From assembly GCF_001570565.1 (NCBI RefSeq), contig NZ_BBXE01000025.1, forward strand, positions 96,674-160,673: DNA of 64,000 nt, written 5' to 3'. A program made the position numbers and the translations under genes. This DNA comes from Herbidospora yilanensis. Lineage in GTDB: Bacteria; Actinomycetota; Actinomycetes; Streptosporangiales; Streptosporangiaceae. The notes below the pieces were generated by a model. It was given only the letters and a program-made list of their open reading frames with translations, was not told the origin of the DNA and made no database searches. Of the stretch, positions 1 through 64,000 are shown in pieces (positions within the stretch are counted from its first letter, which is position 1; every line of letters begins with the position of its first letter).

Positions 1-156
1 CCCCCGCACCGACCCCCGCCTCCGCCACCCGCCGCAACCGGCGCCAACCGGCCGCGCCGCTCCTCACCGCGACGAGCACCTGAGACGTGAACGGCCCCCA
101 GGAGCCCGCGACCGGTTCACGCCCGCACCGATGAGGCCGGAACGCCCCTGGCTACG

Positions 157-1356
157 ATGCCGTCCATGCCCTGGAAGACCGGGATGGTCGCCCGTGACCC
201 GTCCGAACCGCACCGTACCGCCACGCCCCTTGAGCTGCTCTTCGACCTGGTCTTCGTGACCGCGGTCGCCCAGGTCGCCGCGCAGCTCGACCACGCCCTC
301 CTCGAAGGGCACACCGCCCAGGGGATCATCAGTTACCTGATGCTCTTCGGCGCGATCTGGTGGGCCTGGATCTCGTTCACGTGGTTCGCCAGCGCCTTCG
401 ACACCGACGACGGGCCCTATCGCCTTCTCGCCTTCGTCCAGATCGCGGGATCGCTCGTGCTGGCGGCGGGGGTGCCGGCGGCGTTCAACGATCTCGACTT
501 CCGGTGGACCGTCCTCGGCTACGTCATCATGCGCATCGGCTACGTCGCCCAGTGGTTGCGGGCGGGGCGGGAGCATCCGGCGGTCCGGAAGCTGGCGATC
601 AAGCTGGCGGCGGGGACCACGGCCGTGCAGGTCCTGTGGGTGCTGCAACTGCTGCTTCCGGACGACTACCGGATCACGGCGTTCATCGTGTTGTTCCTGC
701 TCGACCTGTCGGTGCCATGGTTCTCGGGCTGGAACGCCGAGCAGGGCGGTTACCACGCGCACCACATCGCCGAACGGTTCGGGCTGTTCACTCTGATCGT
801 CATCGGCGAGTCGATCACGGCGGCGACGCTGGCCATCCAGGGGGCGTTCGCGGCGCAGGGTCACGTCGTCGACCTGCTGGTGCTCGCCGTGGCGGCGCTG
901 CTGATCTCGTTGTCGATCTGGTGGCTCTACTTCGGCTACCTGGACCACAAGGCGCTGACGACCAACCCCCGCACGACCTACATCTGGTCGTACGGCCACT
1001 ACTTCATCCTCGCCGCCATCGCGGCCGGCGGCGCGGGGGTGGCCGTGGTCGCCGGGTCGGTCGGGGGGCACGGCGTGCATCTGCCCGAATGGGGGATGGC
1101 GCTGGCGATCACCGCTCCGGTCGCGGTGTTCCTGTTCGCGTACGCCGCCATCGACGCCCTGGCGAACGGCAGGCGGGACCTGAAGCCGGTCGTGTTCGCC
1201 GTCACCGGGGTGGTCGTGCTCGCGCTCACGCCGCTGGCGACGGTGCTCGGTGGGCCGTGGACGGCGCTGGTCACGGCCCTGATCGTGGTCGCCCTGCTGG
1301 CGAAGGAGCTGCTAGCGCATCCGGCGGAGGATGCGCGCAGCCGTGCGGCCGAGTAG
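157..1356 (+). CDS. LtrA family membrane protein
   Basis: This is a 399-residue polytopic membrane protein of the low-temperature-requirement A (LtrA) family, whose biochemical role is not established. The family signature TPLELLFDLVFV lies at residues 23-34. A second conserved stretch, HHIAERFGLFTLIVIGES, lies near residue 203, and about ten hydrophobic segments follow one another from there to the C-terminus. Length is normal for the family. The start is uncertain because in-frame ATGs also exist at 166 and 187 and no strong ribosome binding site is visible. The last 45 bp overlap the convergent NERD gene, so neither gene leaves room for a terminator. Family assignment is firm; function is not. 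Confidence 0.85.
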   Translation: MPSMPWKTGMVARDPSEPHRTATPLELLFDLVFVTAVAQVAAQLDHALLEGHTAQGIISYLMLFGAIWWAWISFTWFASAFDTDDGPYRLLAFVQIAGSLVLAAGVPAAFNDLDFRWTVLGYVIMRIGYVAQWLRAGREHPAVRKLAIKLAAGTTAVQVLWVLQLLLPDDYRITAFIVLFLLDLSVPWFSGWNAEQGGYHAHHIAERFGLFTLIVIGESITAATLAIQGAFAAQGHVVDLLVLAVAALLISLSIWWLYFGYLDHKALTTNPRTTYIWSYGHYFILAAIAAGGAGVAVVAGSVGGHGVHLPEWGMALAITAPVAVFLFAYAAIDALANGRRDLKPVVFAVTGVVVLALTPLATVLGGPWTALVTALIVVALLAKELLAHPAEDARSRAAE

Positions 1357-2079
1357 CTCGACCTGCTCGGCCGTCAGCTCCGCCGTCGGGTTGCGCCGGA
1401 TGTAGCCGGGGATGCGCCTCGGGTAGGCCACGGTCAAGCCCTCGCCGCTGACCACGCCTGCCCTGTTGGCGATCGTGCACCCGTGCAACGCGAGCACCGG
1501 GCTGATCGTGACCGGGATGCCGGTCTCCTTCGACAGCACCTCGGCCAGGTCGGTCGCGGCCCCGATGAGGCCCTTGGCGACGCTGGTGCCGTACTTCTCG
1601 TCGAAGAAGAGGCGCTTGCCGTGCTTGGCCACGATCGTGTCGGGTGAGTAGGCCTCGTTGTCGACGATCCACAGGCCGCCCGGCCCGATGATCAGATGGT
1701 CGACCGAGGCCTTGCCGGGCACGGCGCGGCCGTCCATCACGTGGTAGCCGCGGCGGCGCAACATCGCCCTGAGGAGGCGGCCGGTGCGGACCTCACCCCG
1801 GCGTTTGCCCCGCCAGACGGCGGTGCGCTCGTGGGACCGCCAGGCGATGAACGCGTCGGTGCCGCCGGCCAGTGCGCCGAAGAGGAGCCCGGTGGCGACG
1901 ACGTTCCAGCCGAATCTGCCGGCAAGGAGGCTTCCGGCGATGAGCCCGGCGACCGCGTAGGCGGCCCGGAGCCGGAGGCGGTTCTTCCGGCCGGCGAGCC
2001 AGAAGGTCAAGTACAGGTTCTGCGGCGACGAACCGGTGAACTTGTCGTCGCGCGGGACGTAGATGGACCCGTTGGGCAC
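1312..2079 (-). CDS. NERD domain membrane protein
   Basis: The 255-residue product has a basic N-terminus, two adjacent hydrophobic segments (about residues 38-75) and a C-terminal nuclease-related domain (NERD, about 95-200). NERD proteins are predicted endonuclease-like, often membrane-tethered, and mostly uncharacterised. The recognisable block is VDHLIIGPGGLWIVDNEAY, near residues 125-145. The expected acidic-x-Lys active-site pattern is not clean here (DNEAYSP), so catalytic competence is doubtful. The GTG start at 2079 is preceded by AGGAG. The gene is divergent from the TetR gene at 2244 and overlaps the end of the LtrA gene by 45 bp. Confidence 0.75.
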   Translation of the reverse strand: MPNGSIYVPRDDKFTGSSPQNLYLTFWLAGRKNRLRLRAAYAVAGLIAGSLLAGRFGWNVVATGLLFGALAGGTDAFIAWRSHERTAVWRGKRRGEVRTGRLLRAMLRRRGYHVMDGRAVPGKASVDHLIIGPGGLWIVDNEAYSPDTIVAKHGKRLFFDEKYGTSVAKGLIGAATDLAEVLSKETGIPVTISPVLALHGCTIANRAGVVSGEGLTVAYPRRIPGYIRRNPTAELTAEQVELLGRTAARILRRMR

Positions 2080-2096
2080 CCTGCACTCCTGGTTAG

Positions 2097-2148
2097 TTAG
2101 GACTGCTTTGCCTAAGGCGTACCCGATCGGGGATTCCAGATCCCCGAT
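2097..2148. promoter_or_regulatory. Two palindromes between NERD and TetR genes
   Basis: Two inverted repeats lie just upstream of the NERD gene. The first is TTAGG-N9-CCTAA at 2097-2115. The second is ATCGGGGAT-N5-ATCCCCGAT at 2126-2148, with perfect 9-bp arms. Either could be an operator or, in RNA, a hairpin. No partner regulator can be named. Confidence 0.35.
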
Positions 2149-2197
2149 GGTGATGGAACTAGCACACTTACGCCACCACCGGGGAAAGACCCTCGTC

Positions 2198-2217
2198 TTG
2201 ACCGACCAGTCGGTATG
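2198..2217. promoter_or_regulatory. Probable TetR autoregulatory operator
   Basis: The 20-bp site ttgaccgaccagtcggtatg shares 16 of 20 positions with the near-perfect palindrome at 7407-7426 that precedes the acyl-CoA catabolic operon. It sits 27 bp before the TetR start. Its right half-site (CGGTATG) is identical to the distal copy while the left half is degenerate. I infer that the TetR protein at 2244 binds both. Confidence 0.6.
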
Positions 2218-2243
2218 CTGGTCGTCGATCAGAGGAGGTCGGC

Positions 2244-2843
2244 ATGGCGCGATTGGGCACGTCCGTCGAAGAACCGGTACGCCAGCGGTTGCTGTCGGCG
2301 GCGACGCGCCTGTTCGCCGAGAAGGGCTTCGAGAGCACTTCCGTCCAGGAAATCGTAGCGGCCGCCGGCGTCACAAAAGGGGCGATGTACCACTATTTCG
2401 ACTCGAAAGATGATCTTCTTCATGAGATCTACGGCCGGGTCCTGCGCATGCAGATGGACCGCCTGCAACGTTTCGCCGACGGTGAGGGCACCGTCGCGGA
2501 GCGCCTGCACGCCGCGGCGGCCGATGTGATCAACACCACAGTCGACAACCTCGACGACTCGAAGATCTTTTTCAGGTCCAACCACCAACTGGCCCCCGAC
2601 ACCCGCAAGATCGTCCGCGCCGAACGCCGCCGCTACCACGAACGCTTCCGCGACCTCGTGATCGAGGGCCAGCAGCAGGGCGTGTTCCGCGACGACGTCC
2701 CGGCCGAGATGGTGGTCGACTTCTTCTTCGGCTCCGTCCACCACCTCGGCACCTGGTACCACCCCGACGGCCCCCTCACGGGCACCGAGGTCGGCCGCTA
2801 CTTCGCCGACCTCCTCCTCCGCTCCCTCGCCCCGACAACCTGA
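2244..2843 (+). CDS. TetR family regulator of the adjacent acyl-CoA operon
   Basis: This is a 199-residue TetR-type repressor. The N-terminal helix-turn-helix covers about residues 12-58, with the classic pattern GFESTSVQEIVAAAGVTKG and MYHYF; a C-terminal ligand domain follows. The ATG is preceded by AGAGGAGG, so the start is well set. The C-terminal part resembles regulators found with acyl-CoA dehydrogenase clusters (KstR2-like group), which bind acyl-CoA esters; that assignment is from memory and is an inference. It lies 26 bp from the end of the convergent operon 2870-7396. Its own promoter region and that operon's promoter carry matching operators (2198-2217 and 7407-7426), which supports it as the operon's repressor. 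Confidence 0.85.
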   Translation: MARLGTSVEEPVRQRLLSAATRLFAEKGFESTSVQEIVAAAGVTKGAMYHYFDSKDDLLHEIYGRVLRMQMDRLQRFADGEGTVAERLHAAAADVINTTVDNLDDSKIFFRSNHQLAPDTRKIVRAERRRYHERFRDLVIEGQQQGVFRDDVPAEMVVDFFFGSVHHLGTWYHPDGPLTGTEVGRYFADLLLRSLAPTT

Positions 2844-2869
2844 CCCGCCGTCTCCCCCGGCCGGGACGG

Positions 2870-4015
2870 CTACTCCGGCGCCGGCAGGCCGACCAACGGC
2901 GCCAAGGCGCTCCGATGGTCGCCCGGGGTGCCGAAGGCGATCGCGTCGGCCTTGGCACGCTTCAGGTAGAGGTGGATGGGGTGCTCCCAGGTCATCCCGA
3001 TACCTCCATGCAACTGGAGGGCCTCCTCCGCGGCCCGTACCGCGACCTCACCACAGTGCGCCGCCGCGACCGCCACGGCCACGCGGGCATCGCCCCCGGC
3101 GGCGAGCTGATCGGCCGCGTTGCGCGCCGCCGCACGGGCCCCGGCGACCTCCAGCCACAGATCGGCGAGCCGGTGCTTGAGCGCCTGGAACGACCCGACC
3201 GGCCGCGCGAACTGCCGCCGCTCCCTCAGGTAGGCCACCGTCGTGGTGAGACACCACTCGGCCAGCCCCACCTGCTCCGACGCCAGCAACCCGGCCGCCG
3301 ACAACAACGCGTCACGCACCGACCCGCCGTCGAGCACCACGGCTGGAGCCCGGTCGAAGGTGACCGTGGCCAGCGGGCGCGTCACGTCGAGAGACACCAC
3401 CGGCTCGACCCGAACCGGCCCACTCTCCACCACGGCGACCCGGCCCCCGTCGAGCGGCACCACGAAGAGATCCGCGCCCAGGGCACCGGCGACCCCGGTG
3501 AACCGCCCGCTCACCACCCCCGTCCGGAGACCGGTTCCCGCCCCGGAAACACCGGCTCCGAGAACGGACTCCGGTCCCGCGACACCCGTTTCGTCACCGT
3601 CTGCCGCAGGCTCCGACCCGCCGTCCTCCGCGAGCACGCCCACCGGAATATCCCGATAAGGCGAGGCCGCCAGCGACACGCACAGGGCGGCCGTCGCCTC
3701 CCCCGACGCCAATCGCGATATGTCGGCATATCCCGCGTCCAGCAGCACCCGGGTCGCCAGCACCGACGAGGTGAGGAACGGCACAGACGTCACCGCGCGG
3801 CCCAGTTCCTCCAGCACGACCGCGGCCTCGCGCGCGGAAGCGCCCGCGCCGCCGAGGTCGTCGGGCACCAGCAGGCCCGCCACGCCGATGTCGCGGGCCA
3901 GGCCGTGCCAGGCGGCGGTGTTCTCGCCCTCGGCGGCGACGGGGGCCTTGTCGGCGAGGAGGTCGCGGACGGCGGTCCGGAGTTCCTCCTCGACCTCCGT
4001 GTAGAGCAGGGTCAT
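2870..4015 (-). CDS. Acyl-CoA dehydrogenase-like subunit, probably non-catalytic beta partner
   Basis: This 381-residue acyl-CoA dehydrogenase fold protein is the last gene of the operon. The C-terminal core is clear (EALQLHGGIGMTWEHPIHLYLKRA). Where ordinary enzymes carry the catalytic glutamate in a YEGTSEI-type motif, it reads AFGTPGDHR, a pattern typical of the beta subunit of heteromeric dehydrogenases such as the mycobacterial steroid side-chain FadE pairs. It overlaps the upstream dehydrogenase gene by 4 bp (ATGA), as expected for co-translated alpha and beta subunits. Around residues 125-185 there is an unusual Gly/Val/Ala-rich expansion, apparently internally repetitive, that interrupts the middle beta domain. 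The substrate is not known. Confidence 0.85.
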   Translation of the reverse strand: MTLLYTEVEEELRTAVRDLLADKAPVAAEGENTAAWHGLARDIGVAGLLVPDDLGGAGASAREAAVVLEELGRAVTSVPFLTSSVLATRVLLDAGYADISRLASGEATAALCVSLAASPYRDIPVGVLAEDGGSEPAADGDETGVAGPESVLGAGVSGAGTGLRTGVVSGRFTGVAGALGADLFVVPLDGGRVAVVESGPVRVEPVVSLDVTRPLATVTFDRAPAVVLDGGSVRDALLSAAGLLASEQVGLAEWCLTTTVAYLRERRQFARPVGSFQALKHRLADLWLEVAGARAAARNAADQLAAGGDARVAVAVAAAHCGEVAVRAAEEALQLHGGIGMTWEHPIHLYLKRAKADAIAFGTPGDHRSALAPLVGLPAPE

Positions 4016-5184
4016 CGAGGCAGGTCCTTCCAGGGCGCGGCGACGTCGGTTCGGGGTTCCGCCGGCAGCCCGAGCACCCGCTCGGCCACGATGTTGCGGA
4101 GGATCTCGGAGGTGCCGCCCTCGATCGAGTTGCCCTTGGCCCGCAGGTAGCGGTAGCCCGCCCCTCGGCCGAGGAAGTCGACCCCGTCGGGGCGGCGGAA
4201 GGTCCAGTCGTCGTAGGTCAGGCCGTCTTCGCGTAGGAACTCGACCTCCAGGGCCGAGACCTCCTGGTGGTGGCGGGCGAACAGCAACTTCATGCCCGAT
4301 CCCTCGGGGCCGGGCTCGCCGGCCAGGAGTTGCTCACGCAGGCGCTGGCCGGTCAGCCGCATCACCTCGCCCTGCACCCACGACTCCAGCGCCCGCTGGT
4401 GCAGGTCGTGGGTGCGCAGCTCAGGATGGGCCTGCCAGGCCTCGGTGAAGACGCCCATCATGGTCCGGCGCGGCGACCCGGACGCCCCGATGGCCACCCG
4501 CTCGTTCATCAGCGTCGTCTGGGCCACCCGCCAGCCGTCGCCGACCTCACCGAGCCGCAGGTCGTCGCCGAGCCGGACGCCGGTCAGGAAGACCTCGTTG
4601 AACTCGGCCTCGCCGGTGATCTGGCGCAGCGGCCTGACCTCCACGCCGGGGGCTTCCATGTCACACACGAAGTAGGTCAGGCCCCGGTGTTTGGGCAGGT
4701 CGGGGTCGTGCCGGGCGACCAGGATGCCCCAGCGGGCGAGGTGGGCGCTGGACGTCCAGACCTTCTGCCCGTCGACCACCCAGTCGTCTCCGTCGCGGAC
4801 CGCCCGGGTCGCCAGCCCGGCCAGGTCGGAACCGGCGCCGGGCTCGGAGAAGAGCTGGCACCAGATCTCCTCCCCGGTCCAGAGCGGGCGCAGGAAACGC
4901 CTCTTCTGCTCGTCGGTGCCGTAGGCGAGGATCGTCGGCGCGGCCATGCCGAGGCCGATGCCGATGCGGCCGGGATTGTTGTCGGGCGTGCCCCGGAAGA
5001 GCTGGTCGACGACCCCCTGGAGGTCGCGCGGGGCGCCCAGGCCGCCCAGGCCTTCGGGAAAGTGCACCCAGGCCAGCCCGGCGTCGAACCTGGCTCTCAG
5101 CCAGTCGAGCGGGCTCAGCTCCGAAGGGTCGTGCTCAGCCAGGAACGCCTCCGCGCGCTGCCTGACCGTGGTCGCGTCCACCAC
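4012..5184 (-). CDS. Acyl-CoA dehydrogenase, catalytic alpha subunit candidate
   Basis: This FAD-dependent acyl-CoA dehydrogenase of about 390 residues introduces a double bond into an acyl-CoA. Family motifs are present: LFSEPGAGSDLAGLATRA, GDDWVVDGQKVWTSSAH, and a C-terminal IEGGTSEILRNIVAERVLG whose first Glu fits the catalytic-base position. GTG at 5184 is chosen because AGGGGAA precedes it by about six bases; an in-frame ATG at 5214 has no such signal. It pairs with the downstream gene lacking that Glu, suggesting an alpha2beta2 enzyme of the type used on bulky or branched acyl-CoAs. The gene lies in the TetR-controlled operon. Confidence 0.88.
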   Translation of the reverse strand: MVDATTVRQRAEAFLAEHDPSELSPLDWLRARFDAGLAWVHFPEGLGGLGAPRDLQGVVDQLFRGTPDNNPGRIGIGLGMAAPTILAYGTDEQKRRFLRPLWTGEEIWCQLFSEPGAGSDLAGLATRAVRDGDDWVVDGQKVWTSSAHLARWGILVARHDPDLPKHRGLTYFVCDMEAPGVEVRPLRQITGEAEFNEVFLTGVRLGDDLRLGEVGDGWRVAQTTLMNERVAIGASGSPRRTMMGVFTEAWQAHPELRTHDLHQRALESWVQGEVMRLTGQRLREQLLAGEPGPEGSGMKLLFARHHQEVSALEVEFLREDGLTYDDWTFRRPDGVDFLGRGAGYRYLRAKGNSIEGGTSEILRNIVAERVLGLPAEPRTDVAAPWKDLPR

Positions 5185-5254
5185 GTGGTTCCCCTGTCTG
5201 ACGTGCCGTGCCAAAGTCGTACCGCACCGGCTCTTCGGTCCGGTATCGGTGGAA

Positions 5255-6448
5255 TCACGTGTGCTTCTTCAGCTCCCGGTACGCCAGCGACCGCTTGTGG
5301 ACCTCGTCGGGCCCGTCGGCGAAGCGCAGGCTGCGGGCGCCCGCCCACAGTGCGGCCAGCGGGAAGTCCTGGCTGACGCCGCCGGCGCCGTGGACCTGGA
5401 TGGCCTTGTCGAGGATCCACTCGACCGCGATCGGGGTGGCGATCTTGATGGCCTGGATCTCGGTGTGCGCGCCCTGGTTGCCCACGGTGTCCATCAGCCA
5501 GGCCGTCTTCAGCACGAGCAGCCGCAACTGCTCGACCTTGACCCGCGACTCGGCGATCCAGTCCTGGACGACCCCCTGCTGTGCCACCGGCTTGCCGAAA
5601 GTCGTGCGGGCCAGCGCCCGCCGGCACATCATCTCGATGGCCCGTTCGGCCATGCCGATGAGGCGCATGCAGTGGTGGATGCGGCCGGGGCCGAGACGGG
5701 CCTGGGCGATGGCGAAGCCGCCGCCCTCCTCGCCGATCAGGTTGGCGGCCGGGACCCGGACGTCATCGAAGATCACTTCGGCGTGGCCGCCGTGGTCGTT
5801 GTCGGTGTAGCCGAAGACCGACATGCCGCGCCGCACGGTCAGGCCGGGGGTGTCGCGCGGGACCAGGATCTGGCTCTGCTGCCGGTGCTTGGGCGCCTCG
5901 GGGTCGGTCTTGCCCATCACGATGAAGACGGCGCAGTTCGGGTTCATCGCCCCGGTGATGAACCACTTGCGGCCGTTGATCACGTATTCGTCGCCGTCGC
6001 GGACGATCGAGGTGGCGATGTTGGTCGCGTCGGAGGAGGCCACGTCGGGCTCGGTCATCGCGAACGCCGAGCGGATCTCCCCGTTCAGCAGCGGTTCGAG
6101 CCACCGTTTCTTCTGGTCGTCGGTGCCGAACTGGTGCAGCACCTCCATGTTCCCGGTGTCGGGGGCGGCGCAGTTGGTGGCGGCCGGGGCGATGGCCGGA
6201 GACCGGCCCATGATCTCGGCGAGGGGGGCGTACTGGAGGTTGGAGAGGCCCTCGCCCGGCAGGAACAGGTTCCAGAGGCCGCGCCTGCGGGCCTCGGCCT
6301 TCAGCTCCTCGATGATCGGCGGAGCGCTCCAGCCCGAGTCTCGGGCCTGCTCCTCGAAGACCGGTTCGGCCGGGTAGACGTGCTCGGCCATGAACGCTTC
6401 GAGCTTCTCGCGGTGTTCACGCGTGGTCGCGTCGAAGGCGAAATCCAT
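5255..6448 (-). CDS. ACAD11/LvaC-like acyl-CoA dehydrogenase
   Basis: This is a 397-residue acyl-CoA dehydrogenase family protein of the group that includes the dehydrogenase half of human ACAD10/ACAD11. It has MTEPDVASSDATNIATSI in the FAD-binding middle and a C-terminal LRFADGPDEVHKRSLAYREL in place of the usual YEGTSEI; the ADGPDEVH signature is typical of this group. It starts 4 bases after the kinase-like gene 6452-7396. The same two activities are fused in ACAD10/11 and separate in the bacterial levulinate pathway, where a kinase phosphorylates a 4-hydroxyacyl-CoA and the dehydrogenase-like partner eliminates phosphate. I infer the same division of labour here; the actual substrate is unknown. 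Confidence 0.88.
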   Translation of the reverse strand: MDFAFDATTREHREKLEAFMAEHVYPAEPVFEEQARDSGWSAPPIIEELKAEARRRGLWNLFLPGEGLSNLQYAPLAEIMGRSPAIAPAATNCAAPDTGNMEVLHQFGTDDQKKRWLEPLLNGEIRSAFAMTEPDVASSDATNIATSIVRDGDEYVINGRKWFITGAMNPNCAVFIVMGKTDPEAPKHRQQSQILVPRDTPGLTVRRGMSVFGYTDNDHGGHAEVIFDDVRVPAANLIGEEGGGFAIAQARLGPGRIHHCMRLIGMAERAIEMMCRRALARTTFGKPVAQQGVVQDWIAESRVKVEQLRLLVLKTAWLMDTVGNQGAHTEIQAIKIATPIAVEWILDKAIQVHGAGGVSQDFPLAALWAGARSLRFADGPDEVHKRSLAYRELKKHT

Positions 6449-6451
6449 TGC

Positions 6452-7396
6452 TCAGACCTCCTGAAGGCCGCGCTCGACCAGCGGCGCGACGATGTCCCCG
6501 ATGTCGGCGAAGCCGTCGCCGACGGTCAGCCCCTGGGTGAAGCGGAAATAGATGCCCTCGGTGATGACCGCGAGCTTGAAGCAGGCCAGGCCGACGTACC
6601 AGCCCAGCCGTGAGGTGTCCCGGCCCGACCGCGCCGTGTAGCGGGCGGCCAGCGCGGTCACGTCGACCTCGCCGCCGAGCGCGCCGATGTCGAGGTGGGG
6701 GAAGTCGGCGTACAGCAGGAAGAGAGCGAGGTCGGTGAGGGGGTCGCCCAGCGTCGACATCTCCCAGTCGAGCACCGCCGCGACCCGGCCGTCGCGGATC
6801 AGCGTGTTGCCGAGCTTGAAGTCGCCGTGGACGATCGCCGGCGGGCCCGAGGCCGGCACGTCGCCGGCCAGCCGGGCGAACAACTCGTCGATGCCGGCGA
6901 CCTCGCGGCTGCGTGAGGCGTCGAGTTGCCGCTTCCAGCGTTTGACCTGCCGGTCGAGGAACCCCTCGGGCCGCCCGAAGTCGCCCAGCCCCACCTCGGC
7001 CGGGTCGATCACGTGGAGTCGCGCCAGTACGTCGACCAGATGCGCCCCCACCTCCGGGGTGAGCCGGGTGGGCGTGCCCTCGACGTATTCCATGACGTAG
7101 AAGGGGGCGCCGACCACCTCGACGTCGTCGCAGAAGTGGTACATGCGCGGCACCGGCACGTCGGTGTCCTGGAGGGCGCCCATCACGCGGAACTCCCGCC
7201 CCATGTCGTGGGCGGTGGCCAGCACGTGGCCGAGCGGCGGGCGGCGCACCACGACCGTGCGGCCGGCGTCGCGGACGACGTAGGTGAGGTTCGACTTGCC
7301 GCCCTCGATCAGTTCGGCGGTCAGCGGGCCACGGGTGACACCGGCCTCGGAGAGGCGGGCGGCGAGACGGTCGAGATCGAGTCCGGGCACTGTCAC
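6452..7396 (-). CDS. APH-fold acyl-CoA kinase, ACAD10/11-N and LvaA-like
   Basis: This aminoglycoside-phosphotransferase-fold kinase of about 314 residues is first in the operon. The catalytic loop VHGDFKLGNTLI (near residue 190) and the metal-binding VLDWEMSTLGDPLTDLALF (near 208) are intact and match the subgroup fused to acyl-CoA dehydrogenases in ACAD10/11. I take GTG at 7396 (or 7390) as start because the N-terminal VPGLDLDRLAARL aligns with the family. No Shine-Dalgarno is visible, and the operator at 7407-7426 would overlap a promoter for a leaderless transcript. Predicted role: phosphorylation of a hydroxyacyl-CoA, feeding the dehydrogenase gene immediately downstream. A true aminoglycoside resistance role is unlikely given the context. 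Confidence 0.85.
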   Translation of the reverse strand: MTVPGLDLDRLAARLSEAGVTRGPLTAELIEGGKSNLTYVVRDAGRTVVVRRPPLGHVLATAHDMGREFRVMGALQDTDVPVPRMYHFCDDVEVVGAPFYVMEYVEGTPTRLTPEVGAHLVDVLARLHVIDPAEVGLGDFGRPEGFLDRQVKRWKRQLDASRSREVAGIDELFARLAGDVPASGPPAIVHGDFKLGNTLIRDGRVAAVLDWEMSTLGDPLTDLALFLLYADFPHLDIGALGGEVDVTALAARYTARSGRDTSRLGWYVGLACFKLAVITEGIYFRFTQGLTVGDGFADIGDIVAPLVERGLQEV

Positions 7397-7406
7397 AGCT
7401 CGCGAG

Positions 7407-7426
7407 CATACCGACCAGCCGGTATG
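7407..7426. promoter_or_regulatory. TetR operator of the acyl-CoA catabolic operon
   Basis: The 20-bp site cataccgaccagccggtatg has perfect 6-bp outer arms (CATACC/GGTATG) and extended symmetry. It lies 11-30 bp upstream of the first gene of the operon and matches 2198-2217 in front of the TetR gene. The position suggests it overlaps the -10 region. Confidence 0.65.
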
Positions 7427-7513
7427 AGTGTCGACGACACTCAGGCGTGACAGAGGCCACTGAGATGACTTTTCTGGATATATCAGGACATGGATATATG
7501 AGGTCATGGTGCT

Positions 7514-7544
7514 TTGACCGGCCCGGCCCCCGCGACCCTAGGGT
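7514..7544 (+). promoter_or_regulatory. Possible leaderless promoter of YdeI-like gene
   Basis: TTGACC (7514-7519) and TAGGGT (7539-7544) are separated by 19 bases. The ATG at 7553 lies nine bases after the -10-like element, so the mRNA would be leaderless. No Shine-Dalgarno is present. The spacer is longer than usual, so this is tentative. Confidence 0.35.
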
Positions 7545-7552
7545 GACTCCCC

Positions 7553-8128
7553 ATGGAACCGACGTTCTTCCAAACCCCCGACGAGTTCTACGCCTGGCTG
7601 GCCGCCAACCACGCCACCGAGACGGAGTTGTGGGTCGGCTTCCACAAGCGTTCCACCGGCAGGCCGAGCCTCACCTGGCCCGAGTCGGTCGACCAGGCGC
7701 TCTGCTTCGGCTGGATCGACGGCGTGCGCAAGAGCCTCGGCCCCGAGTCCTACGTCATCCGCTTCACCCCCAGGAAGCCGCGCAGCACGTGGAGCTCGGT
7801 GAACATCAACCGCATCCGCGAACTGATCGAGCTGGGGGTCGTGCACTCGTCGGGCCTGGCGGCCTTCGAGTCCCGCAGCGCCGACCGCTCGGAGATCTAC
7901 AGCTACGAACAGCGCCAGGCCGCCGAGCTGCCCGAGGAGTACGCCGCCCGCTTCCAGGAGGACAAGGCCGCCTGGGACTGGTTCGAGGGCCAGGCCCCCT
8001 GGTATCGCCGGACCGCCATCTACTGGGTGATCAGCGCCAAGAAGGAGGAGACCCGGCTGCGCCGCCTGGCCACCCTGATCGAGGACTCCGGAGCGGGCCG
8101 CCGCATCAAATCGGTGACCCGTCCCTGA
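7553..8128 (+). CDS. YdeI/OmpD-associated family protein
   Basis: This is a 191-residue soluble protein of the YdeI-like family. The conserved core reads ELWVGFHKRSTGRPSLTW, then VDQALCFGWIDGVRKSL, then FTPRKPRSTWSSVNINR (residues about 25-85), followed by a charged helical C-terminal region. Members are widespread in actinomycetes. One group has been linked to peptide or bacteriocin tolerance, but the biochemical function is unknown and I do not assign one. The start lacks a ribosome binding site and may be leaderless. The 3' end overlaps the convergent TetR gene by 23 bp. Confidence 0.8.
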   Translation: MEPTFFQTPDEFYAWLAANHATETELWVGFHKRSTGRPSLTWPESVDQALCFGWIDGVRKSLGPESYVIRFTPRKPRSTWSSVNINRIRELIELGVVHSSGLAAFESRSADRSEIYSYEQRQAAELPEEYAARFQEDKAAWDWFEGQAPWYRRTAIYWVISAKKEETRLRRLATLIEDSGAGRRIKSVTRP

Positions 8129-8690
8129 ACACGGCCGACAGGTATTCGGCGAAGGCGGCCCGCAGGTCGTCGAGGGTGGGGGTCCCCCCGGCGCCGACGA
8201 CGGCGTCGAACAGCAGCCCCTCGGTGAACGCGACGAGTTGCCGCCCGTGCCGCACCGGGTCGGAGGTGCCCGCGGCGGTGAACATCGCCACGCCCTGGTC
8301 GCGGTAGCGGCGGCCGATGTCGTCGTAGACGGCACGCAGTTCGGGGCGGCGGGTGGCCTCCAGAGCCAGTTCGTAGCGGGCGATGCTGCGCCGGCGGTCG
8401 ACCTCGATCATCGTGTGCGTCGACACCGACAGCAGCTCGACCATGGCCTCCCGCCCCACGGGCGGCAGCGGCCGGGTGAGCAACGCGGCGAAGTGCTCGT
8501 CCTCCAGCTCGGTCAGCCGGGCCAGGGCGAGCTCCAGGAGCGCGGCGCGGCTGCGGGCCAGGTTCGACGTCGAGCCCGGCGGCAGCCCGGCCGCCGCGTC
8601 GACCGCGCGGTGGGTCAGCCCGCGCATGCCCAGGTCGGCGAGGATCTCGATCGCGGCGTCCCCGATGATCCGCGCCCGCTCAGTGCTCAC
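8106..8690 (-). CDS. TetR family regulator
   Basis: This is a 194-residue TetR-type regulator. Its helix-turn-helix (residues about 10-52) contains LGMRGLTHRAVDAAAGLPPGSTSN, written here in part only, and is followed by an all-helical C-terminal domain. It starts with GTG at 8690. It is divergent from the FAD monooxygenase gene at 8749 with only 58 bp between, and that gap contains two copies of a 12-bp operator-like palindrome (8700-8729). I infer that it represses itself and the monooxygenase, probably responding to an aromatic or hydrophobic ligand. The 3' end overlaps the YdeI-like gene by 23 bp. Confidence 0.85.
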   Translation of the reverse strand: MSTERARIIGDAAIEILADLGMRGLTHRAVDAAAGLPPGSTSNLARSRAALLELALARLTELEDEHFAALLTRPLPPVGREAMVELLSVSTHTMIEVDRRRSIARYELALEATRRPELRAVYDDIGRRYRDQGVAMFTAAGTSDPVRHGRQLVAFTEGLLFDAVVGAGGTPTLDDLRAAFAEYLSAVFRDGSPI

Positions 8691-8699
8691 TTTCGCAGA

Positions 8700-8729
8700 C
8701 TACACATGTAGTGCATACTACAGATGTAG
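8700..8729. promoter_or_regulatory. Tandem TetR operator between regulator and monooxygenase
   Basis: There are two copies of CTACA(C/G)ATGTAG, at 8700-8711 and 8718-8729. Each has 5-bp arms CTACA/TGTAG, and they are spaced 18 bp centre to centre. The pair fills the gap between the divergent TetR and monooxygenase genes, which fits cooperative binding of two TetR dimers. Confidence 0.65.
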
Positions 8730-8748
8730 TTTTCCCAGGGGAGGCATC

Positions 8749-9858
8749 ATGAGACACGCCGTGGTGGTCGGCGCCGGGATCGGCGGGCTGACCGCAGCAG
8801 CCGCGCTGAGGCGGCGGGGGTGGGCGGTGACCGTGCTGGAACGGGCCGCCTCGATCGAACCGGTCGGCGCGGGCCTGGCGATGGCGCCCAACGCGCTGCG
8901 CGCGCTCGACGTGATCGGGGTGGGCGACCCGGTGCGCAGGTTGTCGGCCTTCCAGGGCTCGGGCGGCATCAGGACCAAGACCGGCAAGTGGTTGTCGCGC
9001 ACCAGCGCCGAGGCCGCCCAGGAGCGCTACGGCGACCCGACCGTGCTCCTGCACCGGGCCGAGCTGGTCGACCTGCTGGCCGCGCAGGCCCCCGAGATCG
9101 AGCTCGGCACCCCGGTCGAGTCGGTCACCGCCGACGGCGTGGTCACCACCGCGAAGGGCGAGCTCAGAGCCGACCTGGTGGTGGCCGCCGACGGCCTCAG
9201 GTCGCGCGTCCGGGCGCAGCTCTTCCCGTCGCTCCCCGGCCCGGTCTACGCGGGCGTGACGAGCTGGCGCCTGATCACCCCCTACGCCGGGGCGCGGCCG
9301 TCGGAGTCGTGGGGCGACGGCCAGGTCTTCGGCGTGATGCCGCTCGCCGGCGACCAGGTCTACGCCTACGCGACCGTCCCCGCCCCGCCCGGCGGATCGT
9401 CCCCCGACGAACTCGCCGACCTGAAGCGCCTGTTCGCCGGCTGGCACGACCCCATCCCGGCGGTGCTCGGCGGCACCGACCCGGCGAAGGTCATCCGCAC
9501 CGACATCTTCAGCCTGGAGACCGCTCCCCCGGCCTACCACTCCGGCAAAGTGGCCCTGCTCGGCGACGCCGCCCACGCCATGACCCCGAACCTCGGCCAG
9601 GGGGCCTGCCAGGCGATCGAAGACGCGGTCACGCTGGCGTACACGAATGATCTGGAGAGCTATTCGGCGGCCCGGATGCCGCGCACGGCGCCGATCGTGA
9701 AGCGGTCGCGGACCCTCGCCCGGATCACGGCGTGGCGCAACCCGGTCGCGGTCGCCGCGCGGAACTCGTTGGTCAGCCTCGCCGGCCGGCTCGGCACCAC
9801 GGCGGCGCTGCGTCAGATGGACACGGTCTTCGCCTGGGAACCGCCGGTCAGACCGTGA
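8749..9858 (+). CDS. FAD-dependent aromatic monooxygenase
   Basis: This is a 369-residue group A flavoprotein monooxygenase of the salicylate/p-hydroxybenzoate hydroxylase class. The N-terminal dinucleotide-binding motif is GAGIGG. A DG motif occurs in ADGLRSRVR near residue 150, and the second FAD motif LLGDAAHAMTPNLGQGACQAIED is near residue 270, here quoted for its key GD and P residues. There is no membrane segment. The ATG at 8749 has GGGGAGG seven bases upstream, and translation upstream of it does not look coding. It is controlled by the divergent TetR (tandem operator at 8700-8729). Substrate unknown. The 3' end overlaps the DMT transporter gene by 11 bp. Confidence 0.87.
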   Translation: MRHAVVVGAGIGGLTAAAALRRRGWAVTVLERAASIEPVGAGLAMAPNALRALDVIGVGDPVRRLSAFQGSGGIRTKTGKWLSRTSAEAAQERYGDPTVLLHRAELVDLLAAQAPEIELGTPVESVTADGVVTTAKGELRADLVVAADGLRSRVRAQLFPSLPGPVYAGVTSWRLITPYAGARPSESWGDGQVFGVMPLAGDQVYAYATVPAPPGGSSPDELADLKRLFAGWHDPIPAVLGGTDPAKVIRTDIFSLETAPPAYHSGKVALLGDAAHAMTPNLGQGACQAIEDAVTLAYTNDLESYSAARMPRTAPIVKRSRTLARITAWRNPVAVAARNSLVSLAGRLGTTAALRQMDTVFAWEPPVRP

Positions 9859-10708
9859 CCGGCTCGGGCTTGTTCTCCTGCGCCATGGGCGAGTGGTCGG
9901 GGGCCAGCCGGCTGAGCGTGATGGTGCCCCAGACGAGGATGGCGGTCGCGACGAGCGCGGGTACGACCTGGCCCACTCCGGCCGGCAGGGGTTCGCCGAG
10001 CAGGACGGTCCCGGCGGTGATCGAGGTGATGGGGTCGACGATCTGCACGGTCGCGTAGGCGATGCCGAAGTAGCCGACCTCGTAGGACTTCTGCAGCAGC
10101 ACCACGGCCGCGATCAGCAGGAGGGGGATGGCGAGGGCGAACCAGTGCAGTAAGTCGCCCCACGCGCCGTCGAAGTTGGCCCCCACGACGCGCACGAACG
10201 TCGACACGGTCGCGGTCACCGCCCCCGCGCCGATCGACATCCAGATGGCCTTGCCGGGCCCGGCGAAGAACCGCGACGACACGAGGCTGGCGGCGGCGAT
10301 CAGCGCGACGACGAGGATCATCCCGACGCCCTCGCCGGTCGACATCGACGGCTTCACGTTGTGGGCCGGGACCAGCAGCATCAGCCACAACAACCCGACC
10401 GCCACGGCCAGCGACCCGAGATATTCGGCCCGCTTGGCCTTGCGCCCGTGGAGCCAGGCCGCCAGCGGCACCGCGAACACGAGCGTGGCGACGCTGATCG
10501 GCTGGACGATGATGAGCGGCGCGAAACTGAGCGCGACCGCGTGGAGACAGGCCCCGCTGAAACTGATGATCCCGCCGATCCACCAGCGCGGCCGGCGGAC
10601 GAGCCGTAGGGTGGCTCCCTGGGCGACGGCCTCGAACTGCTGGAGGGCCGCCCCCAGCGCATATCCGAGCGCGCCCAGCAGGGCGATGGTGAACCCCAGC
10701 CAGGTCAT
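9848..10708 (-). CDS. DMT superfamily (EamA-like) transporter
   Basis: This integral membrane protein of about 286 residues has ten predicted transmembrane segments in two repeats, typical of drug/metabolite transporters. The C-terminal half contains VQIVDPITSITAGTVLLGEP, a usual position for the second repeat's signature. ATG 10708 has CGGAG seven bases upstream; an earlier ATG at 10714 sits too close to it. Substrate cannot be predicted. It is convergent with the monooxygenase gene (11-bp overlap), so a shared transcriptional unit is excluded. Confidence 0.8.
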   Translation of the reverse strand: MTWLGFTIALLGALGYALGAALQQFEAVAQGATLRLVRRPRWWIGGIISFSGACLHAVALSFAPLIIVQPISVATLVFAVPLAAWLHGRKAKRAEYLGSLAVAVGLLWLMLLVPAHNVKPSMSTGEGVGMILVVALIAAASLVSSRFFAGPGKAIWMSIGAGAVTATVSTFVRVVGANFDGAWGDLLHWFALAIPLLLIAAVVLLQKSYEVGYFGIAYATVQIVDPITSITAGTVLLGEPLPAGVGQVVPALVATAILVWGTITLSRLAPDHSPMAQENKPEPVTV

Positions 10709-10753
10709 GGGCATGCTCCGGAGAATTCGAGGGTGCGGGTCACCCGATTCAGC

Positions 10754-12328
10754 TTAGGGACAATCTCCTGTTCCCCGGGTCGAGTCTCCCATATCTACCA
10801 GAACGGCCATTGCGGCATTCCGCCCGTTGAGGGCGATCACGCTGCCTCCCGGGTGGGTCGCCGCGCCGCACAGATAGACCCCTTCCATCGGCGTGCGGGG
10901 CGTCAGCCGCCGGTCCCACATCTGGTCCGGCCGCACCTCGCCCTGGAAGATGTGCCCCCCGGTCAGCCCGACGCGGCTCTCGATGTCGGGCGGCCCGAGC
11001 ACCTCGTAGTGGGCCAGGCAGTCGGCGAAGTCGGGGGCGTACCGGCCGATGAGGTCGATGAACTGGCGGGCCACCTCGTCGCGGCGCGCCTCCCAGCCGC
11101 CCTTCAGGGCGTAGGGGGCGTACTGCCCGAAGACGCTCATCAGCCCGTCCTGCACGTAGATCTCCCCGAACGCCACCGCCGGTTCGCCGGCCTGGCAACG
11201 TTCGAAGGCGCGCTGGGCGTCGTCGAGACCGGTCGTCACGTCGACCACGCCGTGGGCCATGAAGGTCCGGCCGGGAGCGGCCGTCCAGGAGGGCAGGCGG
11301 CGCAGGGCGGCGTTGAACTTGACCACGGGGCTGCGCACGTCCCATTCGGCGATGCGCAGCCGGTAGTCGGCGGGCGCGTCGCCGACCATGGTCATCAGGC
11401 GTTTGGGGTCGGCGTTGGAGACGACCCGGTCGGCCGCGACGAACGTGCCGTCGTCGAGGCACACCCCTTCTCCCGGGAGCACCCGCGCCACCGGCACCCC
11501 GGTGGCCAGCACGGCCCCGGCCTCGCGGGCGGCGTCGGCGATGGCGAAGCTCACCATCCCCATGCCGCCCCTGACGTAGCCCCAGACCGCGCCGACGCCG
11601 TCGAGCTCGCCGATGAAGTGCATCAGCTTGACGGCGGCGGTGCCGGGGTCGCGGGGGCCGGCGTAGGTGCCGATGATCCCCTGGCCGAACAGGGCGTCCT
11701 TGAGTCGCTGATCGGTGACGAAGTCGTCGATCACGTCGGCGATCGAGGCGTGGAAGAGGACGTCGGACATATAGGCGTCGCCGAGGATCTCATCGAGCTC
11801 CGCGCGGGTGGGCGAGTCGCCGGCCCAGGTGTCCCTGGCGCCCTTGCGGAGCTTGATCCGCATGCGGTCGAACAGGTCCTCGTAGGCGAAGTAGCCGTCG
11901 ATCTCCTTCTGGGGCAGGCCGAGATCCGCGAGCGCCCGGGTGGTCCTGTCGTGGTCGAGCCACTGGGCGAAGGCGGTGCCGTCGTCGTAGGGGATCCAGA
12001 GCTGGGGGTCGGCGATCGTGAAATCGAGGCCGCGTCGTTTCAGGCCGAGTTCGCGGATGACGGTCTCGTCGAGCAGCCCGACGACGTAGGCGCAGGGGCT
12101 CACGACGTACCGGGGATCCTCGAACGGGCGCTCCAGGGTGCACGCGCCGCCGAGGCGCTCGCGGGCCTCCAGCACCAGCACCCGTTTGCCCGCCCGTGCC
12201 AGGTAGGCGGCGCACGTCAGGCCGTTGTGACCGCCGCCGACCACGACCACGTCCCAGCGGCGACGCGCCAGGTCTTTCACGGGTTCGGGGAGGCCCACCT
12301 GGCCGAGCTGGGCGGCGATCTCGTTCAT
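10754..12328 (-). CDS. PYROXD2/CrtI-like FAD oxidoreductase
   Basis: This is a 524-residue amine-oxidase/phytoene-desaturase-fold flavoprotein. The N-terminus has the FAD-binding motif VVVGGGHNGLTCAAYLARAG near residue 28 and the downstream RLGGACTLE. The C-terminus has GGHIFQGEVRPDQMW and TPMEGVYLCGAATHPGG. The overall sequence resembles the PYROXD2 group rather than true carotenoid desaturases, and no carotenoid genes are nearby, so a carotenoid role is not supported. The gene stands alone. A strong 18-bp palindrome 11 bp before its start suggests control by a TetR-type repressor encoded elsewhere. Confidence 0.8.
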   Translation of the reverse strand: MNEIAAQLGQVGLPEPVKDLARRRWDVVVVGGGHNGLTCAAYLARAGKRVLVLEARERLGGACTLERPFEDPRYVVSPCAYVVGLLDETVIRELGLKRRGLDFTIADPQLWIPYDDGTAFAQWLDHDRTTRALADLGLPQKEIDGYFAYEDLFDRMRIKLRKGARDTWAGDSPTRAELDEILGDAYMSDVLFHASIADVIDDFVTDQRLKDALFGQGIIGTYAGPRDPGTAAVKLMHFIGELDGVGAVWGYVRGGMGMVSFAIADAAREAGAVLATGVPVARVLPGEGVCLDDGTFVAADRVVSNADPKRLMTMVGDAPADYRLRIAEWDVRSPVVKFNAALRRLPSWTAAPGRTFMAHGVVDVTTGLDDAQRAFERCQAGEPAVAFGEIYVQDGLMSVFGQYAPYALKGGWEARRDEVARQFIDLIGRYAPDFADCLAHYEVLGPPDIESRVGLTGGHIFQGEVRPDQMWDRRLTPRTPMEGVYLCGAATHPGGSVIALNGRNAAMAVLVDMGDSTRGTGDCP

Positions 12329-12338
12329 CCATCAACAC

Positions 12339-12356
12339 TGACTGGATAACCAGTCA
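12339..12356. promoter_or_regulatory. Palindromic operator upstream of PYROXD2-like gene
   Basis: TGACTGGATAACCAGTCA has perfect 7-bp arms around ATAA. It lies 11 bp upstream of the oxidoreductase start at 12328 and about 100 bp from the divergent secA2. The form is typical of TetR operators. It does not match the other TetR sites in this window. Confidence 0.6.
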
Positions 12357-12455
12357 AAGCGCAAGGGCCGCCCGTGGGTCTAGCATCGGTCATTCCGGGG
12401 TTTTTCCTACGGGGTGCCCTGGAACGACCTACTCGTGCGGCGCGTTGGAGCGGGC

Positions 12456-14708
12456 GTGGCCTCTCTATCCCAGATGATCCGGCGTTTCCTGGAGAAGCCC
12501 GGCAGCGTCGACATCGCGCCGTTCGAGCGCACCGTCGCCGCCGCCGGGGCGCTCGCCGACCGCGCGCGCGACCTCTCCCTTGAGGAATTGCGCGAGATGG
12601 CCGCCGCGAACGTCGGCTCGGCCGAGTTCTGCGCCGCGGTCCGCGAGGTCGCCGACCGCACCCTCGGTGAGCGCCCCTTCGACGTGCAGCTCGTCGGCAC
12701 GCTCGCCATGTTGTCGGGGAACGTCGTCGAGATGGCCACCGGCGAGGGCAAGACCCTCGCGGGCGCGCTGGCGGCCGCGGGATTCGCGCTGCGCGGCAAG
12801 TCGGTGCACGCCATGTCGGTCAACGACTACCTGGCCCGCCGCGACGCCGAGTGGATGGCGCCTTTCTACACGGCGATGAACCTGACGGTCGGCTGGATCG
12901 CCGAGGCGTCCACACCCGAGGAGCGCCGCGCCGCCTACGCCCGCGACATCACCTACGCCAACGTCAGCGAGATCGGCTTCGACCTGCTGCGCGACCGCCT
13001 GGCCACCGACCCCGAGTCGACCGTCCAGCCGGTCCCCCAGGTCGCCCTGGTCGACGAGGCCGACTCGGTGCTCGTCGACGAGGCCCGCGTGCCGCTCGTG
13101 CTGGCCGGCGCCACCGACGCGGGCGCGGCGGTCCCCGAGATGGCCGCGCTGGTCCGCCGCCTGTCGCGCGGCTACCACTTCGAGATCGACGACGAGGGCC
13201 GCAACGTCTTCCTGACCGCCAAGGGCACCGACACGGTCGAGAGCGCCCTCGGCATCTCCCTGTACGACCACCCCGGCACCGTCACCGAGGTCAACCTCGC
13301 CCTCCACGCCCACGCGCTGCTGGTGCGCGACGTCGACTACATCGTGCGCGACGGCCGCGTGCAGCTCGTGAACCACTCGCGCGGCCGGGTCGCCCAGCTC
13401 CAGCGCTGGCCCGACGGCCTCCAGGCGGCGGTGGAGGCCAAAGAGAAGCTGGCCCCGTCGGACACCGGCGAGATCCTCGACTCGATCACCATCCAGGGCC
13501 TGCTGACGCGCTACCCCGAGATCTGTGGCATGACCGGCACCGCCGTCGCCGTCGGTGAGAACCTGCGCGAGTTCTACAAGCTCAAGGTCGCCGTGATCGC
13601 GCCGAACCGGCCGTGCGTCCGCGAAGACGAGCCCGACCGCATCTACCCGTCGCTGATCGACAAGGAACTGGCCCTGGCCGACGAGATCGTCGCCCAGCAC
13701 GCCACCGGCCGCCCGATCCTGATCGGCACGCTCGACGTGGCCGAGTCCGAGTCCCTGGCCAAGGAACTGCGCTCGCGCGGGCTCGAACCGGTCGTGCTGA
13801 ACGCCAAGAACGACGCCGAGGAGGCGGCCATCATCGCCAGGGCGGGCGAGCTGGGCGCGCTGACGGTGTCGACCCAGATGGCCGGACGCGGCACCGACAT
13901 CCGTCTCGGCTCCCCGGAGGTCGCCGAACTGGGCGGCCTGCTGGTCATCGGCACGGGCCGCCACCCGTCGAGCCGCCTCGACGACCAGTTGCGCGGCCGG
14001 TCGGGCCGCCAGGGCGACCCGGGCCGGTCGGTGTTCTTCGTCAGCGGCGAAGACGACCTGCTCAAGGCCTACCTGCCCGACGAGACCCTGCCGAAGGCCG
14101 AGAAAGACGGCCGGATCCGCGACAAGCAGGCCGCCTACCTGGTCGGCCACGCCCAGCGCATCGCCGAGGGCGTCAACACCGAGATCCACCGCAACACCTG
14201 GCGCTACACCCGCGTCCTGGAGGAGCAGCGCGCCCGCCTGCTCGACCACCGCGACCGCATCCTCTACGGCGACGCCGGCGCCGAGGCCCTCCGCGACGCC
14301 CGCCCCGAGCGCTACCGGGAACTGGTCGAACAGTCGTCGGAGGAGACCGTGGCCGCCGCGGCCCGCCAGATCGTGCTGTTCCACCTCGACCGTTGCTGGA
14401 CCGACCACCTGGGCTACTTCGCCGACCTGCGCGAGGGCATCCACCTGCGGGCTCTCGGGCGGCTCAGCCCGATCGACGAGTTCAACCGCGAGGCGCTGCC
14501 CGCCTACCGGAAGCTTCTGGAGGAGATCGAGAAGCGCGCGACGGCGAGCTTCGACGCCCTCGACCTGTCCTCGCCGCTGGCCGAACAGGGCATGAAGCGG
14601 CCGTCGGCGACGTGGACCTATCTGGTGTCGGAGAACCCGTTCGGCAGCGACTGGGACCGGGTGCTGCGGCGCGTCTCCTCGGCGCTGCGCGGCCGCAAGA
14701 AGGGCTAG
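12456..14708 (+). CDS. secA2: Accessory Sec translocase ATPase SecA2
   Basis: This DEAD-box protein translocase motor has about 750 residues, shorter than housekeeping SecA (about 900) and lacking its C-terminal zinc/linker domain. It has Walker A ATGEGKT (near residue 93), Walker B VDEADS (near 198), GMTGTA (near 350), TQMAGRGTDI (near 470) and QLRGRSGRQGDPG (near 510). GTG 12456 is preferred because GGAG lies five bases upstream; GTG 12414 would add 14 residues. In actinobacteria SecA2 exports a small set of substrates, some without a recognisable signal peptide. No SecY2 or accessory Sec proteins are adjacent. Downstream lie two envelope genes on the other strand, including a CHAP protein without an obvious signal peptide. 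Confidence 0.9.
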   Translation: MASLSQMIRRFLEKPGSVDIAPFERTVAAAGALADRARDLSLEELREMAAANVGSAEFCAAVREVADRTLGERPFDVQLVGTLAMLSGNVVEMATGEGKTLAGALAAAGFALRGKSVHAMSVNDYLARRDAEWMAPFYTAMNLTVGWIAEASTPEERRAAYARDITYANVSEIGFDLLRDRLATDPESTVQPVPQVALVDEADSVLVDEARVPLVLAGATDAGAAVPEMAALVRRLSRGYHFEIDDEGRNVFLTAKGTDTVESALGISLYDHPGTVTEVNLALHAHALLVRDVDYIVRDGRVQLVNHSRGRVAQLQRWPDGLQAAVEAKEKLAPSDTGEILDSITIQGLLTRYPEICGMTGTAVAVGENLREFYKLKVAVIAPNRPCVREDEPDRIYPSLIDKELALADEIVAQHATGRPILIGTLDVAESESLAKELRSRGLEPVVLNAKNDAEEAAIIARAGELGALTVSTQMAGRGTDIRLGSPEVAELGGLLVIGTGRHPSSRLDDQLRGRSGRQGDPGRSVFFVSGEDDLLKAYLPDETLPKAEKDGRIRDKQAAYLVGHAQRIAEGVNTEIHRNTWRYTRVLEEQRARLLDHRDRILYGDAGAEALRDARPERYRELVEQSSEETVAAAARQIVLFHLDRCWTDHLGYFADLREGIHLRALGRLSPIDEFNREALPAYRKLLEEIEKRATASFDALDLSSPLAEQGMKRPSATWTYLVSENPFGSDWDRVLRRVSSALRGRKKG

Positions 14709-14754
14709 ATCCGCTTCGGGGAACCCGGGCGACCGGCTCGTCCCGGAAAGCGCG

Positions 14755-14786
14755 CGAAAAAAGCCCGGCCCCCTGCGGGCCGGACC
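14755..14786 (-). terminator. Rho-independent terminator of small secreted protein gene
   Basis: On the minus strand, CCGGCCC-GCAG-GGGCCGG is followed by GCTTTTTT. It lies 20 bp past the stop of the 14806-15021 gene and may also stop secA2 transcripts. Confidence 0.7.
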
Positions 14787-14805
14787 CTTCATCGTATTCG
14801 GGGAT

Positions 14806-15021
14806 TTACCGCCACGCGGTGAAATGCCACTTGTTCGCGGTCGAGTAGGTGCACGACGACACATTCCACCCGGCCGCCTTGATGGCGGACCGCCAGTAAT
14901 TGCAGTTACCAGAGTCGGGGTAACCGCCGTAGAACTTGCTTTCCGCGTGGGCGGTCCCTGACATGGAGAAAACCGCTCCGGCGATGGCGAGACCGACGAA
15001 CGCCCTTTTCAGAACTTTCAT
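14806..15021 (-). CDS. Small secreted two-cysteine protein
   Basis: This is a 71-residue precursor with a clear Sec signal peptide: MKVLKR, then a hydrophobic core, then SGTAHA as the likely cleavage site. The mature peptide is about 44 residues and rich in Tyr, Trp, Ser and Asn. It has exactly two cysteines (in NCNYW and SSCTY) that could form one disulfide. I recognise no family. An ATG five codons upstream (15036) is possible but less likely. The gene has its own terminator at 14755-14786, so it is probably a monocistronic transcript. Its job is unknown; candidates are a secreted structural or antimicrobial peptide. Confidence 0.7.
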   Translation of the reverse strand: MKVLKRAFVGLAIAGAVFSMSGTAHAESKFYGGYPDSGNCNYWRSAIKAAGWNVSSCTYSTANKWHFTAWR

Positions 15022-15200
15022 GGTGTTGCCTTTCATGTGGCTGCGCGGGAACTGCCGCTACCCGGTCATACTCAACCGGCGGTCAGCGGCACGCAAGGCC
15101 GCCAAGGCCGTGGAACGCGCCTTTGGCAGAGATAGGCAAATCGCCGGAACGATTTCGAGTGGCTCGAAATTCAACGCGAATACAGCGCCGGACACGAGAC

Positions 15201-15234
15201 GATCCGCGCCCCCCTGGGAGACGGGGCGCGGATC
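15201..15234 (-). terminator. Strong stem-loop after CHAP gene
   Basis: GATCCGCGCCCC and GGGGCGCGGATC form a perfect 12-bp stem around a 10-base loop, 24 bp past the CHAP gene stop. No T tract follows, so this is an actinomycete-style stem-only terminator or a processing site. Confidence 0.55.
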
Positions 15235-15257
15235 GCCGTTCGGGGCCCGCTTCTTCC

Positions 15258-16487
15258 CTATGCCCCGGTCTTCTCGTGCCTGCCCTTCCTGGCCCGGACG
15301 ATCAGGAAGCGCAGGCCGACCGCGACGAGCGCGCAGGCCACCAGCCCGGAGGCGATGACCGGCACGGGCGTCTCCGGCCGCGGAGTCGTGGTGTCGGCGG
15401 CCACGTGGCTCGCCGACGGGATGGCGATGGTCTTGGGCTGCGGCGCCGCCGACGGCGGCACCGCGGCCTTCTTCTGGGGAACCTGCTTCTGGGGGGCCGC
15501 CTGGTGGGGGACGACCTTCCGCGCCGCGACGGGAGCCGCGACGGGGGTGCAGGTGACGTCCTGGACGTCCGACTCCTTGAACGTGACGGGCGGCGCCTCG
15601 CCGGAACCGCCGCGGGAGTTGTACGCGCCGGACGCGAACGGCTCGGGAGCGCCCTTCTTGCCCAGGCCGTCGCCCCACTTGGTGATGACGTAGTCGATGT
15701 CGATGTGGCCTGCGCCGCCGTTGCCCTCGACGGTCAGGCTGCCGTCGTTCCAGGTGCCGCCGGTGAGTTCGGCGAAGGTCTTGCCGTCGAGGTCGAGCAT
15801 GACGCCGTTGCTCGACGGCGAGCCCGGCCCTCGGTCGCCGACGAAGAAGGGGGCCTTCCTGCCGTCGTGCATGACGTAACCTTCGGTGCCCATGGGCCAG
15901 CTCGGACTGGCCGCCAGTCCCTTCTGCATGGGCTCGCCCGACGCGGGGGCGCCGGTGTCTCCGTTGCGGCCCGAACCGTCGTCCCAGAAGTACGACGCGG
16001 TGGTCGAGCCCTCGTACAGGGGATGGACGACCAGGTCCGGCACGCCATACCCGGAGAAATCGGACGTGGGCCGGGTCACCCGCTGGACCGAGCCGTTGAG
16101 GGCCTCGATCGTGGTGACCTCGCCGTCGGCGGTCTTCTCGACCACGCCGACCTGGCCGTGGTCCTTGAGGAAGGCGACCGCGCCGGGCTGGGGCTCGGAG
16201 GTCCAGGCGTCCTTCGACTTGAACCACTCGGCGTGGTCGGCGGAGGCGGCGAAGCTGCCGACCTGCTTGAGCACCCCGGCCGACTGGCCGGCGTACGAGA
16301 CGAACGTGTCGCACCAGGGGGCGGAGGCGAGGGCGGGGTCTTTGCCTTCGCTGTACCAGGCGCCGTACTTGCTCTGCTTACCCGCCTGCGCGCTGTAGCC
16401 CAGCTCCTGCCGGGCCGCGTCGAGCAGCGAGTCGGTGATGGGGGAAATGGGGGAATCTCCTTTGGTCACATGCGAGTAACCGGACAT
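15258..16487 (-). CDS. CHAP domain protein with C-terminal membrane segment
   Basis: This 409-residue protein has an N-terminal CHAP (cysteine, histidine-dependent amidohydrolase/peptidase) domain, residues about 20-150, with the likely nucleophile Cys59 in APWCDTFVS and the base His110 in DHGQVGVVE. CHAP enzymes usually cleave peptidoglycan cross-bridges. A middle segment has alternating glycine-rich blocks, followed by an Ala/Pro/Lys linker (about 300-355) and one transmembrane helix with a basic tail (RARKGRHEK). Oddly there is no N-terminal signal peptide; the segment before the helix reads RPETPVP, only faintly like a sortase motif. Start choice is uncertain: AAAGGAG occurs inside the first codons, and a later start cannot be excluded. 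Confidence 0.75.
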   Translation of the reverse strand: MSGYSHVTKGDSPISPITDSLLDAARQELGYSAQAGKQSKYGAWYSEGKDPALASAPWCDTFVSYAGQSAGVLKQVGSFAASADHAEWFKSKDAWTSEPQPGAVAFLKDHGQVGVVEKTADGEVTTIEALNGSVQRVTRPTSDFSGYGVPDLVVHPLYEGSTTASYFWDDGSGRNGDTGAPASGEPMQKGLAASPSWPMGTEGYVMHDGRKAPFFVGDRGPGSPSSNGVMLDLDGKTFAELTGGTWNDGSLTVEGNGGAGHIDIDYVITKWGDGLGKKGAPEPFASGAYNSRGGSGEAPPVTFKESDVQDVTCTPVAAPVAARKVVPHQAAPQKQVPQKKAAVPPSAAPQPKTIAIPSASHVAADTTTPRPETPVPVIASGLVACALVAVGLRFLIVRARKGRHEKTGA

Positions 16488-16595
16488 TAGGCCCCATTTA
16501 CCTCAAGCCATAAGAGAACCTGACAAAACTTTGCCTGGGGTTTACTGATCGTCGTGGCAGGAAGAGGATGTCCAGCCACAACGAAGGGACCTCCC

Positions 16596-17402
16596 ATGAC
16601 GACCACGGAGACGGTCGGCGGCGCCGCCCGCAGGGCCGTACAGCACCCCCTGCTCGACAAGCTGGCGAAGGTCGGATTCGCCGCCCGAGGCGTCCTCTAC
16701 GCGCTGATCGGACTGGTCGCGCTGCAGATCGCCTTCGGCGGGTCCAGCGGGGAAGAAGCCGACAAGTCAGGCGCGATCCACATGGTGGCCGAACAGCCCT
16801 TCGGCTCTGTGCTGCTGTGGGTGATGGCCGTCGGCCTGGCGGGCCTGGCCCTCTGGCAGATCGGCGAGGCGATCTGGGGCAACCCGAAGTTGCGCCAGCG
16901 CGTCGAGTCCGTCGCCCGCGCGGTGGTCTACGTGACCCTGGTGATCTCCATCACGAGCCTGCTGCTGAAGGGCAAGGAGGCGACCAGCACCGACTCGCAG
17001 TCGCAGGACGCCACCCGCGCCCTGTTCGAACTGCCCGGCGGCCAGTTCCTCGTCGGCCTGTTCGCGCTCGGCATCATGGCCCTCGGCGTGTACTGGATCC
17101 ACGAGGGCTGGACCGAGAAGTTCATGCGCGACATGCACGTGACCGAGCCGAAGGCCCGCACGACGGTCGTCCGCCTCGGCAAGGCCGGCTACATCTCCCG
17201 CGGCATCGTCGCCATCGCCGCCGGCGTCCTGGTCGGCCAGGCCGCCCTGACCTACGACCCCGACCGCGCGGCCGGCATCGACGACGCCCTCAAGTCACTG
17301 TCGGAGACCCCGATGGGCCCCTGGCTCCTCGCGGCGGTCGCGATCGGCCTGATCCTCTTCGCCGCCTACTGCTTCGCCGAGAGCCGCTGGCACCGGACCT
17401 GA
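16596..17402 (+). CDS. DUF1206 membrane protein
   Basis: This 268-residue integral membrane protein has three repeats of a two-helix unit. Each unit has the DUF1206 signature, an Ala/Gly-rich helix beginning with a GFAARGVLYALIG-like segment (residues about 28-40, 110-120 and 195-210). The function of the family is unknown. The ATG at 16596 has GAAGGGA seven bases upstream; earlier in-frame codons lack support. It is monocistronic and ends at a strong bidirectional terminator shared with the convergent toxin gene. Confidence 0.85.
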   Translation: MTTTETVGGAARRAVQHPLLDKLAKVGFAARGVLYALIGLVALQIAFGGSSGEEADKSGAIHMVAEQPFGSVLLWVMAVGLAGLALWQIGEAIWGNPKLRQRVESVARAVVYVTLVISITSLLLKGKEATSTDSQSQDATRALFELPGGQFLVGLFALGIMALGVYWIHEGWTEKFMRDMHVTEPKARTTVVRLGKAGYISRGIVAIAAGVLVGQAALTYDPDRAAGIDDALKSLSETPMGPWLLAAVAIGLILFAAYCFAESRWHRT

Positions 17403-17414
17403 TCCAGGGCGAAG

Positions 17415-17453
17415 AAAAGGGACCTCCCGACCGGCCGGCGGGAGGTCCCTTTT
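17415..17453. terminator. Bidirectional terminator, copy 1 of a duplicated hairpin
   Basis: A 14-bp perfect stem (AAAAGGGACCTCCC paired with GGGAGGTCCCTTTT) around an 11-base loop lies between the convergent DUF1206 and toxin genes. The inner 33 bp (17418-17450) recur exactly at 18246-18278 on the other side of the toxin-antitoxin pair. Confidence 0.85.
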
Positions 17454-17458
17454 CTGCG

Positions 17459-17869
17459 TCAGGCCGGCCGGGTGACCGGCACGACGGTGACCAGGGAATC
17501 GAGCCCCTTGAAGTCACCGGGATTGCAGGTGTACAGCGGCAGCCGGTTGGCGATCGCGACGCAGGCGATCATCAGGTCGGCAGTACGCGGGCGCGGTTTC
17601 CGTCCGGACGCGACCACGGCGCTCCAAAGTTGGCCGTACTCACGCGCCGCGCACCCGTCGAAGGGAAGTGGATCGAACTCGGCTTCGGCGGCCTGCAGTA
17701 CCTTCATGCGTTTGGCGAGTTCCCGCGGGTCCTGAGCGACGAGCACGCCCACGGAGAGTTCCGCCGCGGTGATCGCGCTGATCATCATCTCGTCGGGCAG
17801 TTCGGCCGGGTCGATGCCCGACCGGAGGATCAGGATGTTGGTGTCGAGCAGGCCTTGGGGATGGATCAC
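17459..17869 (-). CDS. VapC-like PIN domain toxin
   Basis: This 136-residue PIN-domain ribonuclease has the expected acidic residues: Asp in GLLDTNILI (residue 9), Glu in ITAAELSVG (near 37), Asp in RTADLMIA (near 98) and Asp in CNPGDFKGL (near 118). VapC toxins cleave tRNA or rRNA when freed from their antitoxin. It overlaps the upstream antitoxin gene by 4 bp (17866-17869), the usual coupling. All catalytic positions look intact, so the toxin should be active. Confidence 0.88.
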   Translation of the reverse strand: MIHPQGLLDTNILILRSGIDPAELPDEMMISAITAAELSVGVLVAQDPRELAKRMKVLQAAEAEFDPLPFDGCAAREYGQLWSAVVASGRKPRPRTADLMIACVAIANRLPLYTCNPGDFKGLDSLVTVVPVTRPA

Positions 17870-18138
17870 TCGCCGAACTCCCCGAAGGGATCATCGTCGA
17901 CGTGAAGGTTCATGTCCCGACGGTAATCGCGATCATCAAGACGAGGCATGCCACGGGAGACGGCGGCGAAGTCGGACCTGGAGACCGCACGCCGCCTGCG
18001 GCGAATCGGGATGATATCCCCGATGTGGTGGCCGTCGCGCGTCAGAGCGTAGCTCTCACCGCGCTCCACGCCATCCATGATCTCAGCCGATCGATTTCGC
18101 AGGTCGCCCTGGGAGATCTCCTGTGACGCCTCAGACAT
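17866..18138 (-). CDS. Phd/YefM- or VapB-like antitoxin
   Basis: This 90-residue acidic-tailed antitoxin has an N-terminal DNA-binding segment with the Phd/YefM pattern (SQGDLRNRSAEIMDGVERGE, then YALTRDGHHIGDIIPI). It is followed by a basic run, RRRRR, and an acidic C-terminus ending DDDPFGEFGE that should wrap the toxin. It precedes and overlaps the toxin gene by 4 bp. Three tandem 10-bp repeats lie 37-66 bp upstream and may be its operator. Confidence 0.82.
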   Translation of the reverse strand: MSEASQEISQGDLRNRSAEIMDGVERGESYALTRDGHHIGDIIPIRRRRRAVSRSDFAAVSRGMPRLDDRDYRRDMNLHVDDDPFGEFGE

Positions 18139-18174
18139 GAGCTCAGGCTAACCCTGCAGCCGTCTGCCCTGCTA

Positions 18175-18204
18175 TGCACTTCACTGCACTTCACTGCACT
18201 TCAC
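18175..18204. repeat. Three tandem TGCACTTCAC repeats upstream of antitoxin gene
   Basis: TGCACTTCAC occurs three times in perfect tandem (10-bp unit, one helical turn each), 37-66 bp upstream of the antitoxin start. Helically phased repeats in this place would suit cooperative binding of the antitoxin complex or another regulator. Confidence 0.7.
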
Positions 18205-18245
18205 TACGCTTGTCTGCACCGCAATCGGGATGAATGCCGACGTAC

Positions 18246-18278
18246 AGGGACCTCCCGACCGGCCGGCGGGAGGTCCCT
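18246..18278. terminator. Terminator-like hairpin, copy 2 of the duplicated hairpin
   Basis: This is an exact 33-bp copy of 17418-17450 (AGGGACCTCCC stem, 11-base loop), 9 bp past the stop of the permease gene 18288-19835. Here the flanking A and T runs are missing, so the stem is 11 bp. Confidence 0.75.
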
Positions 18279-18287
18279 CGCTGTGTG

Positions 18288-19835
18288 TCAGGCCTCGACC
18301 GGGGTCTCCTCCTTGGCCTCGGCCGGTTCCGGGGAACGGCCGCGCCAGAGGCCGAAGCCCGCGAGGACCAGCGCGGCGAAGACGTAGCCCAGGGCTATCT
18401 GGCCGCCGACGTTCCAGCCGACCTTCTCCGCGTGCACCAGGCCGATGAACGACAACAACGCGCCGAACAGGGCGTAACCGGCCGCCCAGTAGAAGTTGCG
18501 GTCGATGATGAACGCCACGATCGCGCCCAGCACCAGACCCGCCAGGATCGCGCCGCCGCCCAGCAGGACCGTCCCGTGGTAGACCGATCCCGCCGCGGCG
18601 ATCTGCTCGCTCGTCACCGCCACGCCCGAGGCCGCGATGACGTTGTTCATCTGGCCGGCCGCCCAGGCGGCGATGTTGGGGATGATGGCCATCACGACCG
18701 CGACCGCGTGGACGCGGGGCACGGCCTGGAAGGCCTGCGCGCCGATGAGCAGGCCGATGTAGAGCAGGATCGGCACGATCGCCGGGGTCGGGAGCAGGGT
18801 CGACAGGACGCTGAACAGACCCAGGAAGCAGAACAGGGCGATCACCACGCCGCTGGCCATCGAGTAGCCGGCCCGGCCGCCCGCCTCCTTCCACCCGGGG
18901 TGGCCGATGTAGACGGCCGGCGGGAACGGGGAGCCCAGGGCCGAACCCACCACTGCGCCCGCGCCGTCGGCGAGCAGCACCGAGCGGAGGTTGTACTTGT
19001 CGCCCGCCACGGCGGCCGACTCGACGTTGGTCATGCCCTCGGTGAAGTTGTAGATGCCCAGCGGGATCGCCGTCGCCAGCAGGGGCGCGACCTCGCTGAG
19101 ACCGCTGACCAGCAGGTCGATCTTCAACGTCGGCAGGCCGACCGCGATGTCGCTGATCGCCGCGCCGACGGCGGCGGGCTCCATGTAGCCGCCGATCCAG
19201 CCGATGGCCGAGCCGACCAGCAGGGCGGCCAGGCCGACCGGGATGTTGCCGGGCAGCTTCAGGTCGGTGAAGAAGCCGACCAGGATGATGACCAGCACCG
19301 GCAGCGCGATCCAGAGCGCCTCCCACATCTGGGCGGCCGGGCGCATCGAGATGAACGCGATCGAGATGCCCGCCAGGGTGCCGAGCATGGCCGCCTGCGG
19401 GGTGTACTTACGGATCAGCGGGCCGACGAACGCACCCAGCAGGACGATCAGGCCGATGATGAAACACCAGGCCAGACCGGCCTGCCAGGCGGCGATCGGG
19501 TCGTTGGTGGCCAGGTACGTCGGCAGCATGATCACGAACACGACGATGAACATGTGCGGGACCGACGGACCGTACGGCATCGCGCAGACGTCGAGGCGGT
19601 TCTCCTTCTTCGCCAGCCGTCTGGCCAGGTAGGTGTAGTAGACGTTGCCGATCAGCAACTGGATGCCGAGGGCCGGGAGGATCACGCCGTACACGTCGCC
19701 CTCGGAGATGTGCACCACGCCGACGCACAGGGCCGTGAGGGTCAGGACGTTGACCAGGACGTTGAAGCCCAGGCCGAAGAACGCGTTGGTGTCGCCGGGC
19801 ACCCACCAGGGCACCTTCACCGCGGGAGTCGTCAT
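18288..19835 (-). CDS. NCS2-like (xanthine/uracil type) permease
   Basis: This integral membrane protein of about 515 residues has 12-14 hydrophobic segments. It resembles the AGZA/NCS2 nucleobase permease group, with long loops and motifs such as IYNFTEGMTNVES and TPAIVPILLYIGLLIGAQAF. The ATG at 19835 overlaps the stop of the upstream hydrolase gene (TGATG), showing translational coupling. With the isochorismatase-fold amidohydrolase and a GntR regulator it forms a probable uptake and hydrolysis unit for a small N-containing compound (a ureide, biuret or pyrimidine-derived amide). The exact substrate is an inference. The 33-bp hairpin follows the stop. Confidence 0.8.
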   Translation of the reverse strand: MTTPAVKVPWWVPGDTNAFFGLGFNVLVNVLTLTALCVGVVHISEGDVYGVILPALGIQLLIGNVYYTYLARRLAKKENRLDVCAMPYGPSVPHMFIVVFVIMLPTYLATNDPIAAWQAGLAWCFIIGLIVLLGAFVGPLIRKYTPQAAMLGTLAGISIAFISMRPAAQMWEALWIALPVLVIILVGFFTDLKLPGNIPVGLAALLVGSAIGWIGGYMEPAAVGAAISDIAVGLPTLKIDLLVSGLSEVAPLLATAIPLGIYNFTEGMTNVESAAVAGDKYNLRSVLLADGAGAVVGSALGSPFPPAVYIGHPGWKEAGGRAGYSMASGVVIALFCFLGLFSVLSTLLPTPAIVPILLYIGLLIGAQAFQAVPRVHAVAVVMAIIPNIAAWAAGQMNNVIAASGVAVTSEQIAAAGSVYHGTVLLGGGAILAGLVLGAIVAFIIDRNFYWAAGYALFGALLSFIGLVHAEKVGWNVGGQIALGYVFAALVLAGFGLWRGRSPEPAEAKEETPVEA

Positions 19836-20494
19836 CACAGCACCTCGATCAGGTTCTCGGAGGGGGCGACCCAGCCGAAGATGCCGCCCTGCGCGGCGAT
19901 CATGGCGAGTCCCGCTTCCTGGAACTCGTCGAAGTACGACCCGACGCAGTCGGACACCACGAGGCACTCGAAGCCCCGGTCGTTGGCCTCCCGCACGGTC
20001 GTGTGGACGCAGACCTCGGTCGTGACCCCGGTCACGACGAGCGAGGTGACGCCCTTCTCGGCCAGCAGTTCGCCGAGGTTGGTGGCGTAGAACGAGCCCT
20101 TGCCGGGTTTGTCGACGACCGGCTCGTCTCCGAGGGGTTTGAGGTCGTCGACGATGTCGTGACCGTACTCACCCCTGATGAGGATCCGGCCCTTCGGGCC
20201 GGGATCCCCGATGCGCATCGACGGCGCGCCGCGGTTCAGCTTCGCGGGCGGGCAGTCGGACAGGTCGGGAAGGTGGCCCTCCCGCGTGTGGACGACCATC
20301 AGCCCGGCCGCGCGGGCCGCGCCGAGCAGCCGGGCCAGCGGCGGGATGACCTTCTGCAGCTTGGCGACGTCGTTCCCGAGGGTCTCTCCGAAACCGCCGG
20401 GCTCGACGAAGTCGCGCTGCATGTCGATGACCAGCAGCGCGGTTGACTCGGGATCGAACGTGAACGAATAGGGGGACGCGTCGACAGTGGGCAC
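19835..20494 (-). CDS. Isochorismatase-family cysteine hydrolase
   Basis: This is a 219-residue member of the isochorismatase-like hydrolases, which cleave amides or carbamoyl groups with a Cys-Asp-Lys triad. The triad is visible: Asp24 in LLVIDMQRDF, Lys129 in VVDKPGKGSF and Cys162 in VTGVTTEVCVHTT; the usual Thr-rich and VTG contexts are kept. Relatives include biuret hydrolase, ureidoacrylate amidohydrolase and N-carbamoylsarcosine amidase. Sequence alone does not decide among them, but having the full triad argues against a true isochorismatase. It is coupled to the permease gene by a TGATG overlap. Confidence 0.85.
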   Translation of the reverse strand: MPTVDASPYSFTFDPESTALLVIDMQRDFVEPGGFGETLGNDVAKLQKVIPPLARLLGAARAAGLMVVHTREGHLPDLSDCPPAKLNRGAPSMRIGDPGPKGRILIRGEYGHDIVDDLKPLGDEPVVDKPGKGSFYATNLGELLAEKGVTSLVVTGVTTEVCVHTTVREANDRGFECLVVSDCVGSYFDEFQEAGLAMIAAQGGIFGWVAPSENLIEVL

Positions 20495-20561
20495 GCCGGC
20501 TCCTCGATTCCAGGGCCGGTACGTCCCCCGACGCCGGACCGGCCGGGCGGTCCATTCGTCG

Positions 20562-20575
20562 ATTGTCGACAGAAT
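20562..20575. promoter_or_regulatory. Possible GntR operator before the hydrolase/permease operon
   Basis: attgtcgacagaat is a near-palindrome centred on TGTCGACA, in the 117-bp gap upstream of the hydrolase gene. Its form suits FCD-class GntR regulators, and such a regulator is encoded next door. A weaker TTGTCGAC also occurs at 21396-21403. Confidence 0.4.
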
Positions 20576-20611
20576 ATGTATCCGCCACCGCCGCGCCGCG
20601 TTAACGCCCGG

Positions 20612-21247
20612 TTACCCGATATAGGTGCGGGCGCCGTGGGAGGCCAGCGCGGCCAGCACGGTCGGCGCGTCCTGGCTCACGACCGCGTCGAGCAGCTTGC
20701 GGTGCCGGCGCACCCCGTCACCGGGGTCGCCGACGTGCTCGACCTCCCGCCGCAGGTTGGCGGCCATGTAGAGCTGGAGCTTGCGGATGACGGGCCGGTA
20801 GGCGAGCAGCAGCTGACGCTGCCCGGCCAGGGCGACCATCGCGATGTGGAACCGGCAGTGGGCGTCGTTCTCCTCGCGGAGGTCGCCCTTGCGGGCGGCG
20901 GCGTCCATGGCCTTCAGCGCGTCTTCCAGCTCGCCCACGTGGGTGCCCTCGGCGAGGGGCGTGGAGAGGGAGACGGCGTACTGTTCGAGCACGTCGCGCA
21001 GCCCGAACAGCTCGTCGACGTCGCGTTCGGACAGTTGCGCCACCCGCACCCCGCGCCTGGGCAGATGCTCCACGAGCCCCTGCTCGTCGAGCAGCCGCAG
21101 AGCCTCGCGCAGCGGCGCCCGGCTGATGCCGAAACGCCGCGTGAGCTGCTCCTCGATCAGGCGCTCCCCCGGCTGGAGCGCACCACTCAGGATGTCCTCG
21201 CGGAGCTGGTTCATCGACAGCTCGACGAGACTGGTCGCTTCGAGCAC
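20612..21247 (-). CDS. GntR family regulator, FCD class
   Basis: This transcription factor of about 211 residues has an N-terminal winged helix (LREDILSGALQPGERLIEE, then RFGISRAPLREALRLL; about residues 12-75) and an all-helical FCD ligand domain. The latter keeps the metal-binding His/Asp pattern (DAHCRFHIAMV, and HRKLLDAV near the end). The GTG at 21247 is chosen because GAGGAGG lies five bases upstream; the longer reading frame has no such signal. It is upstream of, and in the same direction as, the hydrolase and permease genes, which it probably represses. Confidence 0.85.
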   Translation of the reverse strand: MLEATSLVELSMNQLREDILSGALQPGERLIEEQLTRRFGISRAPLREALRLLDEQGLVEHLPRRGVRVAQLSERDVDELFGLRDVLEQYAVSLSTPLAEGTHVGELEDALKAMDAAARKGDLREENDAHCRFHIAMVALAGQRQLLLAYRPVIRKLQLYMAANLRREVEHVGDPGDGVRRHRKLLDAVVSQDAPTVLAALASHGARTYIG

Positions 21248-21316
21248 GCCCACCTCCTCAGACCCCAACTCTGGCAGATCATGCGCCTTCGCGGGCAGAC
21301 CTTCCCACCAGCCCAA

Positions 21317-21348
21317 AAAGGCACTTCTGTACCATTAGAAGTGCCTTT
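21317..21348. promoter_or_regulatory. 12-bp inverted repeat abutting the EEP gene's ribosome binding site
   Basis: AAAGGCACTTCT and AGAAGTGCCTTT form a perfect 12-bp stem around GTACCATT. The right arm touches GGGGGAGG, the ribosome binding site of the gene at 21363. It could be an operator, or an mRNA hairpin regulating translation. Confidence 0.5.
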
Positions 21349-21362
21349 GGGGGAGGTAAAGC

Positions 21363-22211
21363 GTGATACTACGAGTAATTACCATAATGGGGCTTTTGTC
21401 GACTCCAGCGTCGACGCCGACACCGCCACCACCCGTGCCCGTGGCGCCCGCTCCCGCACCGGCACCGGCGCCCGTGACCACGCCGGTTCCGGACCCCGAG
21501 CCCGCCGCCGAACCGCTCAGGTTCCTCACCTTCAACGTCTGCGGAGGCCTGTGCGAAAACGACTTCTCCCTGGCCAGGTGGACGTCTTTCCTGCTGCGCG
21601 AGACCCAGGACGCCGACGCTTTCTTCCTTCAGGAACTGTGCGGCCGGCAGTTCGACGCGCTGCGCAACCGGCTCTCCGGCCGATACCACGCCGCATATGT
21701 GGTCACCGTCCGCAAGAACAAGGCGTGCCGCCGGAACTGGGGCGACCGCCGTTTCGGCATCGCCGTCTTCGTGAAGGGCCCGGTGCTGGCCCGCGGAGTC
21801 TGGGCGCTGCCGAACCCGCACCGCGACGAACCCCGCGCCCTCCTCTGCCTGGACGCCGTCCTCGCCCACCGCGCGACCCGGCTGTGCACGACGCACGTCG
21901 ACTACAAGGGCCACAACCGGGAGATGCACGTCAACTACATCGACACGATCATCCGGGGCTGGACCGGCCCGCTCGTCATCGGCGGCGACCTCAACCTGAG
22001 CCCGGGAACCCTGCCGATCCGCAACCTCTACCGCCGCTTCCACGAGATCGACCCGCTGGCGCGGGTGACCTTCCCCGAACAGGACCTGAAGATCGACTAC
22101 ATCCTGTTCAGCGACCACTTCTCCGGCTTCACGGCCAGCGGCGGAGGCTGGCGGCCCTGGGTGTCCGACCACCGCGTGCTGCGCGGCTCGGCCCGATCCC
22201 ATGACATGTGA
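21363..22211 (+). CDS. Exported endonuclease/exonuclease/phosphatase-family protein
   Basis: This 282-residue protein has a short hydrophobic N-terminus (MILRVITIMGLLSTPAS), a Pro/Ala/Thr-rich linker (residues about 17-50) and an EEP-fold catalytic domain. EEP motifs are visible: FNVCGG (57-62), LQELCG (metal-binding Glu), RRFGIAVF, GGDLNLSP (Asp and Asn) and a terminal SDHRVL (Asp-His pair). This predicts a metal-dependent phosphodiesterase such as a DNase or sphingomyelinase-like enzyme, probably outside the membrane, though the signal sequence is weak. GTG 21363 has GGGGGAGG upstream; an ATG at 21387 is a possible alternative start. It is convergent with the RloB gene. Confidence 0.78.
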   Translation: MILRVITIMGLLSTPASTPTPPPPVPVAPAPAPAPAPVTTPVPDPEPAAEPLRFLTFNVCGGLCENDFSLARWTSFLLRETQDADAFFLQELCGRQFDALRNRLSGRYHAAYVVTVRKNKACRRNWGDRRFGIAVFVKGPVLARGVWALPNPHRDEPRALLCLDAVLAHRATRLCTTHVDYKGHNREMHVNYIDTIIRGWTGPLVIGGDLNLSPGTLPIRNLYRRFHEIDPLARVTFPEQDLKIDYILFSDHFSGFTASGGGWRPWVSDHRVLRGSARSHDM

Positions 22212-22229
22212 GGCCCTGTCGGCGAGTCG

Positions 22230-22853
22230 TCAGGGCCGGCTGGACGGCCTTTCGACCGAGGCCAGGAAGTCGGCCATCGACGATGACGGATTGTCGTGCG
22301 GGAAGGAGGTGCCGTCGGCGGTGTGACGGGCCGCCAATGCCCGCGCCCGGTTGGCCGCCGTTTCACGGTGGTCCAGGTAAACGCTGGGATCGATGCTCTT
22401 GCCCTGCCTGCCGTCGAGCTTGCGGCTCTTCTTGCCGGCCTGATCCGTGGTGAGAAATCCGGTGTGTACGTCGAGGTGAAGAATCAGCCAGAGTTCGAAG
22501 CAGGGGTTGGAGATCGCCAGATTGACGCCCTGTTTTCCTGCCAGGTCGACGGCCTGCCGGAGGTCGGGGTGATTCTTCGGCCATTCGACGTCGAAGACGC
22601 ACCAGCATTCGTCGATCTCGTCATCAGACCTTCGGTCGATCGCGCGTCTGACGAGGTTCAGCGGCGCGCCCGGCTCGGGGTCGATCACGATTTCGATCGC
22701 GGTGTCCGCACGGATGTGCGGCAGGCGCCTCAGACCGTTGATGTAGTCGGGCTCCGACTCCTTCCCCTCGCAGAACACCACGATGGTCTTGCGCTCGGGG
22801 CGGTTCGCCACCTTGCGGCGGAGGTCCTTGGCCTTCGTTCGACGGGGGGACAT
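22230..22853 (-). CDS. rloB: RloB-like Toprim protein (AbiLii-like defence component)
   Basis: This is a 207-residue RloB-family protein. The N-terminal block TIVVFCEGKESEPDYINGL carries the Toprim-type glutamate, and WCVFDVEWPKNH fits the following acidic metal site. SNPCFELWLILHL is a strongly conserved family block. RloB is paired with the ATPase RloA in many genomes, and equivalent pairs are the two components of the abortive-infection system AbiL. It starts 8 bp after the stop of the ATPase gene, so the two form an operon. Predicted role: the nuclease-like effector triggered through RloA during phage infection. The trigger is unknown. Confidence 0.82.
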   Translation of the reverse strand: MSPRRTKAKDLRRKVANRPERKTIVVFCEGKESEPDYINGLRRLPHIRADTAIEIVIDPEPGAPLNLVRRAIDRRSDDEIDECWCVFDVEWPKNHPDLRQAVDLAGKQGVNLAISNPCFELWLILHLDVHTGFLTTDQAGKKSRKLDGRQGKSIDPSVYLDHRETAANRARALAARHTADGTSFPHDNPSSSMADFLASVERPSSRP

Positions 22854-22860
22854 CGCTCGA

Positions 22861-24072
22861 TCAGCCGATCAGCCCCAATGACCGGAGGAAGTCGGTTCTG
22901 TCGACGTCGGGGACCGCGCCGAATCTGCCGTGCAGGTAAGCCCGTTCGAGATTCTGCGACTTCCTGACCCGCTCTCCGGCGAACTCGGCCAACGCTCCGA
23001 GCTTCGTGGTTCCGTCCGCGCCCTTCTCGGTCAGCCACACCTCGTCGCGGTTGAGATGGTTCAGCAGGCTGGTGTCATGGGTCGTGAAAATGAGCTGGGC
23101 CCCTTCAGGATTGGTCGCCGGGTCAGCGAACAGGCGTATGAGCTGGGCGGACAGCGTCGGGTGGAGGCTGGCGTCGAGTTCGTCGAAGAGCACCGGGCTA
23201 CCCGCCTCAAGAGCCGTCAGCACCGGTCCGATGACACGGAACCACGTGCGGGTGCCCTCCGATTCCGCGGCGAAGTCGAGCGGGGCCGTCGACTCCCCGA
23301 AGCGATGGACCAAGCGCACTTCATAGCGGCCCCTGTATACGGAACGGGATCGCGGCCGGAACGCGGGATCGATCTCCTCAAGCAGCACGTCGTCGATACC
23401 GAGATCAGCCAGCCGCAGTAATGCGAGCGCCCTGGCGCGGTGCTCGGATCCGTCGAACCAACTCTCCGTCGAGGCCTCGGACCTTCGGCCCGGCCTCACC
23501 CCTAGAGAACGGATCGAGAGCAGACGGTCGGCGAAGGCGGTGACCAGCGGCTCGTCGAAGCGACGGGCGATCGACAGGGCCAGAGCCCGGTCGGTGAGCA
23601 GCTCCCGCGTGCCCGACAGGGCGCCGAGACCGCGTTGCAGTTTCAGGCTCAGGCCGTCACGTTCGAAGATCCTCCGCCGATACTTCTCCGGATAATGGAA
23701 CAGGCCCTCGTAGGCGATCGCCTGGGCGTCGAGTGACACGACGTACTCGAACCGCACACCCGAGATCACGAACTCCGCGGTGAAGTCGGAAGCGGGGGCG
23801 GAGCCGTCGCCGAAGGCGAAGGGGTCGACGGGGATGCCGTCGTCCCAGAACCGCAGCGAGTTGGCCACCGCGTCGACCAGCCACTGCACGGCCGCGACCA
23901 CGTTGGACTTGCCCGACGCGTTCGGGCCGTAGATCGCGGCGACCGGCAGGAGGCTCTCACCCAGGTTGGCGACCGCTCGCGCCTCCGGCCGGTCGCGATC
24001 GACGGCGACCATCGAAAGCTCGGCCGGCTCCAAGATCGAGCGGAAGTTGGCGACCTCGAATCGGATGAGCAC
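22861..24072 (-). CDS. rloA: RloA-like AAA ATPase (AbiLi-like defence component)
   Basis: This is an ABC/AAA15-type ATPase of about 403 residues. The N-terminus reads LIRFEVANFRSI, with Walker A YGPNASGKSN near residue 50, a signature region late in the protein (FAAESEGTRTWF) and Walker B VLFDELDASLHP followed by QLIFTTHDTSLL. These are the features of OLD/RloA ATPases. GTG 24072 is selected because GAAGGGGA lies six bases upstream; 22 extra upstream codons have no support. It is first in a two-gene operon with rloB. Two palindromes directly upstream (24084-24133) may control expression. Together with rloB it is a candidate abortive-infection system. Confidence 0.85.
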   Translation of the reverse strand: MLIRFEVANFRSILEPAELSMVAVDRDRPEARAVANLGESLLPVAAIYGPNASGKSNVVAAVQWLVDAVANSLRFWDDGIPVDPFAFGDGSAPASDFTAEFVISGVRFEYVVSLDAQAIAYEGLFHYPEKYRRRIFERDGLSLKLQRGLGALSGTRELLTDRALALSIARRFDEPLVTAFADRLLSIRSLGVRPGRRSEASTESWFDGSEHRARALALLRLADLGIDDVLLEEIDPAFRPRSRSVYRGRYEVRLVHRFGESTAPLDFAAESEGTRTWFRVIGPVLTALEAGSPVLFDELDASLHPTLSAQLIRLFADPATNPEGAQLIFTTHDTSLLNHLNRDEVWLTEKGADGTTKLGALAEFAGERVRKSQNLERAYLHGRFGAVPDVDRTDFLRSLGLIG

Positions 24073-24083
24073 AACGTCCCCTT

Positions 24084-24133
24084 CTCGCAGATCTACTGCG
24101 AGGATAGCCGTGCATTCGTCGAATCTCGACGAA
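24084..24133. promoter_or_regulatory. Two palindromes upstream of the rloAB operon
   Basis: CTCGCAG-ATCTA-CTGCGAG (24084-24102) and TTCGTCGA-ATC-TCGACGAA (24115-24133) are both perfect. They lie 12 and 43 bp before the rloA start. The first may fold in the leader RNA; the second looks like an operator. No dedicated regulator gene is next to them. Confidence 0.5.
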
Positions 24134-24256
24134 ATCAAGCCTACGTCGACGCCTTACCCGCAAATCGATACTTGAATACTTGCTCAGATGTTTGATCAAC
24201 GGAAGAACCGTCGATAACTCTCCGTAACCATCATCGTTCAGACGGAGGGGACATCG

Positions 24257-24370
24257 ATGAACGACCACCCGCATCACGACCACGAGGACGCCGACCACGA
24301 GCACGAGCTCGACTGCGGCGCCGAGGCCGCCTGTGGTCCCGGCCACTGCCACGACCACTCGGCTCGCTAG
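24257..24370 (+). CDS. His/Cys-rich 37-residue small protein
   Basis: This short gene encodes 37 residues with nine histidines, three cysteines and ten acidic residues; it starts MNDHPHHDHEDADHEHELDC and ends with HCHDHSAR. GGAGGGGAC precedes the ATG by five bases, and a symmetric terminator (24376-24419) follows the stop by 6 bp, both supporting a real gene. The composition strongly suggests binding of zinc, nickel, copper or cobalt. There is no signal peptide or membrane segment. Possible roles are a metal buffer or a metallochaperone-like peptide. I know of no named family. It lies between the rloAB promoter region and the convergent end of the NRPS cluster. Confidence 0.65.
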   Translation: MNDHPHHDHEDADHEHELDCGAEAACGPGHCHDHSAR

Positions 24371-24375
24371 GAAGA

Positions 24376-24419
24376 ACGTGTCCGGGCGGGCCGGCGCAGG
24401 CTCGCCCGGACGCGTTGTT
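24376..24419. terminator. Bidirectional terminator between small His-rich gene and mbtH
   Basis: AACGTGTCCGGGCG pairs with CGCCCGGACGCGTT around a GC-rich loop, with one bulge. It sits between two convergent stops. Confidence 0.7.
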
Positions 24420-24421
24420 CG

Positions 24422-24595
24422 TCAGGCCGGGCGGGCGCTCTTGGGGCGCATGTCCGTCCAGACCTCCTCGATGTGGGCCAGGCACTCCTCTCTGGTGCCT
24501 TCGAAACCGTCCGGGTGCCAGCCGTCGGGGATCTCCCGTCCGGCGGGCCAGAGAGAGTACTGCTCCTCGTCGTTGCGGACGACCAGGTGGGTCAC
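24422..24595 (-). CDS. MbtH-like NRPS adenylation partner
   Basis: This is a 57-residue MbtH-like protein. The family pattern is complete: [10 protein letters not shown], then [20 protein letters not shown], ending VWTDMRP. MbtH proteins bind adenylation domains and are often needed for their folding or activity. It starts at GTG 24595, overlapping the methyltransferase stop by 4 bp (GTGA), and is the last gene of the NRPS operon. At least one of the four adenylation domains of this cluster is probably MbtH-dependent. Confidence 0.95.
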
Positions 24596-25533
24596 GACGT
24601 GCTCCTTGCGGTGATGAGGGTGTGCGTGGGGGAACGGGTCAGGTCGGTGGTGGTGATGTCGGCGGCGCCGGCTTCCCGGAGCCAGCCCGTGAGCTCGTCC
24701 GTGGTGTAGAGGCGGCCGCCCTGGGTGAGCCACAGGTTCAGCGCGAAGCCCTCGGTGAAGGCCTGGTCGGCCAGGCCGCCGCGCGGGGTCGTCGTGGTCT
24801 CCAGGATGTGGACGTCGGCTCCCGACGCCACCGCCTCCCGCACCAGCCCCCGGGCCCGTTCGCGGGAGAAGCCGTGGACGACGTTGAACAGCAGCACGTG
24901 GTCGTAGCCCTCCAGCGTCAGCGGCTCCGACAGGTCGGCCTCAACCAGGGGAAGCGCGCTGGGCGTGCCGGGCAGGTCGACGACGACCGCGTCCAGGCCC
25001 GGAGTGGCGTCCACGAAGGCCTTGGCGAAGACGCCGTGGCCGCCGCCGACGTCGGCGAGCCGGCCGGGGGTCATCGGGATCAGGCCGACGACCTCTTCGG
25101 CGAGCCAGCCCGCCAGGCCCGACTGGAGCCGGTGGAAGACGGCCAGCTCGTGGGGGCGGCCGGAGAGCCAGCGATAGAAGTCGGCCCGGGGCCGCCCGCT
25201 GGAGACACCGTCGAAGAGGTCCTTCCAGAACTCGCCGAGGATCGACGACCACAGGACCAGCGGGGTGCCGTATCCGGCCGAGACCCAGCCGGGCGAGGCC
25301 GCGAACACGTCGTCGTCGCGGGTCAGGTAACCGGTCGTCACGAGCAGGTCGAGCAGGAGGGTCAGGCCCTCCTCGTCGGCGTCGAGCACCTTGGCCAGGT
25401 CGGTGGCCGTGCCGGGCAGCGCCTCGAAGACGCCGAGCCGCACGGCCGCCGACCCCGCGTGGGCCGACATCGCGCCGACGATGTCGAGCAACGGCATCGG
25501 CGGGGTCTCATGCGGTGGCGGGTTCAACGGCAT
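24592..25533 (-). CDS. O-methyltransferase of the NRPS cluster
   Basis: This is a 313-residue class I SAM-dependent methyltransferase of the plant-OMT/hydroxyindole O-methyltransferase type. The N-terminal helical part (about 10-100) resembles the dimerisation domain. SAM binding is at [15 protein letters not shown], followed by an acidic VVVDLPGTP. The catalytic-histidine region reads [14 protein letters not shown]. The ATG at 25533 has GAGGAGGTG seven bases upstream and overlaps the exporter gene by 26 bp. With the kynurenine-monooxygenase-like enzyme of the same operon, a likely job is methylating a newly introduced phenolic OH; that order is an inference. Confidence 0.85.
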
Positions 25534-26812
25534 CGCGCACCTCCTCCTTCGCCCGGGGGGCGGGCTCCTTGCGCAGCAGCACGGTGACGGCGACGACGGC
25601 CAGGATGAGCGCGTCCACCAGGATGACGAACGCGATGCCGCGCCCCTCCCCCGTGCCGATCACCCGGCCGGCGGTCCCGGCCAGCGCGCCGCCGTCGCGC
25701 AGCAGCGGCCCGGCGACGAACTCGGCCAGCGGCCCGGCCAGCAGGTAGGCGAACGGGCTGCCGATGCCGCCGATCGTGTGCACGGTGCCGAGCACGCGGC
25801 CCAGGCTGTCGGGTTCGATGCCGCTCTGGAGCACGGCGTTGCCGGAGCCCTGCACCACCGGCAGCGTGAACAGGAAGGCGGCCGCCGCCCCGGCGACGAT
25901 CCACGGGCTGGGCTGGAGGGTGTGCAGCACCAGGAAGACGCTGCCGAGCAGCATGAACACGCCCATGCCGCGGACCCGCCTCTTCGGGCCGCCCCACAGG
26001 CCCATCACGATGCCGCCCAGGAACACCCCCGACCCTCCGGCGAACATGAGCGCGCCGAGCACGGCCGGGGAGCCGAACGACAGGATCAGCGGCTGCACCA
26101 GCACCCCGGCCACGGCGAAGCAGAAGTTGTACGCGGTGAACGTCAACGTCAGCCGCATCAGGTCGCCCCGCCGCCGCAGGTAGTGCCATCCGTACGACAG
26201 GTCGGTCAGCGGCGCCTTCGCCGACCCGGCGCCGGGCGCCTTCACCACCGACGCCGGCAGCTTCACGACCAGCAGCGTCGTCACCGCGAGGGCGAAGGTC
26301 ACCAGGTCGAGCACCAGCACGCCGGTCATCCCGATCGCGGCCAGCAGCGCCCCGGCCGCCAGCGGCGCGGCGATCTGGGTGGCCACGGTGATCTGCATGA
26401 GGCCGTTGGCGCGGGCGAGGTGGCGTTCGGGGATGAGCAGCGGGGTCATCGCCTGGTAGGTCGTCATGTGCAGCGTCCCGCAGATCGCGCCCACGAACGA
26501 GCCGAGGCAGATGTGCCACACCTGCAGCGCGTCGTGGTAGAGCAGCAGCGCCTGCGCGCCGGTGCTGAGCGCCACGACGCAGTCGCTGACGATCAGGACG
26601 CGGCGCCGGTCGAACCGGTCGACGATCACCCCGGCGAACGGGCCGACCAGGATGGCGGGCAGCAGCCCCGACAGCATGACCAGCGCGAACAGGGTGGTCG
26701 ACTGGGTGTTCTGGTAGACCCAGACGCCGAGCACGAAGCCCGTCAGGCTCGATCCGACGCCGGAGACCAGCGACGACAACCAGACGATGCCGAATCTCAC
26801 GAGGTCAGGCAC
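25508..26812 (-). CDS. MFS exporter of the NRPS cluster
   Basis: This major facilitator superfamily permease of about 434 residues has 12 transmembrane segments, of the MFS-3/enterobactin-exporter-like group. It has VDRFDRRRVLIVSD in the loop after helix 2 and a matching GGPKRRVRGMGV in the middle. GTG 26812 has GGAGG four bases upstream and overlaps the NRPS stop by 16 bp; GTG 26800, with a GTGA overlap, is an alternative. Its place inside the operon makes it the probable exporter of, or self-resistance pump for, the peptide product. Confidence 0.85.
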   Translation of the reverse strand: MPDLVRFGIVWLSSLVSGVGSSLTGFVLGVWVYQNTQSTTLFALVMLSGLLPAILVGPFAGVIVDRFDRRRVLIVSDCVVALSTGAQALLLYHDALQVWHICLGSFVGAICGTLHMTTYQAMTPLLIPERHLARANGLMQITVATQIAAPLAAGALLAAIGMTGVLVLDLVTFALAVTTLLVVKLPASVVKAPGAGSAKAPLTDLSYGWHYLRRRGDLMRLTLTFTAYNFCFAVAGVLVQPLILSFGSPAVLGALMFAGGSGVFLGGIVMGLWGGPKRRVRGMGVFMLLGSVFLVLHTLQPSPWIVAGAAAAFLFTLPVVQGSGNAVLQSGIEPDSLGRVLGTVHTIGGIGSPFAYLLAGPLAEFVAGPLLRDGGALAGTAGRVIGTGEGRGIAFVILVDALILAVVAVTVLLRKEPAPRAKEEVRDAVEPATA

Positions 26813-29800
26813 ATCGCCTCCACGTAACGCCGGATGAGCGCCCGGTCGGCGGCCGGGCAGGTGATCCCGGCGGCGGTCAGCACCTTCCGGGTGCGCGAAC
26901 AGTCGAACCACGGCCGGGGGAAGACCGGCCGCTCCTCGGGCAGTTCGGTGACGAACGCCGCGAGCGGCAGGTCGGGCAGCCCGTCGTGGACGGCCGCCCG
27001 CCACTCGGCCCACGGAACCAGCCGCACGCCGAGGGCCTCGGCGATCTCCGCGTAGGTGATCGTCGCCTCGTTGAAGTAGTGGTGGTCGTCCCCCGCGCCG
27101 TGCAGCACGTGGTGGACGATCGCGTCGGCCACGTGGTCGACCGGGGAGACGTCCTCGTCGTAGGGCATGTCCGGGGCCATGCCGAGCCGCGTCATCGTGG
27201 CCAGCAGGCGGCTGAAGTAGTCGCCGTCGTTGCCCCATCCGGTCCGGCTGTCGCCGCCGATCCTGGCCGGGCGGTGGATCGAGACGGGGATGCCGCGCTC
27301 GCGCGCCTGCGCGGCGAGCCGGTCGGCGACCCATTTGGTCTGGTTGTAGCCGCCACCCAGGCCGGTCGGGTCCTCCGGCACGTCGGCCTCGGTGATCCGG
27401 CGGCTCTGGTAGGCCTTGCCGAGGTGGACCCCGAGCGTCGAGACGTGGTGGACGGGCACGCCCCCGCCCAGCGCCGACAGCCGCAGGACCGCCAGGGTGC
27501 CGCCGACGTTGACGTCCTTCAGCCGGTGGTACGGCTCCGCGAAGTTGATCAGCCCGCCGTTGTGGCAGATGACGTCGACCCGTTGGGCGAGGCGGGCGAA
27601 CTCCTCCTCGGACAGGCCCAGCCGGGGCGAGCCGAGGTCGCCCGGGATGCCGACGACCCGGGCCTCGGGCAACCCCTGCGCGGCCAGCGCGGCCCGCACC
27701 CGGGCCTCGGCGGCGGCGGGGGTGCCGGCCCGGACGAGACAGAGCAGTTCCGAGACGGGGGCCAGCCGGGCGGCGAGGTGTGCCCCGAGGAAGCCGGTCG
27801 CGCCGGTGAGCAGGACCGTTATGCCCGACCGGTCTCTCGGGACGGTCACCCGGATGTCGCCGGGCAGCACCGCCTCGGCGAGCAGGTCGGGTTCGTCCGA
27901 GGTCGCGTGGGTGCCTTCGATCGTGGCGGCGAGCTCGGCCAGGTCGGCGGTCTCGAACAGGGCGCGCAGCGGGAGGGCGACGCCGAGCCGGTCCTTCAGG
28001 GCCGCCAGCACGCGGGCCGCGAGCAGTGAGTGGCCGCCGAGTTCGAAGAAGTTGTCCCGCCGTCCGACCCTCCGGTCGCCCGCGACGACGACCGACCAGA
28101 CGTCCGCGACCGCCTGTTCGGTCGGGGTCCGCGGGGCCTCGTAGGGGGCCGACACCGTGACCTCGGGCAGGGCGGCCGTGTCGACCTTGCCGTGGCCGGT
28201 GCGGGGGACGGTCTCCAGCGCGACGAACATGTCGGGCACGAGGTGGTCGGGCAGCCGTTCCCGCAGGTAGGAGCGCAGGTCTGACTCCCCGGCGACGAAC
28301 GCGACCAGGCGGTCGCCCGCCGACGTCACGTGGGCGTCGCGCACGCCGGGGTGCGCGGTCAGCGCCGCCTCGACCTCGCCCGGCTCGATGCGGTGGCCGC
28401 GCACCTTGAGCTGGCGGTCCTTGCGGCCGGCGAACTCGAAGCTCCCGTCGAGACGCCGCCGGACCAGGTCGCCGGTCCGGTACATGCGTGCCCCCGGCAC
28501 CCCGGAGAACGGATCGGGCGTGAACCGCTCGGCGGTCATCGCCGGCTGCCCGAGGTAACCCCAGGCCAGGCAGTCGCCCGCGAGGTGGAGCTCGCCGTAG
28601 ACGTTGTCGGGGGCGAGCCCGCCGTGGCCGTCGACGACGTAGGCCCGCACGTGCGGCAGCTCGGTCCCGATGGGCAGGTGCAGCGGCGTCGTGGGCTCCG
28701 CGGCCGTGTGCGTGGTCGCGCATACCGTCGCCTCGGTCGGGCCGTAGTGGTTGACCAGCGGGGTGCCGGTCGCGGCCAGCCAGGTCGCCAGCGCCGCGGC
28801 CGGCACCGACTCGCCGCCGACCATCATCAGCCTGACCGGCCATTCGATCCGGCGTCCGGCCAGCTCGTCGGCCCAGCGACGCCAGAGCGAGGCCGCCGTG
28901 TCGACGGCGGTGATCCCGTGACGCTCGACGAAGGCGAGCAGCGCGTCGGCGTCGAGGCGGGCCGGTTCGTCGTGCAGGACCAGCGCGCCGCCGGTGGAGA
29001 GCACCGGGAACAGGTCGCCCACGGACGCGTCGAAGGTCAGCGGCGGGATCATCAGCACCCGGTCGGCGGCCGTGAACCCGTGGACGTCCACGAAGGCCCT
29101 GGTGAACCTCCGCAGCGAGTCGTGGCCGACGGCGACGCCCTTGGGCGTGCCGGTCGAGCCGGAGGTGAAGATGACGTAGGCGAGCGAGCTCGGTTCCACC
29201 GGGGCGTGGTCGCGTGGGTGGAAACCCTCGTGGTCCACGACGCCCACGGCGTTGGCCGCCGCCAGCATCCGTTCCACTCTCTCCGGAGGGTGGCCGGGGT
29301 CGAGCGGCAGGTAGGCGCAGCCCGCCTGGAGGATGCCCACGATGGCGGCGACGGCGTCGGGTCCGGCGGGGAGACGTACCCCGATGACGCTGCCTTGAGT
29401 CAGCCCGGCCAGGTCGAGGGAGGCGGCCCGGCGCAGCAGCTCGCGGTAGGTCACCGTCTCGGTGTCGGTGATCACCGCGGGTTCGTCGGAGGGCGTGATC
29501 TTCCAGGCCGGCGCTTCGTAGGGGACGGCGCCGGGGGCGCGGGTCTGGAGGGGGACGTCCCAGACGCCCTGGTCGGCGTCGTCGACGGTCGCGCGCAGGA
29601 CGGCGACCATGTGGTGGCCGATCGCGTCGACCGAGGCGGCGTCGAACAGGTCGGTCGCGTAGTCGAGGTGCACGCCGTCGCCCTCGACCACGAGCGTCAG
29701 GTCGAACCGGGCCGGGGGCGCGGCCAGCGCGTGGGCCCGGCCGGTCAGCCCCGGCGCGACCTCGATCGCCCCGCCGGGCTCCCCGGTCACCAGCATGACC

Positions 29801-30843
29801 TGGAAGATCGGGTTGTGGCTGAGGTCGCGCCGCCCGCCAGTCAGCTCGACGACCGAGTCGAACGGCAGCGTGCGATGGTCGAGCGCGGTCATGGTGGTCT
29901 CGCGGGCGAGCCGGACCACCTCGCGCAGCGTCGGGTTCCCGGTGAGGTGGGTCCGCAGCGCGACGGTGTTGACGAACATCCCGGCCGTGCGCTCCAGCTC
30001 GGGCAGTTCGCGGTCGCTGACCGGGGTGCCGATGACGACGTCGTCGGTGCCGGCCATCCGGGCCAGCACGACGTTCAGCGCGGCCAGCACCACCATGAAC
30101 ACGGTCGTCCGGTTGGCCTGCGCCCAGGCCCGCAACTCCCCGGCGAACCCGTCGGGGTAGACGACCGACCGGCGGTCGCCGTCGAAGGTCGGCCGGGCCG
30201 GGCGCGGCCGGTCGAGGGGCAGGTCGAGCAGCCCGCTGACGCCGTCGAGCCGCTGCGCCCAGAACGCCCGGTCGGCCGCGTCGGTGTCGCGGGTCGCCAG
30301 CCACGCCGCGTAGTCCGGATACTGCACCTGGACGGGCGGCAGGCGCTCCCCCCGGTAGAGGGCGTAGACCTCGTCGAACAGGATGCCGGTGGTCTCGCCG
30401 TCGCACACGATGTGGTGCCAGCACATCGCCAGCACGTGCCCGTCGCGGTAGGGGATCAGCAGCACCCGCATCAGCGGCGCCCGCGCGAGGTCGAACCCGT
30501 GGGAGAGGAACTCCTCGATGGTGCCCTCGGTCGAGAAGGGCACCTCGGCCGACGGGACGACGTGCTGGCGGGGCACCCCGTCGCGGACCACGATCGCGGT
30601 CCGCAGGGACTCGTGCCGGGCCACCAGGGCGTCGATCGCCCGGCGCATCCGGGGCACGTCGAGGTCGCCGGTCAGCTCGTGGGCCGCCCAGCACAGGTAG
30701 CGGTCGCCGTCGAACCCCGCCTGGTCGAGGAACCACAACCGTTCCTGCGACGGGGCCAGCGGCGCGTCGGCGCCCGGGTCGCGGCGCGGGATCCCGGACC
30801 GCTGCGCCGCGACCCGCGCCATACGTTCGGACAGTCTGCTCAC
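26797..30843 (-). CDS. NRPS module C-A-T with terminal thioester reductase
   Basis: This terminal NRPS has about 1348 residues. The condensation domain (about 15-435) has HHIVCDG. The adenylation domain (about 450-890) has FTSGSTGTPKG, LTFDASVG and NHYGPTEATVC. The thiolation domain (about 905-970) has FFELGGHSLLAARV. The C-terminal reductase of the short-chain dehydrogenase type (about 1005-1340) has LLTGATGFLGAHLA and YNQTKW. The reductase would release the peptide as an aldehyde or, after a second reduction, an alcohol. The pocket read by hand against GrsA is D-A-G-D-M-G-H-V-C, for which I have no clear substrate; the acidic fourth position hints at a polar or basic amine. GTG 30843 overlaps the previous stop by 4 bp. 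Confidence 0.93.
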   Translation of the reverse strand: MSRLSERMARVAAQRSGIPRRDPGADAPLAPSQERLWFLDQAGFDGDRYLCWAAHELTGDLDVPRMRRAIDALVARHESLRTAIVVRDGVPRQHVVPSAEVPFSTEGTIEEFLSHGFDLARAPLMRVLLIPYRDGHVLAMCWHHIVCDGETTGILFDEVYALYRGERLPPVQVQYPDYAAWLATRDTDAADRAFWAQRLDGVSGLLDLPLDRPRPARPTFDGDRRSVVYPDGFAGELRAWAQANRTTVFMVVLAALNVVLARMAGTDDVVIGTPVSDRELPELERTAGMFVNTVALRTHLTGNPTLREVVRLARETTMTALDHRTLPFDSVVELTGGRRDLSHNPIFQVMLVTGEPGGAIEVAPGLTGRAHALAAPPARFDLTLVVEGDGVHLDYATDLFDAASVDAIGHHMVAVLRATVDDADQGVWDVPLQTRAPGAVPYEAPAWKITPSDEPAVITDTETVTYRELLRRAASLDLAGLTQGSVIGVRLPAGPDAVAAIVGILQAGCAYLPLDPGHPPERVERMLAAANAVGVVDHEGFHPRDHAPVEPSSLAYVIFTSGSTGTPKGVAVGHDSLRRFTRAFVDVHGFTAADRVLMIPPLTFDASVGDLFPVLSTGGALVLHDEPARLDADALLAFVERHGITAVDTAASLWRRWADELAGRRIEWPVRLMMVGGESVPAAALATWLAATGTPLVNHYGPTEATVCATTHTAAEPTTPLHLPIGTELPHVRAYVVDGHGGLAPDNVYGELHLAGDCLAWGYLGQPAMTAERFTPDPFSGVPGARMYRTGDLVRRRLDGSFEFAGRKDRQLKVRGHRIEPGEVEAALTAHPGVRDAHVTSAGDRLVAFVAGESDLRSYLRERLPDHLVPDMFVALETVPRTGHGKVDTAALPEVTVSAPYEAPRTPTEQAVADVWSVVVAGDRRVGRRDNFFELGGHSLLAARVLAALKDRLGVALPLRALFETADLAELAATIEGTHATSDEPDLLAEAVLPGDIRVTVPRDRSGITVLLTGATGFLGAHLAARLAPVSELLCLVRAGTPAAAEARVRAALAAQGLPEARVVGIPGDLGSPRLGLSEEEFARLAQRVDVICHNGGLINFAEPYHRLKDVNVGGTLAVLRLSALGGGVPVHHVSTLGVHLGKAYQSRRITEADVPEDPTGLGGGYNQTKWVADRLAAQARERGIPVSIHRPARIGGDSRTGWGNDGDYFSRLLATMTRLGMAPDMPYDEDVSPVDHVADAIVHHVLHGAGDDHHYFNEATITYAEIAEALGVRLVPWAEWRAAVHDGLPDLPLAAFVTELPEERPVFPRPWFDCSRTRKVLTAAGITCPAADRALIRRYVEAMCLTS

Positions 30844-31487
30844 GAGGGCACCACGTCCCGCAGATGGGCCGGGACGCGGTCGCCGAAGATCGCGCGGTAC
30901 GCCGACACGTGCTGCTCGCGCGAGGTCAGGAACGGCAGGTCGGTGCTGACCATGTGCCGCACGACCAGCATCGGGACCGGCGCCTCCAGCGGGCGCAGCA
31001 GCGGGTTCCATAACCCGCCCTTGTCCGGCGGGCCGTCGTGGAACTCGCCGACCATGACCCCGGCGGGCACGTGCCGGTCCTTGAGGATCTCCTGGGCGCC
31101 GTCGATCAGGTCGAGCCGCCGGGCCGCGTCCGGGAACAGCACCAGCACGGCCGTGTGCATCGAGTCGGCGATCGACCGGGGGGCGAGTTCGCCGAACCAC
31201 TTCCGGTACGGCTCCACCGCGGCGACCACCTCCTCGACGGTCTCCGGCCGTCCGGGGCGGATGGCGAGCAGGAACCGCCCCCGGTCGATGGAGCCCTGGG
31301 CGTAGGGGCAGACCGGACCGCGGCGGCCCAGTTCGGGGTGCGGGCGGCACAGGTACTCGCGCGCCCACGCCGTCACCGTGCGGAGCTGGCGGATGTACAT
31401 GGCGCCCAGCGGGTGGAGGGGGCACCCGCTCTCGACGTCCTTGACGTCGAACAGGCGTAAGGTCGGCTCGTCGGGGTGGGTGATCAC
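30840..31487 (-). CDS. Uncharacterised protein of the NRPS operon
   Basis: This 215-residue soluble protein is translationally coupled on both sides by GTGA overlaps (31484-31487 and 30840-30843), so it is almost certainly part of the pathway. Visible features are a Cys/His-containing block (SGCPLHPLGAMYIRQLRTV), CRPHPELGRRGPVCPYAQGS, and a C-terminal part with HMVSTDLPFLTS and REQHVSAYRAIFG. The spaced Cys residues could bind metal. It may belong to a domain-of-unknown-function group that I recall as DUF6875, but this is from memory and unsure. Its position between the monooxygenase and the terminal module suggests an accessory or tailoring role. Confidence 0.8.
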   Translation of the reverse strand: MITHPDEPTLRLFDVKDVESGCPLHPLGAMYIRQLRTVTAWAREYLCRPHPELGRRGPVCPYAQGSIDRGRFLLAIRPGRPETVEEVVAAVEPYRKWFGELAPRSIADSMHTAVLVLFPDAARRLDLIDGAQEILKDRHVPAGVMVGEFHDGPPDKGGLWNPLLRPLEAPVPMLVVRHMVSTDLPFLTSREQHVSAYRAIFGDRVPAHLRDVVPS

Positions 31488-32770
31488 TTCGGGTGCCTCC
31501 TGTCGCGGCGCCAGAGGAGGGCGGCCGCCAGCCCCACGGCCGCCGTCATCCCTCCCGCGCGGACGATCCGGTCCTGCTTTCGCGCACGCCGCAGCGCCTC
31601 GCCGTACGGCATGGTGGTGTGGCTGACCATCGTGTAGAGCGGTCGCCACATGTCGGGCAGCAGCCGGCTGAGCACGGTGTCCACCTGCTTGCGGGCCAGG
31701 TGGAGCGGGGAGCGCAGCCGGTCGCGGAGTTCCAGGAAGTTGTCGGCCGACAGGTCGGCCAGCACGTCGGTGTGCGGTTTCCTGCGCCGCTGATACGCGG
31801 CGAAGGCCGCGCCGAGATCGTCGGGCCGGGCCTCGACGCATTCGGCGAGGACGACGCAGTCCTCGAACGCCGAGTTCATGCCCTGCCCGTAGAAGGGGTA
31901 GACGGCGTGGCAGGCGTCGCCGATCAGCACCGCCCGGCCGTCCTCGTGCCACTTCGAGGTCCGCACGGTGACCAGGTGGCCGACCGGGTTGCGGGCGAGT
32001 TGCCCCACCAGGTCGGGCAGGTCGGCGGCCGGGAGCACGCTCTTGACGAACGCCGCCAGGTCGGGCCGCACGAGATCGTGGTGGTCCATGAACAACGTGC
32101 AGGTCAGCGACCCGTCGACGTTGGGGTGGGCGACCATGAGGCCCTGGTCGCCGGGCCAGACGTGCAGCGCCTCCAGCCGTTCGGTGTACGGCAGGTGCAG
32201 CTCCTTGTAGCCCCACGGCAGGAACTCCTGCCGGAAGTCGGCCGGCCGGCCGCGCAGGAGTTCGGCACGGACCGCCGAGAACGCTCCATCGGCGCCGACG
32301 ATCACGTCGGGGGTGATCGTCTCGCCGCCCGCCTGGAACGACGGGGCGTCGCGGTCGATCGCGGTCACCGGGGTGCCGAAGAAGAACCGCACCCCCTGGA
32401 GCTTCTCCGCGTGCTCGACCAGGGTCCGGCTGAGGGCGTCGCGCCGGATCGAGTGGAGGATCTCGCCGGGGTCGCGCCCGTACGGGTGGAAGAACGGGCG
32501 GCCCTCCCTCGGGTGGACGTACCGGCCGCGCATCGGGACGGTGTGGGCGCGCACCGCCTCCCACAACCCGGCCTTGCGGAGGGCGCCGATGCCCCGGGCC
32601 GACAGGCCCAGGTTGATCGAACGGCCCTCGTCGGGCGGCGCGACCCTGGGGTCGGCCCGGCGTTCGTAGACGTCGACGCGGTGGCCCTGCCCGGCCAGGT
32701 ACACGGCCAGCAGTGAACCTGCCAGCCCCGCACCGACCACCGCGAAATGGATGTTCAGGTCGTCGCGCAT
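31484..32770 (-). CDS. Kynurenine 3-monooxygenase-like flavoprotein
   Basis: This is a 428-residue FAD monooxygenase most like kynurenine 3-monooxygenase (KMO). The FAD motif is GAGLAGSLLAVYLAG; the KMO hallmark is DEGRSINLGLSARGIGAL near residue 48; the second motif is LIGDACHAVYPFYGQGMNSA. KMO converts L-kynurenine to 3-hydroxykynurenine. The extreme C-terminus has a hydrophobic helix followed by RRDRR, resembling the membrane anchor of eukaryotic KMO and unusual for a bacterial one. ATG 32770 overlaps the previous NRPS stop (TGATG). In NRPS pathways KMO homologues make 3-hydroxykynurenine or hydroxyanthranilate precursors (as in sibiromycin). Here no kynureninase or tryptophan dioxygenase is adjacent, so the substrate could be free or carrier-bound kynurenine. 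Confidence 0.88.
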   Translation of the reverse strand: MRDDLNIHFAVVGAGLAGSLLAVYLAGQGHRVDVYERRADPRVAPPDEGRSINLGLSARGIGALRKAGLWEAVRAHTVPMRGRYVHPREGRPFFHPYGRDPGEILHSIRRDALSRTLVEHAEKLQGVRFFFGTPVTAIDRDAPSFQAGGETITPDVIVGADGAFSAVRAELLRGRPADFRQEFLPWGYKELHLPYTERLEALHVWPGDQGLMVAHPNVDGSLTCTLFMDHHDLVRPDLAAFVKSVLPAADLPDLVGQLARNPVGHLVTVRTSKWHEDGRAVLIGDACHAVYPFYGQGMNSAFEDCVVLAECVEARPDDLGAAFAAYQRRRKPHTDVLADLSADNFLELRDRLRSPLHLARKQVDTVLSRLLPDMWRPLYTMVSHTTMPYGEALRRARKQDRIVRAGGMTAAVGLAAALLWRRDRRHPK

Positions 32771-35688
32771 CAGCGCTCGGCCTCCTCCAGGATCTCGTCG
32801 ACCGCGGCCGCGAAATCGGCGACCGTACGGCTGGCGAACAGGGTGCGCACCGGGACGACCAGGTCGACGGCCCGGCGGATGCGCGCCACCACGCGGGTGG
32901 CGAGCAGCGAATGCCCCCCGAGGGCGAAGAAGTCGTCGGTGGCCCCCACACGCGGGACCCCGAGCACTTCGCCGAATATCTGTGCGACCAGTTCCTCGGC
33001 GTCGGTCCGGGGGGCGACGTACGCCTCTCCGGCCACGCCGGGGGTGGGCAGCGCCGTCCGGTCGAGCTTGCCGTTCCGGGTCAGCGGCAGCTCGGGCAGC
33101 GGCACGATGTGGCCCGGCACCAGATGCTCGGGCAGGGTGCGCCGCAGGTGGGCGCGGAGGTCATCGGGGGCGGGGTCGCCCGTCACATAGGCGACCAGGG
33201 AGCCGTCGAGCGCGATCACGGCGGCGCTCCGCACCGAGGGGAAGGTGGTCAGCGCGGCCTCGACCTCGGCGGGCTCTATGCGTACACCCCTGATCTTGAC
33301 CTGGTCGTCGAGGCGGCCGAGGAACTCCAGATCTCCGTCGAGTCTCAGGCGCGCTCTGTCGCCCGTGAGATAGCGGCGGCCGTTCGGCGCCGGCACGAAG
33401 CGCTCGGCGGTGAGGCGCGGCCGGTTCAGGTAGCCCCGCGCGACGCCGACACCGCCGATGGCGAGTTCGCCGGGGATCCCGGGCGGCACCTCCCGCTGCC
33501 GGGCGTCGAGGATCGTGACCGTGGTGCCCGCGATCGGGCGGCCGATCGACGGCTTGCCGTCGCCGAGGTCGGTCGCGGTGGCGATCACCGTGGCCTCGGT
33601 CGGGCCGTAGGTGTTGACCAGGCGGATGCGATCGCCGAAACGGCCGCGCCAGCGCTTGACCGCCGAGGCCGCGACGGGGTCGCCACCGAGGATGACGAGC
33701 CGAAGGTTCGGCGGCCAGGCGATCTCGTCGATCTCCTCGACGAGGGCATGCCAAAAGGAGGTCGGCAAATCGAGCACGGTTACTCGAGCCCCTTCGGAAG
33801 TGGTCAGGAAATCCGGCAGGGTGCGCCCGCCATTGGGCAGCATCACGACCGTAGCCCCCGCTTCCAAGGATGGGAAGATCTCTTCCACGTGGGCGTCGAA
33901 TCCCAGTTCAGAAAACTGCGCCACGCGGTCGCCGGGCTGCAGGTCATAGGCCGTGCGCATCCAGGAAACGCGTTCCGATACGCTCTGGCGATCGATCACG
34001 ACACCTTTCGGCAGACCGGTTGACCCCGACGTGTAAAGCACATACGCGGGTAAGGAATCGTCGGAGATTTCTGTCAGAAGGGGCCCGCTCAAATCCCCCG
34101 GCCGCACCGCCGCGATTTCCGGTAGGAACGCCGCGTCGCCCACCAGAATGCGCGCGCCACCGTCGCGGAGCAAAGTCAAGATACGCGCGGCGGGGAAGCC
34201 GGGATCGACCGGCAGATAGGCCGCCCCGGCCCGCCAGACGGCCAGCAGGACCGGAACGAGATCGAGGCTCCGCTTGAGACCCACCCCCACGACGTCCCCG
34301 GGCCGCACCCCGCGGGCCGCCAGCCCGGCCGCCATCCGCGCGACGCGTTCACCCAGCTCCCGATAGGTGAGCTCGACGCCGTCACAGGAGACGGCGGGGG
34401 AATCGGGATCCGGCTCCGGGGGCCGGTCGGCTTCGGGTGCGTGCCCGGCCGGGCCGGCGCCGCCTTTCGGCGCAGACCGGTCGAGGTCGCAGAACAGGTC
34501 GAGATCGCCGCATCTCTCGCCGGGCCGCTCCGCGATGTCGGCCAGCAGCGCCTGGAACCGGGCCGCGAACCGTTCCGCCGTCGCCCGGTCGAAGCGGCCG
34601 GCATCGTAGGTGAGGATCAGGCCCGTCTCGGCCGGGCCCTGATAGACGTCCAGGGCCAGATCACACTTGGCCGAGGCCAGGCCCGAGTCGTAGATCTCGA
34701 CGTCGAGGTCGCCGAGGCGGGGGCGCTCGGTGGTGGTCCGGGTGTACTGGAACATCGCCTGGAACCGCACCCCGCCCGGCACGTCGCCCGGCACATCGCC
34801 GTGGTCGAACGAGCGCAGCACCGCGCCCCGCGCCCGGCGCAGCGCCTCGGTGAACGGCGGGTCGTCGCCCAGGTCGGTGCGGAGCATCGCCAGGCCGGTG
34901 AAGTAGCCGACCAGGGCTTCGGTGTCGACGCGGTCGCGGCCGAGCATCGGGGTCGCCACGCAGACGTCGTGCTGGGCGGCGTGCCGGGCCAGGAACACCT
35001 GGAAGGCGGCCAGCAGCACCATGAACAGGGTGCCGCGCTCCCTCCTGGCGAGGGCCTCCAGCCCGCCGACCAGCTCCGGCGGGAGGGTGGCGAAGATCTG
35101 GCCGCCCTCCCCGGTCGCCCGGGGCCGGTCGCCGGGCAGGTCCAGCACCGGCAGGCCGCGCAGTTCCGCGTCCCAGTAGCCGGGATGGGAGCGATCCCCG
35201 CGCGCCACGTGGTCGGCGTAGGTGATGGGCAGCGGCGGGAGCACGCCGCCCCGGTAGAGGGTGTCGAGTTCGCGCAGCAGCACGTCGACCGACCAGCCGT
35301 CGGCCGCGATGTGGTGGATGACCAGGCAGAGCACGTGGTCGTCGGGGGCGGCCCTGATCAGGGTGAACCGGGCGACCGGGCCGGCGGCCAGGTCGAACGG
35401 CCGGTTGGCGCGTTCGGCCACGGCCGCCGCGGGGTCGGCGGTCTCGATCCGCTCCAGGGGCGGCCCGGCCGGGGTGACCAGCCGGACCGGGTTCCCGTCG
35501 TCGTCTTCGGCGTACCGGCCGCGCAGCACGTCGTGCCGCCGGGTGATCGCGGTGAGCGCGGCCTCCAGCGCCACGTCGTCGAGGCGGCCCCGGATGCGCA
35601 GGGCCACCGGCATGTTGTACGACGCGTCGGCCGGGTCGAGGCGCTGCAGGAACCAGAGCCGCCGCTGCCCGGCCGACAGCGCACTCAC
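32770..35688 (-). CDS. NRPS module C-A-T, Lys-like specificity
   Basis: This is a 972-residue single-module NRPS. Condensation (about 1-430) has HHIAADG. Adenylation (about 460-880) has YTSGSTGLPKG, LGFDAHVEE, VNTYGPTEATVI and NGKLDR. Thiolation (about 895-965) has FFALGGHSLLATRV. The selectivity pocket, aligned by hand to GrsA, is D-A-E-D-I-G-T-V-I, close to codes I remember for Lys and beta-Lys domains, so a basic amino acid is predicted. There is no epimerase or methyltransferase domain. GTG 35688 overlaps the preceding NRPS stop by 4 bp. The C-terminus lacks an obvious docking helix. Confidence 0.92.
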   Translation of the reverse strand: MSALSAGQRRLWFLQRLDPADASYNMPVALRIRGRLDDVALEAALTAITRRHDVLRGRYAEDDDGNPVRLVTPAGPPLERIETADPAAAVAERANRPFDLAAGPVARFTLIRAAPDDHVLCLVIHHIAADGWSVDVLLRELDTLYRGGVLPPLPITYADHVARGDRSHPGYWDAELRGLPVLDLPGDRPRATGEGGQIFATLPPELVGGLEALARRERGTLFMVLLAAFQVFLARHAAQHDVCVATPMLGRDRVDTEALVGYFTGLAMLRTDLGDDPPFTEALRRARGAVLRSFDHGDVPGDVPGGVRFQAMFQYTRTTTERPRLGDLDVEIYDSGLASAKCDLALDVYQGPAETGLILTYDAGRFDRATAERFAARFQALLADIAERPGERCGDLDLFCDLDRSAPKGGAGPAGHAPEADRPPEPDPDSPAVSCDGVELTYRELGERVARMAAGLAARGVRPGDVVGVGLKRSLDLVPVLLAVWRAGAAYLPVDPGFPAARILTLLRDGGARILVGDAAFLPEIAAVRPGDLSGPLLTEISDDSLPAYVLYTSGSTGLPKGVVIDRQSVSERVSWMRTAYDLQPGDRVAQFSELGFDAHVEEIFPSLEAGATVVMLPNGGRTLPDFLTTSEGARVTVLDLPTSFWHALVEEIDEIAWPPNLRLVILGGDPVAASAVKRWRGRFGDRIRLVNTYGPTEATVIATATDLGDGKPSIGRPIAGTTVTILDARQREVPPGIPGELAIGGVGVARGYLNRPRLTAERFVPAPNGRRYLTGDRARLRLDGDLEFLGRLDDQVKIRGVRIEPAEVEAALTTFPSVRSAAVIALDGSLVAYVTGDPAPDDLRAHLRRTLPEHLVPGHIVPLPELPLTRNGKLDRTALPTPGVAGEAYVAPRTDAEELVAQIFGEVLGVPRVGATDDFFALGGHSLLATRVVARIRRAVDLVVPVRTLFASRTVADFAAAVDEILEEAER

Positions 35689-38600
35689 AAGCCGGCCCGG
35701 CGATCGGCCACGTCGGCCGCGATCCCGGCCACGGTCGGCACGTCGAAGAACACGTAGAACGGCACGTCGACGCCGAGCCGGTCGTGGATGCGCGCGGCGA
35801 TCCTCGCGATGGTCAGCGAGTGGCCGCCGAGCTCGAACAGGCTCTCGTCGTCGCCGATGTGGTCGAGCCCGAGCACCTCCTCCCAGATCTCCCGCACGAC
35901 CTCGGCCGTCTCGTCGGCGGCCGTCCCGGTCTCGGGCGCGGGAGACAGGTCGGGCGCGGGCAGCGCCGCCCGGTCGAGCTTGCCGTTGGGGGTCAGCGGC
36001 ATCCGGTCCAGCGCCACGAACACACTGGGCACCATGTAGGCGGGCAGCACCCGCGCGGCCTCCCGCCGCAGGTCGCCGACGCCGCCGACCGTGTAGGCGA
36101 CGAGCTCCTCCTCGTGTACGGCCACCGCCGCCTCCTGGGCGTGACCGAGCAGCACCGCCTCGATCTCCCCCAGCTCGATGCGGTGCCCGCGCACCTTGAC
36201 CTGGTCGTCGGTCCGCCCGAGGAACTCCAGCCCGCCGTCCCTGACGCGGACGCGGTCGCCGGTCCGGTACATGCGGGCCCCCACGGAGCCGAACGGGCAC
36301 GGCAGGAACCGTTCGGCCGTCAGCGCCGGCCGTCCCAGGTAGCCGCGGGCGAGCCCGGCGCCGGTGATGTACAACTCCCCCGGCACCCCGGTCGGCACCG
36401 GCCGCAGGTCGTCGTCGAGCACCAGCAGCCCGGTCGCGGCCAGCGGCCCGCCGATCGAGATCCGCGCCGGGCCGGGCGGCACCTCCGCGATGGTCGACCA
36501 GATGGTGGTCTCGGTCGGCCCGTAGACGTTGAACAGCCGCGCCACCCTCGGACGCAGCCGGGCCGCCAGCGGCAGCGGCAGCGCCTCCCCGCCGACCAGG
36601 GCGGTGACGGGCGCCTCGAACCCGGCGTCGGCCAGCAGCCGCCAGGTCGAGGGGGTGGCCTGGACGTGGGTGACGCCGTGGGCCGAGATGAGCGCCCGCA
36701 ACGCGCCGCCGTCCGCGGCCTGGGCCTCGGTCGCGACCACGACCCGCCCGCCGGTGACCAGCGGCAGCCACAGCTCCAGCCCGGAGATGTCGAACGACCA
36801 CGACGTGACCGCCAGCCACGTGGCCGAGGGGCCCGAACGTGTCTCGTCCCTGATGGACATCAACAGGTTCGTCAGCGCGGCGTGCCCGACCTCGACGCCC
36901 TTGGGACGGCCGGTGGACCCGGAGGTATAGATGACGTAGGCCCGCTCGCCGAGCGGCCCCGATCCGTCCGACGACCCGATGGTACCGCTTGCGGACACGG
37001 GCAGGCCGAGGGCTACTCTGACCGGCCCCGACCCGTCGCCCGACGATCCGGGAGCACCATCGGACGACCCGATGGTGCCGCTTGCGGGCGCGTCGAGGTT
37101 CATTCTGACCGGCCCCGGCAGGTCGCCGCCCGCGTCGGCCAGCAGCGCGCTCGCGCCGCTGTCGGCCAGGACGTAGTCGAGCCGCTCCGGCGGGTAGGCC
37201 GGGTCGAGCGGCAGGTAGGCCGCGCCCGCCCGCCAGATGCCCAGCACACCCGCGACCAGCCGCTCCGACCGGGCCGCCGAGATGGCGACGAGGTCCCCGG
37301 GGCGCACCCCCGCCCGTCTGAGGCGGGCGGCCACCGCGTCGGCCCGCTCGATCAGCTCGCGGTAGGTGAGTGTCCGTTCGCCGACGACCGCGACGGCGTC
37401 CGGGGTCCGGGTGGCCTGGGCCGCCACTAGGTCGGGGACGGCGGCGGCCTCCGGGTAGGCCCGGCTGGACCACAGGCCCGGCGGCTCCTCGGCCACCGGC
37501 AGCGCGTTCAGCGGCGTCGCCGGTTCGTCGGTGACGTGGCGCAGCACGTCGAGCAGGTGGGCGGCGATGCGTTCGGCGTCCGGGCGCGGCATCGACGCGG
37601 GCGGGAACTGGAGCATCACGCCGAGCCCGTCGGGGCCCTCGACCAGGTGGAACCGCAGGGCGTTGCGGGCGACGTGGTTGAACTCCACCCACTTCACCTC
37701 GGTCCGCAGGCCGGGGAACTCCGGAGGCGATATCCGCCGCCGGTAGGTGAGGGAGACGGGGGCCAGCGCGATGCCGGGCCGGGTGCCGGGGGCGGCCCGG
37801 CCGAGAGGCACCTCGCGCACCCGGTAGAGCTCGCGCAGCCCGGCCCTGATCCGCCGGGCGTAGTCGGTGAACGGCAGGTCGGGCCGGGGGTCCGACGCGA
37901 ACGGCAACTCGTTGACGTGGACGCCGACGCGCCCGGCCGCCCCGGCCTGCCGGGTGCCGAGGTCGAGGGCGGTGACGGGGCCGGCGTTGCCGTACCGGAA
38001 CAGCAGCGCGTGCACCGAGGCCACGACCAGCTCGAACCGGGTCACCCCGAGCTGGGCGGCGGCCTTCTCCAGGATCGGCTCGGTCAGGAAGAACTCGACC
38101 GACTCCCCCGGCTGGACCGCGTCGTCGGGCCGGTCGAGGCCCGGCAGCACGACGTCGGGGAACTCGGTCGGCCGCCCCGACCAGTAGGCCCGCGCGGCCG
38201 GCAGCCCCTCGGCGACCCGGCGGGCCTCGGCGGCCGGGTCGAACGGCTCCGGCGGATCCACCGGGACGGCCTGCCCGTGACGAGAGACGGCGTAGAGGCG
38301 GGCCAGGTCGGCGACGAAGACGTCGGTCGACTGCCCGTCGAAGACCAGGTGGTGGGCCACCACCAGCAGTTCGTGCTCGGCCGGGCCGAGCCGGAACAGC
38401 GTGATCCGGGTCAGCGGCCCGGCGGCCAGGTCGAAGGGCCGCAGGATCGCCTCCCGCCGCGCGCCGGCCAGTCGGCCGGGATCGGTCTCGACGACCTCGA
38501 AGGGCACCGGCGGCCCTTCGACCTGGTAGGGAGCGCCGGCCTCCTCGCGGACCGCCGCTCGCAGGGCGGGGTGCAGGGTGACCACGCCCGCGCAGGCGTG

Positions 38601-38732
38601 GCGCAGCGCGTCCACATCGAGATCACCGGAGAACCGGATCGCGAAAGGCATGTGGTGGACGGCCCCCGCGCCGCCGAGACGTTCGTTGAACCAGATGCCG
38701 CTCTGCGGCACCGAAAGTGGTACTCGTGACAT
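35685..38732 (-). CDS. NRPS module C-A-T, glycine-like specificity
   Basis: This 1015-residue single-module NRPS is first in the minus-strand operon. Condensation (about 5-420) has HHLVFDG. Adenylation (about 445-930) has YTSGSTGRPKG, WSFDISGLEL and NVYGPTETTIW. Thiolation (about 945-1010) has ELGGHSLTIARI. The hand-aligned pocket is D-I-L-Q-L-G-V-I-W, nearly the classical glycine code, so Gly is predicted with fair confidence. Between the A2 and A3 motifs there is an extra Ser/Gly-rich loop carrying a 31-codon direct duplication (36967-37126). The ATG at 38732 is chosen over one four codons upstream because the family start MSRVPLSVPQSG fits. It is divergent from the A-T-C gene. Confidence 0.93.
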   Translation of the reverse strand: MSRVPLSVPQSGIWFNERLGGAGAVHHMPFAIRFSGDLDVDALRHACAGVVTLHPALRAAVREEAGAPYQVEGPPVPFEVVETDPGRLAGARREAILRPFDLAAGPLTRITLFRLGPAEHELLVVAHHLVFDGQSTDVFVADLARLYAVSRHGQAVPVDPPEPFDPAAEARRVAEGLPAARAYWSGRPTEFPDVVLPGLDRPDDAVQPGESVEFFLTEPILEKAAAQLGVTRFELVVASVHALLFRYGNAGPVTALDLGTRQAGAAGRVGVHVNELPFASDPRPDLPFTDYARRIRAGLRELYRVREVPLGRAAPGTRPGIALAPVSLTYRRRISPPEFPGLRTEVKWVEFNHVARNALRFHLVEGPDGLGVMLQFPPASMPRPDAERIAAHLLDVLRHVTDEPATPLNALPVAEEPPGLWSSRAYPEAAAVPDLVAAQATRTPDAVAVVGERTLTYRELIERADAVAARLRRAGVRPGDLVAISAARSERLVAGVLGIWRAGAAYLPLDPAYPPERLDYVLADSGASALLADAGGDLPGPVRMNLDAPASGTIGSSDGAPGSSGDGSGPVRVALGLPVSASGTIGSSDGSGPLGERAYVIYTSGSTGRPKGVEVGHAALTNLLMSIRDETRSGPSATWLAVTSWSFDISGLELWLPLVTGGRVVVATEAQAADGGALRALISAHGVTHVQATPSTWRLLADAGFEAPVTALVGGEALPLPLAARLRPRVARLFNVYGPTETTIWSTIAEVPPGPARISIGGPLAATGLLVLDDDLRPVPTGVPGELYITGAGLARGYLGRPALTAERFLPCPFGSVGARMYRTGDRVRVRDGGLEFLGRTDDQVKVRGHRIELGEIEAVLLGHAQEAAVAVHEEELVAYTVGGVGDLRREAARVLPAYMVPSVFVALDRMPLTPNGKLDRAALPAPDLSPAPETGTAADETAEVVREIWEEVLGLDHIGDDESLFELGGHSLTIARIAARIHDRLGVDVPFYVFFDVPTVAGIAADVADRRAGL
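36967..37126. repeat. 93-bp (31-codon) direct duplication inside an adenylation domain
   Basis: Two copies, offset by 93 bp, share blocks such as acgacccgatggt and ctgaccggcccc. In protein they give repeated ASGTIGSSDG segments in the loop between adenylation motifs A2 and A3. The reading frame is kept. Confidence 0.7.
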
Positions 38733-38866
38733 TACCCGCCCCAACGCTTCGCTTATTTCGTGAGTATGACCAGAAATTGCATTCAGTTGCTAGATACTTG
38801 TGAGGATTCGTCTGGTCTGATTTACTCCCCTTCCGACCGTCTGCCGGACGCGGAAGAGGTGGGCCC
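38733..38866. promoter_or_regulatory. Divergent promoter region of the NRPS cluster
   Basis: This 134-bp, relatively AT-rich gap separates the two divergent NRPS transcription units and must hold both promoters. GGAAGAGGTG near its right end is the ribosome binding site for the gene at 38867. I see no clear palindromic operator, and no pathway-specific regulator is encoded in the cluster. Confidence 0.6.
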
Positions 38867-41800
38867 ATGACCGCGACCCTCCCCCACTTACTTCGAGCGA
38901 GGGCCGTCGAACAACCGGACAGAACTGCTCTGATCTGCGCAGACGGCAGGGAGCTGACGTTCGGCGAATGGGACGCGGAGGCCGACTCCGGGGCACATGC
39001 TCTGCTCGGCAAGGGCTTGCAACGGGGCGACCGGGTCGGCCTGCTCTTCGATAACGACCGATGGGCGGATTTCGCCGTCGCCTGCATGGCTGTCTTGCGC
39101 GCCGGTGGCGTCGCCGTGCCACTGTCCGCCCGGCAGTCGGCCGCCACCCTGAAGGTGATGACCGACGACTGCGCGGCCCGGTGGGTGCTGACGGAGGCGC
39201 CGGGGGGACCGCCGTCGGGCTCGGGGGTGCCCGACGTCGGCCTCTCCCCCGGCGACCCCGCCCAGATCCTCTACACCTCGGGCACGACCGGGACGCCGAA
39301 GGGCGTCATGGCCACCCACGCCAACCTGGCCTGGGGGCACACGGAGAGACCCCCGTTCCGGGCCTTCGGCCACTCGGAGCACTTCCTGCACGCGTTCCCG
39401 ATCGGCACCAACGCCGGGCAGATGATGCTGGTCAACACCCTGACGGCGCATCCGGCGGCGGTCGTGGCGGCCCGCTTCGACGCGGCCGGGTTCTGCGGGC
39501 TCATCGAGAGGTTCCGCGCCGGGACGGTGTTCGTGGTGCCCGCGATGGCGACCGAGCTCCTCGACTCCGGGGCGTGGCGCGGCCACGACCTGTCGAGCGT
39601 GGTGCTGCTGAGCTCGTCGGCCGACGCGCTGCCGCCCCGTGTGGCGGCCGGCCTGCCGGAGGCCTTCCCGAAGGCCACGATCGTCAACTACTACACCTCG
39701 ACCGAGGCGGTGCCCGCCCAGACCACGATGATCGTCGACCCCCGCCGCCCCGACTCGGTCGGCCGCGCGACCGCCCGCGGCGACCTGATGATCGCCGACG
39801 AAGAGGGCACGCCCCTGGCCCCGGGTGAGGTCGGCGAGGTGTGGCTGCGCGCCCCCGCCGCCCAGCGGACCTACTACGGCGACCCCGGGACCAGCGCGAA
39901 GACCTTCAGGAACGGCTGGACCCGGATGGGCGACCTGGGCCGCCTGGACGCCGACGGCTACCTCTACCTGGTCGGCCGGGAGAGCGACGTCGTCAAGTCG
40001 GGCGGCCTCAAGATCTCCCTGCCGCAGGTCGAGGCGGCGGTCCGCGAGCACCCGTCGGTCGCCGACGCGGCCGTGGTCGGGCTGCCGCACCCCACGATGG
40101 GCCAGATGATCGCCTGCGCGGTGGTCCGAAAGCCGCCACGAACAGAACAGCTCGCCGAAGCGCTCAGATCAGGCGGCGACGCCACGAAGGCATCCGCATT
40201 ACGTGACACCGGACCGAAAGCGCTCACAGCAGGCGGCGCCCCCTCGGAAGCACTCGTTTCCGGTGACCAGGTTCTCACCGCCGACCGGCTGCGTGCCTTT
40301 CTCCATCAGCGGCTCGCCCGCAATGAGGTGCCCTCTCGTTATGTCTTCGTCGACGCGTTGCCGCGCAACGAGCTCGGCAAGGTCGTCAAGGCCGAGGTGC
40401 GGGCGTTGTTCTCGGTCGCCGAGCCGGCCGGTCGGCCGTTGGAGACGGACGAGGAGCGCGCCCTGGCCCGCTTGTGGACCGGGGTGCTCGGGGTGCCCGC
40501 GACCAGCGCGGACGACGACTTCTTCGCCCTCGGCGGGGACTCGCTGCGGGCGGCCCAGCTCGCCGCGCGGGTGGCCGAGAGGTTCGGGGTGCCCGTCGAG
40601 GGGACCTTCGCCTTCGACCGGCCGGTGCTGGCGCATCAGGCCGGACAGATCCGCGACGCCGTCGCCACCGCCGCGGGCGACGACGACGTGGTTCTGGCGG
40701 ACGGCGCCCTCTCCGGAGTGCAGGCCCACTGGTGGCGGTGGATGCACGCCTCCGGAGAGCGGCGTCACATGCCGCCCGTGCACGTCGCGGTGCGGGTGCC
40801 CGGCGGCCTCGACCTCGACGTCCTCGGCCGGGCGGTGGCCGAGCTCGTCCGGCGGCACGACAGCCTGCGGACCGTCTTCCGCGACCCGGGCGTCGGCCCG
40901 GTGCTGGAGTCTCTCGAAGTTCCAATCGCCGTCCATCGACGCGCGACCGAGGCCGAGGCGGCGCTGCTCGCGGCCGAGCGGGTGCGGGCGCCGTTCGACG
41001 TCGAGAACGGGCCGCTGCTGCGGGTCGAGGTGATCGAGCTGCCCGAAGGGTGCGTGCTGGTCGTCTCCGTCCACCATCTGGTGTTCGACGGCGGGTCGGC
41101 CACGGTGCTGTTGCGAGAGCTCGGCGTGCTCTACTCCGCCTTCCGGCACGGCGCGTCGTCGCCGCTGCCCCCGGCCGTCTCCTACGGCGAGGTGGTGGCG
41201 TGGGAACGCCTCGAATGGACACGGCACCGCGTGTGGTGGGAGACCGCCCTGAAGGACGCTCCCGCGTCGCTGGAGCGGCTGCCCGGGAGGGCCAGGGACG
41301 TCCGGCGCTACCTGGCCGACGCGCACCACTTCGACGTCCCGGACGTGCGCGAACTGGCCCGCTCGCGGGGCGCCACGGTGTCGATGACGCTGGCGGCGGC
41401 CTGGGCGCTGACCCTCGGCGCGTGGGCCCGCGCCCCCGAACTCGTGGTCGCCACCCCGGTCAGCGGGCGGTCGAAGCCCGGGTTCGAGAACGCGGTCGGC
41501 TGCCTGTTCCGGTGGAACCTGATCACCGTCCCGGGGTCGGGGGCGCTGCCCGACGTGGTCGACCACGTCCGGCGGGAGTCGCTCGCCGCCGCCGAACGGC
41601 AGTTCCACGACTGGGGCCACCTGCACGCGGCGGTGCCGTTCCCGGCGTACTTCCGGTTCGAGAGCTGGGGGCGTCCGGCCCACCTGCCGGGGGTGCCGTC
41701 AGAGGAGTTCGCCGTCCCGGCCGGGCCGATCATGGAGTGGACGCTGCCCGACGACGACCCCGACCTGCACCCCCCGGAGATCCTGATCAGCGAGGCGCAC

Positions 41801-41899
41801 GACGGGACGCTGCGCGGCCAGCTCATCTACAACCGGCACGCCTACGAAGCCGCCGCCATCGCCGGCCTGGCCGCCGACTTCGTCCGGAGGATCGCTTGA
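38867..41899 (+). CDS. Loading NRPS protein with A-T-C domain order
   Basis: This 1010-residue protein has the unusual order adenylation, thiolation, condensation. The adenylation domain (about 10-515) is of the acyl/aryl-acid ligase type (LYTSGTTGTPKGVMATH, NYYTSTEAVPAQ, YLYLVGRESDVVKSGGL, catalytic Lys in NELGKVVKAE) rather than an amino-acid type. Thiolation (about 530-600) has FFALGGDSLRAAQL. The condensation domain (about 620-1000) has an intact HHLVFDG. It probably activates a carboxylic acid starter and passes it to the minus-strand modules. Because the next module (35685-38732) also starts with a condensation domain, one of the two may be redundant or specialised. An Ala/Gly-rich insertion with a 60-bp duplication lies near residues 425-465. 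Confidence 0.9.
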   Translation: MTATLPHLLRARAVEQPDRTALICADGRELTFGEWDAEADSGAHALLGKGLQRGDRVGLLFDNDRWADFAVACMAVLRAGGVAVPLSARQSAATLKVMTDDCAARWVLTEAPGGPPSGSGVPDVGLSPGDPAQILYTSGTTGTPKGVMATHANLAWGHTERPPFRAFGHSEHFLHAFPIGTNAGQMMLVNTLTAHPAAVVAARFDAAGFCGLIERFRAGTVFVVPAMATELLDSGAWRGHDLSSVVLLSSSADALPPRVAAGLPEAFPKATIVNYYTSTEAVPAQTTMIVDPRRPDSVGRATARGDLMIADEEGTPLAPGEVGEVWLRAPAAQRTYYGDPGTSAKTFRNGWTRMGDLGRLDADGYLYLVGRESDVVKSGGLKISLPQVEAAVREHPSVADAAVVGLPHPTMGQMIACAVVRKPPRTEQLAEALRSGGDATKASALRDTGPKALTAGGAPSEALVSGDQVLTADRLRAFLHQRLARNEVPSRYVFVDALPRNELGKVVKAEVRALFSVAEPAGRPLETDEERALARLWTGVLGVPATSADDDFFALGGDSLRAAQLAARVAERFGVPVEGTFAFDRPVLAHQAGQIRDAVATAAGDDDVVLADGALSGVQAHWWRWMHASGERRHMPPVHVAVRVPGGLDLDVLGRAVAELVRRHDSLRTVFRDPGVGPVLESLEVPIAVHRRATEAEAALLAAERVRAPFDVENGPLLRVEVIELPEGCVLVVSVHHLVFDGGSATVLLRELGVLYSAFRHGASSPLPPAVSYGEVVAWERLEWTRHRVWWETALKDAPASLERLPGRARDVRRYLADAHHFDVPDVRELARSRGATVSMTLAAAWALTLGAWARAPELVVATPVSGRSKPGFENAVGCLFRWNLITVPGSGALPDVVDHVRRESLAAAERQFHDWGHLHAAVPFPAYFRFESWGRPAHLPGVPSEEFAVPAGPIMEWTLPDDDPDLHPPEILISEAHDGTLRGQLIYNRHAYEAAAIAGLAADFVRRIA
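40151..40260. repeat. 60-bp (20-codon) diverged direct duplication in the A-T-C gene
   Basis: Two in-frame copies offset by exactly 60 bp share aagcgctca and caggcggcg. They form a low-complexity insertion in the C-terminal subdomain of the adenylation domain. Confidence 0.6.
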
Positions 41900-42394
41900 A
41901 TATTGCCGCGCGCCCCGGTTCGGGAGCGTCAAGCACGAGTACACCCGCACGATGCGGTGCGCCAAGTGCTCAGGGCCGATCACCACGCTCAACAGCGTAG
42001 GCAGCGAGAACACGATCTTCTTCCGAGGTCGTCTCGCCGACGCCCGCCCCGTGCCGACCGCCCACCGACGCGACCTCGGGCACCCCGGCAAGATCAACTT
42101 TGGGCGTGGTTCCCTGGTCGGCCTGTCCGATTCCCGCGCGCTCCAGCCCTCATGGTGCTGCCGATCACCGATCGAGACCAGAGCCAGGAAGCCCTCTACA
42201 ACCACACGGCATGCTTCCCTCCAGCGCGGAACTCCGAGAAGACGCGGGTCGCCAGGTGGACCGTCTGGAGCGCCTCAGCACGGGGACTGTGATCCACAAC
42301 AATGTATCTGTTCGATATCGAGAAAAATCTTTACATAACCTTGTGACATCTGTGATGATCATTCAGTTTTCATACGCCTGTTCGAAAGGCTGGA
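41900..42394. other. Spacer without a supportable gene
   Basis: This is 495 bp between the NRPS cluster and the secreted toxin-like gene. A 128-codon plus-strand frame (41952-42338) starts MRCAKCSGPITTL with a CxxC pair, but it has no ribosome binding site and a weak coding bias, so I do not call it. The last 100 bp are AT-rich (TATCGAGAAAAATC, TTTACATAACC) and probably hold the promoter of the gene at 42395. The rest may be decayed sequence. Confidence 0.5.
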
Positions 42395-45300
42395 GTGAAC
42401 ACATCACGATTAGCGTCGGGCCTATCTGCTCAGACGCGCCGTCGCGCTGCCCTGATCACGGCTCTGACGCTGCCGCTCTCGCTGATGAGCGCGCCCGCAA
42501 TCGCCCAAGGCCTCACGTCAACCCCAATCCCCACGCAGGTGCCCACACCCACCCCTGCAACGTCGCCGCCAAGCATCCCCACTACTCCGACCACCCCCAT
42601 CGGCAAAGCGCTGGCGCAGGCCAAGAAGGACAACCGGCGCGTCGAGATTGAGTCGCTGCGCTCGGAGAGCACCACAATCTACGCCAATCCAGACGGCAAG
42701 ACCGTGCGCGTGGAGCTGTCCACCGAGCCCGTGCGCGTCAAGAAGGCCGGCGGTGAGGGCTTCACTCCAATCGACACCACATTGGTGGAGCAAGACGGCG
42801 TCATCAAACCTAAGGCCATCCAGGGTGACCTGACCCTGTCGGCGGGCGCGGACACCGTCCTGCTGAAGAGCAAGACCGCTCAGGACATCACCGAGATCGA
42901 AGCCCCTGACGGCACACTGCCCAAGCCCACACTGAAGGGCAACACCGCCACCTACCGGTCTGCTTATGGTAAGGGCCGTGACCTGGTAGTGATCGCGAAC
43001 GCGACCGGGTTCCGGCAGCAGATCACCATCGCTGAACGGCCCGTCGGCTCGGTCTCCTTCCGGGTCCCGTTCGACCTGCCCAAGGGCATGTCCTTCGGCA
43101 AGAACGCCGCGGGCCGACCCATCGTCGTGGGCAAGGACGGCAAGACGCTGACCGAGGTGCGGCCGACACTGCTGCAGGACGCCACGGCCGCCGACGCGAG
43201 CGCGCCGCTCGATGCGGGCAAGATCGGCAGGGCCGCCGTCACTCTCGCCGAGGACGGCAAGACCCTGGTATTCACGCCGGATGCCGCGTTCTTGGCTGAT
43301 GCAGCGACGACCTACCCGGTGACGATGACTGCCGCGGCCTCTGACTGGTACGAAAGCCACACCGGCGTCGGCGCCGGCATGGACGTCTACATCAATGATG
43401 TCGACCTCAAGGAGGGCTGGGACACCTTCTCCGACCCCGAGGTCGTGGTCGGCAAGTCCTACGCCAGCAGCGTCGCCAAGCGCTGGCGTGGTTACCTCAA
43501 GTTCCCCAACATCCCTGCCGAGTTCGCGGGCAGCACGGTGGACAACGCCGACCTGCACCTGTGGAACCATCTGTCCAACACCTGCGGTACGTCGGTCGGT
43601 TCCGGCATCACCGCGCGGCAGGTCACCTCCACCTGGGATGACATGCTGCTGTCCTGGAACAGCCAGCCGTCCGTCATCGGTACGGGCGCGGACACCGAGT
43701 ACGGCGCCTACAGCGAAGACTGCAACTATGCCTGGAACCTGACTCACTCACTCGACGAAATCGTCCAGTCATGGGTCAACGGTGCCACCAACCACGGCAT
43801 CCAGCTCACCGCGGGTAACGAATCCGAATTGCGAAACTGGCGGCGCTACGCCTCGGAGGAGGCGGGCGGCTGCAGGACGTCGCCACTGGAAGACTGCAAG
43901 TTCCAGCCCCACCCGCCCATCCTCACCATCGACTTCGTGGAACCCCCGGCTCCGCTTCGCCGCGAGACCGTGGTCATCTCCTCACGTGAGCCGCTCACCT
44001 CGATTCCTGAATACGAGGAAGCCCTCACCAGGTCGGTGTACGTCCCGGAGATACCCGAGTCCATTGAGTCGCTGGCGATGAGCGAGGAGCAAGTAACCGC
44101 CACCGAACAGCATCGGGACGGTGAGGGCTCCTTCATTGGAACCGACAACCTCTCTCCTCCCGATCCCGCTGAAGACGATGGCGACACCAGCAATCCTGAG
44201 GGGGAAGACACGGTAGCGCCGAGGGTGCTGGCGACCGAACCGGCCAGCGATGCCACCGAGGTACCCCTGGACTCTCAGATCAAAGTGACGTTCACCGAAG
44301 AAGTCGGCGAACCCGTGATCGCGGTGAAGACCGTGCAGGGCGCCGACGTCCAGGGCGCCGTCGCTATCGACAGCACCGGAAAGATCGCGACCTTCACCCC
44401 TACACAGCCGCTCCACCCCGGCATGGGGTACACCGTTGATGTGTCGGAAGCGATCGACGCGTGGGAAAACGTCATGGAGCCGTATACGTGGTCGTTCACC
44501 ACCAGCGGGCCGGACACGACGGCACCGACGGTGACTGCGACGAACCCTGCCACGGGAGCGGCGGACGTTTCGGTCACTACGGCGGTTAGCGCGACCTTTG
44601 GGGAACTGATCTCTGAGGCTCAGATCACTCTGGAGGATCCGGCGGGAGCAGCGATCCCTGGGACATCGGCGATGGACGGCACCGCCAGGATCCTGACCTT
44701 CATTCCCAGCCAGCCGCTGGCTCCGAACACCGTGTACTCCGCTGAAGTAAGCGGTGCCAAGGACGCCGCTGGTAACGTGATGGCGGCCCCGTATAGCTGG
44801 TCGTTCACGACGGCACCGCCGGACACTACGGCGCCGACGGTGACCGAGACCGTTCCGGGGCCGGAGTCCTCTGGGGTGGTGGTCACGACCGCAGTGAAGG
44901 TCACGTTCAGCGAACCAGTGTCGGTGGCGCAGGTTGCGGTGAAGGATCCGGCGGATGTGCTGGTTGCGGGTAACGCCGTGATGGACGCCGAGAACAAGGT
45001 GCTGACCTTTACCCCCGCGCAGGCATGGACCCCGGCCACCAAGTACACGGTGGCCGTGAGCGCCGCCACGGACGCCGCGGGCAACATTATGGCCCCGCAC
45101 AGTTGGTCGTTCACTACCATCGGCCATCCCACCGGCACCAATGGGACCGACTATTCCATCACCGACAACGCCACGGTGGAATCCCCCATCACGATGTCGG
45201 GCTACTCCGGTAACGCCTCGGCCACCTCCACTGTGGAGGTGCATATCGCCCACACCTACATCGGTGACCTCCAAGTCAACCTGGTCGCACCCGACGGCAG

Positions 45301-47164
45301 CACGTACCCCCTGCACAACCGCACCGGCGGCGACACGGACAACATCGATCAGACCTATACCGTCAACCTGTCCAGTGAGCCGATCAACGGCACCTGGAAA
45401 CTCCGCGTCAACGACAACGCCGCCGGCGACACCGGAAAAATCGACTCCTGGAAACTCACCCTGGGCGGTCCTGCACCGGCCGGGCTGCAGGCCCAGGCGG
45501 AACCGGAGCAAAGGACAGCTGCGTCGGCATTGTCCCGGGCACCGGCCGAAAACTCCCAGCCCTCCCAGGTCGGAGCGGCCGCGGATCGGACTGCGGCCGC
45601 GACTACCGGCGGCACCTTCGACTATGAGCACTCCAGCTTAGAGGACTGCAGGGTCAGCCCGCGCGGAACTGACTATGCCGAATATGACGCTCGTATCGAG
45701 GAGCTACCTTACAGCTCATGCTGGTCCGCCTACCTCTATCTCCAGGACTACGAATACGATCCTGAGACAGGCAAGATGAAGAAAGCGAACAAGAGGAGCC
45801 ACGTCCTCGCAAAGTTCGCCGAACATGTAGGGGAGGAAGTCGAGGAGCTATTCGATGACGACGACGCTTTTCGCTTCCGCGCCACATGGGTTATTCATAG
45901 CTACCTAGGCGACAAGACCGGCAACAGCGTGGTCAACGGCGCGGGAAGCGGCCTGAAGCCAATCAACATGAAAATGTTCCTCCGTCTCGATGACTTCGCA
46001 GTCGTCGATGACAGTGACGGTGGAGAGGTTAAGTTCTCAGGGAATAGGATGGGCGGCCTGCCCATCACGGCAGGGCTGTTGACCGGCGCCCGTAGTGGCA
46101 GTAATGGTGATTGTAACCCTGATGACGAAACAAAGCACAAGGATGTTTCGGAATGGTATTCCACGCCTGACGCGATGTTCCTCATCAGCGCATCAGTTCC
46201 CTCCAACAGCACAATGATCTGTTCATTCACGCCAAGCCTTCTGCTTCATACAGACGACGGAATTACGGTCCTCAATCTCTGGAGCCAAGAGGTCAAGGAC
46301 GAGGACGGCCTGACGATTGGCGTGCGGCGCCACGGCAGCGAAGAACCCTATGATTTCACATGGGTGCCGAATTTCCGGTGCGACAGGAAGACCTTCGGTG
46401 CCGGTAATGACGATGTCCCGGACCACACCGGCGGCTGTGTCAACACTCGATCCAAGCGCGTGTTCGTTATGTCCAAGTCCAGGGACGCGAGATTCATCGA
46501 GGTCATCGAGCATATTGAGGCAGCGCTGAACCCCAGCAACTCTCAGACTTTTCCGCCGCTTCGGCCGGGCCATAATTGGGGTGATCCAAGTTATCCGCCC
46601 AGCAGATACCTCCCAGTAGGCGGGCAGAACAAGGCGATTCCCGGCAACTGGGGGGCTCCTGGTGCCAACAACCCGGCAGGGAAACCACTGACCCGTGGCA
46701 TAACCAAGACCGAGGCCAACGCTGAAGGCACAATCCCGACTTATGACTACAACAGAAATTATTTCTCCAAGAGAGAACTGCATATGGATGTGGGGACGAC
46801 AAGGGAAATGCACTGGCTTCTGCCGCCGTCCCTATCGGTCCCGCCGGCGACCGAGGTTGAATATGAGATTCGCGAGAAAGAGCGCGATCGCCAGTCCTGG
46901 TCCATAAACTACTGCAAATACTATATGCCGGAAAAGTATCGTGCGCCGAACACGGCAGACCAACTACCCAGGGGAATGGGTAACTCCTGCGACGAGTACC
47001 CGTTCGCGTCAACCCTCCAAGGAGCCGCTTATGCTCAAGGGAATTTTTCCCTGAGAGCTGTAAACGCCCGACAAAACAGCATCCACGGGTCGGCGCTCGA
47101 AACGTTCTATACACAATTTCGAGTAGGGCGGGGCACTAAATTCTGGGTACTCATCGAATCTTAA
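42395..47164 (+). CDS. Large secreted protein with C-terminal NucA/NucB-type DNase
   Basis: This is a 1589-residue secreted protein. It has a signal peptide (residues 1-38, ending SAPAIAQG), a Pro/Thr linker, a DNRLRE region (about 315-500), and three SbsA-type Ig repeats (about 606-905, each ending YTWSFTT or similar). A proprotein-convertase-type P-domain follows (about 912-1025), then a low-homology spacer, then a C-terminal DNase domain with Cys1532-Asp-Glu-Tyr-Pro-Phe, the NucA/NucB active-site motif, in MGNSCDEYPFASTLQG. The order fits a stalk or adhesive surface protein carrying a nuclease warhead. The GTG start is preceded by GAAAGG. GC content falls toward the C-terminus, a sign of toxin-tip exchange. 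A strong terminator and a candidate immunity gene follow. Confidence 0.85.
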   Translation: MNTSRLASGLSAQTRRRAALITALTLPLSLMSAPAIAQGLTSTPIPTQVPTPTPATSPPSIPTTPTTPIGKALAQAKKDNRRVEIESLRSESTTIYANPDGKTVRVELSTEPVRVKKAGGEGFTPIDTTLVEQDGVIKPKAIQGDLTLSAGADTVLLKSKTAQDITEIEAPDGTLPKPTLKGNTATYRSAYGKGRDLVVIANATGFRQQITIAERPVGSVSFRVPFDLPKGMSFGKNAAGRPIVVGKDGKTLTEVRPTLLQDATAADASAPLDAGKIGRAAVTLAEDGKTLVFTPDAAFLADAATTYPVTMTAAASDWYESHTGVGAGMDVYINDVDLKEGWDTFSDPEVVVGKSYASSVAKRWRGYLKFPNIPAEFAGSTVDNADLHLWNHLSNTCGTSVGSGITARQVTSTWDDMLLSWNSQPSVIGTGADTEYGAYSEDCNYAWNLTHSLDEIVQSWVNGATNHGIQLTAGNESELRNWRRYASEEAGGCRTSPLEDCKFQPHPPILTIDFVEPPAPLRRETVVISSREPLTSIPEYEEALTRSVYVPEIPESIESLAMSEEQVTATEQHRDGEGSFIGTDNLSPPDPAEDDGDTSNPEGEDTVAPRVLATEPASDATEVPLDSQIKVTFTEEVGEPVIAVKTVQGADVQGAVAIDSTGKIATFTPTQPLHPGMGYTVDVSEAIDAWENVMEPYTWSFTTSGPDTTAPTVTATNPATGAADVSVTTAVSATFGELISEAQITLEDPAGAAIPGTSAMDGTARILTFIPSQPLAPNTVYSAEVSGAKDAAGNVMAAPYSWSFTTAPPDTTAPTVTETVPGPESSGVVVTTAVKVTFSEPVSVAQVAVKDPADVLVAGNAVMDAENKVLTFTPAQAWTPATKYTVAVSAATDAAGNIMAPHSWSFTTIGHPTGTNGTDYSITDNATVESPITMSGYSGNASATSTVEVHIAHTYIGDLQVNLVAPDGSTYPLHNRTGGDTDNIDQTYTVNLSSEPINGTWKLRVNDNAAGDTGKIDSWKLTLGGPAPAGLQAQAEPEQRTAASALSRAPAENSQPSQVGAAADRTAAATTGGTFDYEHSSLEDCRVSPRGTDYAEYDARIEELPYSSCWSAYLYLQDYEYDPETGKMKKANKRSHVLAKFAEHVGEEVEELFDDDDAFRFRATWVIHSYLGDKTGNSVVNGAGSGLKPINMKMFLRLDDFAVVDDSDGGEVKFSGNRMGGLPITAGLLTGARSGSNGDCNPDDETKHKDVSEWYSTPDAMFLISASVPSNSTMICSFTPSLLLHTDDGITVLNLWSQEVKDEDGLTIGVRRHGSEEPYDFTWVPNFRCDRKTFGAGNDDVPDHTGGCVNTRSKRVFVMSKSRDARFIEVIEHIEAALNPSNSQTFPPLRPGHNWGDPSYPPSRYLPVGGQNKAIPGNWGAPGANNPAGKPLTRGITKTEANAEGTIPTYDYNRNYFSKRELHMDVGTTREMHWLLPPSLSVPPATEVEYEIREKERDRQSWSINYCKYYMPEKYRAPNTADQLPRGMGNSCDEYPFASTLQGAAYAQGNFSLRAVNARQNSIHGSALETFYTQFRVGRGTKFWVLIES

Positions 47165-47192
47165 GATTCGCTAGATAAACCCACCCTAGGAG

Positions 47193-47233
47193 GCGGGCGA
47201 GAAGTGGCATTGTTAAACTTCTCGCCCGCTTTT
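47193..47233 (+). terminator. Strong terminator between toxin-like gene and its neighbour
   Basis: GCGGGCGAGAAGT pairs perfectly with ACTTCTCGCCCGC (13 bp) around an 11-base loop and is followed by TTTT. It ends 36 bp before the start of the candidate immunity gene. Confidence 0.85.
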
Positions 47234-47269
47234 CTCTCACCGTCGTCGTACAGAATCTGGATATTTTCC

Positions 47270-47818
47270 ATGAATGCCTTTCCTGCCGAAAATCAACAGG
47301 GTCTCCTACTTGAACACGGACTCCATGGCTTCTTCATGGCCCAATGGGTCAGCATCGAAGACATCGGCGAGGTGGCCCGGCGGCTGCACATCGAAGCGGA
47401 GACGACAGTCGCGTGCGACTTCCAGGCTGCCATGGAATTTTACGGTTATAAGTCCGGGGGGTCGCAGCGGGCTTGGATTACCCGCCTTGCTCCCGGCTGG
47501 TCCCTGGTTCTTTACCTCAACGGATTCAGGTCATCTCCGGAGGCCCTCAGCCTAGGCGGCCAGCGCGTTTTCGATGTCTCATGCATCTACGACATAGGAG
47601 AAATCGATGAACTCTCTTACATTCACGATGGCGTATGGGATGGAACCATCTACGATGAGGAAGAATATCGCATTCACTGGGAGGATCTGAGATATGACCT
47701 TAAATCACTAGAAGGGCAGCTAGAAGAGTATCTATGTGTCCTGGGAAGAGTCAGTGGGCGATTTCTCGACCGCGACTGGTTTTCATCGCAGGGGCTGCTG
47801 GGTATCATTCCCGAATAA
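47270..47818 (+). CDS. Candidate immunity protein
   Basis: This is a 182-residue acidic cytoplasmic-type protein with no signal peptide and no family I recognise. Visible blocks are WVSIEDIGEVARRLH, GSQRAWITRLAPGWSLVLYLNG, and a strongly acidic stretch (DELSYIHDGVWDGTIYDEEE). It lies immediately after the secreted nuclease gene on the same strand and in the same lower-GC island, the standard place for an immunity gene. I use ATG 47270; a GTG at 47204 lies inside the terminator hairpin and is rejected. The terminator in between means it needs read-through or its own promoter. Assignment rests on position and charge. Confidence 0.6.
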   Translation: MNAFPAENQQGLLLEHGLHGFFMAQWVSIEDIGEVARRLHIEAETTVACDFQAAMEFYGYKSGGSQRAWITRLAPGWSLVLYLNGFRSSPEALSLGGQRVFDVSCIYDIGEIDELSYIHDGVWDGTIYDEEEYRIHWEDLRYDLKSLEGQLEEYLCVLGRVSGRFLDRDWFSSQGLLGIIPE

Positions 47819-47928
47819 ATGCGCATGTCTCATTTGCGAGCAAAGGATGCATAGAGCATTTTCATCCTCTGTGGCGGGCGAGGTGGCCACAGCATGATCG
47901 CGATGCCGAAGTTCGCCCCGTGACGTAG

Positions 47929-48062
47929 CGAAGCCCCTGGTAGACGGGTTGATCACCACAATCCATCCGCACCACCAGGAGCTTCGGATGCTGTTTCTAT
48001 CGTGCCGCGGTCGATTTGTCGCGTTCAACGCTGAACTACGTGGCCCAGATCATCCGCCGGTA
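47929..48062 (+). mobile_element. Remnant of an IS5-family insertion sequence
   Basis: An imperfect inverted repeat (CGAAGCCCCTGGT at 47929-47941 and ACCAGGAGCTTCG at 47974-47986, 12 of 13 paired) is followed directly by ATGCTGTT at 47988. Reading on after one extra T gives FYRAAVDLSRSTLNYVAQII and then RRY (47995-48063), the well-known N-terminus of actinomycete IS5-type transposases. The frame is shifted at codon 3, and homology stops at about 48063, where ABC permease sequence begins. Only the left end of the element survives. Confidence 0.75.
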
Positions 48063-48254
48063 CCCCGCGGCGGCCAGCATCCCCCGCGCGAAGAACTGCA
48101 GGTAGGGCACGCCCTCGACGTCGCCTTGCACGGGCGACCCGAGCCCGGCCCCGATGGCCAGCAGGAACAGCTGCGGGTTCGCCGCCGAGACGACGACGGT
48201 GCCCTGCAACGTCCGGCGGTATCGGAACAACCAATAGGTCAAGGCGCGGAGCAT
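48036..48254 (-). pseudogene. Truncated ABC-2 type permease gene
   Basis: The N-terminus of an ABC-2 exporter permease is recognisable (MLRALTYWLFRYRRTLQG, then NPQLFLLAIGAGLGS, then VPYLQFFARGMLAAA). After about 65 codons the homology ends at roughly 48063, where the transposase remnant starts on the other strand, and a stop follows within ten codons. A normal permease has about 250 residues with six membrane segments, so this is non-functional. It follows the ATPase gene by 34 bp and was its partner. Confidence 0.78.
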
Positions 48255-48288
48255 CGGCCCACCCCCGCCTGGGCAGAGCACCCGGTCA

Positions 48289-49206
48289 TCAGTCGGTCAG
48301 CGATCGGCCGGTGAGGCGGAGGAAGACGTCCTCCAGCGTGGCCCGCCGGACCAGCGCGGTCAGCGGGCGCAGGCCCACCTCGGTCACGCGGGCCAGCACG
48401 GCGTCGCCGTCGTCGGCGTAGCACAGCAGGCGGTCGGGGAGGACCTCCACGTCGCCGCCCAGTTTCCCGGCCGCCTGCTCCTGCTCCCCGGGCGGGAAGC
48501 GCAGTTCCAGGACCTCGCGCGTCACGTGGCGGTCGATCAGCTCGCGCGGCGTGCCCTCGTCGGCGATCAGGCCCTTGTCCATGATGACCAGGCGGTCGCA
48601 GAGCTGCTCGGCCTCGTCCATGTAGTGGGTGGTGAGGATCAGGGTCACGCCGGCGCTCTTCAGGCGGAACAGGCGGTCCCACAGGATGTGCCGGGCCTGC
48701 GGGTCGAGGCCGGTGGTCGGCTCGTCGAGCAGCAGGATCTCCGGGTCGTTGACCAGTGAGCGGGCGATCGTGAGGCGGCGCCGCATGCCGCCGGAGAGGT
48801 GTTCGACCCGCTCGCCCGCCTTGTCGGCGAGCTGGGCGAACTCCAGCAGTTCGGCGCTCCTGGCCCGCATGTGCCGCAGGGAGAGGCCGAAGTACAGGCC
48901 GTACACGATCAGGTTCTCGCGGACCGTCAGTTGCAGGTCGAGCGCGTCGTCCTGCGGGACCACGCCGAGCCGGGCCCGTAAGGCCCGGCCGTGGGTGACG
49001 GGGTCCTCGCCGAGGATGCGCAGGCGTCCGCCGCTGGGCTGCGACACGCACGCCAGCATCCGCATCGTCGACGACTTCCCGGCCCCGTTCGGCCCGAGGA
49101 AGCCGAAGGCCTCCCCGCGTTCGACCCGGAACCCGATGCCGGCGACCGCGGTGAAATCGGTCCCCGGATAACGCTTCTCCAGCCTCTCGGCCTCGATCAG
49201 TGCCAT
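48289..49206 (-). CDS. ABC exporter ATPase left without its permease
   Basis: This ABC transporter ATPase of about 305 residues is of the drug-resistance/NodI type: Walker A GPNGAGKSS, Q-loop VVPQDD, signature HLSGGMRRRL, Walker B LLLDEPTTGLDP, switch His in LTTHYMDEAEQLCDR, and the usual C-terminal extension of this subfamily. All motifs are intact. ATG 49206 (MALIEAERLEKRY) is chosen because the upstream codons are not conserved. Its permease partner at 48036-48254 is truncated by an IS relic, so the protein either pairs with another permease or is on the way to loss. Confidence 0.88.
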   Translation of the reverse strand: MALIEAERLEKRYPGTDFTAVAGIGFRVERGEAFGFLGPNGAGKSSTMRMLACVSQPSGGRLRILGEDPVTHGRALRARLGVVPQDDALDLQLTVRENLIVYGLYFGLSLRHMRARSAELLEFAQLADKAGERVEHLSGGMRRRLTIARSLVNDPEILLLDEPTTGLDPQARHILWDRLFRLKSAGVTLILTTHYMDEAEQLCDRLVIMDKGLIADEGTPRELIDRHVTREVLELRFPPGEQEQAAGKLGGDVEVLPDRLLCYADDGDAVLARVTEVGLRPLTALVRRATLEDVFLRLTGRSLTD

Positions 49207-49269
49207 GTCAGCCCCCGTTTGAGGCGGGCCCGTGACCGCCTTCCCACAAGCGGTCACGGGCCCGGGTTC

Positions 49270-50805
49270 TCAGCGCAGCCAGACGGCCGTGTCGGAGGGC
49301 AGCTCGTCGCCCTCCAGCGGGCCGCTGGCCAGCAGCACCTCGGTGTGCGGGGGCAGCGGCGCGGGTTCGGCGCCCAGGTTCACGACGCAGACCAGGCCCG
49401 ACTCGCGCTGGAAGGCGAGCACGTCGTCGCGCGACTCGCACCAGGTCAGGGTGCCGTCGCCGAGCAGTTCGCGGCGCAGCCTCAGGCCGGAACGGTAGAG
49501 GGTCAGCATCGAGCCGAGGTCCTCGCTCTGCGCCTCGACGGTCAGCTTGTTCCAGTCGGCCGGCTGGGGGAGCCACGGTTCGCCCGTGCCGAACCCGAAC
49601 GGCTTCTCCTGGCCCGACCACGGCAGCGGCACCCGGCAGCCGTCGCGGCCCGGCACGGTGTGCTCGGAGCGGATCCACATCGGGTCCTGGCGCAGCTCGC
49701 CGGGGATGTCGTCGACCTCCGGCAGGCCCAGTTCCTCGCCCTGGTAGACGTACACGCCACCGGGCAGGGCCATGGCCAGCAGCGCCGCCGCCCTGGCCCG
49801 GCGGTAGCCGAGTTCCAGGTCCGACGGGAAACCGTCGCGGCGGGCGCCGTGGTCCCAGGAGGTGATCTCGCGGCCGTAGCGGGTCACCACGCGGGTCACG
49901 TCGTGGTTCGACAACACCCACGTGGGGGGCGCGCCCAGCGGCAGGTGGGTCTCCAGCGTCTGGGTGATCGAGGCGCGCAGCGCGGCGGGCTCCCAGGGCG
50001 CGGCCAGGAAGTCGAAGTTGAACGCGGTGTGCAGCTCGTCGGGGCGCAGGTAGCGGGCGAACCGCTCCTGGTCGGGGAACCAGACCTCGCCGATGAAGAT
50101 GCGGTCGGTGTACTCGGTGTCGGCCAGCCGCCGCCAGCTCCGGTAGACGTCGTGCACCTCGGGCAGGTCGGTGTAGCCGTCGGGGTCGCCGCCCTCGAAG
50201 TTCTTGACCAGCACGGCCGCCGAGTCGATCCGGATGCCGTCGACGCCGCGGTCGAACCAGAACCGCAGGACGTCGTGGAACTCCTGGTGGACCTCCGGGT
50301 TGGTCCAGTTGAAGTCGGGCTGCTCGGGCGCGAACAGGTGCAGGTACCACTGGCCGTCGGGCACCTGGGTCCACGCCGGGCCACCGAAGATCGACTTCCA
50401 GTCGCCGGGCTCGTCGCGGAACCAGAAACGTTCCCGTTCCGGTGAGCCGGGCCCGGCCGCCAGCGCCGCCTTGAACCATTCGCTCTGGTCGGAGTGGTGG
50501 TTCGGGACGACGTCGATGATCACCTTGATGCCCAGCTCGTGGGCCTCCTCGATGAACCTCTCCGCCTCCTCCAGGTCACCGAACGACGGCTCGATGGCCC
50601 GGTAGTCGGCCACGTCGTAGCCGCCGTCCGCCATCGGCGACGGATACCAGGGATTCAGCCACACGGCGTTGATCCCGAGGTCGGCCAGGTAGGCCAGGCG
50701 GCTGCGCAGACCGGTGAGGTCGCCGATGCCGTCGCCGTTTCCATCGGCGAAGCTGCGCAGGTAGACCTGGTAGATCGCGGCCCCCCGCCACCACGTTTCG
50801 GGCAT
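49270..50805 (-). CDS. GH13 alpha-glucosidase
   Basis: This is a 511-residue cytoplasmic GH13 enzyme of the oligo-1,6-glucosidase/alpha-glucosidase type. Conserved regions are DVVPNHHS, GIRIDSA (nucleophile Asp194), IGEVWF (acid/base Glu240) and SNHDVTR (Asp302). The (beta/alpha)8 barrel spans about residues 10-430, followed by a short beta domain. There is no signal peptide, so it hydrolyses imported alpha-linked oligosaccharides to glucose. It is the last gene of the four-gene ABC operon (44 bp after the MalG-type permease), matching intake and hydrolysis in one unit. Confidence 0.92.
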   Translation of the reverse strand: MPETWWRGAAIYQVYLRSFADGNGDGIGDLTGLRSRLAYLADLGINAVWLNPWYPSPMADGGYDVADYRAIEPSFGDLEEAERFIEEAHELGIKVIIDVVPNHHSDQSEWFKAALAAGPGSPERERFWFRDEPGDWKSIFGGPAWTQVPDGQWYLHLFAPEQPDFNWTNPEVHQEFHDVLRFWFDRGVDGIRIDSAAVLVKNFEGGDPDGYTDLPEVHDVYRSWRRLADTEYTDRIFIGEVWFPDQERFARYLRPDELHTAFNFDFLAAPWEPAALRASITQTLETHLPLGAPPTWVLSNHDVTRVVTRYGREITSWDHGARRDGFPSDLELGYRRARAAALLAMALPGGVYVYQGEELGLPEVDDIPGELRQDPMWIRSEHTVPGRDGCRVPLPWSGQEKPFGFGTGEPWLPQPADWNKLTVEAQSEDLGSMLTLYRSGLRLRRELLGDGTLTWCESRDDVLAFQRESGLVCVVNLGAEPAPLPPHTEVLLASGPLEGDELPSDTAVWLR

Positions 50806-50849
50806 GCTGGAACAACTCCTTAGGCTTTATTGGAGAGTGGGCGGCGGGG

Positions 50850-51824
50850 TCAGCCTTTTAGGCTTCCCGCCGTCAGACCGGCCATGATGCTGCGCTGGAA
50901 CACCAGGAACACCAGGATCGCCGGGATGCTCGCGATGACGAGAGCCGCGATCAGGACGTTCTGCGGCATCTGGGCCGAAAGAGAGGAGATGCCGACGCTG
51001 ATCGACATCTTCTCGCTGTCCGGCAGGACCAGCAGCGGCCAGACGAAGTCCTTCCAGACGTTGACCACCGCCAGGATGGAGACCACCCCGAGGATCGGCC
51101 GGGACACCGGAAGGACCACCGACCAGAGGATACGCATCGGCGACGCGCCGTCGATCTGGGCGGCTTCGAGCAGCTCACGCGGGATCGAGTCGAAGAACCG
51201 CTTGAGCAGGAAGATGAAGAACCCGTTGGCCGCCGCGGGCAACCAGATCGCCCACGGGGTGTTCAGCAGGTTCCACCCGAATATCGGCAGCTCCACCACG
51301 CTCAGGTAGGCCGGCAGCAGGATCACCATCGGCGGGATCATCAACGTCGACAGGACCAGCGCCAGGACCACCTTGCCGAACACCGGCCGCAGCTTCGACA
51401 ACGCGTACGCCGCCGCCACGTCGAAGGTCAGCGTGAAGAACCAGGCGCCGGCCGCGTAGATCAGGGTGTTCTTCAGGAACACGCCGAGGTCGAGCAGTTC
51501 CCACGCCTCGGCGTACACCGAGAAGTTCAGCTCCTCCGGGAAGAAGCTCGGCGGCACCGCGACGAGTTCGTCGGGCGACTTCATCGCGCCGGTGACCATC
51601 CAGTACAGCGGGAACACGAAGGCGAGCGTGAACCCGGTGATCACGAACGTCAGGACGGTCCAGTAGACGATCTTCCCGCGCCGGGTGGTCAAGGTGTGCG
51701 GCGACACCAGGCCGCGGAACTGCTGGGGCCGTTCCTTCGTCTTCCGGCGCCGCCGCGTGTGCTTCGGCGGGGGCGGGCTGTCCGGCACGGCCCTGACGGG
51801 CCGCTGGACGGTGCTCTGCGACAT
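50850..51824 (-). CDS. ABC sugar permease, MalG type
   Basis: This is a 324-residue inner-membrane permease with six transmembrane helices and a long basic, proline-rich cytoplasmic N-terminus (PPPPKHTRRRRKTKERPQQ). The EAA loop that contacts the ATPase is intact (LLEAAQIDGASPMRILWSV). It is the second permease of a CUT1-type alpha-glucoside importer, 28 bp after the MalF-type gene. No ATPase gene is in the operon; actinomycetes usually share one MsiK-type ATPase encoded elsewhere. Confidence 0.9.
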   Translation of the reverse strand: MSQSTVQRPVRAVPDSPPPPKHTRRRRKTKERPQQFRGLVSPHTLTTRRGKIVYWTVLTFVITGFTLAFVFPLYWMVTGAMKSPDELVAVPPSFFPEELNFSVYAEAWELLDLGVFLKNTLIYAAGAWFFTLTFDVAAAYALSKLRPVFGKVVLALVLSTLMIPPMVILLPAYLSVVELPIFGWNLLNTPWAIWLPAAANGFFIFLLKRFFDSIPRELLEAAQIDGASPMRILWSVVLPVSRPILGVVSILAVVNVWKDFVWPLLVLPDSEKMSISVGISSLSAQMPQNVLIAALVIASIPAILVFLVFQRSIMAGLTAGSLKG

Positions 51825-51852
51825 CGGTGTTCCTCCTCTCTGCCGGTCTCGG

Positions 51853-52776
51853 CTAGGTACGGTCGCGCGAGACGCGCAGGTAGAAGGCGGAGAAGACGAT
51901 GAGGACGAGCATCAGCATCAGCCCGAGGGCGCCGCCGCCGCCGAAGTTCCCGAAGCTGAACGCGTACTGGTACATCAGGTAGGCCACGGTCACGGTCGCG
52001 TTCTCGGGGCCGCCGCCGGTCAGCAGGAAGGGCTCGATGAAGACCTGCATGGTCGCCACGATCTGGAGCAGCAGCATGACGAGCAGGATCAGCCGCGTCT
52101 GCGGGATCGTGATGTGCCACACGCGCTTGAACAGGCCCGCGCCGTCGAGCTCGGCCGCCTCGTAGAGCTCGCTGGGGATGCTCTGGAGGGCCGCGAGGTA
52201 GATCAGCGTGCCGGTCCCGAGGTTCATCCACGTGGAGACGATGACGAGCGAGGGCAGGGCGGTCGTGGTCGAGTCGAGCCAGCTCAGCGGGGGGATGCCG
52301 ACCACGCCGAGGGCCTGGTTGAACAGGCCGGCGCCCGGGTCGTAGAACCACTTGAACAGCAGCACCGCCACGGCGGGCGGCAACATCACCGGCAGGTAGA
52401 CGATCAGGCGGAGGTAGCCCTGGGCGTGCCGGAGCTCGTTCAGGACGACCGCGAACACGAACGGCACGATGTAGCCGAAGACCAGCGCCAGCAGGGTGAA
52501 GATCGCGGTGTTGACCCAGGCGGAGATGAAGGCCGGGTCGTCCAGGACGGTGCGGAAGTTGTCCAGGCCGACCCACTCCGTCGAGTTCACGAAGTTGGTC
52601 TTCTGGAAGGACAGGATGAACTCCCGGACCATCGGGATCCAGGAGAAGAACGCGAAGCAGATCAGCGCCCCGGAGAGGAAGCCGTAGGCCGTGAGGTTCC
52701 GGCTCACCGAGCGTCGCAGGGCTCCGGGGGGCCGCTGCCGGGGCGGCCGGACGTCCTTCGCGGAGAGAGTCGTCAT
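51853..52776 (-). CDS. ABC sugar permease, MalF type
   Basis: This is a 307-residue membrane permease with six transmembrane helices and the EAA motif LYEAAELDGAGLFKRVWHI. It follows the binding-protein gene by 68 bp and precedes the MalG-type gene by 28 bp. Together they should form the channel of a CUT1 oligosaccharide importer, with the lipoprotein as receptor. The short N-terminal cytoplasmic part is basic and proline-rich. Confidence 0.9.
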   Translation of the reverse strand: MTTLSAKDVRPPRQRPPGALRRSVSRNLTAYGFLSGALICFAFFSWIPMVREFILSFQKTNFVNSTEWVGLDNFRTVLDDPAFISAWVNTAIFTLLALVFGYIVPFVFAVVLNELRHAQGYLRLIVYLPVMLPPAVAVLLFKWFYDPGAGLFNQALGVVGIPPLSWLDSTTTALPSLVIVSTWMNLGTGTLIYLAALQSIPSELYEAAELDGAGLFKRVWHITIPQTRLILLVMLLLQIVATMQVFIEPFLLTGGGPENATVTVAYLMYQYAFSFGNFGGGGALGLMLMLVLIVFSAFYLRVSRDRT

Positions 52777-52844
52777 CGGTTTGCGCTCACAATCTCAACG
52801 TGACTATCGGGGGCCGGCCCTGCGACCGGCCCCCGAACTTCAGG

Positions 52845-54230
52845 TCAGCCCGCTGCCAGCAGCTTGTTGACCTTCTCTTCCGCGTCCGCCAGCAACTCGT
52901 CGATGTTGGCGTCCTGGCGCGTCAGGACCGCCGACATCGGGGTGTCGAGGATGGCGTAGATCTCCTGGGCCTTCGGCGGCTCCAGCTTGAAGGTCACCGA
53001 CTTGGTGCCCTCGACGTACGGGGCGAAGTGCTCCGTCGGGACGTTCGCGTTCGCCTCCCGGTCGGCCTGGATCTGGGCGCCGGGGGCGGCGCTGCCGTAC
53101 AGGTCGGTGAGGGGCAGGCCCGTGGGCAGGCCGTCGGCCTTGTTGCGGGCGTAGTCGAACTGGCCCTGGCCCGGGGTGAGGAACTTGAACTCCAGCCACT
53201 TCAGACCGGCCTTGATCTGGTCGGGGGTGGCCTTCGCGTTGAACATGTAGCCGTCGCCGCCGGACAGCGACTGGGTCGACTCGGGGAGGGCGGTCACGCC
53301 GTAGTCCTCGAACTTGCCCTTGAAGTCGTTGTTGACGGCCTGGACGACGTCGGGGGCGCCGATCATCATGCCCAGCTTGCCGGAGCCCATCATCCGCATG
53401 AGGTCTTCCCAGCGGTGGAGCTGCTTGGTGCCCATGCTGTTGTCGTCCCACCGCATCTTGCGGAGGTTCTCCAGCACGGCCTTGCCCTGCTCGCTGTTGA
53501 AGGCGGCCGTCTTGCCGTCCTCGCTCACGATCGCGCCGCCGCGGGCGTAGATCGACGAGGTGAAGTGCCAGCCGCCGGTGTTGCCGGCGGAGTACTCGCC
53601 GAAGCCGACGTAGCCGGAGCCGAGCCCGGCGATCTTCTTGGCGGCGTCCTGGACCTCGGCCCAGGTCTTGGGCGGCATGTCCGGGTTGAGGCCCGCCTGG
53701 GTGAACAGCGCGCGGTTGTAGACCAGGCCGGTGGCGTAGTTGGTGCGCGGCACGCCGTAGGTCTTGCCGCCCGACTCGAACACGCTCTTCACGTCGGGGC
53801 GGACCTCCGCGATGTGCGGGGCCTCGCTCAGGTAGGGCGTGATGTCGGCGGCCTGGCCGGCCCCGATGATGCGGGCGGCGTCGGTGTAGTAGACGTAGAA
53901 CAGGTCTTCCATCTGGCCGCCGGCGAGCTTGGCCTGGAAGGTCTCAGGAACGATGCAGGGGAACGCGTCCTTGCTCTCGATCGTGATGTAGGGGAACTTC
54001 GCCTGGAACGCGGTGACGTCCGCGTCCCACTGCGCGCGTTCCTTCGGGTTCGTCTTCGGAGGCTGGCAGCCGACGCTGATCGTCACAGGAGCGTTCTCGG
54101 CGGCGGGGGCGGCCGAACCGCCGCTGGAGGGGTTGGCGGCCGGGGCCGGGGTCTCCTCCGAGCCACACGCCGCGGCGGCGAGGGCTAGCCCCGCCACGGC
54201 CAGCAACGTCGCGATTTTACGGGATTGCAT
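52845..54230 (-). CDS. Extracellular solute-binding lipoprotein (family 1)
   Basis: This 461-residue lipoprotein precursor has a signal peptide with lipobox AAAC (Cys22) followed by a Pro/Ala/Ser-rich tether and a cluster-B type binding fold. The mature part keeps features of sugar-binding proteins (FPYITIESKDAFPC near the start, YGVPRTNYATGLVYN, and KATPDQIKAGLKWLEFKF). ATG 54230 is chosen because the lipoprotein signal starts there. It is first in the operon with MalF/MalG-type permeases and GH13, so it should capture an alpha-gluco-oligosaccharide. With the GH87-like glucanase nearby, nigero-oligosaccharides are the natural guess. Confidence 0.9.
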   Translation of the reverse strand: MQSRKIATLLAVAGLALAAAACGSEETPAPAANPSSGGSAAPAAENAPVTISVGCQPPKTNPKERAQWDADVTAFQAKFPYITIESKDAFPCIVPETFQAKLAGGQMEDLFYVYYTDAARIIGAGQAADITPYLSEAPHIAEVRPDVKSVFESGGKTYGVPRTNYATGLVYNRALFTQAGLNPDMPPKTWAEVQDAAKKIAGLGSGYVGFGEYSAGNTGGWHFTSSIYARGGAIVSEDGKTAAFNSEQGKAVLENLRKMRWDDNSMGTKQLHRWEDLMRMMGSGKLGMMIGAPDVVQAVNNDFKGKFEDYGVTALPESTQSLSGGDGYMFNAKATPDQIKAGLKWLEFKFLTPGQGQFDYARNKADGLPTGLPLTDLYGSAAPGAQIQADREANANVPTEHFAPYVEGTKSVTFKLEPPKAQEIYAILDTPMSAVLTRQDANIDELLADAEEKVNKLLAAG

Positions 54231-54646
54231 CAATGATTCCCTCCTGCCGTGGCCAACCACGACACCTTGAGAGCACCTGTCCGTCTGGCAAGTTCCGGAA
54301 CGAGCCCCCCGAAGGCCCGATCGATGAAGGTGGAGTTACGAGTCCGCTTCGTGTTACCGGTTGCGAGAAACATACAGAGACGAACAAGGTCTAGCAAGAG
54401 TCATGTACTCAAGATGCAAAAAAGTGACAGTGCAACGCAGCGAACATCCTTGAAACAAGAAGCCGCAGGTCACAGAGATGACCTGCCTTGATGGTCGCTC
54501 TCGGCGTGCTGTCATGCTTGAGATGATGCCTGACAGAGCCATGACCGTTCCAGTCAGACATCGGGAAACAGCCGCAAACAAGCTCCTGTCAGCACGCATG
54601 GAGTCGACGATCAGATGAACTGGAACGACTCTCCTGGGGGAAGCAT
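54231..54646. promoter_or_regulatory. Upstream region of the sugar ABC operon
   Basis: This 416-bp region without a gene is AT-richer than its surroundings (54350-54480) and must hold the promoter for the binding-protein operon. TTCCCTCCTGCC-type sequence around 54240 supplies a GGCAGGAGGGAA ribosome binding site. I see no clean copy of the AAACGATCGTTT palindrome here. Confidence 0.5.
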
Positions 54647-54681
54647 GCAAAAAGCCCCGCCTTCCGAGGAAGGCGGGGCTT
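54647..54681 (-). terminator. Rho-independent terminator of the LacI gene
   Basis: AAGCCCCGCCTTCC pairs with GGAAGGCGGGGCTT (14 bp). On the minus strand the stem is followed by TTTTT, 22 bp past the LacI stop. Confidence 0.85.
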
Positions 54682-54702
54682 CGTGGTTCGGTGCGGGGAG
54701 CG

Positions 54703-55728
54703 TCAGACCGCGACGCCGACGCCGACGCCGATCTTGGCTGGGCCGGTGGAGCCCCGGACGACCAGCTCCGGTTCGTAGAGCAGTTCCTCCGCCGTGACGG
54801 GGGTGCCGTCGATCTGGTTCACCAGCAACGTGACGGCGGCGCGGCCGATCGCCTCGATCGGCTGGCGGACCGTGGTCAGCGGCGGGTTGGTGCAGTTCAT
54901 GAAGTTGGAGTCGTCGAAGCCGACCACCGAGACGTCTTCGGGCACCGACATGCCCATCCGGCGGACCGCCCGGATCGCGCCAAGCGCCAGGGGGTCGGAG
55001 GCGCAGATGATGCCGGTGACGCCGAGCCGGATCAGCCGGTTGGTCACGGCCTGGCCGCCCTCAAGGGAGAACATGGCGTGCTCGACCGCGATCTCGGCGA
55101 GGCCGGCCTTCTCGGCCGCCGCGTTGATCGCCGCCAGCTTGCGGCGCGAGGGGATGTGGTCGTCGGGGCCCAGCACTATGCCCAGCCGCTCGTGGCCGAG
55201 CGAGACCAGGTGACTGAAGGCCTGTTCCACCGCGACCGCGTCGTCGGTGGAGACGCGCGGGAAGTCGAGGTTGTCGCTCGCGGCGTTCACCAGGACGACC
55301 GGCAGGCCGATGTCGAGCAGCCGGAGGTAGTGCTCGTGGGGGGCGTCGGCCTCCATGTAGTGACCGCCCGCGAAGACCACTCCGGAGACCTGCTGCTCCA
55401 GGAGCATCTCGACGTAGTCGGCCTCGGAGAGCCCGCCCGCCGTGCGGGTGCACAACACCGGGGTGAAGCCGCGCTGCGCCAGGGCGCCGCCGACGACCTC
55501 GGCCAGGGCCGGGAATATGGGGTTGCCCAGTTCGGGCAGGACCAGGCCGACCAAGCGGGCGCGCTCTCCCCGGAGCTGCGTCGGGCGCTCGTAGCCGAGG
55601 ACGTCAAGGGCGGTCAGCACGGCCGCGCGGGTCGCGTCGGAGACGCCCGGCTTGCCGTTCAGCACTCGGCTGACGGTCGCCTCGCTGACTCCGACTTTCT
55701 TCGCCACTTCTGCAAGTCGACGTGTCAC
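54703..55728 (-). CDS. LacI family regulator of alpha-glucan use
   Basis: This regulator of about 341 residues has an N-terminal LacI helix-turn-helix (RRLAEVAKKVGVSEATVSRV, followed by LNGKPGVS) and a periplasmic-binding-protein-like sugar-binding core. The core ends VGFDDSNFMNCTNPPLTTVRQ, the usual end of the LacI ligand domain. GTG 55728 aligns with family starts; ATG 55740 is four codons upstream and possible. A tail unusually rich in Gly and Val (KIGVGVGVAV) ends the protein. It lies between the sugar ABC operon and the GH87-like gene, and a perfect 12-bp palindrome occurs in its upstream region, so it likely controls all three. Confidence 0.88.
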   Translation of the reverse strand: MTRRLAEVAKKVGVSEATVSRVLNGKPGVSDATRAAVLTALDVLGYERPTQLRGERARLVGLVLPELGNPIFPALAEVVGGALAQRGFTPVLCTRTAGGLSEADYVEMLLEQQVSGVVFAGGHYMEADAPHEHYLRLLDIGLPVVLVNAASDNLDFPRVSTDDAVAVEQAFSHLVSLGHERLGIVLGPDDHIPSRRKLAAINAAAEKAGLAEIAVEHAMFSLEGGQAVTNRLIRLGVTGIICASDPLALGAIRAVRRMGMSVPEDVSVVGFDDSNFMNCTNPPLTTVRQPIEAIGRAAVTLLVNQIDGTPVTAEELLYEPELVVRGSTGPAKIGVGVGVAV

Positions 55729-56272
55729 AGCGCAAATCATACGCCCAAGGAACGCAACCTGCTTGCATTCCGCCGATGCCAACTCGCCATGAGAGCGTTT
55801 TCCACACCTCGGGTCACGATCATGGAATCCCCTCCCGTCGACCAACACGCCAGGTGGTGACCGGAAAACGATCGTTTGCGAGGAGATACGCGCGCTTACG
55901 TGTTCTTTACACCGGCTCTGGGACACATGAACGTTACACACCTCCGGCCTTTGACCGGCCGGGCGAAATTTTGCGTACCGGACCCGCCCGAGACCCCAAA
56001 AGACCAGCTCAGCGGTCTCGTCGGAGAGCAAACACGGGCACGTGGGGCAGCCCTGACCGCATGACCACAGAGGTCAGGTCCTGTCAGACGTCACCCGACG
56101 AGTGCTTTTGCGAAATCAAGTTGAAATATTGCGGACTTCTGTTGGCCATCCTATGGTGTGCTCATCTCGACACCACCGATCGCGACGGAGGTGGCGAGCA
56201 CCCCTCAGGCCCGTGTCACCCGCCGACCCCCCGGCGGCGGCGCGGGCCCGCACCTGACAGAAGGGTCCGCCG
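55729..56272. promoter_or_regulatory. Divergent region with AAACGATCGTTT palindrome
   Basis: This 544-bp gap lies between the lacI gene and the secreted glucanase gene. At 55866-55877 is the perfect palindrome AAACGATCGTTT, with the CG-centred form common among LacI-family operators. Other AT-rich stretches (TTGAAATATTGCGG near 56120) may belong to the glucanase promoter. No other gene is supported. Confidence 0.5.
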
Positions 56273-59134
56273 ATGCCTGAATCGGTAATCCGATCACGTC
56301 GTCTGTCCGCCGCCCTCGCGAGTGCCGCCCTGATCGCGGCGGGCGTGGTGGCCGTCCCCAGTCTCTCCGGCACCGCCGCCGCGGCCGCCTCGGCCGACTC
56401 CGTGTGGGGCGTCCCGGGCCGCGGCGCGACCGTCCCGTTCACCGAGTTCGAGGCCGAGGACGTCGCCCACAACGGCACCGTCATCGGGCCCAGCCGCATC
56501 TACACGACGCTCCCCTCCGAGGCCTCCGGCCGCCGGGCCGTGACGATCGACTCGCCGGGCGAGTACGTCGAGTTCACCCTGACCAAGCCCGCCAACGCGA
56601 TGACGGTGCGCTACAGCATCCCCGACGCGAACGGCGGCCAGGGCCAGACGATCAACGCCGACATCCGCGTCGGCGGCGCCAAGCTCAAGGACATCTCCCT
56701 GACCTCGGTGTACAGCTGGTTCTACGGCGGCTACCCGTTCAACAACAACCCGGGTGACACCAACCCCCACCACTTCTACGACGAGACCCAGACCCTTCTC
56801 GGCCAGACCTACCAGGCCGGCACGAAGATCCGCGTCCAGGCCCAGTCGAACACCCCCATCACGGTGGACGTGGCCGACTTCGAGGTCGCCCCCGCGGCGA
56901 TCCAGAGGCCGGCCGGCTCGCTGTCGGTCGACGAGTTCGGCGCCGCCCGCAACTCGTCGACCGACTCCACCGCGGCCTTCCAGGCGGCGGTCGACGCGGG
57001 CCGGGCCCAGGGCAAGGAGGTGTACGTCCCCGAGGGCACGTACACCCTCTGGGACCACGTCGTGGTCGACGGGGTCACGCTGCGCGGCGCCGGCCCCTGG
57101 CACACCAAGCTGACCGGCCGCCACCCGACCCAGCGCAACCGCGCGGTCGGCATCTACGGCAAGTACGTCACCGGCGGCGGCTACCAGGGCGGCATCCGCC
57201 CCCACGAGGCCGGCGGCCCCAGCCGCAACGTGGTCGTCCGCGACCTGCACATCCACGGCGACATCCGCGAACGGGTGGACGACGACCAGGTGAACGCCTT
57301 CGGCGGCGCGATGACCGACTCGGTCATCGACAACGTCTGGATGGAGAACACGAAGGTCGGGGCCTGGATGGACGGCCCCATGAACAACTTCGTCATCCGC
57401 AACAGCAGGATCGTCGACCAGATCGCCGACGGCGTGAACTTCCACACCGGCGTGACCAACTCGACGGTGACCAACACCTTCGTCCGCAACAGCGGCGACG
57501 ACGGCCTGGCCATGTGGCCCGACCGGATGGCCAACGTCAACAACACCTTCAGCTTCAACACGGTGATCGCGCCGATCCTGGCCAACAACATCGTCACCTA
57601 CGGCGGCCGCGACATAAAGATCACCGACAACGTGGTCTCCGACACGCTGACCAACGGCGGCGGCATCCACATCGCCAACCGCTATCCGGGCGTGAACTCC
57701 GGCCAGGGCACCGCGGTCGCGGGCACCCACACGGTGGCCAGGAACACCCTGATCCGGACCGGCAACAACGACTACAACTGGCGCTTCGGCGTCGGCGCGA
57801 TCTGGTTCTCCGGCCTCAACGAGCCGGTCAACGCCACGATCAACGTGACCGACACCGACATCATCGACAGCTCGTACGCCGCCATCCACTTCATCGAGGG
57901 CAGCACCCAGACCGTCAACTTCAAGAACGTCAACATCGCCGGCACCGGCACGTACATGATCCAGGCCCAGTCCGGCGCCCGGACGACGTTCGAGAACGTG
58001 CGCGCGTCCTACCTCGGCGCCGGGACGGCGATCCACAACTGCGTGGGCGGCTCGTTCGTGGCGACCGACCTGGGCGGCAACTCGGGCTGGTCCCCGAGCA
58101 GCACGACCTGCACCGGGACCTGGCCGAACCCGAACTACATCTATCCGGGCGGCGGCGGGGGCAACCCCAGCCCCTCGCCCAGCCCGTCTCCCCCCACCAG
58201 CCCGTCGCCCTCCCCCAGCCCGCCGGCCTGCGACCCCGGCACCGGTGACCTGGCGCGGCACAAGACGGCCACGGCGACCAGCCAGAACCAGTCGTTCACG
58301 CCGCAGAACGCGGTCGACGGGAACGCCGACACGTACTGGGAGAGCACCAACAACACCTTCCCGCAGACGCTGACCGTCGACCTGTGCGCACCGGTCAACG
58401 TCCAGCGTGTGGACCTGAAGCTGCCGCCCGCGACGGCCTGGAACACCCGCACCCAGACCATCGCCGTCGAGGGCTCGACCGACAACTCGTCGTGGACGAC
58501 GCTCTCCGCTTCGGCGGGGCGCACCTTCAACCCGGCCACGGGGAACACGGTGTCCATCAACACCACCCCCGCGACCGTCCGCCACCTGCGTGTCGTCGTG
58601 ACGGGCAACACCGGCTGGCCGGCCGCGCAGCTCTCGGCGGTCGAGGTCTACGGCACCCCGGGCTCGAACCCGTCACCGTCGCCCTCCCCGTCACCCTCCT
58701 CCTCGCCGCAGCCGACGGGGAACCTGGCGCAGGGCCGCCCGGCCACCGCCAGTGGCGTCGCCCAGAACTACGGCCCCGGCAACGCGGTCGACGGCAACGC
58801 CGACAGCTACTGGGAGAGCACCAACAACGCCTTCCCCCAGACGATCACCGTCGACCTCGGCCAGAACCGCTCGGTCGGCCGGGTCGTCCTGAAGCTGCCC
58901 CCCGCGACGGCCTGGGCGACCCGCACCCAGACCCTGTCGGTCCTGGGCTCGCAGGACAACTCGACGTGGACCACGCTCTCGGCCTCGGCCGGCCGGGTCT
59001 TCAACCCGGCGAGCGGCAACACGGTGACCATCACGTTCACCGCGAGCAGTCAGCGCTACCTGCGCCTGAACGTCACCGGCAACACCGGCTGGCCGGCGGC
59101 GCAACTGTCCGAGTTCGAGGTGTACGGCTCGTAG
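56273..59134 (+). CDS. Secreted GH87-like alpha-1,3-glucanase (mycodextranase type)
   Basis: This is a 953-residue secreted enzyme. It has a signal peptide (1 to about 38), an N-terminal carbohydrate-binding-like domain (about 55-205), a right-handed beta-helix catalytic domain opening with SLSVDEFGAARNSSTDS and containing NSGDDGLAMW (Asp409 and Asp410, the paired aspartates expected in GH87), a Pro/Ser linker, and two F5/8-type C (discoidin, CBM32) domains that are near-duplicates. The family is inferred from remembered GH87 sequences. It would cut fungal or bacterial alpha-1,3-glucan outside the cell, supplying oligosaccharides to the ABC importer and GH13 enzyme encoded next to it. Confidence 0.82.
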   Translation: MPESVIRSRRLSAALASAALIAAGVVAVPSLSGTAAAAASADSVWGVPGRGATVPFTEFEAEDVAHNGTVIGPSRIYTTLPSEASGRRAVTIDSPGEYVEFTLTKPANAMTVRYSIPDANGGQGQTINADIRVGGAKLKDISLTSVYSWFYGGYPFNNNPGDTNPHHFYDETQTLLGQTYQAGTKIRVQAQSNTPITVDVADFEVAPAAIQRPAGSLSVDEFGAARNSSTDSTAAFQAAVDAGRAQGKEVYVPEGTYTLWDHVVVDGVTLRGAGPWHTKLTGRHPTQRNRAVGIYGKYVTGGGYQGGIRPHEAGGPSRNVVVRDLHIHGDIRERVDDDQVNAFGGAMTDSVIDNVWMENTKVGAWMDGPMNNFVIRNSRIVDQIADGVNFHTGVTNSTVTNTFVRNSGDDGLAMWPDRMANVNNTFSFNTVIAPILANNIVTYGGRDIKITDNVVSDTLTNGGGIHIANRYPGVNSGQGTAVAGTHTVARNTLIRTGNNDYNWRFGVGAIWFSGLNEPVNATINVTDTDIIDSSYAAIHFIEGSTQTVNFKNVNIAGTGTYMIQAQSGARTTFENVRASYLGAGTAIHNCVGGSFVATDLGGNSGWSPSSTTCTGTWPNPNYIYPGGGGGNPSPSPSPSPPTSPSPSPSPPACDPGTGDLARHKTATATSQNQSFTPQNAVDGNADTYWESTNNTFPQTLTVDLCAPVNVQRVDLKLPPATAWNTRTQTIAVEGSTDNSSWTTLSASAGRTFNPATGNTVSINTTPATVRHLRVVVTGNTGWPAAQLSAVEVYGTPGSNPSPSPSPSPSSSPQPTGNLAQGRPATASGVAQNYGPGNAVDGNADSYWESTNNAFPQTITVDLGQNRSVGRVVLKLPPATAWATRTQTLSVLGSQDNSTWTTLSASAGRVFNPASGNTVTITFTASSQRYLRLNVTGNTGWPAAQLSEFEVYGS

Positions 59135-59152
59135 CTCGGACCACGTGACCGG

Positions 59153-59189
59153 CGCCCGGGAGGAGGGAGGACGCCCCTCCCCCCGGGCG
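59153..59189. terminator. GC-rich hairpin between glucanase and LanC-like genes
   Basis: CGCCCGGG-AGGAGGG pairs imperfectly with CCCTCCCCCCGGGCG between two convergent stops. It has no T run, so it is probably a stem-only terminator. Confidence 0.5.
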
Positions 59190-59200
59190 TCAACGCGTGT

Positions 59201-60508
59201 CTAGAGGGAGTCGGCCGGGACCGGGATCGCCGGGAACGGGTTGTCCGGCAGCAGGATCACCCGCCGGGCGTCCCGTCCCTCGCGCGCGGCGGCGAGATGC
59301 AGCAGCGCCGCGCCGATGCCCGCCGCCCCCACCATGTAGCCCGTGTCGGCCGTGATCTCGTGGGGCCGCAGCCGCCGGTAGGCCTGGTACCAGCGCATCC
59401 CCCGCCCGTCGTCGCGGGTGGCCCGCTCGATCAGGTCGTCGCCCAGTTCGCCCGCCACGTCGAGGTATTCGCGGGTGCCCGTCGCCGCCCACAGGCCGAC
59501 GAAGAACTCGATCAGCCCGGCCGAGCCGCAACACTGGCATGCCACGTTCCAGTAGCCCTCGCTGCGGCGCTCGGGGACGCCGCTGTTGATGACGCCGCGG
59601 GCCAGGCGCTCGACCCAGTCGAGGTCGCCGGGGTCGCCGGTCACCCGGTGGAGCTCGTGGAACAGCCGGGCCACCCCGGCCGAGCCGGAGCAGAAGCCCA
59701 GGTAGTTGAGCGCCCGCGCGTGGGGCACGTGGTGGGGCACCAGGGCGCACTTGTCGCTGACGGAGCTGACCATCCGGACGAAGTCGGCCGCCCGGCGGGC
59801 CGCCGCGAGGAACATGCCGTCGCCGGTCACGCCGTAGAGGCGGGCCATCAGGAAGCCCGATCCGGCCGTGCCGGAGAGGAAACCGGGCGTCACCGCGTCG
59901 ACCGGGAGGTCGCGGCCCTCGCCGCCGAACTGGTGGCCGGGCACGACCTGGCCGGCGATGGTGCGGCCGGTCATGATGGCGACCTCTTCGAGGTCGTCGC
60001 GGCCGAGCATGCCGGCGATGTGGAGCAGGCCGAGGGCGATGCCGCCGTCGCCGCGCTGCGACACGTCGCCGGTCCAGGTCAGGCCCTCTCTGGACGGCCG
60101 CTGCGCGGCGAGCACCCGCTCGGCGATGCGCTCGGCCGCCACCTGGTGGGTGGCGTCGCCGGTGGCCCAGTAGGACTCGGTGAGCGCGAAGACCAGGCCC
60201 ATCAGGCCGTGGTAGAAGGTCGGGTCGGTGATCGTGCCCGAGACGGTGACCAGGTGGTCGGCCCCGGCGAGGGCGTCGTCGAGGTAGGACTGGTCGCCGG
60301 TCGCGGCGGCCAGTTCCAGGTAGAACAGGACGATCCCGGCGGCGCCCGAATAGAGGCCGGCGGAGTGGCCGGCGTTGGCGGAGCGTCCGCCGGGGTCGGG
60401 GTTGGCGAGCCAGTGGTGGCCGTGGTCGTCGTCGACGGCGGCTTCGCGGATCCACCGGGCGGCGTGGATCGCCGCGGTGACCGGCGTGTCGGCTTCCGTC
60501 CGCCCCAT
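59201..60508 (-). CDS. Orphan LanC-like protein with Cys-Cys-Gly zinc motif
   Basis: This 435-residue protein has an alpha/alpha-barrel of the LanC family, whose members catalyse thioether ring formation in lanthipeptides. Zinc ligands appear as Cys273 in LGFCSGSAGV and Cys326-Cys327 in ACQCCGSAGL. Most LanC enzymes have Cys-His-Gly at the second position; the three-cysteine form is known from the promiscuous ProcM group. Repeated GxxG barrel motifs (GLYSGAAGI, FLSGTAGSG) are present. No LanB dehydratase, kinase or precursor peptide gene is adjacent, so it may act on a distant peptide or have another role. The GTG/ATG start region has GGGAGG nearby. Confidence 0.82.
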   Translation of the reverse strand: MGRTEADTPVTAAIHAARWIREAAVDDDHGHHWLANPDPGGRSANAGHSAGLYSGAAGIVLFYLELAAATGDQSYLDDALAGADHLVTVSGTITDPTFYHGLMGLVFALTESYWATGDATHQVAAERIAERVLAAQRPSREGLTWTGDVSQRGDGGIALGLLHIAGMLGRDDLEEVAIMTGRTIAGQVVPGHQFGGEGRDLPVDAVTPGFLSGTAGSGFLMARLYGVTGDGMFLAAARRAADFVRMVSSVSDKCALVPHHVPHARALNYLGFCSGSAGVARLFHELHRVTGDPGDLDWVERLARGVINSGVPERRSEGYWNVACQCCGSAGLIEFFVGLWAATGTREYLDVAGELGDDLIERATRDDGRGMRWYQAYRRLRPHEITADTGYMVGAAGIGAALLHLAAAREGRDARRVILLPDNPFPAIPVPADSL

Positions 60509-60540
60509 GTCGCCTCCCGGTATTTCCTACAAGGATAGTC

Positions 60541-62655
60541 TTATTTAGCGAGTCCCGCGAGCGGTGGCGGCAGTTCTCGCTCATGGATCAGCACCAGGCG
60601 GCGGGTCGCCCTGGTCATCGCCACGTAGAGGTCGCGACCGGCCAGTTCCTCGGGCCACAACACGATGACGCCGTCGAATTCGAGCCCTTTTGAGGTCGTC
60701 ACGGTCAGCAGCGCCACCGGGGAGTCCAGCGGATCGAGCGTAACGGCTTCCGGGACCAGCGACGCGACTTCCGCATGGCGTTCACCGGACGTGATGATCG
60801 CCAGGCGGCCCTCCCCGTCGGCGAGCAGGTCGTCGGCCGCGGCGGCGATCTCCGCCCTGAGCACGTCGTTCAGCCCGGCCGGGGAGGTCCGGACCACCCG
60901 CGGCGGCCCCTCGGGGGGCCGTACCGAAATCGGGGGTTCCTGGTCGGGGGCGACCTCCTTCAGTACCTCGGCGGCGGCGTCCATGACGTCCTTGGGGGTG
61001 CGGTAGTTGACCGTGAGGCGCTCCCCGCGCCAGGAGACGTACTGGTCGAGCATCTCGCCCCAGCTCGTCGCGCCGGCCGGGGAGCCGGTCTGGCCGATGT
61101 CGCCGACGATGGTCATCGAGCGGGTCGGGATGCGCCGCATGATCATGCGCCAGGCCATCGCGGAGAGCTCCTGGGCCTCGTCCACGATCACATGGCCGTA
61201 GACCCACTTGCGGTCGCGCTCGGCCCGCTGGGCGGTGGTGACCTCCTCGCCCGGGGTGGCGTTCCAGTCGGCCAGCAGCGCCGCCTCGACCTCCTCGACC
61301 CCGGTGACGGTGAGCACCTCGCGGGCGAACAGCTCCTGCTCCGCCCGGTCGTCGTCGTGCCGGGCCGGGCCCGGCTCGTCGCCGAGCAGTTCGGCGGCCT
61401 CGTCGAGCAGGGGGACGTCACCGGTCGTCCACGGATCGCCGGGCGACTTGCCGAGCATCCCGCGCACGAGCTCCTGCGGGCTGACGACCGGCCACAGGGC
61501 GTCGATCGCCGCCCTGACCGGGGGTTCGTGCCAGAGGACCTTCCTGATGTACGCCAGTTCGTCGTCGTCGGCGGGCCGGTCGAGTTTGGCCGTCTCGTCG
61601 ATCGCCAGCGCGCGCAGCAGGTCGAGGACCATCAGCTTGCGGGCCACGTTGTGAGGACGGCCCGACCTGCGGGCCCGGTCGCGGGCCTGGACGCAGAGGT
61701 GGTGCGGGACCACCAGGTCCATCCCGTCGACGTGGATCTCCAGGTCGCCCTCGGGCACCCGCTGCCGGTCGGCCACCGCCCGCGCGACCGCATCCACCAT
61801 GCCGAGGTCGCCCTTGATGACGGCCTGGAACGGCTCGTCGTCGGCCGTGGCGGTGACGCCGGGGAACAGGTCGCCGACGCCGGCCAGCACCACGTCGGTC
61901 TCGCCCAGCGAGGGCAGCACCTGGCTGATGTAGCGCAGGAAGGTCGTGTTGGGGCCGACGACCAGGACACCCCGGCGTTCGAGGGTCTCGCGGTAGGCGT
62001 ACAGGAGATAGGCGGCGCGGTGGAGGGCGGCGACGGTCTTGCCGGTGCCGGGGCCGCCCTCGACGACGAGGGTGCCGTGGAGGCCCGACCGGATCACCCG
62101 GTCCTGCTCGGTCTGGATGGTGGCCACGACGTCGCCCATCCGGCCGGTGCGCCGGCGCCGGAGTGCCGCCAGCAGGGCGGCCTCGCCGACGAAGCCGCCG
62201 TCGACGTCTTCACGGTCGAGGTCGAAGACCTCGTCGTCGACGCCGACCACCGTGCGGCCCCTGGTCCGCAGGTGGCGGCGGCGCACCAGAGTGCCGGGGA
62301 AGGAGGGGGTGGCGGCGTAGAAGGGCCGGGCGGCGGGGGCCCGCCAGTCGACCAGGATCGTCTCGTGGTCGTCGTTGCGCAGGCCGACGCGGCCGATGTA
62401 GAGGGTCTCCTCCAGGACGTCGTCGATGCGCCCGAAGCACAGGCCGCGCTCGACCGCGTTGAGCTGCGCCAGCCGCCGGGCGTGCTCCTTGGCCGACACC
62501 TCGCGCTCGACCCGCGCCTGGTGGGTGCCGCCCGACGTGCCCTTGGCGTATTCGGCCCTGAGCGCCTCGGCCGTCCGGCGCCGGACGGTGTCGAGCCGGT
62601 CGTAGAGCTCGGTGATCCGACTCTGCTCCAATTCGAGCACTTGACGATTGGCCAC
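60541..62655 (-). CDS. helD: HelD-like RNA polymerase recycling ATPase
   Basis: This superfamily 1 helicase-like protein of about 704 residues is of the actinobacterial HelD/HelR group, which removes RNA polymerase from DNA and can give rifamycin tolerance. It has Walker A GGPGTGKT (near residue 215), VIVDEAQELS, GDIGQTGSP and VAMTRATRRLVL, plus the N-terminal coiled-coil arm (ELEQSRITELYDRL to about residue 80) that enters the polymerase channel. GTG 62655 is chosen; a possible SD, GAGAGGA, lies ten bases upstream. The leader contains two mutually exclusive pairings (62662-62727). I found no rifamycin-associated element upstream. Confidence 0.88.
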   Translation of the reverse strand: MANRQVLELEQSRITELYDRLDTVRRRTAEALRAEYAKGTSGGTHQARVEREVSAKEHARRLAQLNAVERGLCFGRIDDVLEETLYIGRVGLRNDDHETILVDWRAPAARPFYAATPSFPGTLVRRRHLRTRGRTVVGVDDEVFDLDREDVDGGFVGEAALLAALRRRRTGRMGDVVATIQTEQDRVIRSGLHGTLVVEGGPGTGKTVAALHRAAYLLYAYRETLERRGVLVVGPNTTFLRYISQVLPSLGETDVVLAGVGDLFPGVTATADDEPFQAVIKGDLGMVDAVARAVADRQRVPEGDLEIHVDGMDLVVPHHLCVQARDRARRSGRPHNVARKLMVLDLLRALAIDETAKLDRPADDDELAYIRKVLWHEPPVRAAIDALWPVVSPQELVRGMLGKSPGDPWTTGDVPLLDEAAELLGDEPGPARHDDDRAEQELFAREVLTVTGVEEVEAALLADWNATPGEEVTTAQRAERDRKWVYGHVIVDEAQELSAMAWRMIMRRIPTRSMTIVGDIGQTGSPAGATSWGEMLDQYVSWRGERLTVNYRTPKDVMDAAAEVLKEVAPDQEPPISVRPPEGPPRVVRTSPAGLNDVLRAEIAAAADDLLADGEGRLAIITSGERHAEVASLVPEAVTLDPLDSPVALLTVTTSKGLEFDGVIVLWPEELAGRDLYVAMTRATRRLVLIHERELPPPLAGLAK

Positions 62656-62661
62656 GCGAGT

Positions 62662-62727
62662 GCTATCCTCTCCAACGGAGCTATGTGATTTGCGCAGCCT
62701 GGGGCCGCAACTCACCAGGATAGCTCC
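62662..62727 (-). promoter_or_regulatory. Leader of helD with two mutually exclusive pairings
   Basis: Reading the minus strand, element 1 GGAGCTATCCT (62727-62717) can pair through GGAGCTAT with element 2 ATAGCTCC (62684-62677), or through GCTATCCT with element 3 AGGATAGC (62669-62662). Both give 8 bp and they share bases. Element 3 overlaps the ribosome binding site, so the second pairing would hide it. This looks like a translational switch. Confidence 0.45.
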
Positions 62728-62895
62728 TTTTTCTTTGTGCGCATCCGGCGTCGCCCGACCGGTGATTTCGCCGATGCGCCACCCCCGGTTCGCTCCTGAC
62801 TATGGCGCAGTCAGCAATTCCGACAGGGCCGTCGTGCGGAGCCGGAAACGTGCCCGCAACACCAGCGGCTCTTCCGAGAACCGGGAGACACCCCC

Positions 62896-63774
62896 TTGCG
62901 ACCCCACTTCTCCTCCCGACTGTCCCGCGTCGCCACCGCCGCCCTCGCGTTCACCCTGGCGACCGGGACCGCCGTCACCTTCGCCCCCTCGGCGCAGGCC
63001 GCCGGGTTCGAGCGCGGCCCGAACCCCACCGACACGATCCTGGAGGCCTCGCGCGGCCCGTTCTCCGTCGCCACCACGAGCGTCTCGTCGCTCGTCTCCG
63101 GCTTCGGCGGCGGCACGATCTACTACCCGACCGACACCAGCCAGGGCACCTTCGGCGCGATCGCCATCTCCCCCGGCTACACCGCCCGGTGGTCGAGCCT
63201 GGAGTGGTTAGGCCCGCGCATCGCCTCGCACGGCTTCGTCGTCATCGGCATCGAGACCAACTCGACCCTCGACCAGCCCTCAAGCCGCGGCAACCAGCTC
63301 CTGGCCGCCCTCGACTACCTGGTCAACAGCAGCTCCACGACGGTACGCAGCCGCATCGACCGCAACCGCCTCGCGGTCGCCGGCCACTCGATGGGCGGCG
63401 GCGGCACCCTCCACGCCGCCGAAGACCGGCCGTCACTGAAGGCCGCCGTGCCGATCGCGCCGTGGAACACCGACAAGACCTGGGGTTCGGTCCGTGTCCC
63501 CACCCTGATCGTGGCGGGCGAGAGCGACAGCGTCGCCTCCCCGACGACGCACGCCAGCCCGTTCTACAACAGCATCACGCAGACGGAGAAGGCGTACCTG
63601 GAGCTGAACGGCGCCAGCCACTTCTTCCCCCAGACCACCAACACCCCGTTCGCCAAGCAGTTCGTCGCCTGGCTCAAGCGCTGGGTCGACGAGGACACCC
63701 GCTACAGCCAGTTCATCTGCCCCGGCCCGAGCGGCCTGGCGATCGAGGAGTACCGCAGCACCTGCCCGGTGTGA
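62896..63774 (+). CDS. Secreted polyester hydrolase (cutinase/PETase type)
   Basis: This 292-residue secreted alpha/beta hydrolase is closely similar to the Thermobifida-type cutinases that hydrolyse PET. It has a signal peptide ending APSAQA (about residue 35) and mature start [11 protein letters not shown]. The oxyanion-hole segment is [13 protein letters not shown]. The nucleophile is Ser165 in GHSMGGGG, with Trp190 in APWNTDKTW, Asp211 in GESDSVAS and His242 in GASHFFP. The C-terminal disulfide pair is Cys275 and Cys290. The family block [13 protein letters not shown] is kept. It starts at TTG with GGGAG eight bases upstream and is monocistronic, with a terminator 19 bp after the stop. 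Natural substrates would be cutin or other polyesters. Confidence 0.92.
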
Positions 63775-63793
63775 CCGGTGTGACCGGCCGGAG

Positions 63794-63823
63794 AGGCCTC
63801 GTGACGGCGGTCACGGGGCCTTT
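63794..63823 (+). terminator. Terminator of the polyester hydrolase gene
   Basis: AGGCCTCGTGAC pairs with GTCACGGGGCCT (one mismatch) around a 4-base loop and is followed by TTT. Confidence 0.7.
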
Positions 63824-63962
63824 CCCTTTCGCGCCGGAACTGCGCGATCGGGCTGCGGCGGACGCGCCCGGCTCGCATGCCTGTGACGTGATCCGATGCG
63901 GCTCCGGTGGGGAACGTCGTGCCGCGCGCCTACGAGGGCCTGCCGGAGCAGGACGCGCGACG

Positions 63963-64000
63963 CTACCGGGCGAAGGCCTCGTCGACGGAGTCGTAGACCT
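63963..64000 (-). CDS. Possible 3' end of a minus-strand gene, cut by the window edge
   Basis: The last 38 bases read on the minus strand as VYDSVDEAFAR and a TAG stop. The ending is like that of several small regulatory domains (for example STAS proteins), but eleven residues are too few to name it. No other reading is better supported. Confidence 0.3.
   Translation of the reverse strand, partial: VYDSVDEAFAR

Follow-up and report, generated by a model that had tools for sequence, protein, structure and literature searches.

A DUF6875 protein, a kynurenine 3-monooxygenase homologue and a terminal C-A-T-reductase module in a Herbidospora NRPS cluster: a probable route to a tryptophan-derived residue shared across actinobacteria

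An intact NRPS cluster lies at positions 24422–41899 of the window (the whole 64,000-nucleotide stretch of Herbidospora yilanensis DNA that was analysed), and the probability that its assembly line adds a custom tryptophan-derived residue last and then releases the chain reductively is put at about 0.6. This unusual amino acid is probably built by an enzyme trio consisting of a DUF6875 protein, a homologue of kynurenine 3-monooxygenase (KMO) and an O-methyltransferase (OMT). If so, a gene family spread over five named actinobacterial families has in common its own pathway to an amino acid not assignable to a known product, and the repurposed KMO provides a clear test of how a kynurenine enzyme is switched to another ring. 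The terminal A domain, being conserved, is a handle for finding and naming the products of the family, which, given reductive release, are likely to be reactive aldehydes, imines or alcohols.

The cluster carries the modules A-T-C / C-A-T / C-A-T / C-A-T-R together with the KMO homologue, an MFS protein, an OMT and an MbtH protein. Eight genes run on the minus strand from 38732 down to 24422, and a single A-T-C gene diverges from them on the plus strand:

38867..41899, plus strand: A-T-C protein, starter unit, with acyl/aryl-acid ligase-type A, carrier and condensation domains (Pfam AMP-binding, PP-binding, Condensation; motifs)
35685..38732, minus strand: C-A-T protein, Gly-type A code D-I-L-Q-L-G-V-I-W (Pfam, motifs; code read by motif)
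32770..35688, minus strand: C-A-T protein, Lys-like A code D-A-E-D-V-L-T-V-I (Pfam, motifs; code read by motif)
31484..32770, minus strand: KMO-homologous FAD monooxygenase with a changed aryl pocket (Pfam, structure-database homology, tree, alignment)
30840..31487, minus strand: DUF6875 protein, from a heme-enzyme family with tryptophan as substrate (Pfam PF21780, 1.3e-61; PMC13307353; AlphaFold2 model)
26797..30843, minus strand: C-A-T-R terminal module, A code D-A-G-D-M-V-H-V-C, thioester reductase (Pfam, TIGR01746, motifs)
25508..26800, minus strand: MFS efflux protein (Pfam MFS_1, 2e-28)
24592..25533, minus strand: OMT of the DnrK/MfnG/MmcR type (Pfam Methyltransf_2 and Dimerisation)
24422..24595, minus strand: MbtH-like protein of 57 aa (Pfam MbtH, 3.1e-20)

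Counted from the 38732 end, the minus-strand genes overlap by 4, 1, 4, 4, 4, 26 and 4 bp, where the 26 bp value, for the MFS/OMT joint, is measured from the first ATG and the OMT has later candidate starts. The coordinates thus confirm the arrangement described in an earlier note made from the sequence, with short overlaps everywhere except at MFS/OMT, and the domain order that it gave is borne out by Pfam domains and motifs. By Pfam there are four domains of each of the types A, T and C plus one NAD_binding_4 domain, and the motif scan finds four HHxxxDG and four GG[HD]SL motifs, with the A10 GK in all four A domains. The A3 pattern was without a match in the C-A-T-R protein, A8 in the A-T-C and C-A-T-R proteins, and A7 in the second C-A-T; the C-A-T-R sequence itself contains FTSGSTGTPKG, despite the A3 miss. 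Eight of the genes (MbtH left out) have dN/dS values of 0.15–0.38 against two congeners (L040 and L041), indicating purifying selection on the cluster. The OMT has weak kin in the PDB (best 3.7e-6).

The same note had proposed an acid starter followed by Gly, a Lys-like residue and reductive release, and each of these holds. The A-T-C protein has a ligase-type A domain whose nearest NCBIfam kin are fatty-acid/acyl-CoA ligases. The two C-A-T codes were read by motif: D-I-L-Q-L-G-V-I-W is presumably Gly-type, and D-A-E-D-V-L-T-V-I is taken, with some uncertainty, to specify a diamino acid (Lys-like). The NAD_binding_4 domain of the C-A-T-R protein is a thioester reductase by NCBIfam TIGR01746 and carries TGATGFLG and YxxxK. 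A myxochelin-like siderophore line with a final C-A-T-R is suggested by the top NCBIfam match of the terminal protein, MxcG (609 bits, residues 26–1343), and by EntS among the NCBIfam matches of the MFS protein, but it is highly improbable: the MxcG score (NF038078) lies far below the cut-off of 2300, a Pfam scan of the nine proteins found no catechol pathway genes, and the terminal A code is unlike that of the adjacent Lys-like module.

The gene at 30840–31487, which the earlier note had left without a name, is DUF6875 by Pfam (208.2 bits against a curated cut-off of 24.5). DUF6875 is a heme family that has been connected with the oxidation of tryptophan, hydroxylation at C7 being one example (PMC13307353). 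In the zigralone cluster, ZigI (DUF6875) and the methyltransferase ZigH are proposed to set a methoxy group on an indole-derived ring, and deletion of zigI or zigH leaves a demethoxylated shunt product (PMC13307353). The likeness to Herbidospora is the pairing of a DUF6875 gene with a methyltransferase; zigralone, however, is made by a terpenoid pathway, and its cluster as described is without NRPS, KMO or reductase. In an alignment of 44 DUF6875 sequences, W41, R55, G57, C60, P61, H150 and R177 are among the invariant positions. The AlphaFold2 model of the Herbidospora protein (pLDDT 92.3) gave no PDB match in Foldseek at E <= 0.001, the best being AglA (9ub3; E 0.0096, TM 0.40), a heme enzyme; a TDO-like fold is unsupported by Foldseek. 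From its family membership, the Herbidospora protein is probably a heme oxygenase acting on tryptophan.

The neighbouring flavoprotein is homologous over its full length to solved KMOs (6lkd, the closest, 4.4e-75; 5fn0, 1.3e-73). The head-group residues R84, Y98 and N369 are present in 41/41 cluster rows and Y404 in 40/41, and the Herbidospora protein has all four, which suggests a free amino acid as substrate. It differs from KMO in other respects. In a midpoint-rooted tree with long PDB branches, 41 cluster homologues (ten near-duplicate rows, L037, L038, L039, L041, L056, L067, L069, L088, L089 and L106, being omitted) split cleanly from five reference KMOs, two PDB chains and three actinobacterial proteins, with support 100/100. 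Two changes of the aryl pocket, A56G and M373L, and a third next to it, L226H (P. fluorescens KMO numbering; pocket residues as described in PMC5477544), occur in 41/41 cluster rows and 0/5 reference KMOs. I106L is likewise found in 41/41 rows, and one reference KMO also has L; the pocket residues L213, F238, P318, F319 and G321 are unchanged in 41/41. With its ring pocket so altered, the enzyme would act on an oxygenated tryptophan-type amino acid. The changes could also suit a kynurenine carrying an extra group.

Indeed, the custom residue might be a ring-opened kynurenine, formed by the TDO of primary metabolism from tryptophan or from a hydroxytryptophan made by the DUF6875 protein, hydroxylated by the KMO homologue, methylated by the OMT and loaded by the terminal module. 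This alternative is possible if rather unlikely. Besides the KMO homology and the retained head-group residues, it can call on a TDO encoded in all six genomes searched, including that of Herbidospora (outside the cluster), and this genomic TDO could provide kynurenine. Against it stand the separate clade and altered ring pocket, as well as the lack of a match to this genome's TDO in the related loci; clusters that use kynurenine units often have their own TDO. As a tblastn query, the Herbidospora TDO matched none of the 80 DUF6875 loci with flanks of up to 10 kb, while the control search found 8/8 control loci, down to 26% identity. The constant partner of the KMO homologue is DUF6875, which favours a modified tryptophan over plain 3-hydroxykynurenine. 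Of the 3-hydroxykynurenine-type unit suggested earlier, the part that survives is a KMO homologue with an amino-acid head-group site; its position outside the clade of the five reference KMOs and its changed ring pocket tell against the remainder.

Comparison of the 80 named DUF6875 loci shows that the cluster, previously treated as a lone oddity, belongs to a wider family spanning five named actinobacterial families. A cluster-type KMO homologue is present in 49 loci and missing from 31, so KMO and DUF6875 are not mutually bound family-wide. The terminal A-domain signature occurs in 45/49 loci with the KMO homologue versus 2/31 without it (raw counts are relied on, as Fisher tests count related sequences as independent). 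The two exceptions, L048 and L051, whose core is complete but for a KMO in cis, had suggested that KMO is optional, an idea weakened by the cluster-type KMO that both genomes encode elsewhere. Conversely, L083 has KMO and DUF6875, and the terminal signature and reductase are absent. The terminal code D-A-G-D-M-V-H-V-C is common to the family, and its residues G239, D278 and H322 are conserved in all 47 signature-bearing loci. Among the 49 KMO loci, the OMT was undetected in nine and the MFS protein in 11, some of these loci being cut by contig or flank ends; seven of those without an MFS match, however, are full-length Streptomyces-type loci. The usual core is KMO homologue, DUF6875, OMT and terminal module, and the upstream modules differ among relatives. 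In Planobispora rosea and two Planomonospora loci only KMO, DUF6875, OMT, MFS and C-A-T-R were seen.

These distributions bear on the idea that the oxygenases and OMT modify the acyl starter or the released peptide rather than the terminal residue. Post-release tailoring is generally common, yet such a role is improbable here: loci L053–L055 keep the core while the starter ligase and upstream modules are unmatched within 10 kb flanks, the KMO/DUF6875 pair is tracked by the terminal A signature, and the head-group residues of the KMO point to an amino acid in free form.

A search of PMC, which covers only part of the literature, gave no cluster matching this gene set among the papers listed, and rotihibin presumably differs in structure. 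Pyrrolobenzodiazepine lines share a C-A-PCP-RE protein and reductive release with Herbidospora, but there a separate A-PCP protein loads the aromatic unit first, whereas the Herbidospora core sits with the last module. Their anthranilate-type unit derives from tryptophan/kynurenine; in contrast to these lines, kynureninase is absent by Pfam among the nine Herbidospora proteins. For biffamycin, the heme tryptophan hydroxylase BifE and BifF form a 4-methoxytryptophan pathway that feeds an NRPS, and a heme tryptophan hydroxylase with an OMT is the point of likeness; BifE, however, is assigned in that work to a sub-family of TDO and not to DUF6875, and the product is a cyclic tetrapeptide (PMC13285481). 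Mansouramycin is alike in its tryptophan origin, but the part of the source consulted yielded no matching NRPS–reductase core (PMC12690601).

The saframycin A line comprises SfmA, SfmB and SfmC with SfmD (a heme enzyme according to its reference title) and O-methylation, its aromatic residue being pre-made by oxidation (PMC9570651, PMC6274189). The plan common to both is an acyl ligase-carrier start, a Gly module and a terminal C-A-T-reductase for a pre-oxidised, O-methylated aromatic residue; the first and last of these saframycin-type traits are both present in the Herbidospora cluster. There, however, the oxygenase pair is DUF6875 plus the KMO homologue, the Lys-like module is extra, no C-methyltransferase occurs among the nine proteins, and the terminal residue is proposed to be tryptophan-derived rather than a modified tyrosine. 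Saframycin-type lines also use iterative Pictet–Spengler cyclisation and later leader removal, and the likeness is one of gene and domain plan. It is tempting, though decidedly speculative and on balance doubtful, to regard tryptophan-based saframycin-like lines as widespread in actinobacteria, with a heme DUF6875 enzyme and a repurposed KMO working one after the other on a single indole amino acid to make a catechol- or quinone-type methoxytryptophan, the C-A-T-R module releasing it as a reactive aldehyde for cyclisation or dimerisation, and an acyl-peptide leader that is variable among species and in some dispensable.

For the preferred reading, in which a tryptophan-derived residue is made to order and added last, we infer the substrate, regiochemistry and product as follows. 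The DUF6875 protein, presumably a heme enzyme, would oxygenate L-tryptophan on its ring, and C7, the site proposed for ZigI, is a candidate position; the KMO-homologous flavoenzyme, judging from the amino-acid site that it retains and from its altered ring pocket, would put a second oxygen on the ring of the modified free amino acid; and the OMT may methylate a ring hydroxyl. The divergent A-T-C protein would load a carboxylic acid and the two C-A-T proteins append Gly and the Lys-like residue, and the conserved A domain of C-A-T-R would load the custom residue for joining to the acyl-Gly-(Lys-like) chain. Its R domain would then free the chain, presumably as an aldehyde or alcohol, for likely export by the MFS protein. 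Three condensations would be enough for this line, which has four C domains.

The cluster (24422-41899) lies in a genome of 7.85 Mb and comprises nine genes, eight on the minus strand and one divergent from them; in order, they are:

Divergent from the eight minus-strand genes: A-T-C gene, the ninth gene of the cluster
Minus strand: C-A-T gene
Minus strand: second C-A-T gene
31484..32770, minus strand: homologue of kynurenine 3-monooxygenase (KMO)
30840..31487, minus strand: DUF6875 (PF21780) protein
26797..30843, minus strand: C-A-T-R, the terminal NRPS module with a thioester reductase
Minus strand: MFS efflux protein
Minus strand: O-methyltransferase (OMT)
Minus strand: MbtH

The gene overlaps and NRPS motifs described in the earlier note were borne out on recheck; the NRPS domains are intact, and there is one C domain in excess of what the chain requires. 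That note named gene 30840-31487 in neither its title nor its reasoning; it encodes the DUF6875 protein, which is the main clue to the cluster. The cluster genes are under purifying selection (dN/dS 0.15-0.38 for eight of them against the related loci L040 and L041). No product known to us, and none in the PMC literature searched, matched the gene set.

The cluster belongs to a family and is not an oddity. Named genomes were scanned by DUF6875 alignment, and the best 80 of 131 loci were kept (contig ends truncate most of the 13 that fall below 20 kb); their genes were called by a simple composition-based caller, and presence or absence was scored by tblastn with the window's proteins. Within the fetched stretch, 49 of the 80 loci carry a KMO homologue of the window's type (at least 49% identical to it), and these 49 include the terminal A signature (the search pattern for the A-domain code of C-A-T-R) in 45, the reductase in 45, OMT in 40 and MFS in 38. 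Four KMO loci are without the signature: in L042 and L044 the fetched stretch stops within the terminal module, L072 has C-A and R matches despite its absence, and L083 is from a Gemmatimonadota bin. The signature occurs in two of the 31 loci without KMO (L048 and L051), and both of those genomes carry a cluster-type KMO at another place, in the L048 genome adjoining a second DUF6875 gene. In a 60-genome sample, strong matches (at least 58% identity) were found in the window's genome and nine others, with DUF6875 in all ten; DUF6875 was matched in 53 of 297 genomes drawn from the order. KMO-bearing loci are spread over Streptosporangiaceae, Thermomonosporaceae, Pseudonocardiaceae, Streptomycetaceae and Micromonosporaceae, plus the one Gemmatimonadota bin. 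In Nonomuraea soli, DUF6875 occurs at four loci that include a terminal C-A-T-R (L043, L047, L051 and L071; L051 without KMO), and Sinosporangium siamense has two clusters, L086 and L063. The L086 KMO groups with Streptomyces rows in the KMO tree (100/100), suggesting horizontal transfer.

The core is conserved, and the modules upstream of it differ between relatives. Herbidospora and Acrocarpospora carry the full set, starter plus two C-A-T modules; in Thermocatellispora the starter is split and the two upstream A domains are unmatched, and in L053-L055 (Planobispora rosea and Planomonospora) only KMO, DUF6875, OMT, MFS and C-A-T-R are seen. The window's terminal A code, read like the others by motif and not by structure alignment, is D-A-G-D-M-V-H-V-C. 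All 47 loci with the signature have G at 239, D at 278 and H at 322, the constancy of 322 being partly built in since the signature included it (H or Q allowed); 299 and 301 show some variation. A free-standing condensation-like protein of ~500 aa is present in L047, L050, L051, L063, L071, L074 and L104, and Pfam assigns the Thermocatellispora copy (L028:10856-12367) to its Condensation domain. Upstream of Streptomyces-type clusters there is, judged by eye, a sulfotransferase-like gene (L082, L084-L088 and L106, near 0.4-4.4 kb), in most of them with a sulfatase-like gene likewise upstream.

For Pseudomonas fluorescens KMO, the published pocket description gives R84 and Y98 as binding the amino-acid end, Y404 as touching the substrate, N369 as contacting the acid of an inhibitor, F238, P318, F319, H320, G321, A56, I106, L213 and M373 as surrounding the ring, and N54, E195, L226 and T236 as lining a side pocket (PMC5477544). 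Every one of the 41 cluster-type rows retains R84, Y98 and N369, and 40 retain Y404. A56G, M373L and L226H are found in 41/41 of these rows and in 0/5 reference KMOs; the remaining ring residues are kept or are variable among the references too, and N54 is S in 5/41. Eight of 404 alignment columns are fixed in each group yet different, three of them among the 17 named pocket positions (Fisher p 0.003, uncorrected for relatedness), and the tree separates the 41 rows from the five references (100/100). Of the three reference KMOs from actinobacteria, two (L124 and L127) lie next to a tryptophan dioxygenase (TDO) gene; the third, in the window's genome, is on a different contig from the TDO found there. 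With that TDO as query, 0/80 DUF6875 loci were matched, versus 8/8 control loci. We take these findings together to mean that the substrate of the KMO homologue is probably a free amino acid whose ring is either different or substituted.

The zigralone paper (PMC13307353), alone in the literature searched in naming DUF6875, reports that deletion of zigI (DUF6875) or zigH (methyltransferase) gives a demethoxylated product; its authors anticipate that C7 is first hydroxylated and then methylated. The window's DUF6875 protein gives a confident AlphaFold2 model (pLDDT 92.3), for which Foldseek found no significant match in the PDB (best AglA, E 0.0096). The Herbidospora sakaeratensis protein (L033, 15693-16397) has ~20 additional residues mid-protein. 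Right after DUF6875 in L099 (10526-12073) and L102 (10507-11910) lies, by eye, an aromatic amino acid decarboxylase-like protein, which would fit hydroxytryptamine formation.

The two upstream A codes point to incorporation of Gly and a Lys-like residue, which we presume to be their substrates. In the proposed pathway, where and in what order oxygenation takes place, the O-methylation of a ring and the nature of the terminal residue are putative, and the product would be an aldehyde or alcohol. This proposed plan resembles that of saframycin, a likeness of plan with no claim of membership in that family. The shared elements are an acyl ligase-carrier start, a predicted Gly unit and a terminal C-A-T-Re, and the proposed pathway is also like saframycin's in the hydroxylase and O-methylation that prepare the aromatic residue and in the cryptic acyl chain (PMC9570651, PMC6274189).

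Immediately adjoining the cluster, an AAA_21 ATPase and RloB-like protein (22230-24138) recall candidate anti-phage genes. On its other side, 42395-47164 encodes a secreted-looking protein of 1589 aa; three of its stretches are bacterial Ig-like, and it also contains a P-domain and, at the C-terminus, a NucA/NucB DNase domain. GC content is low where this gene lies (0.55-0.64). The gene at 12414-14708 encodes a 764-aa SecA-like protein.
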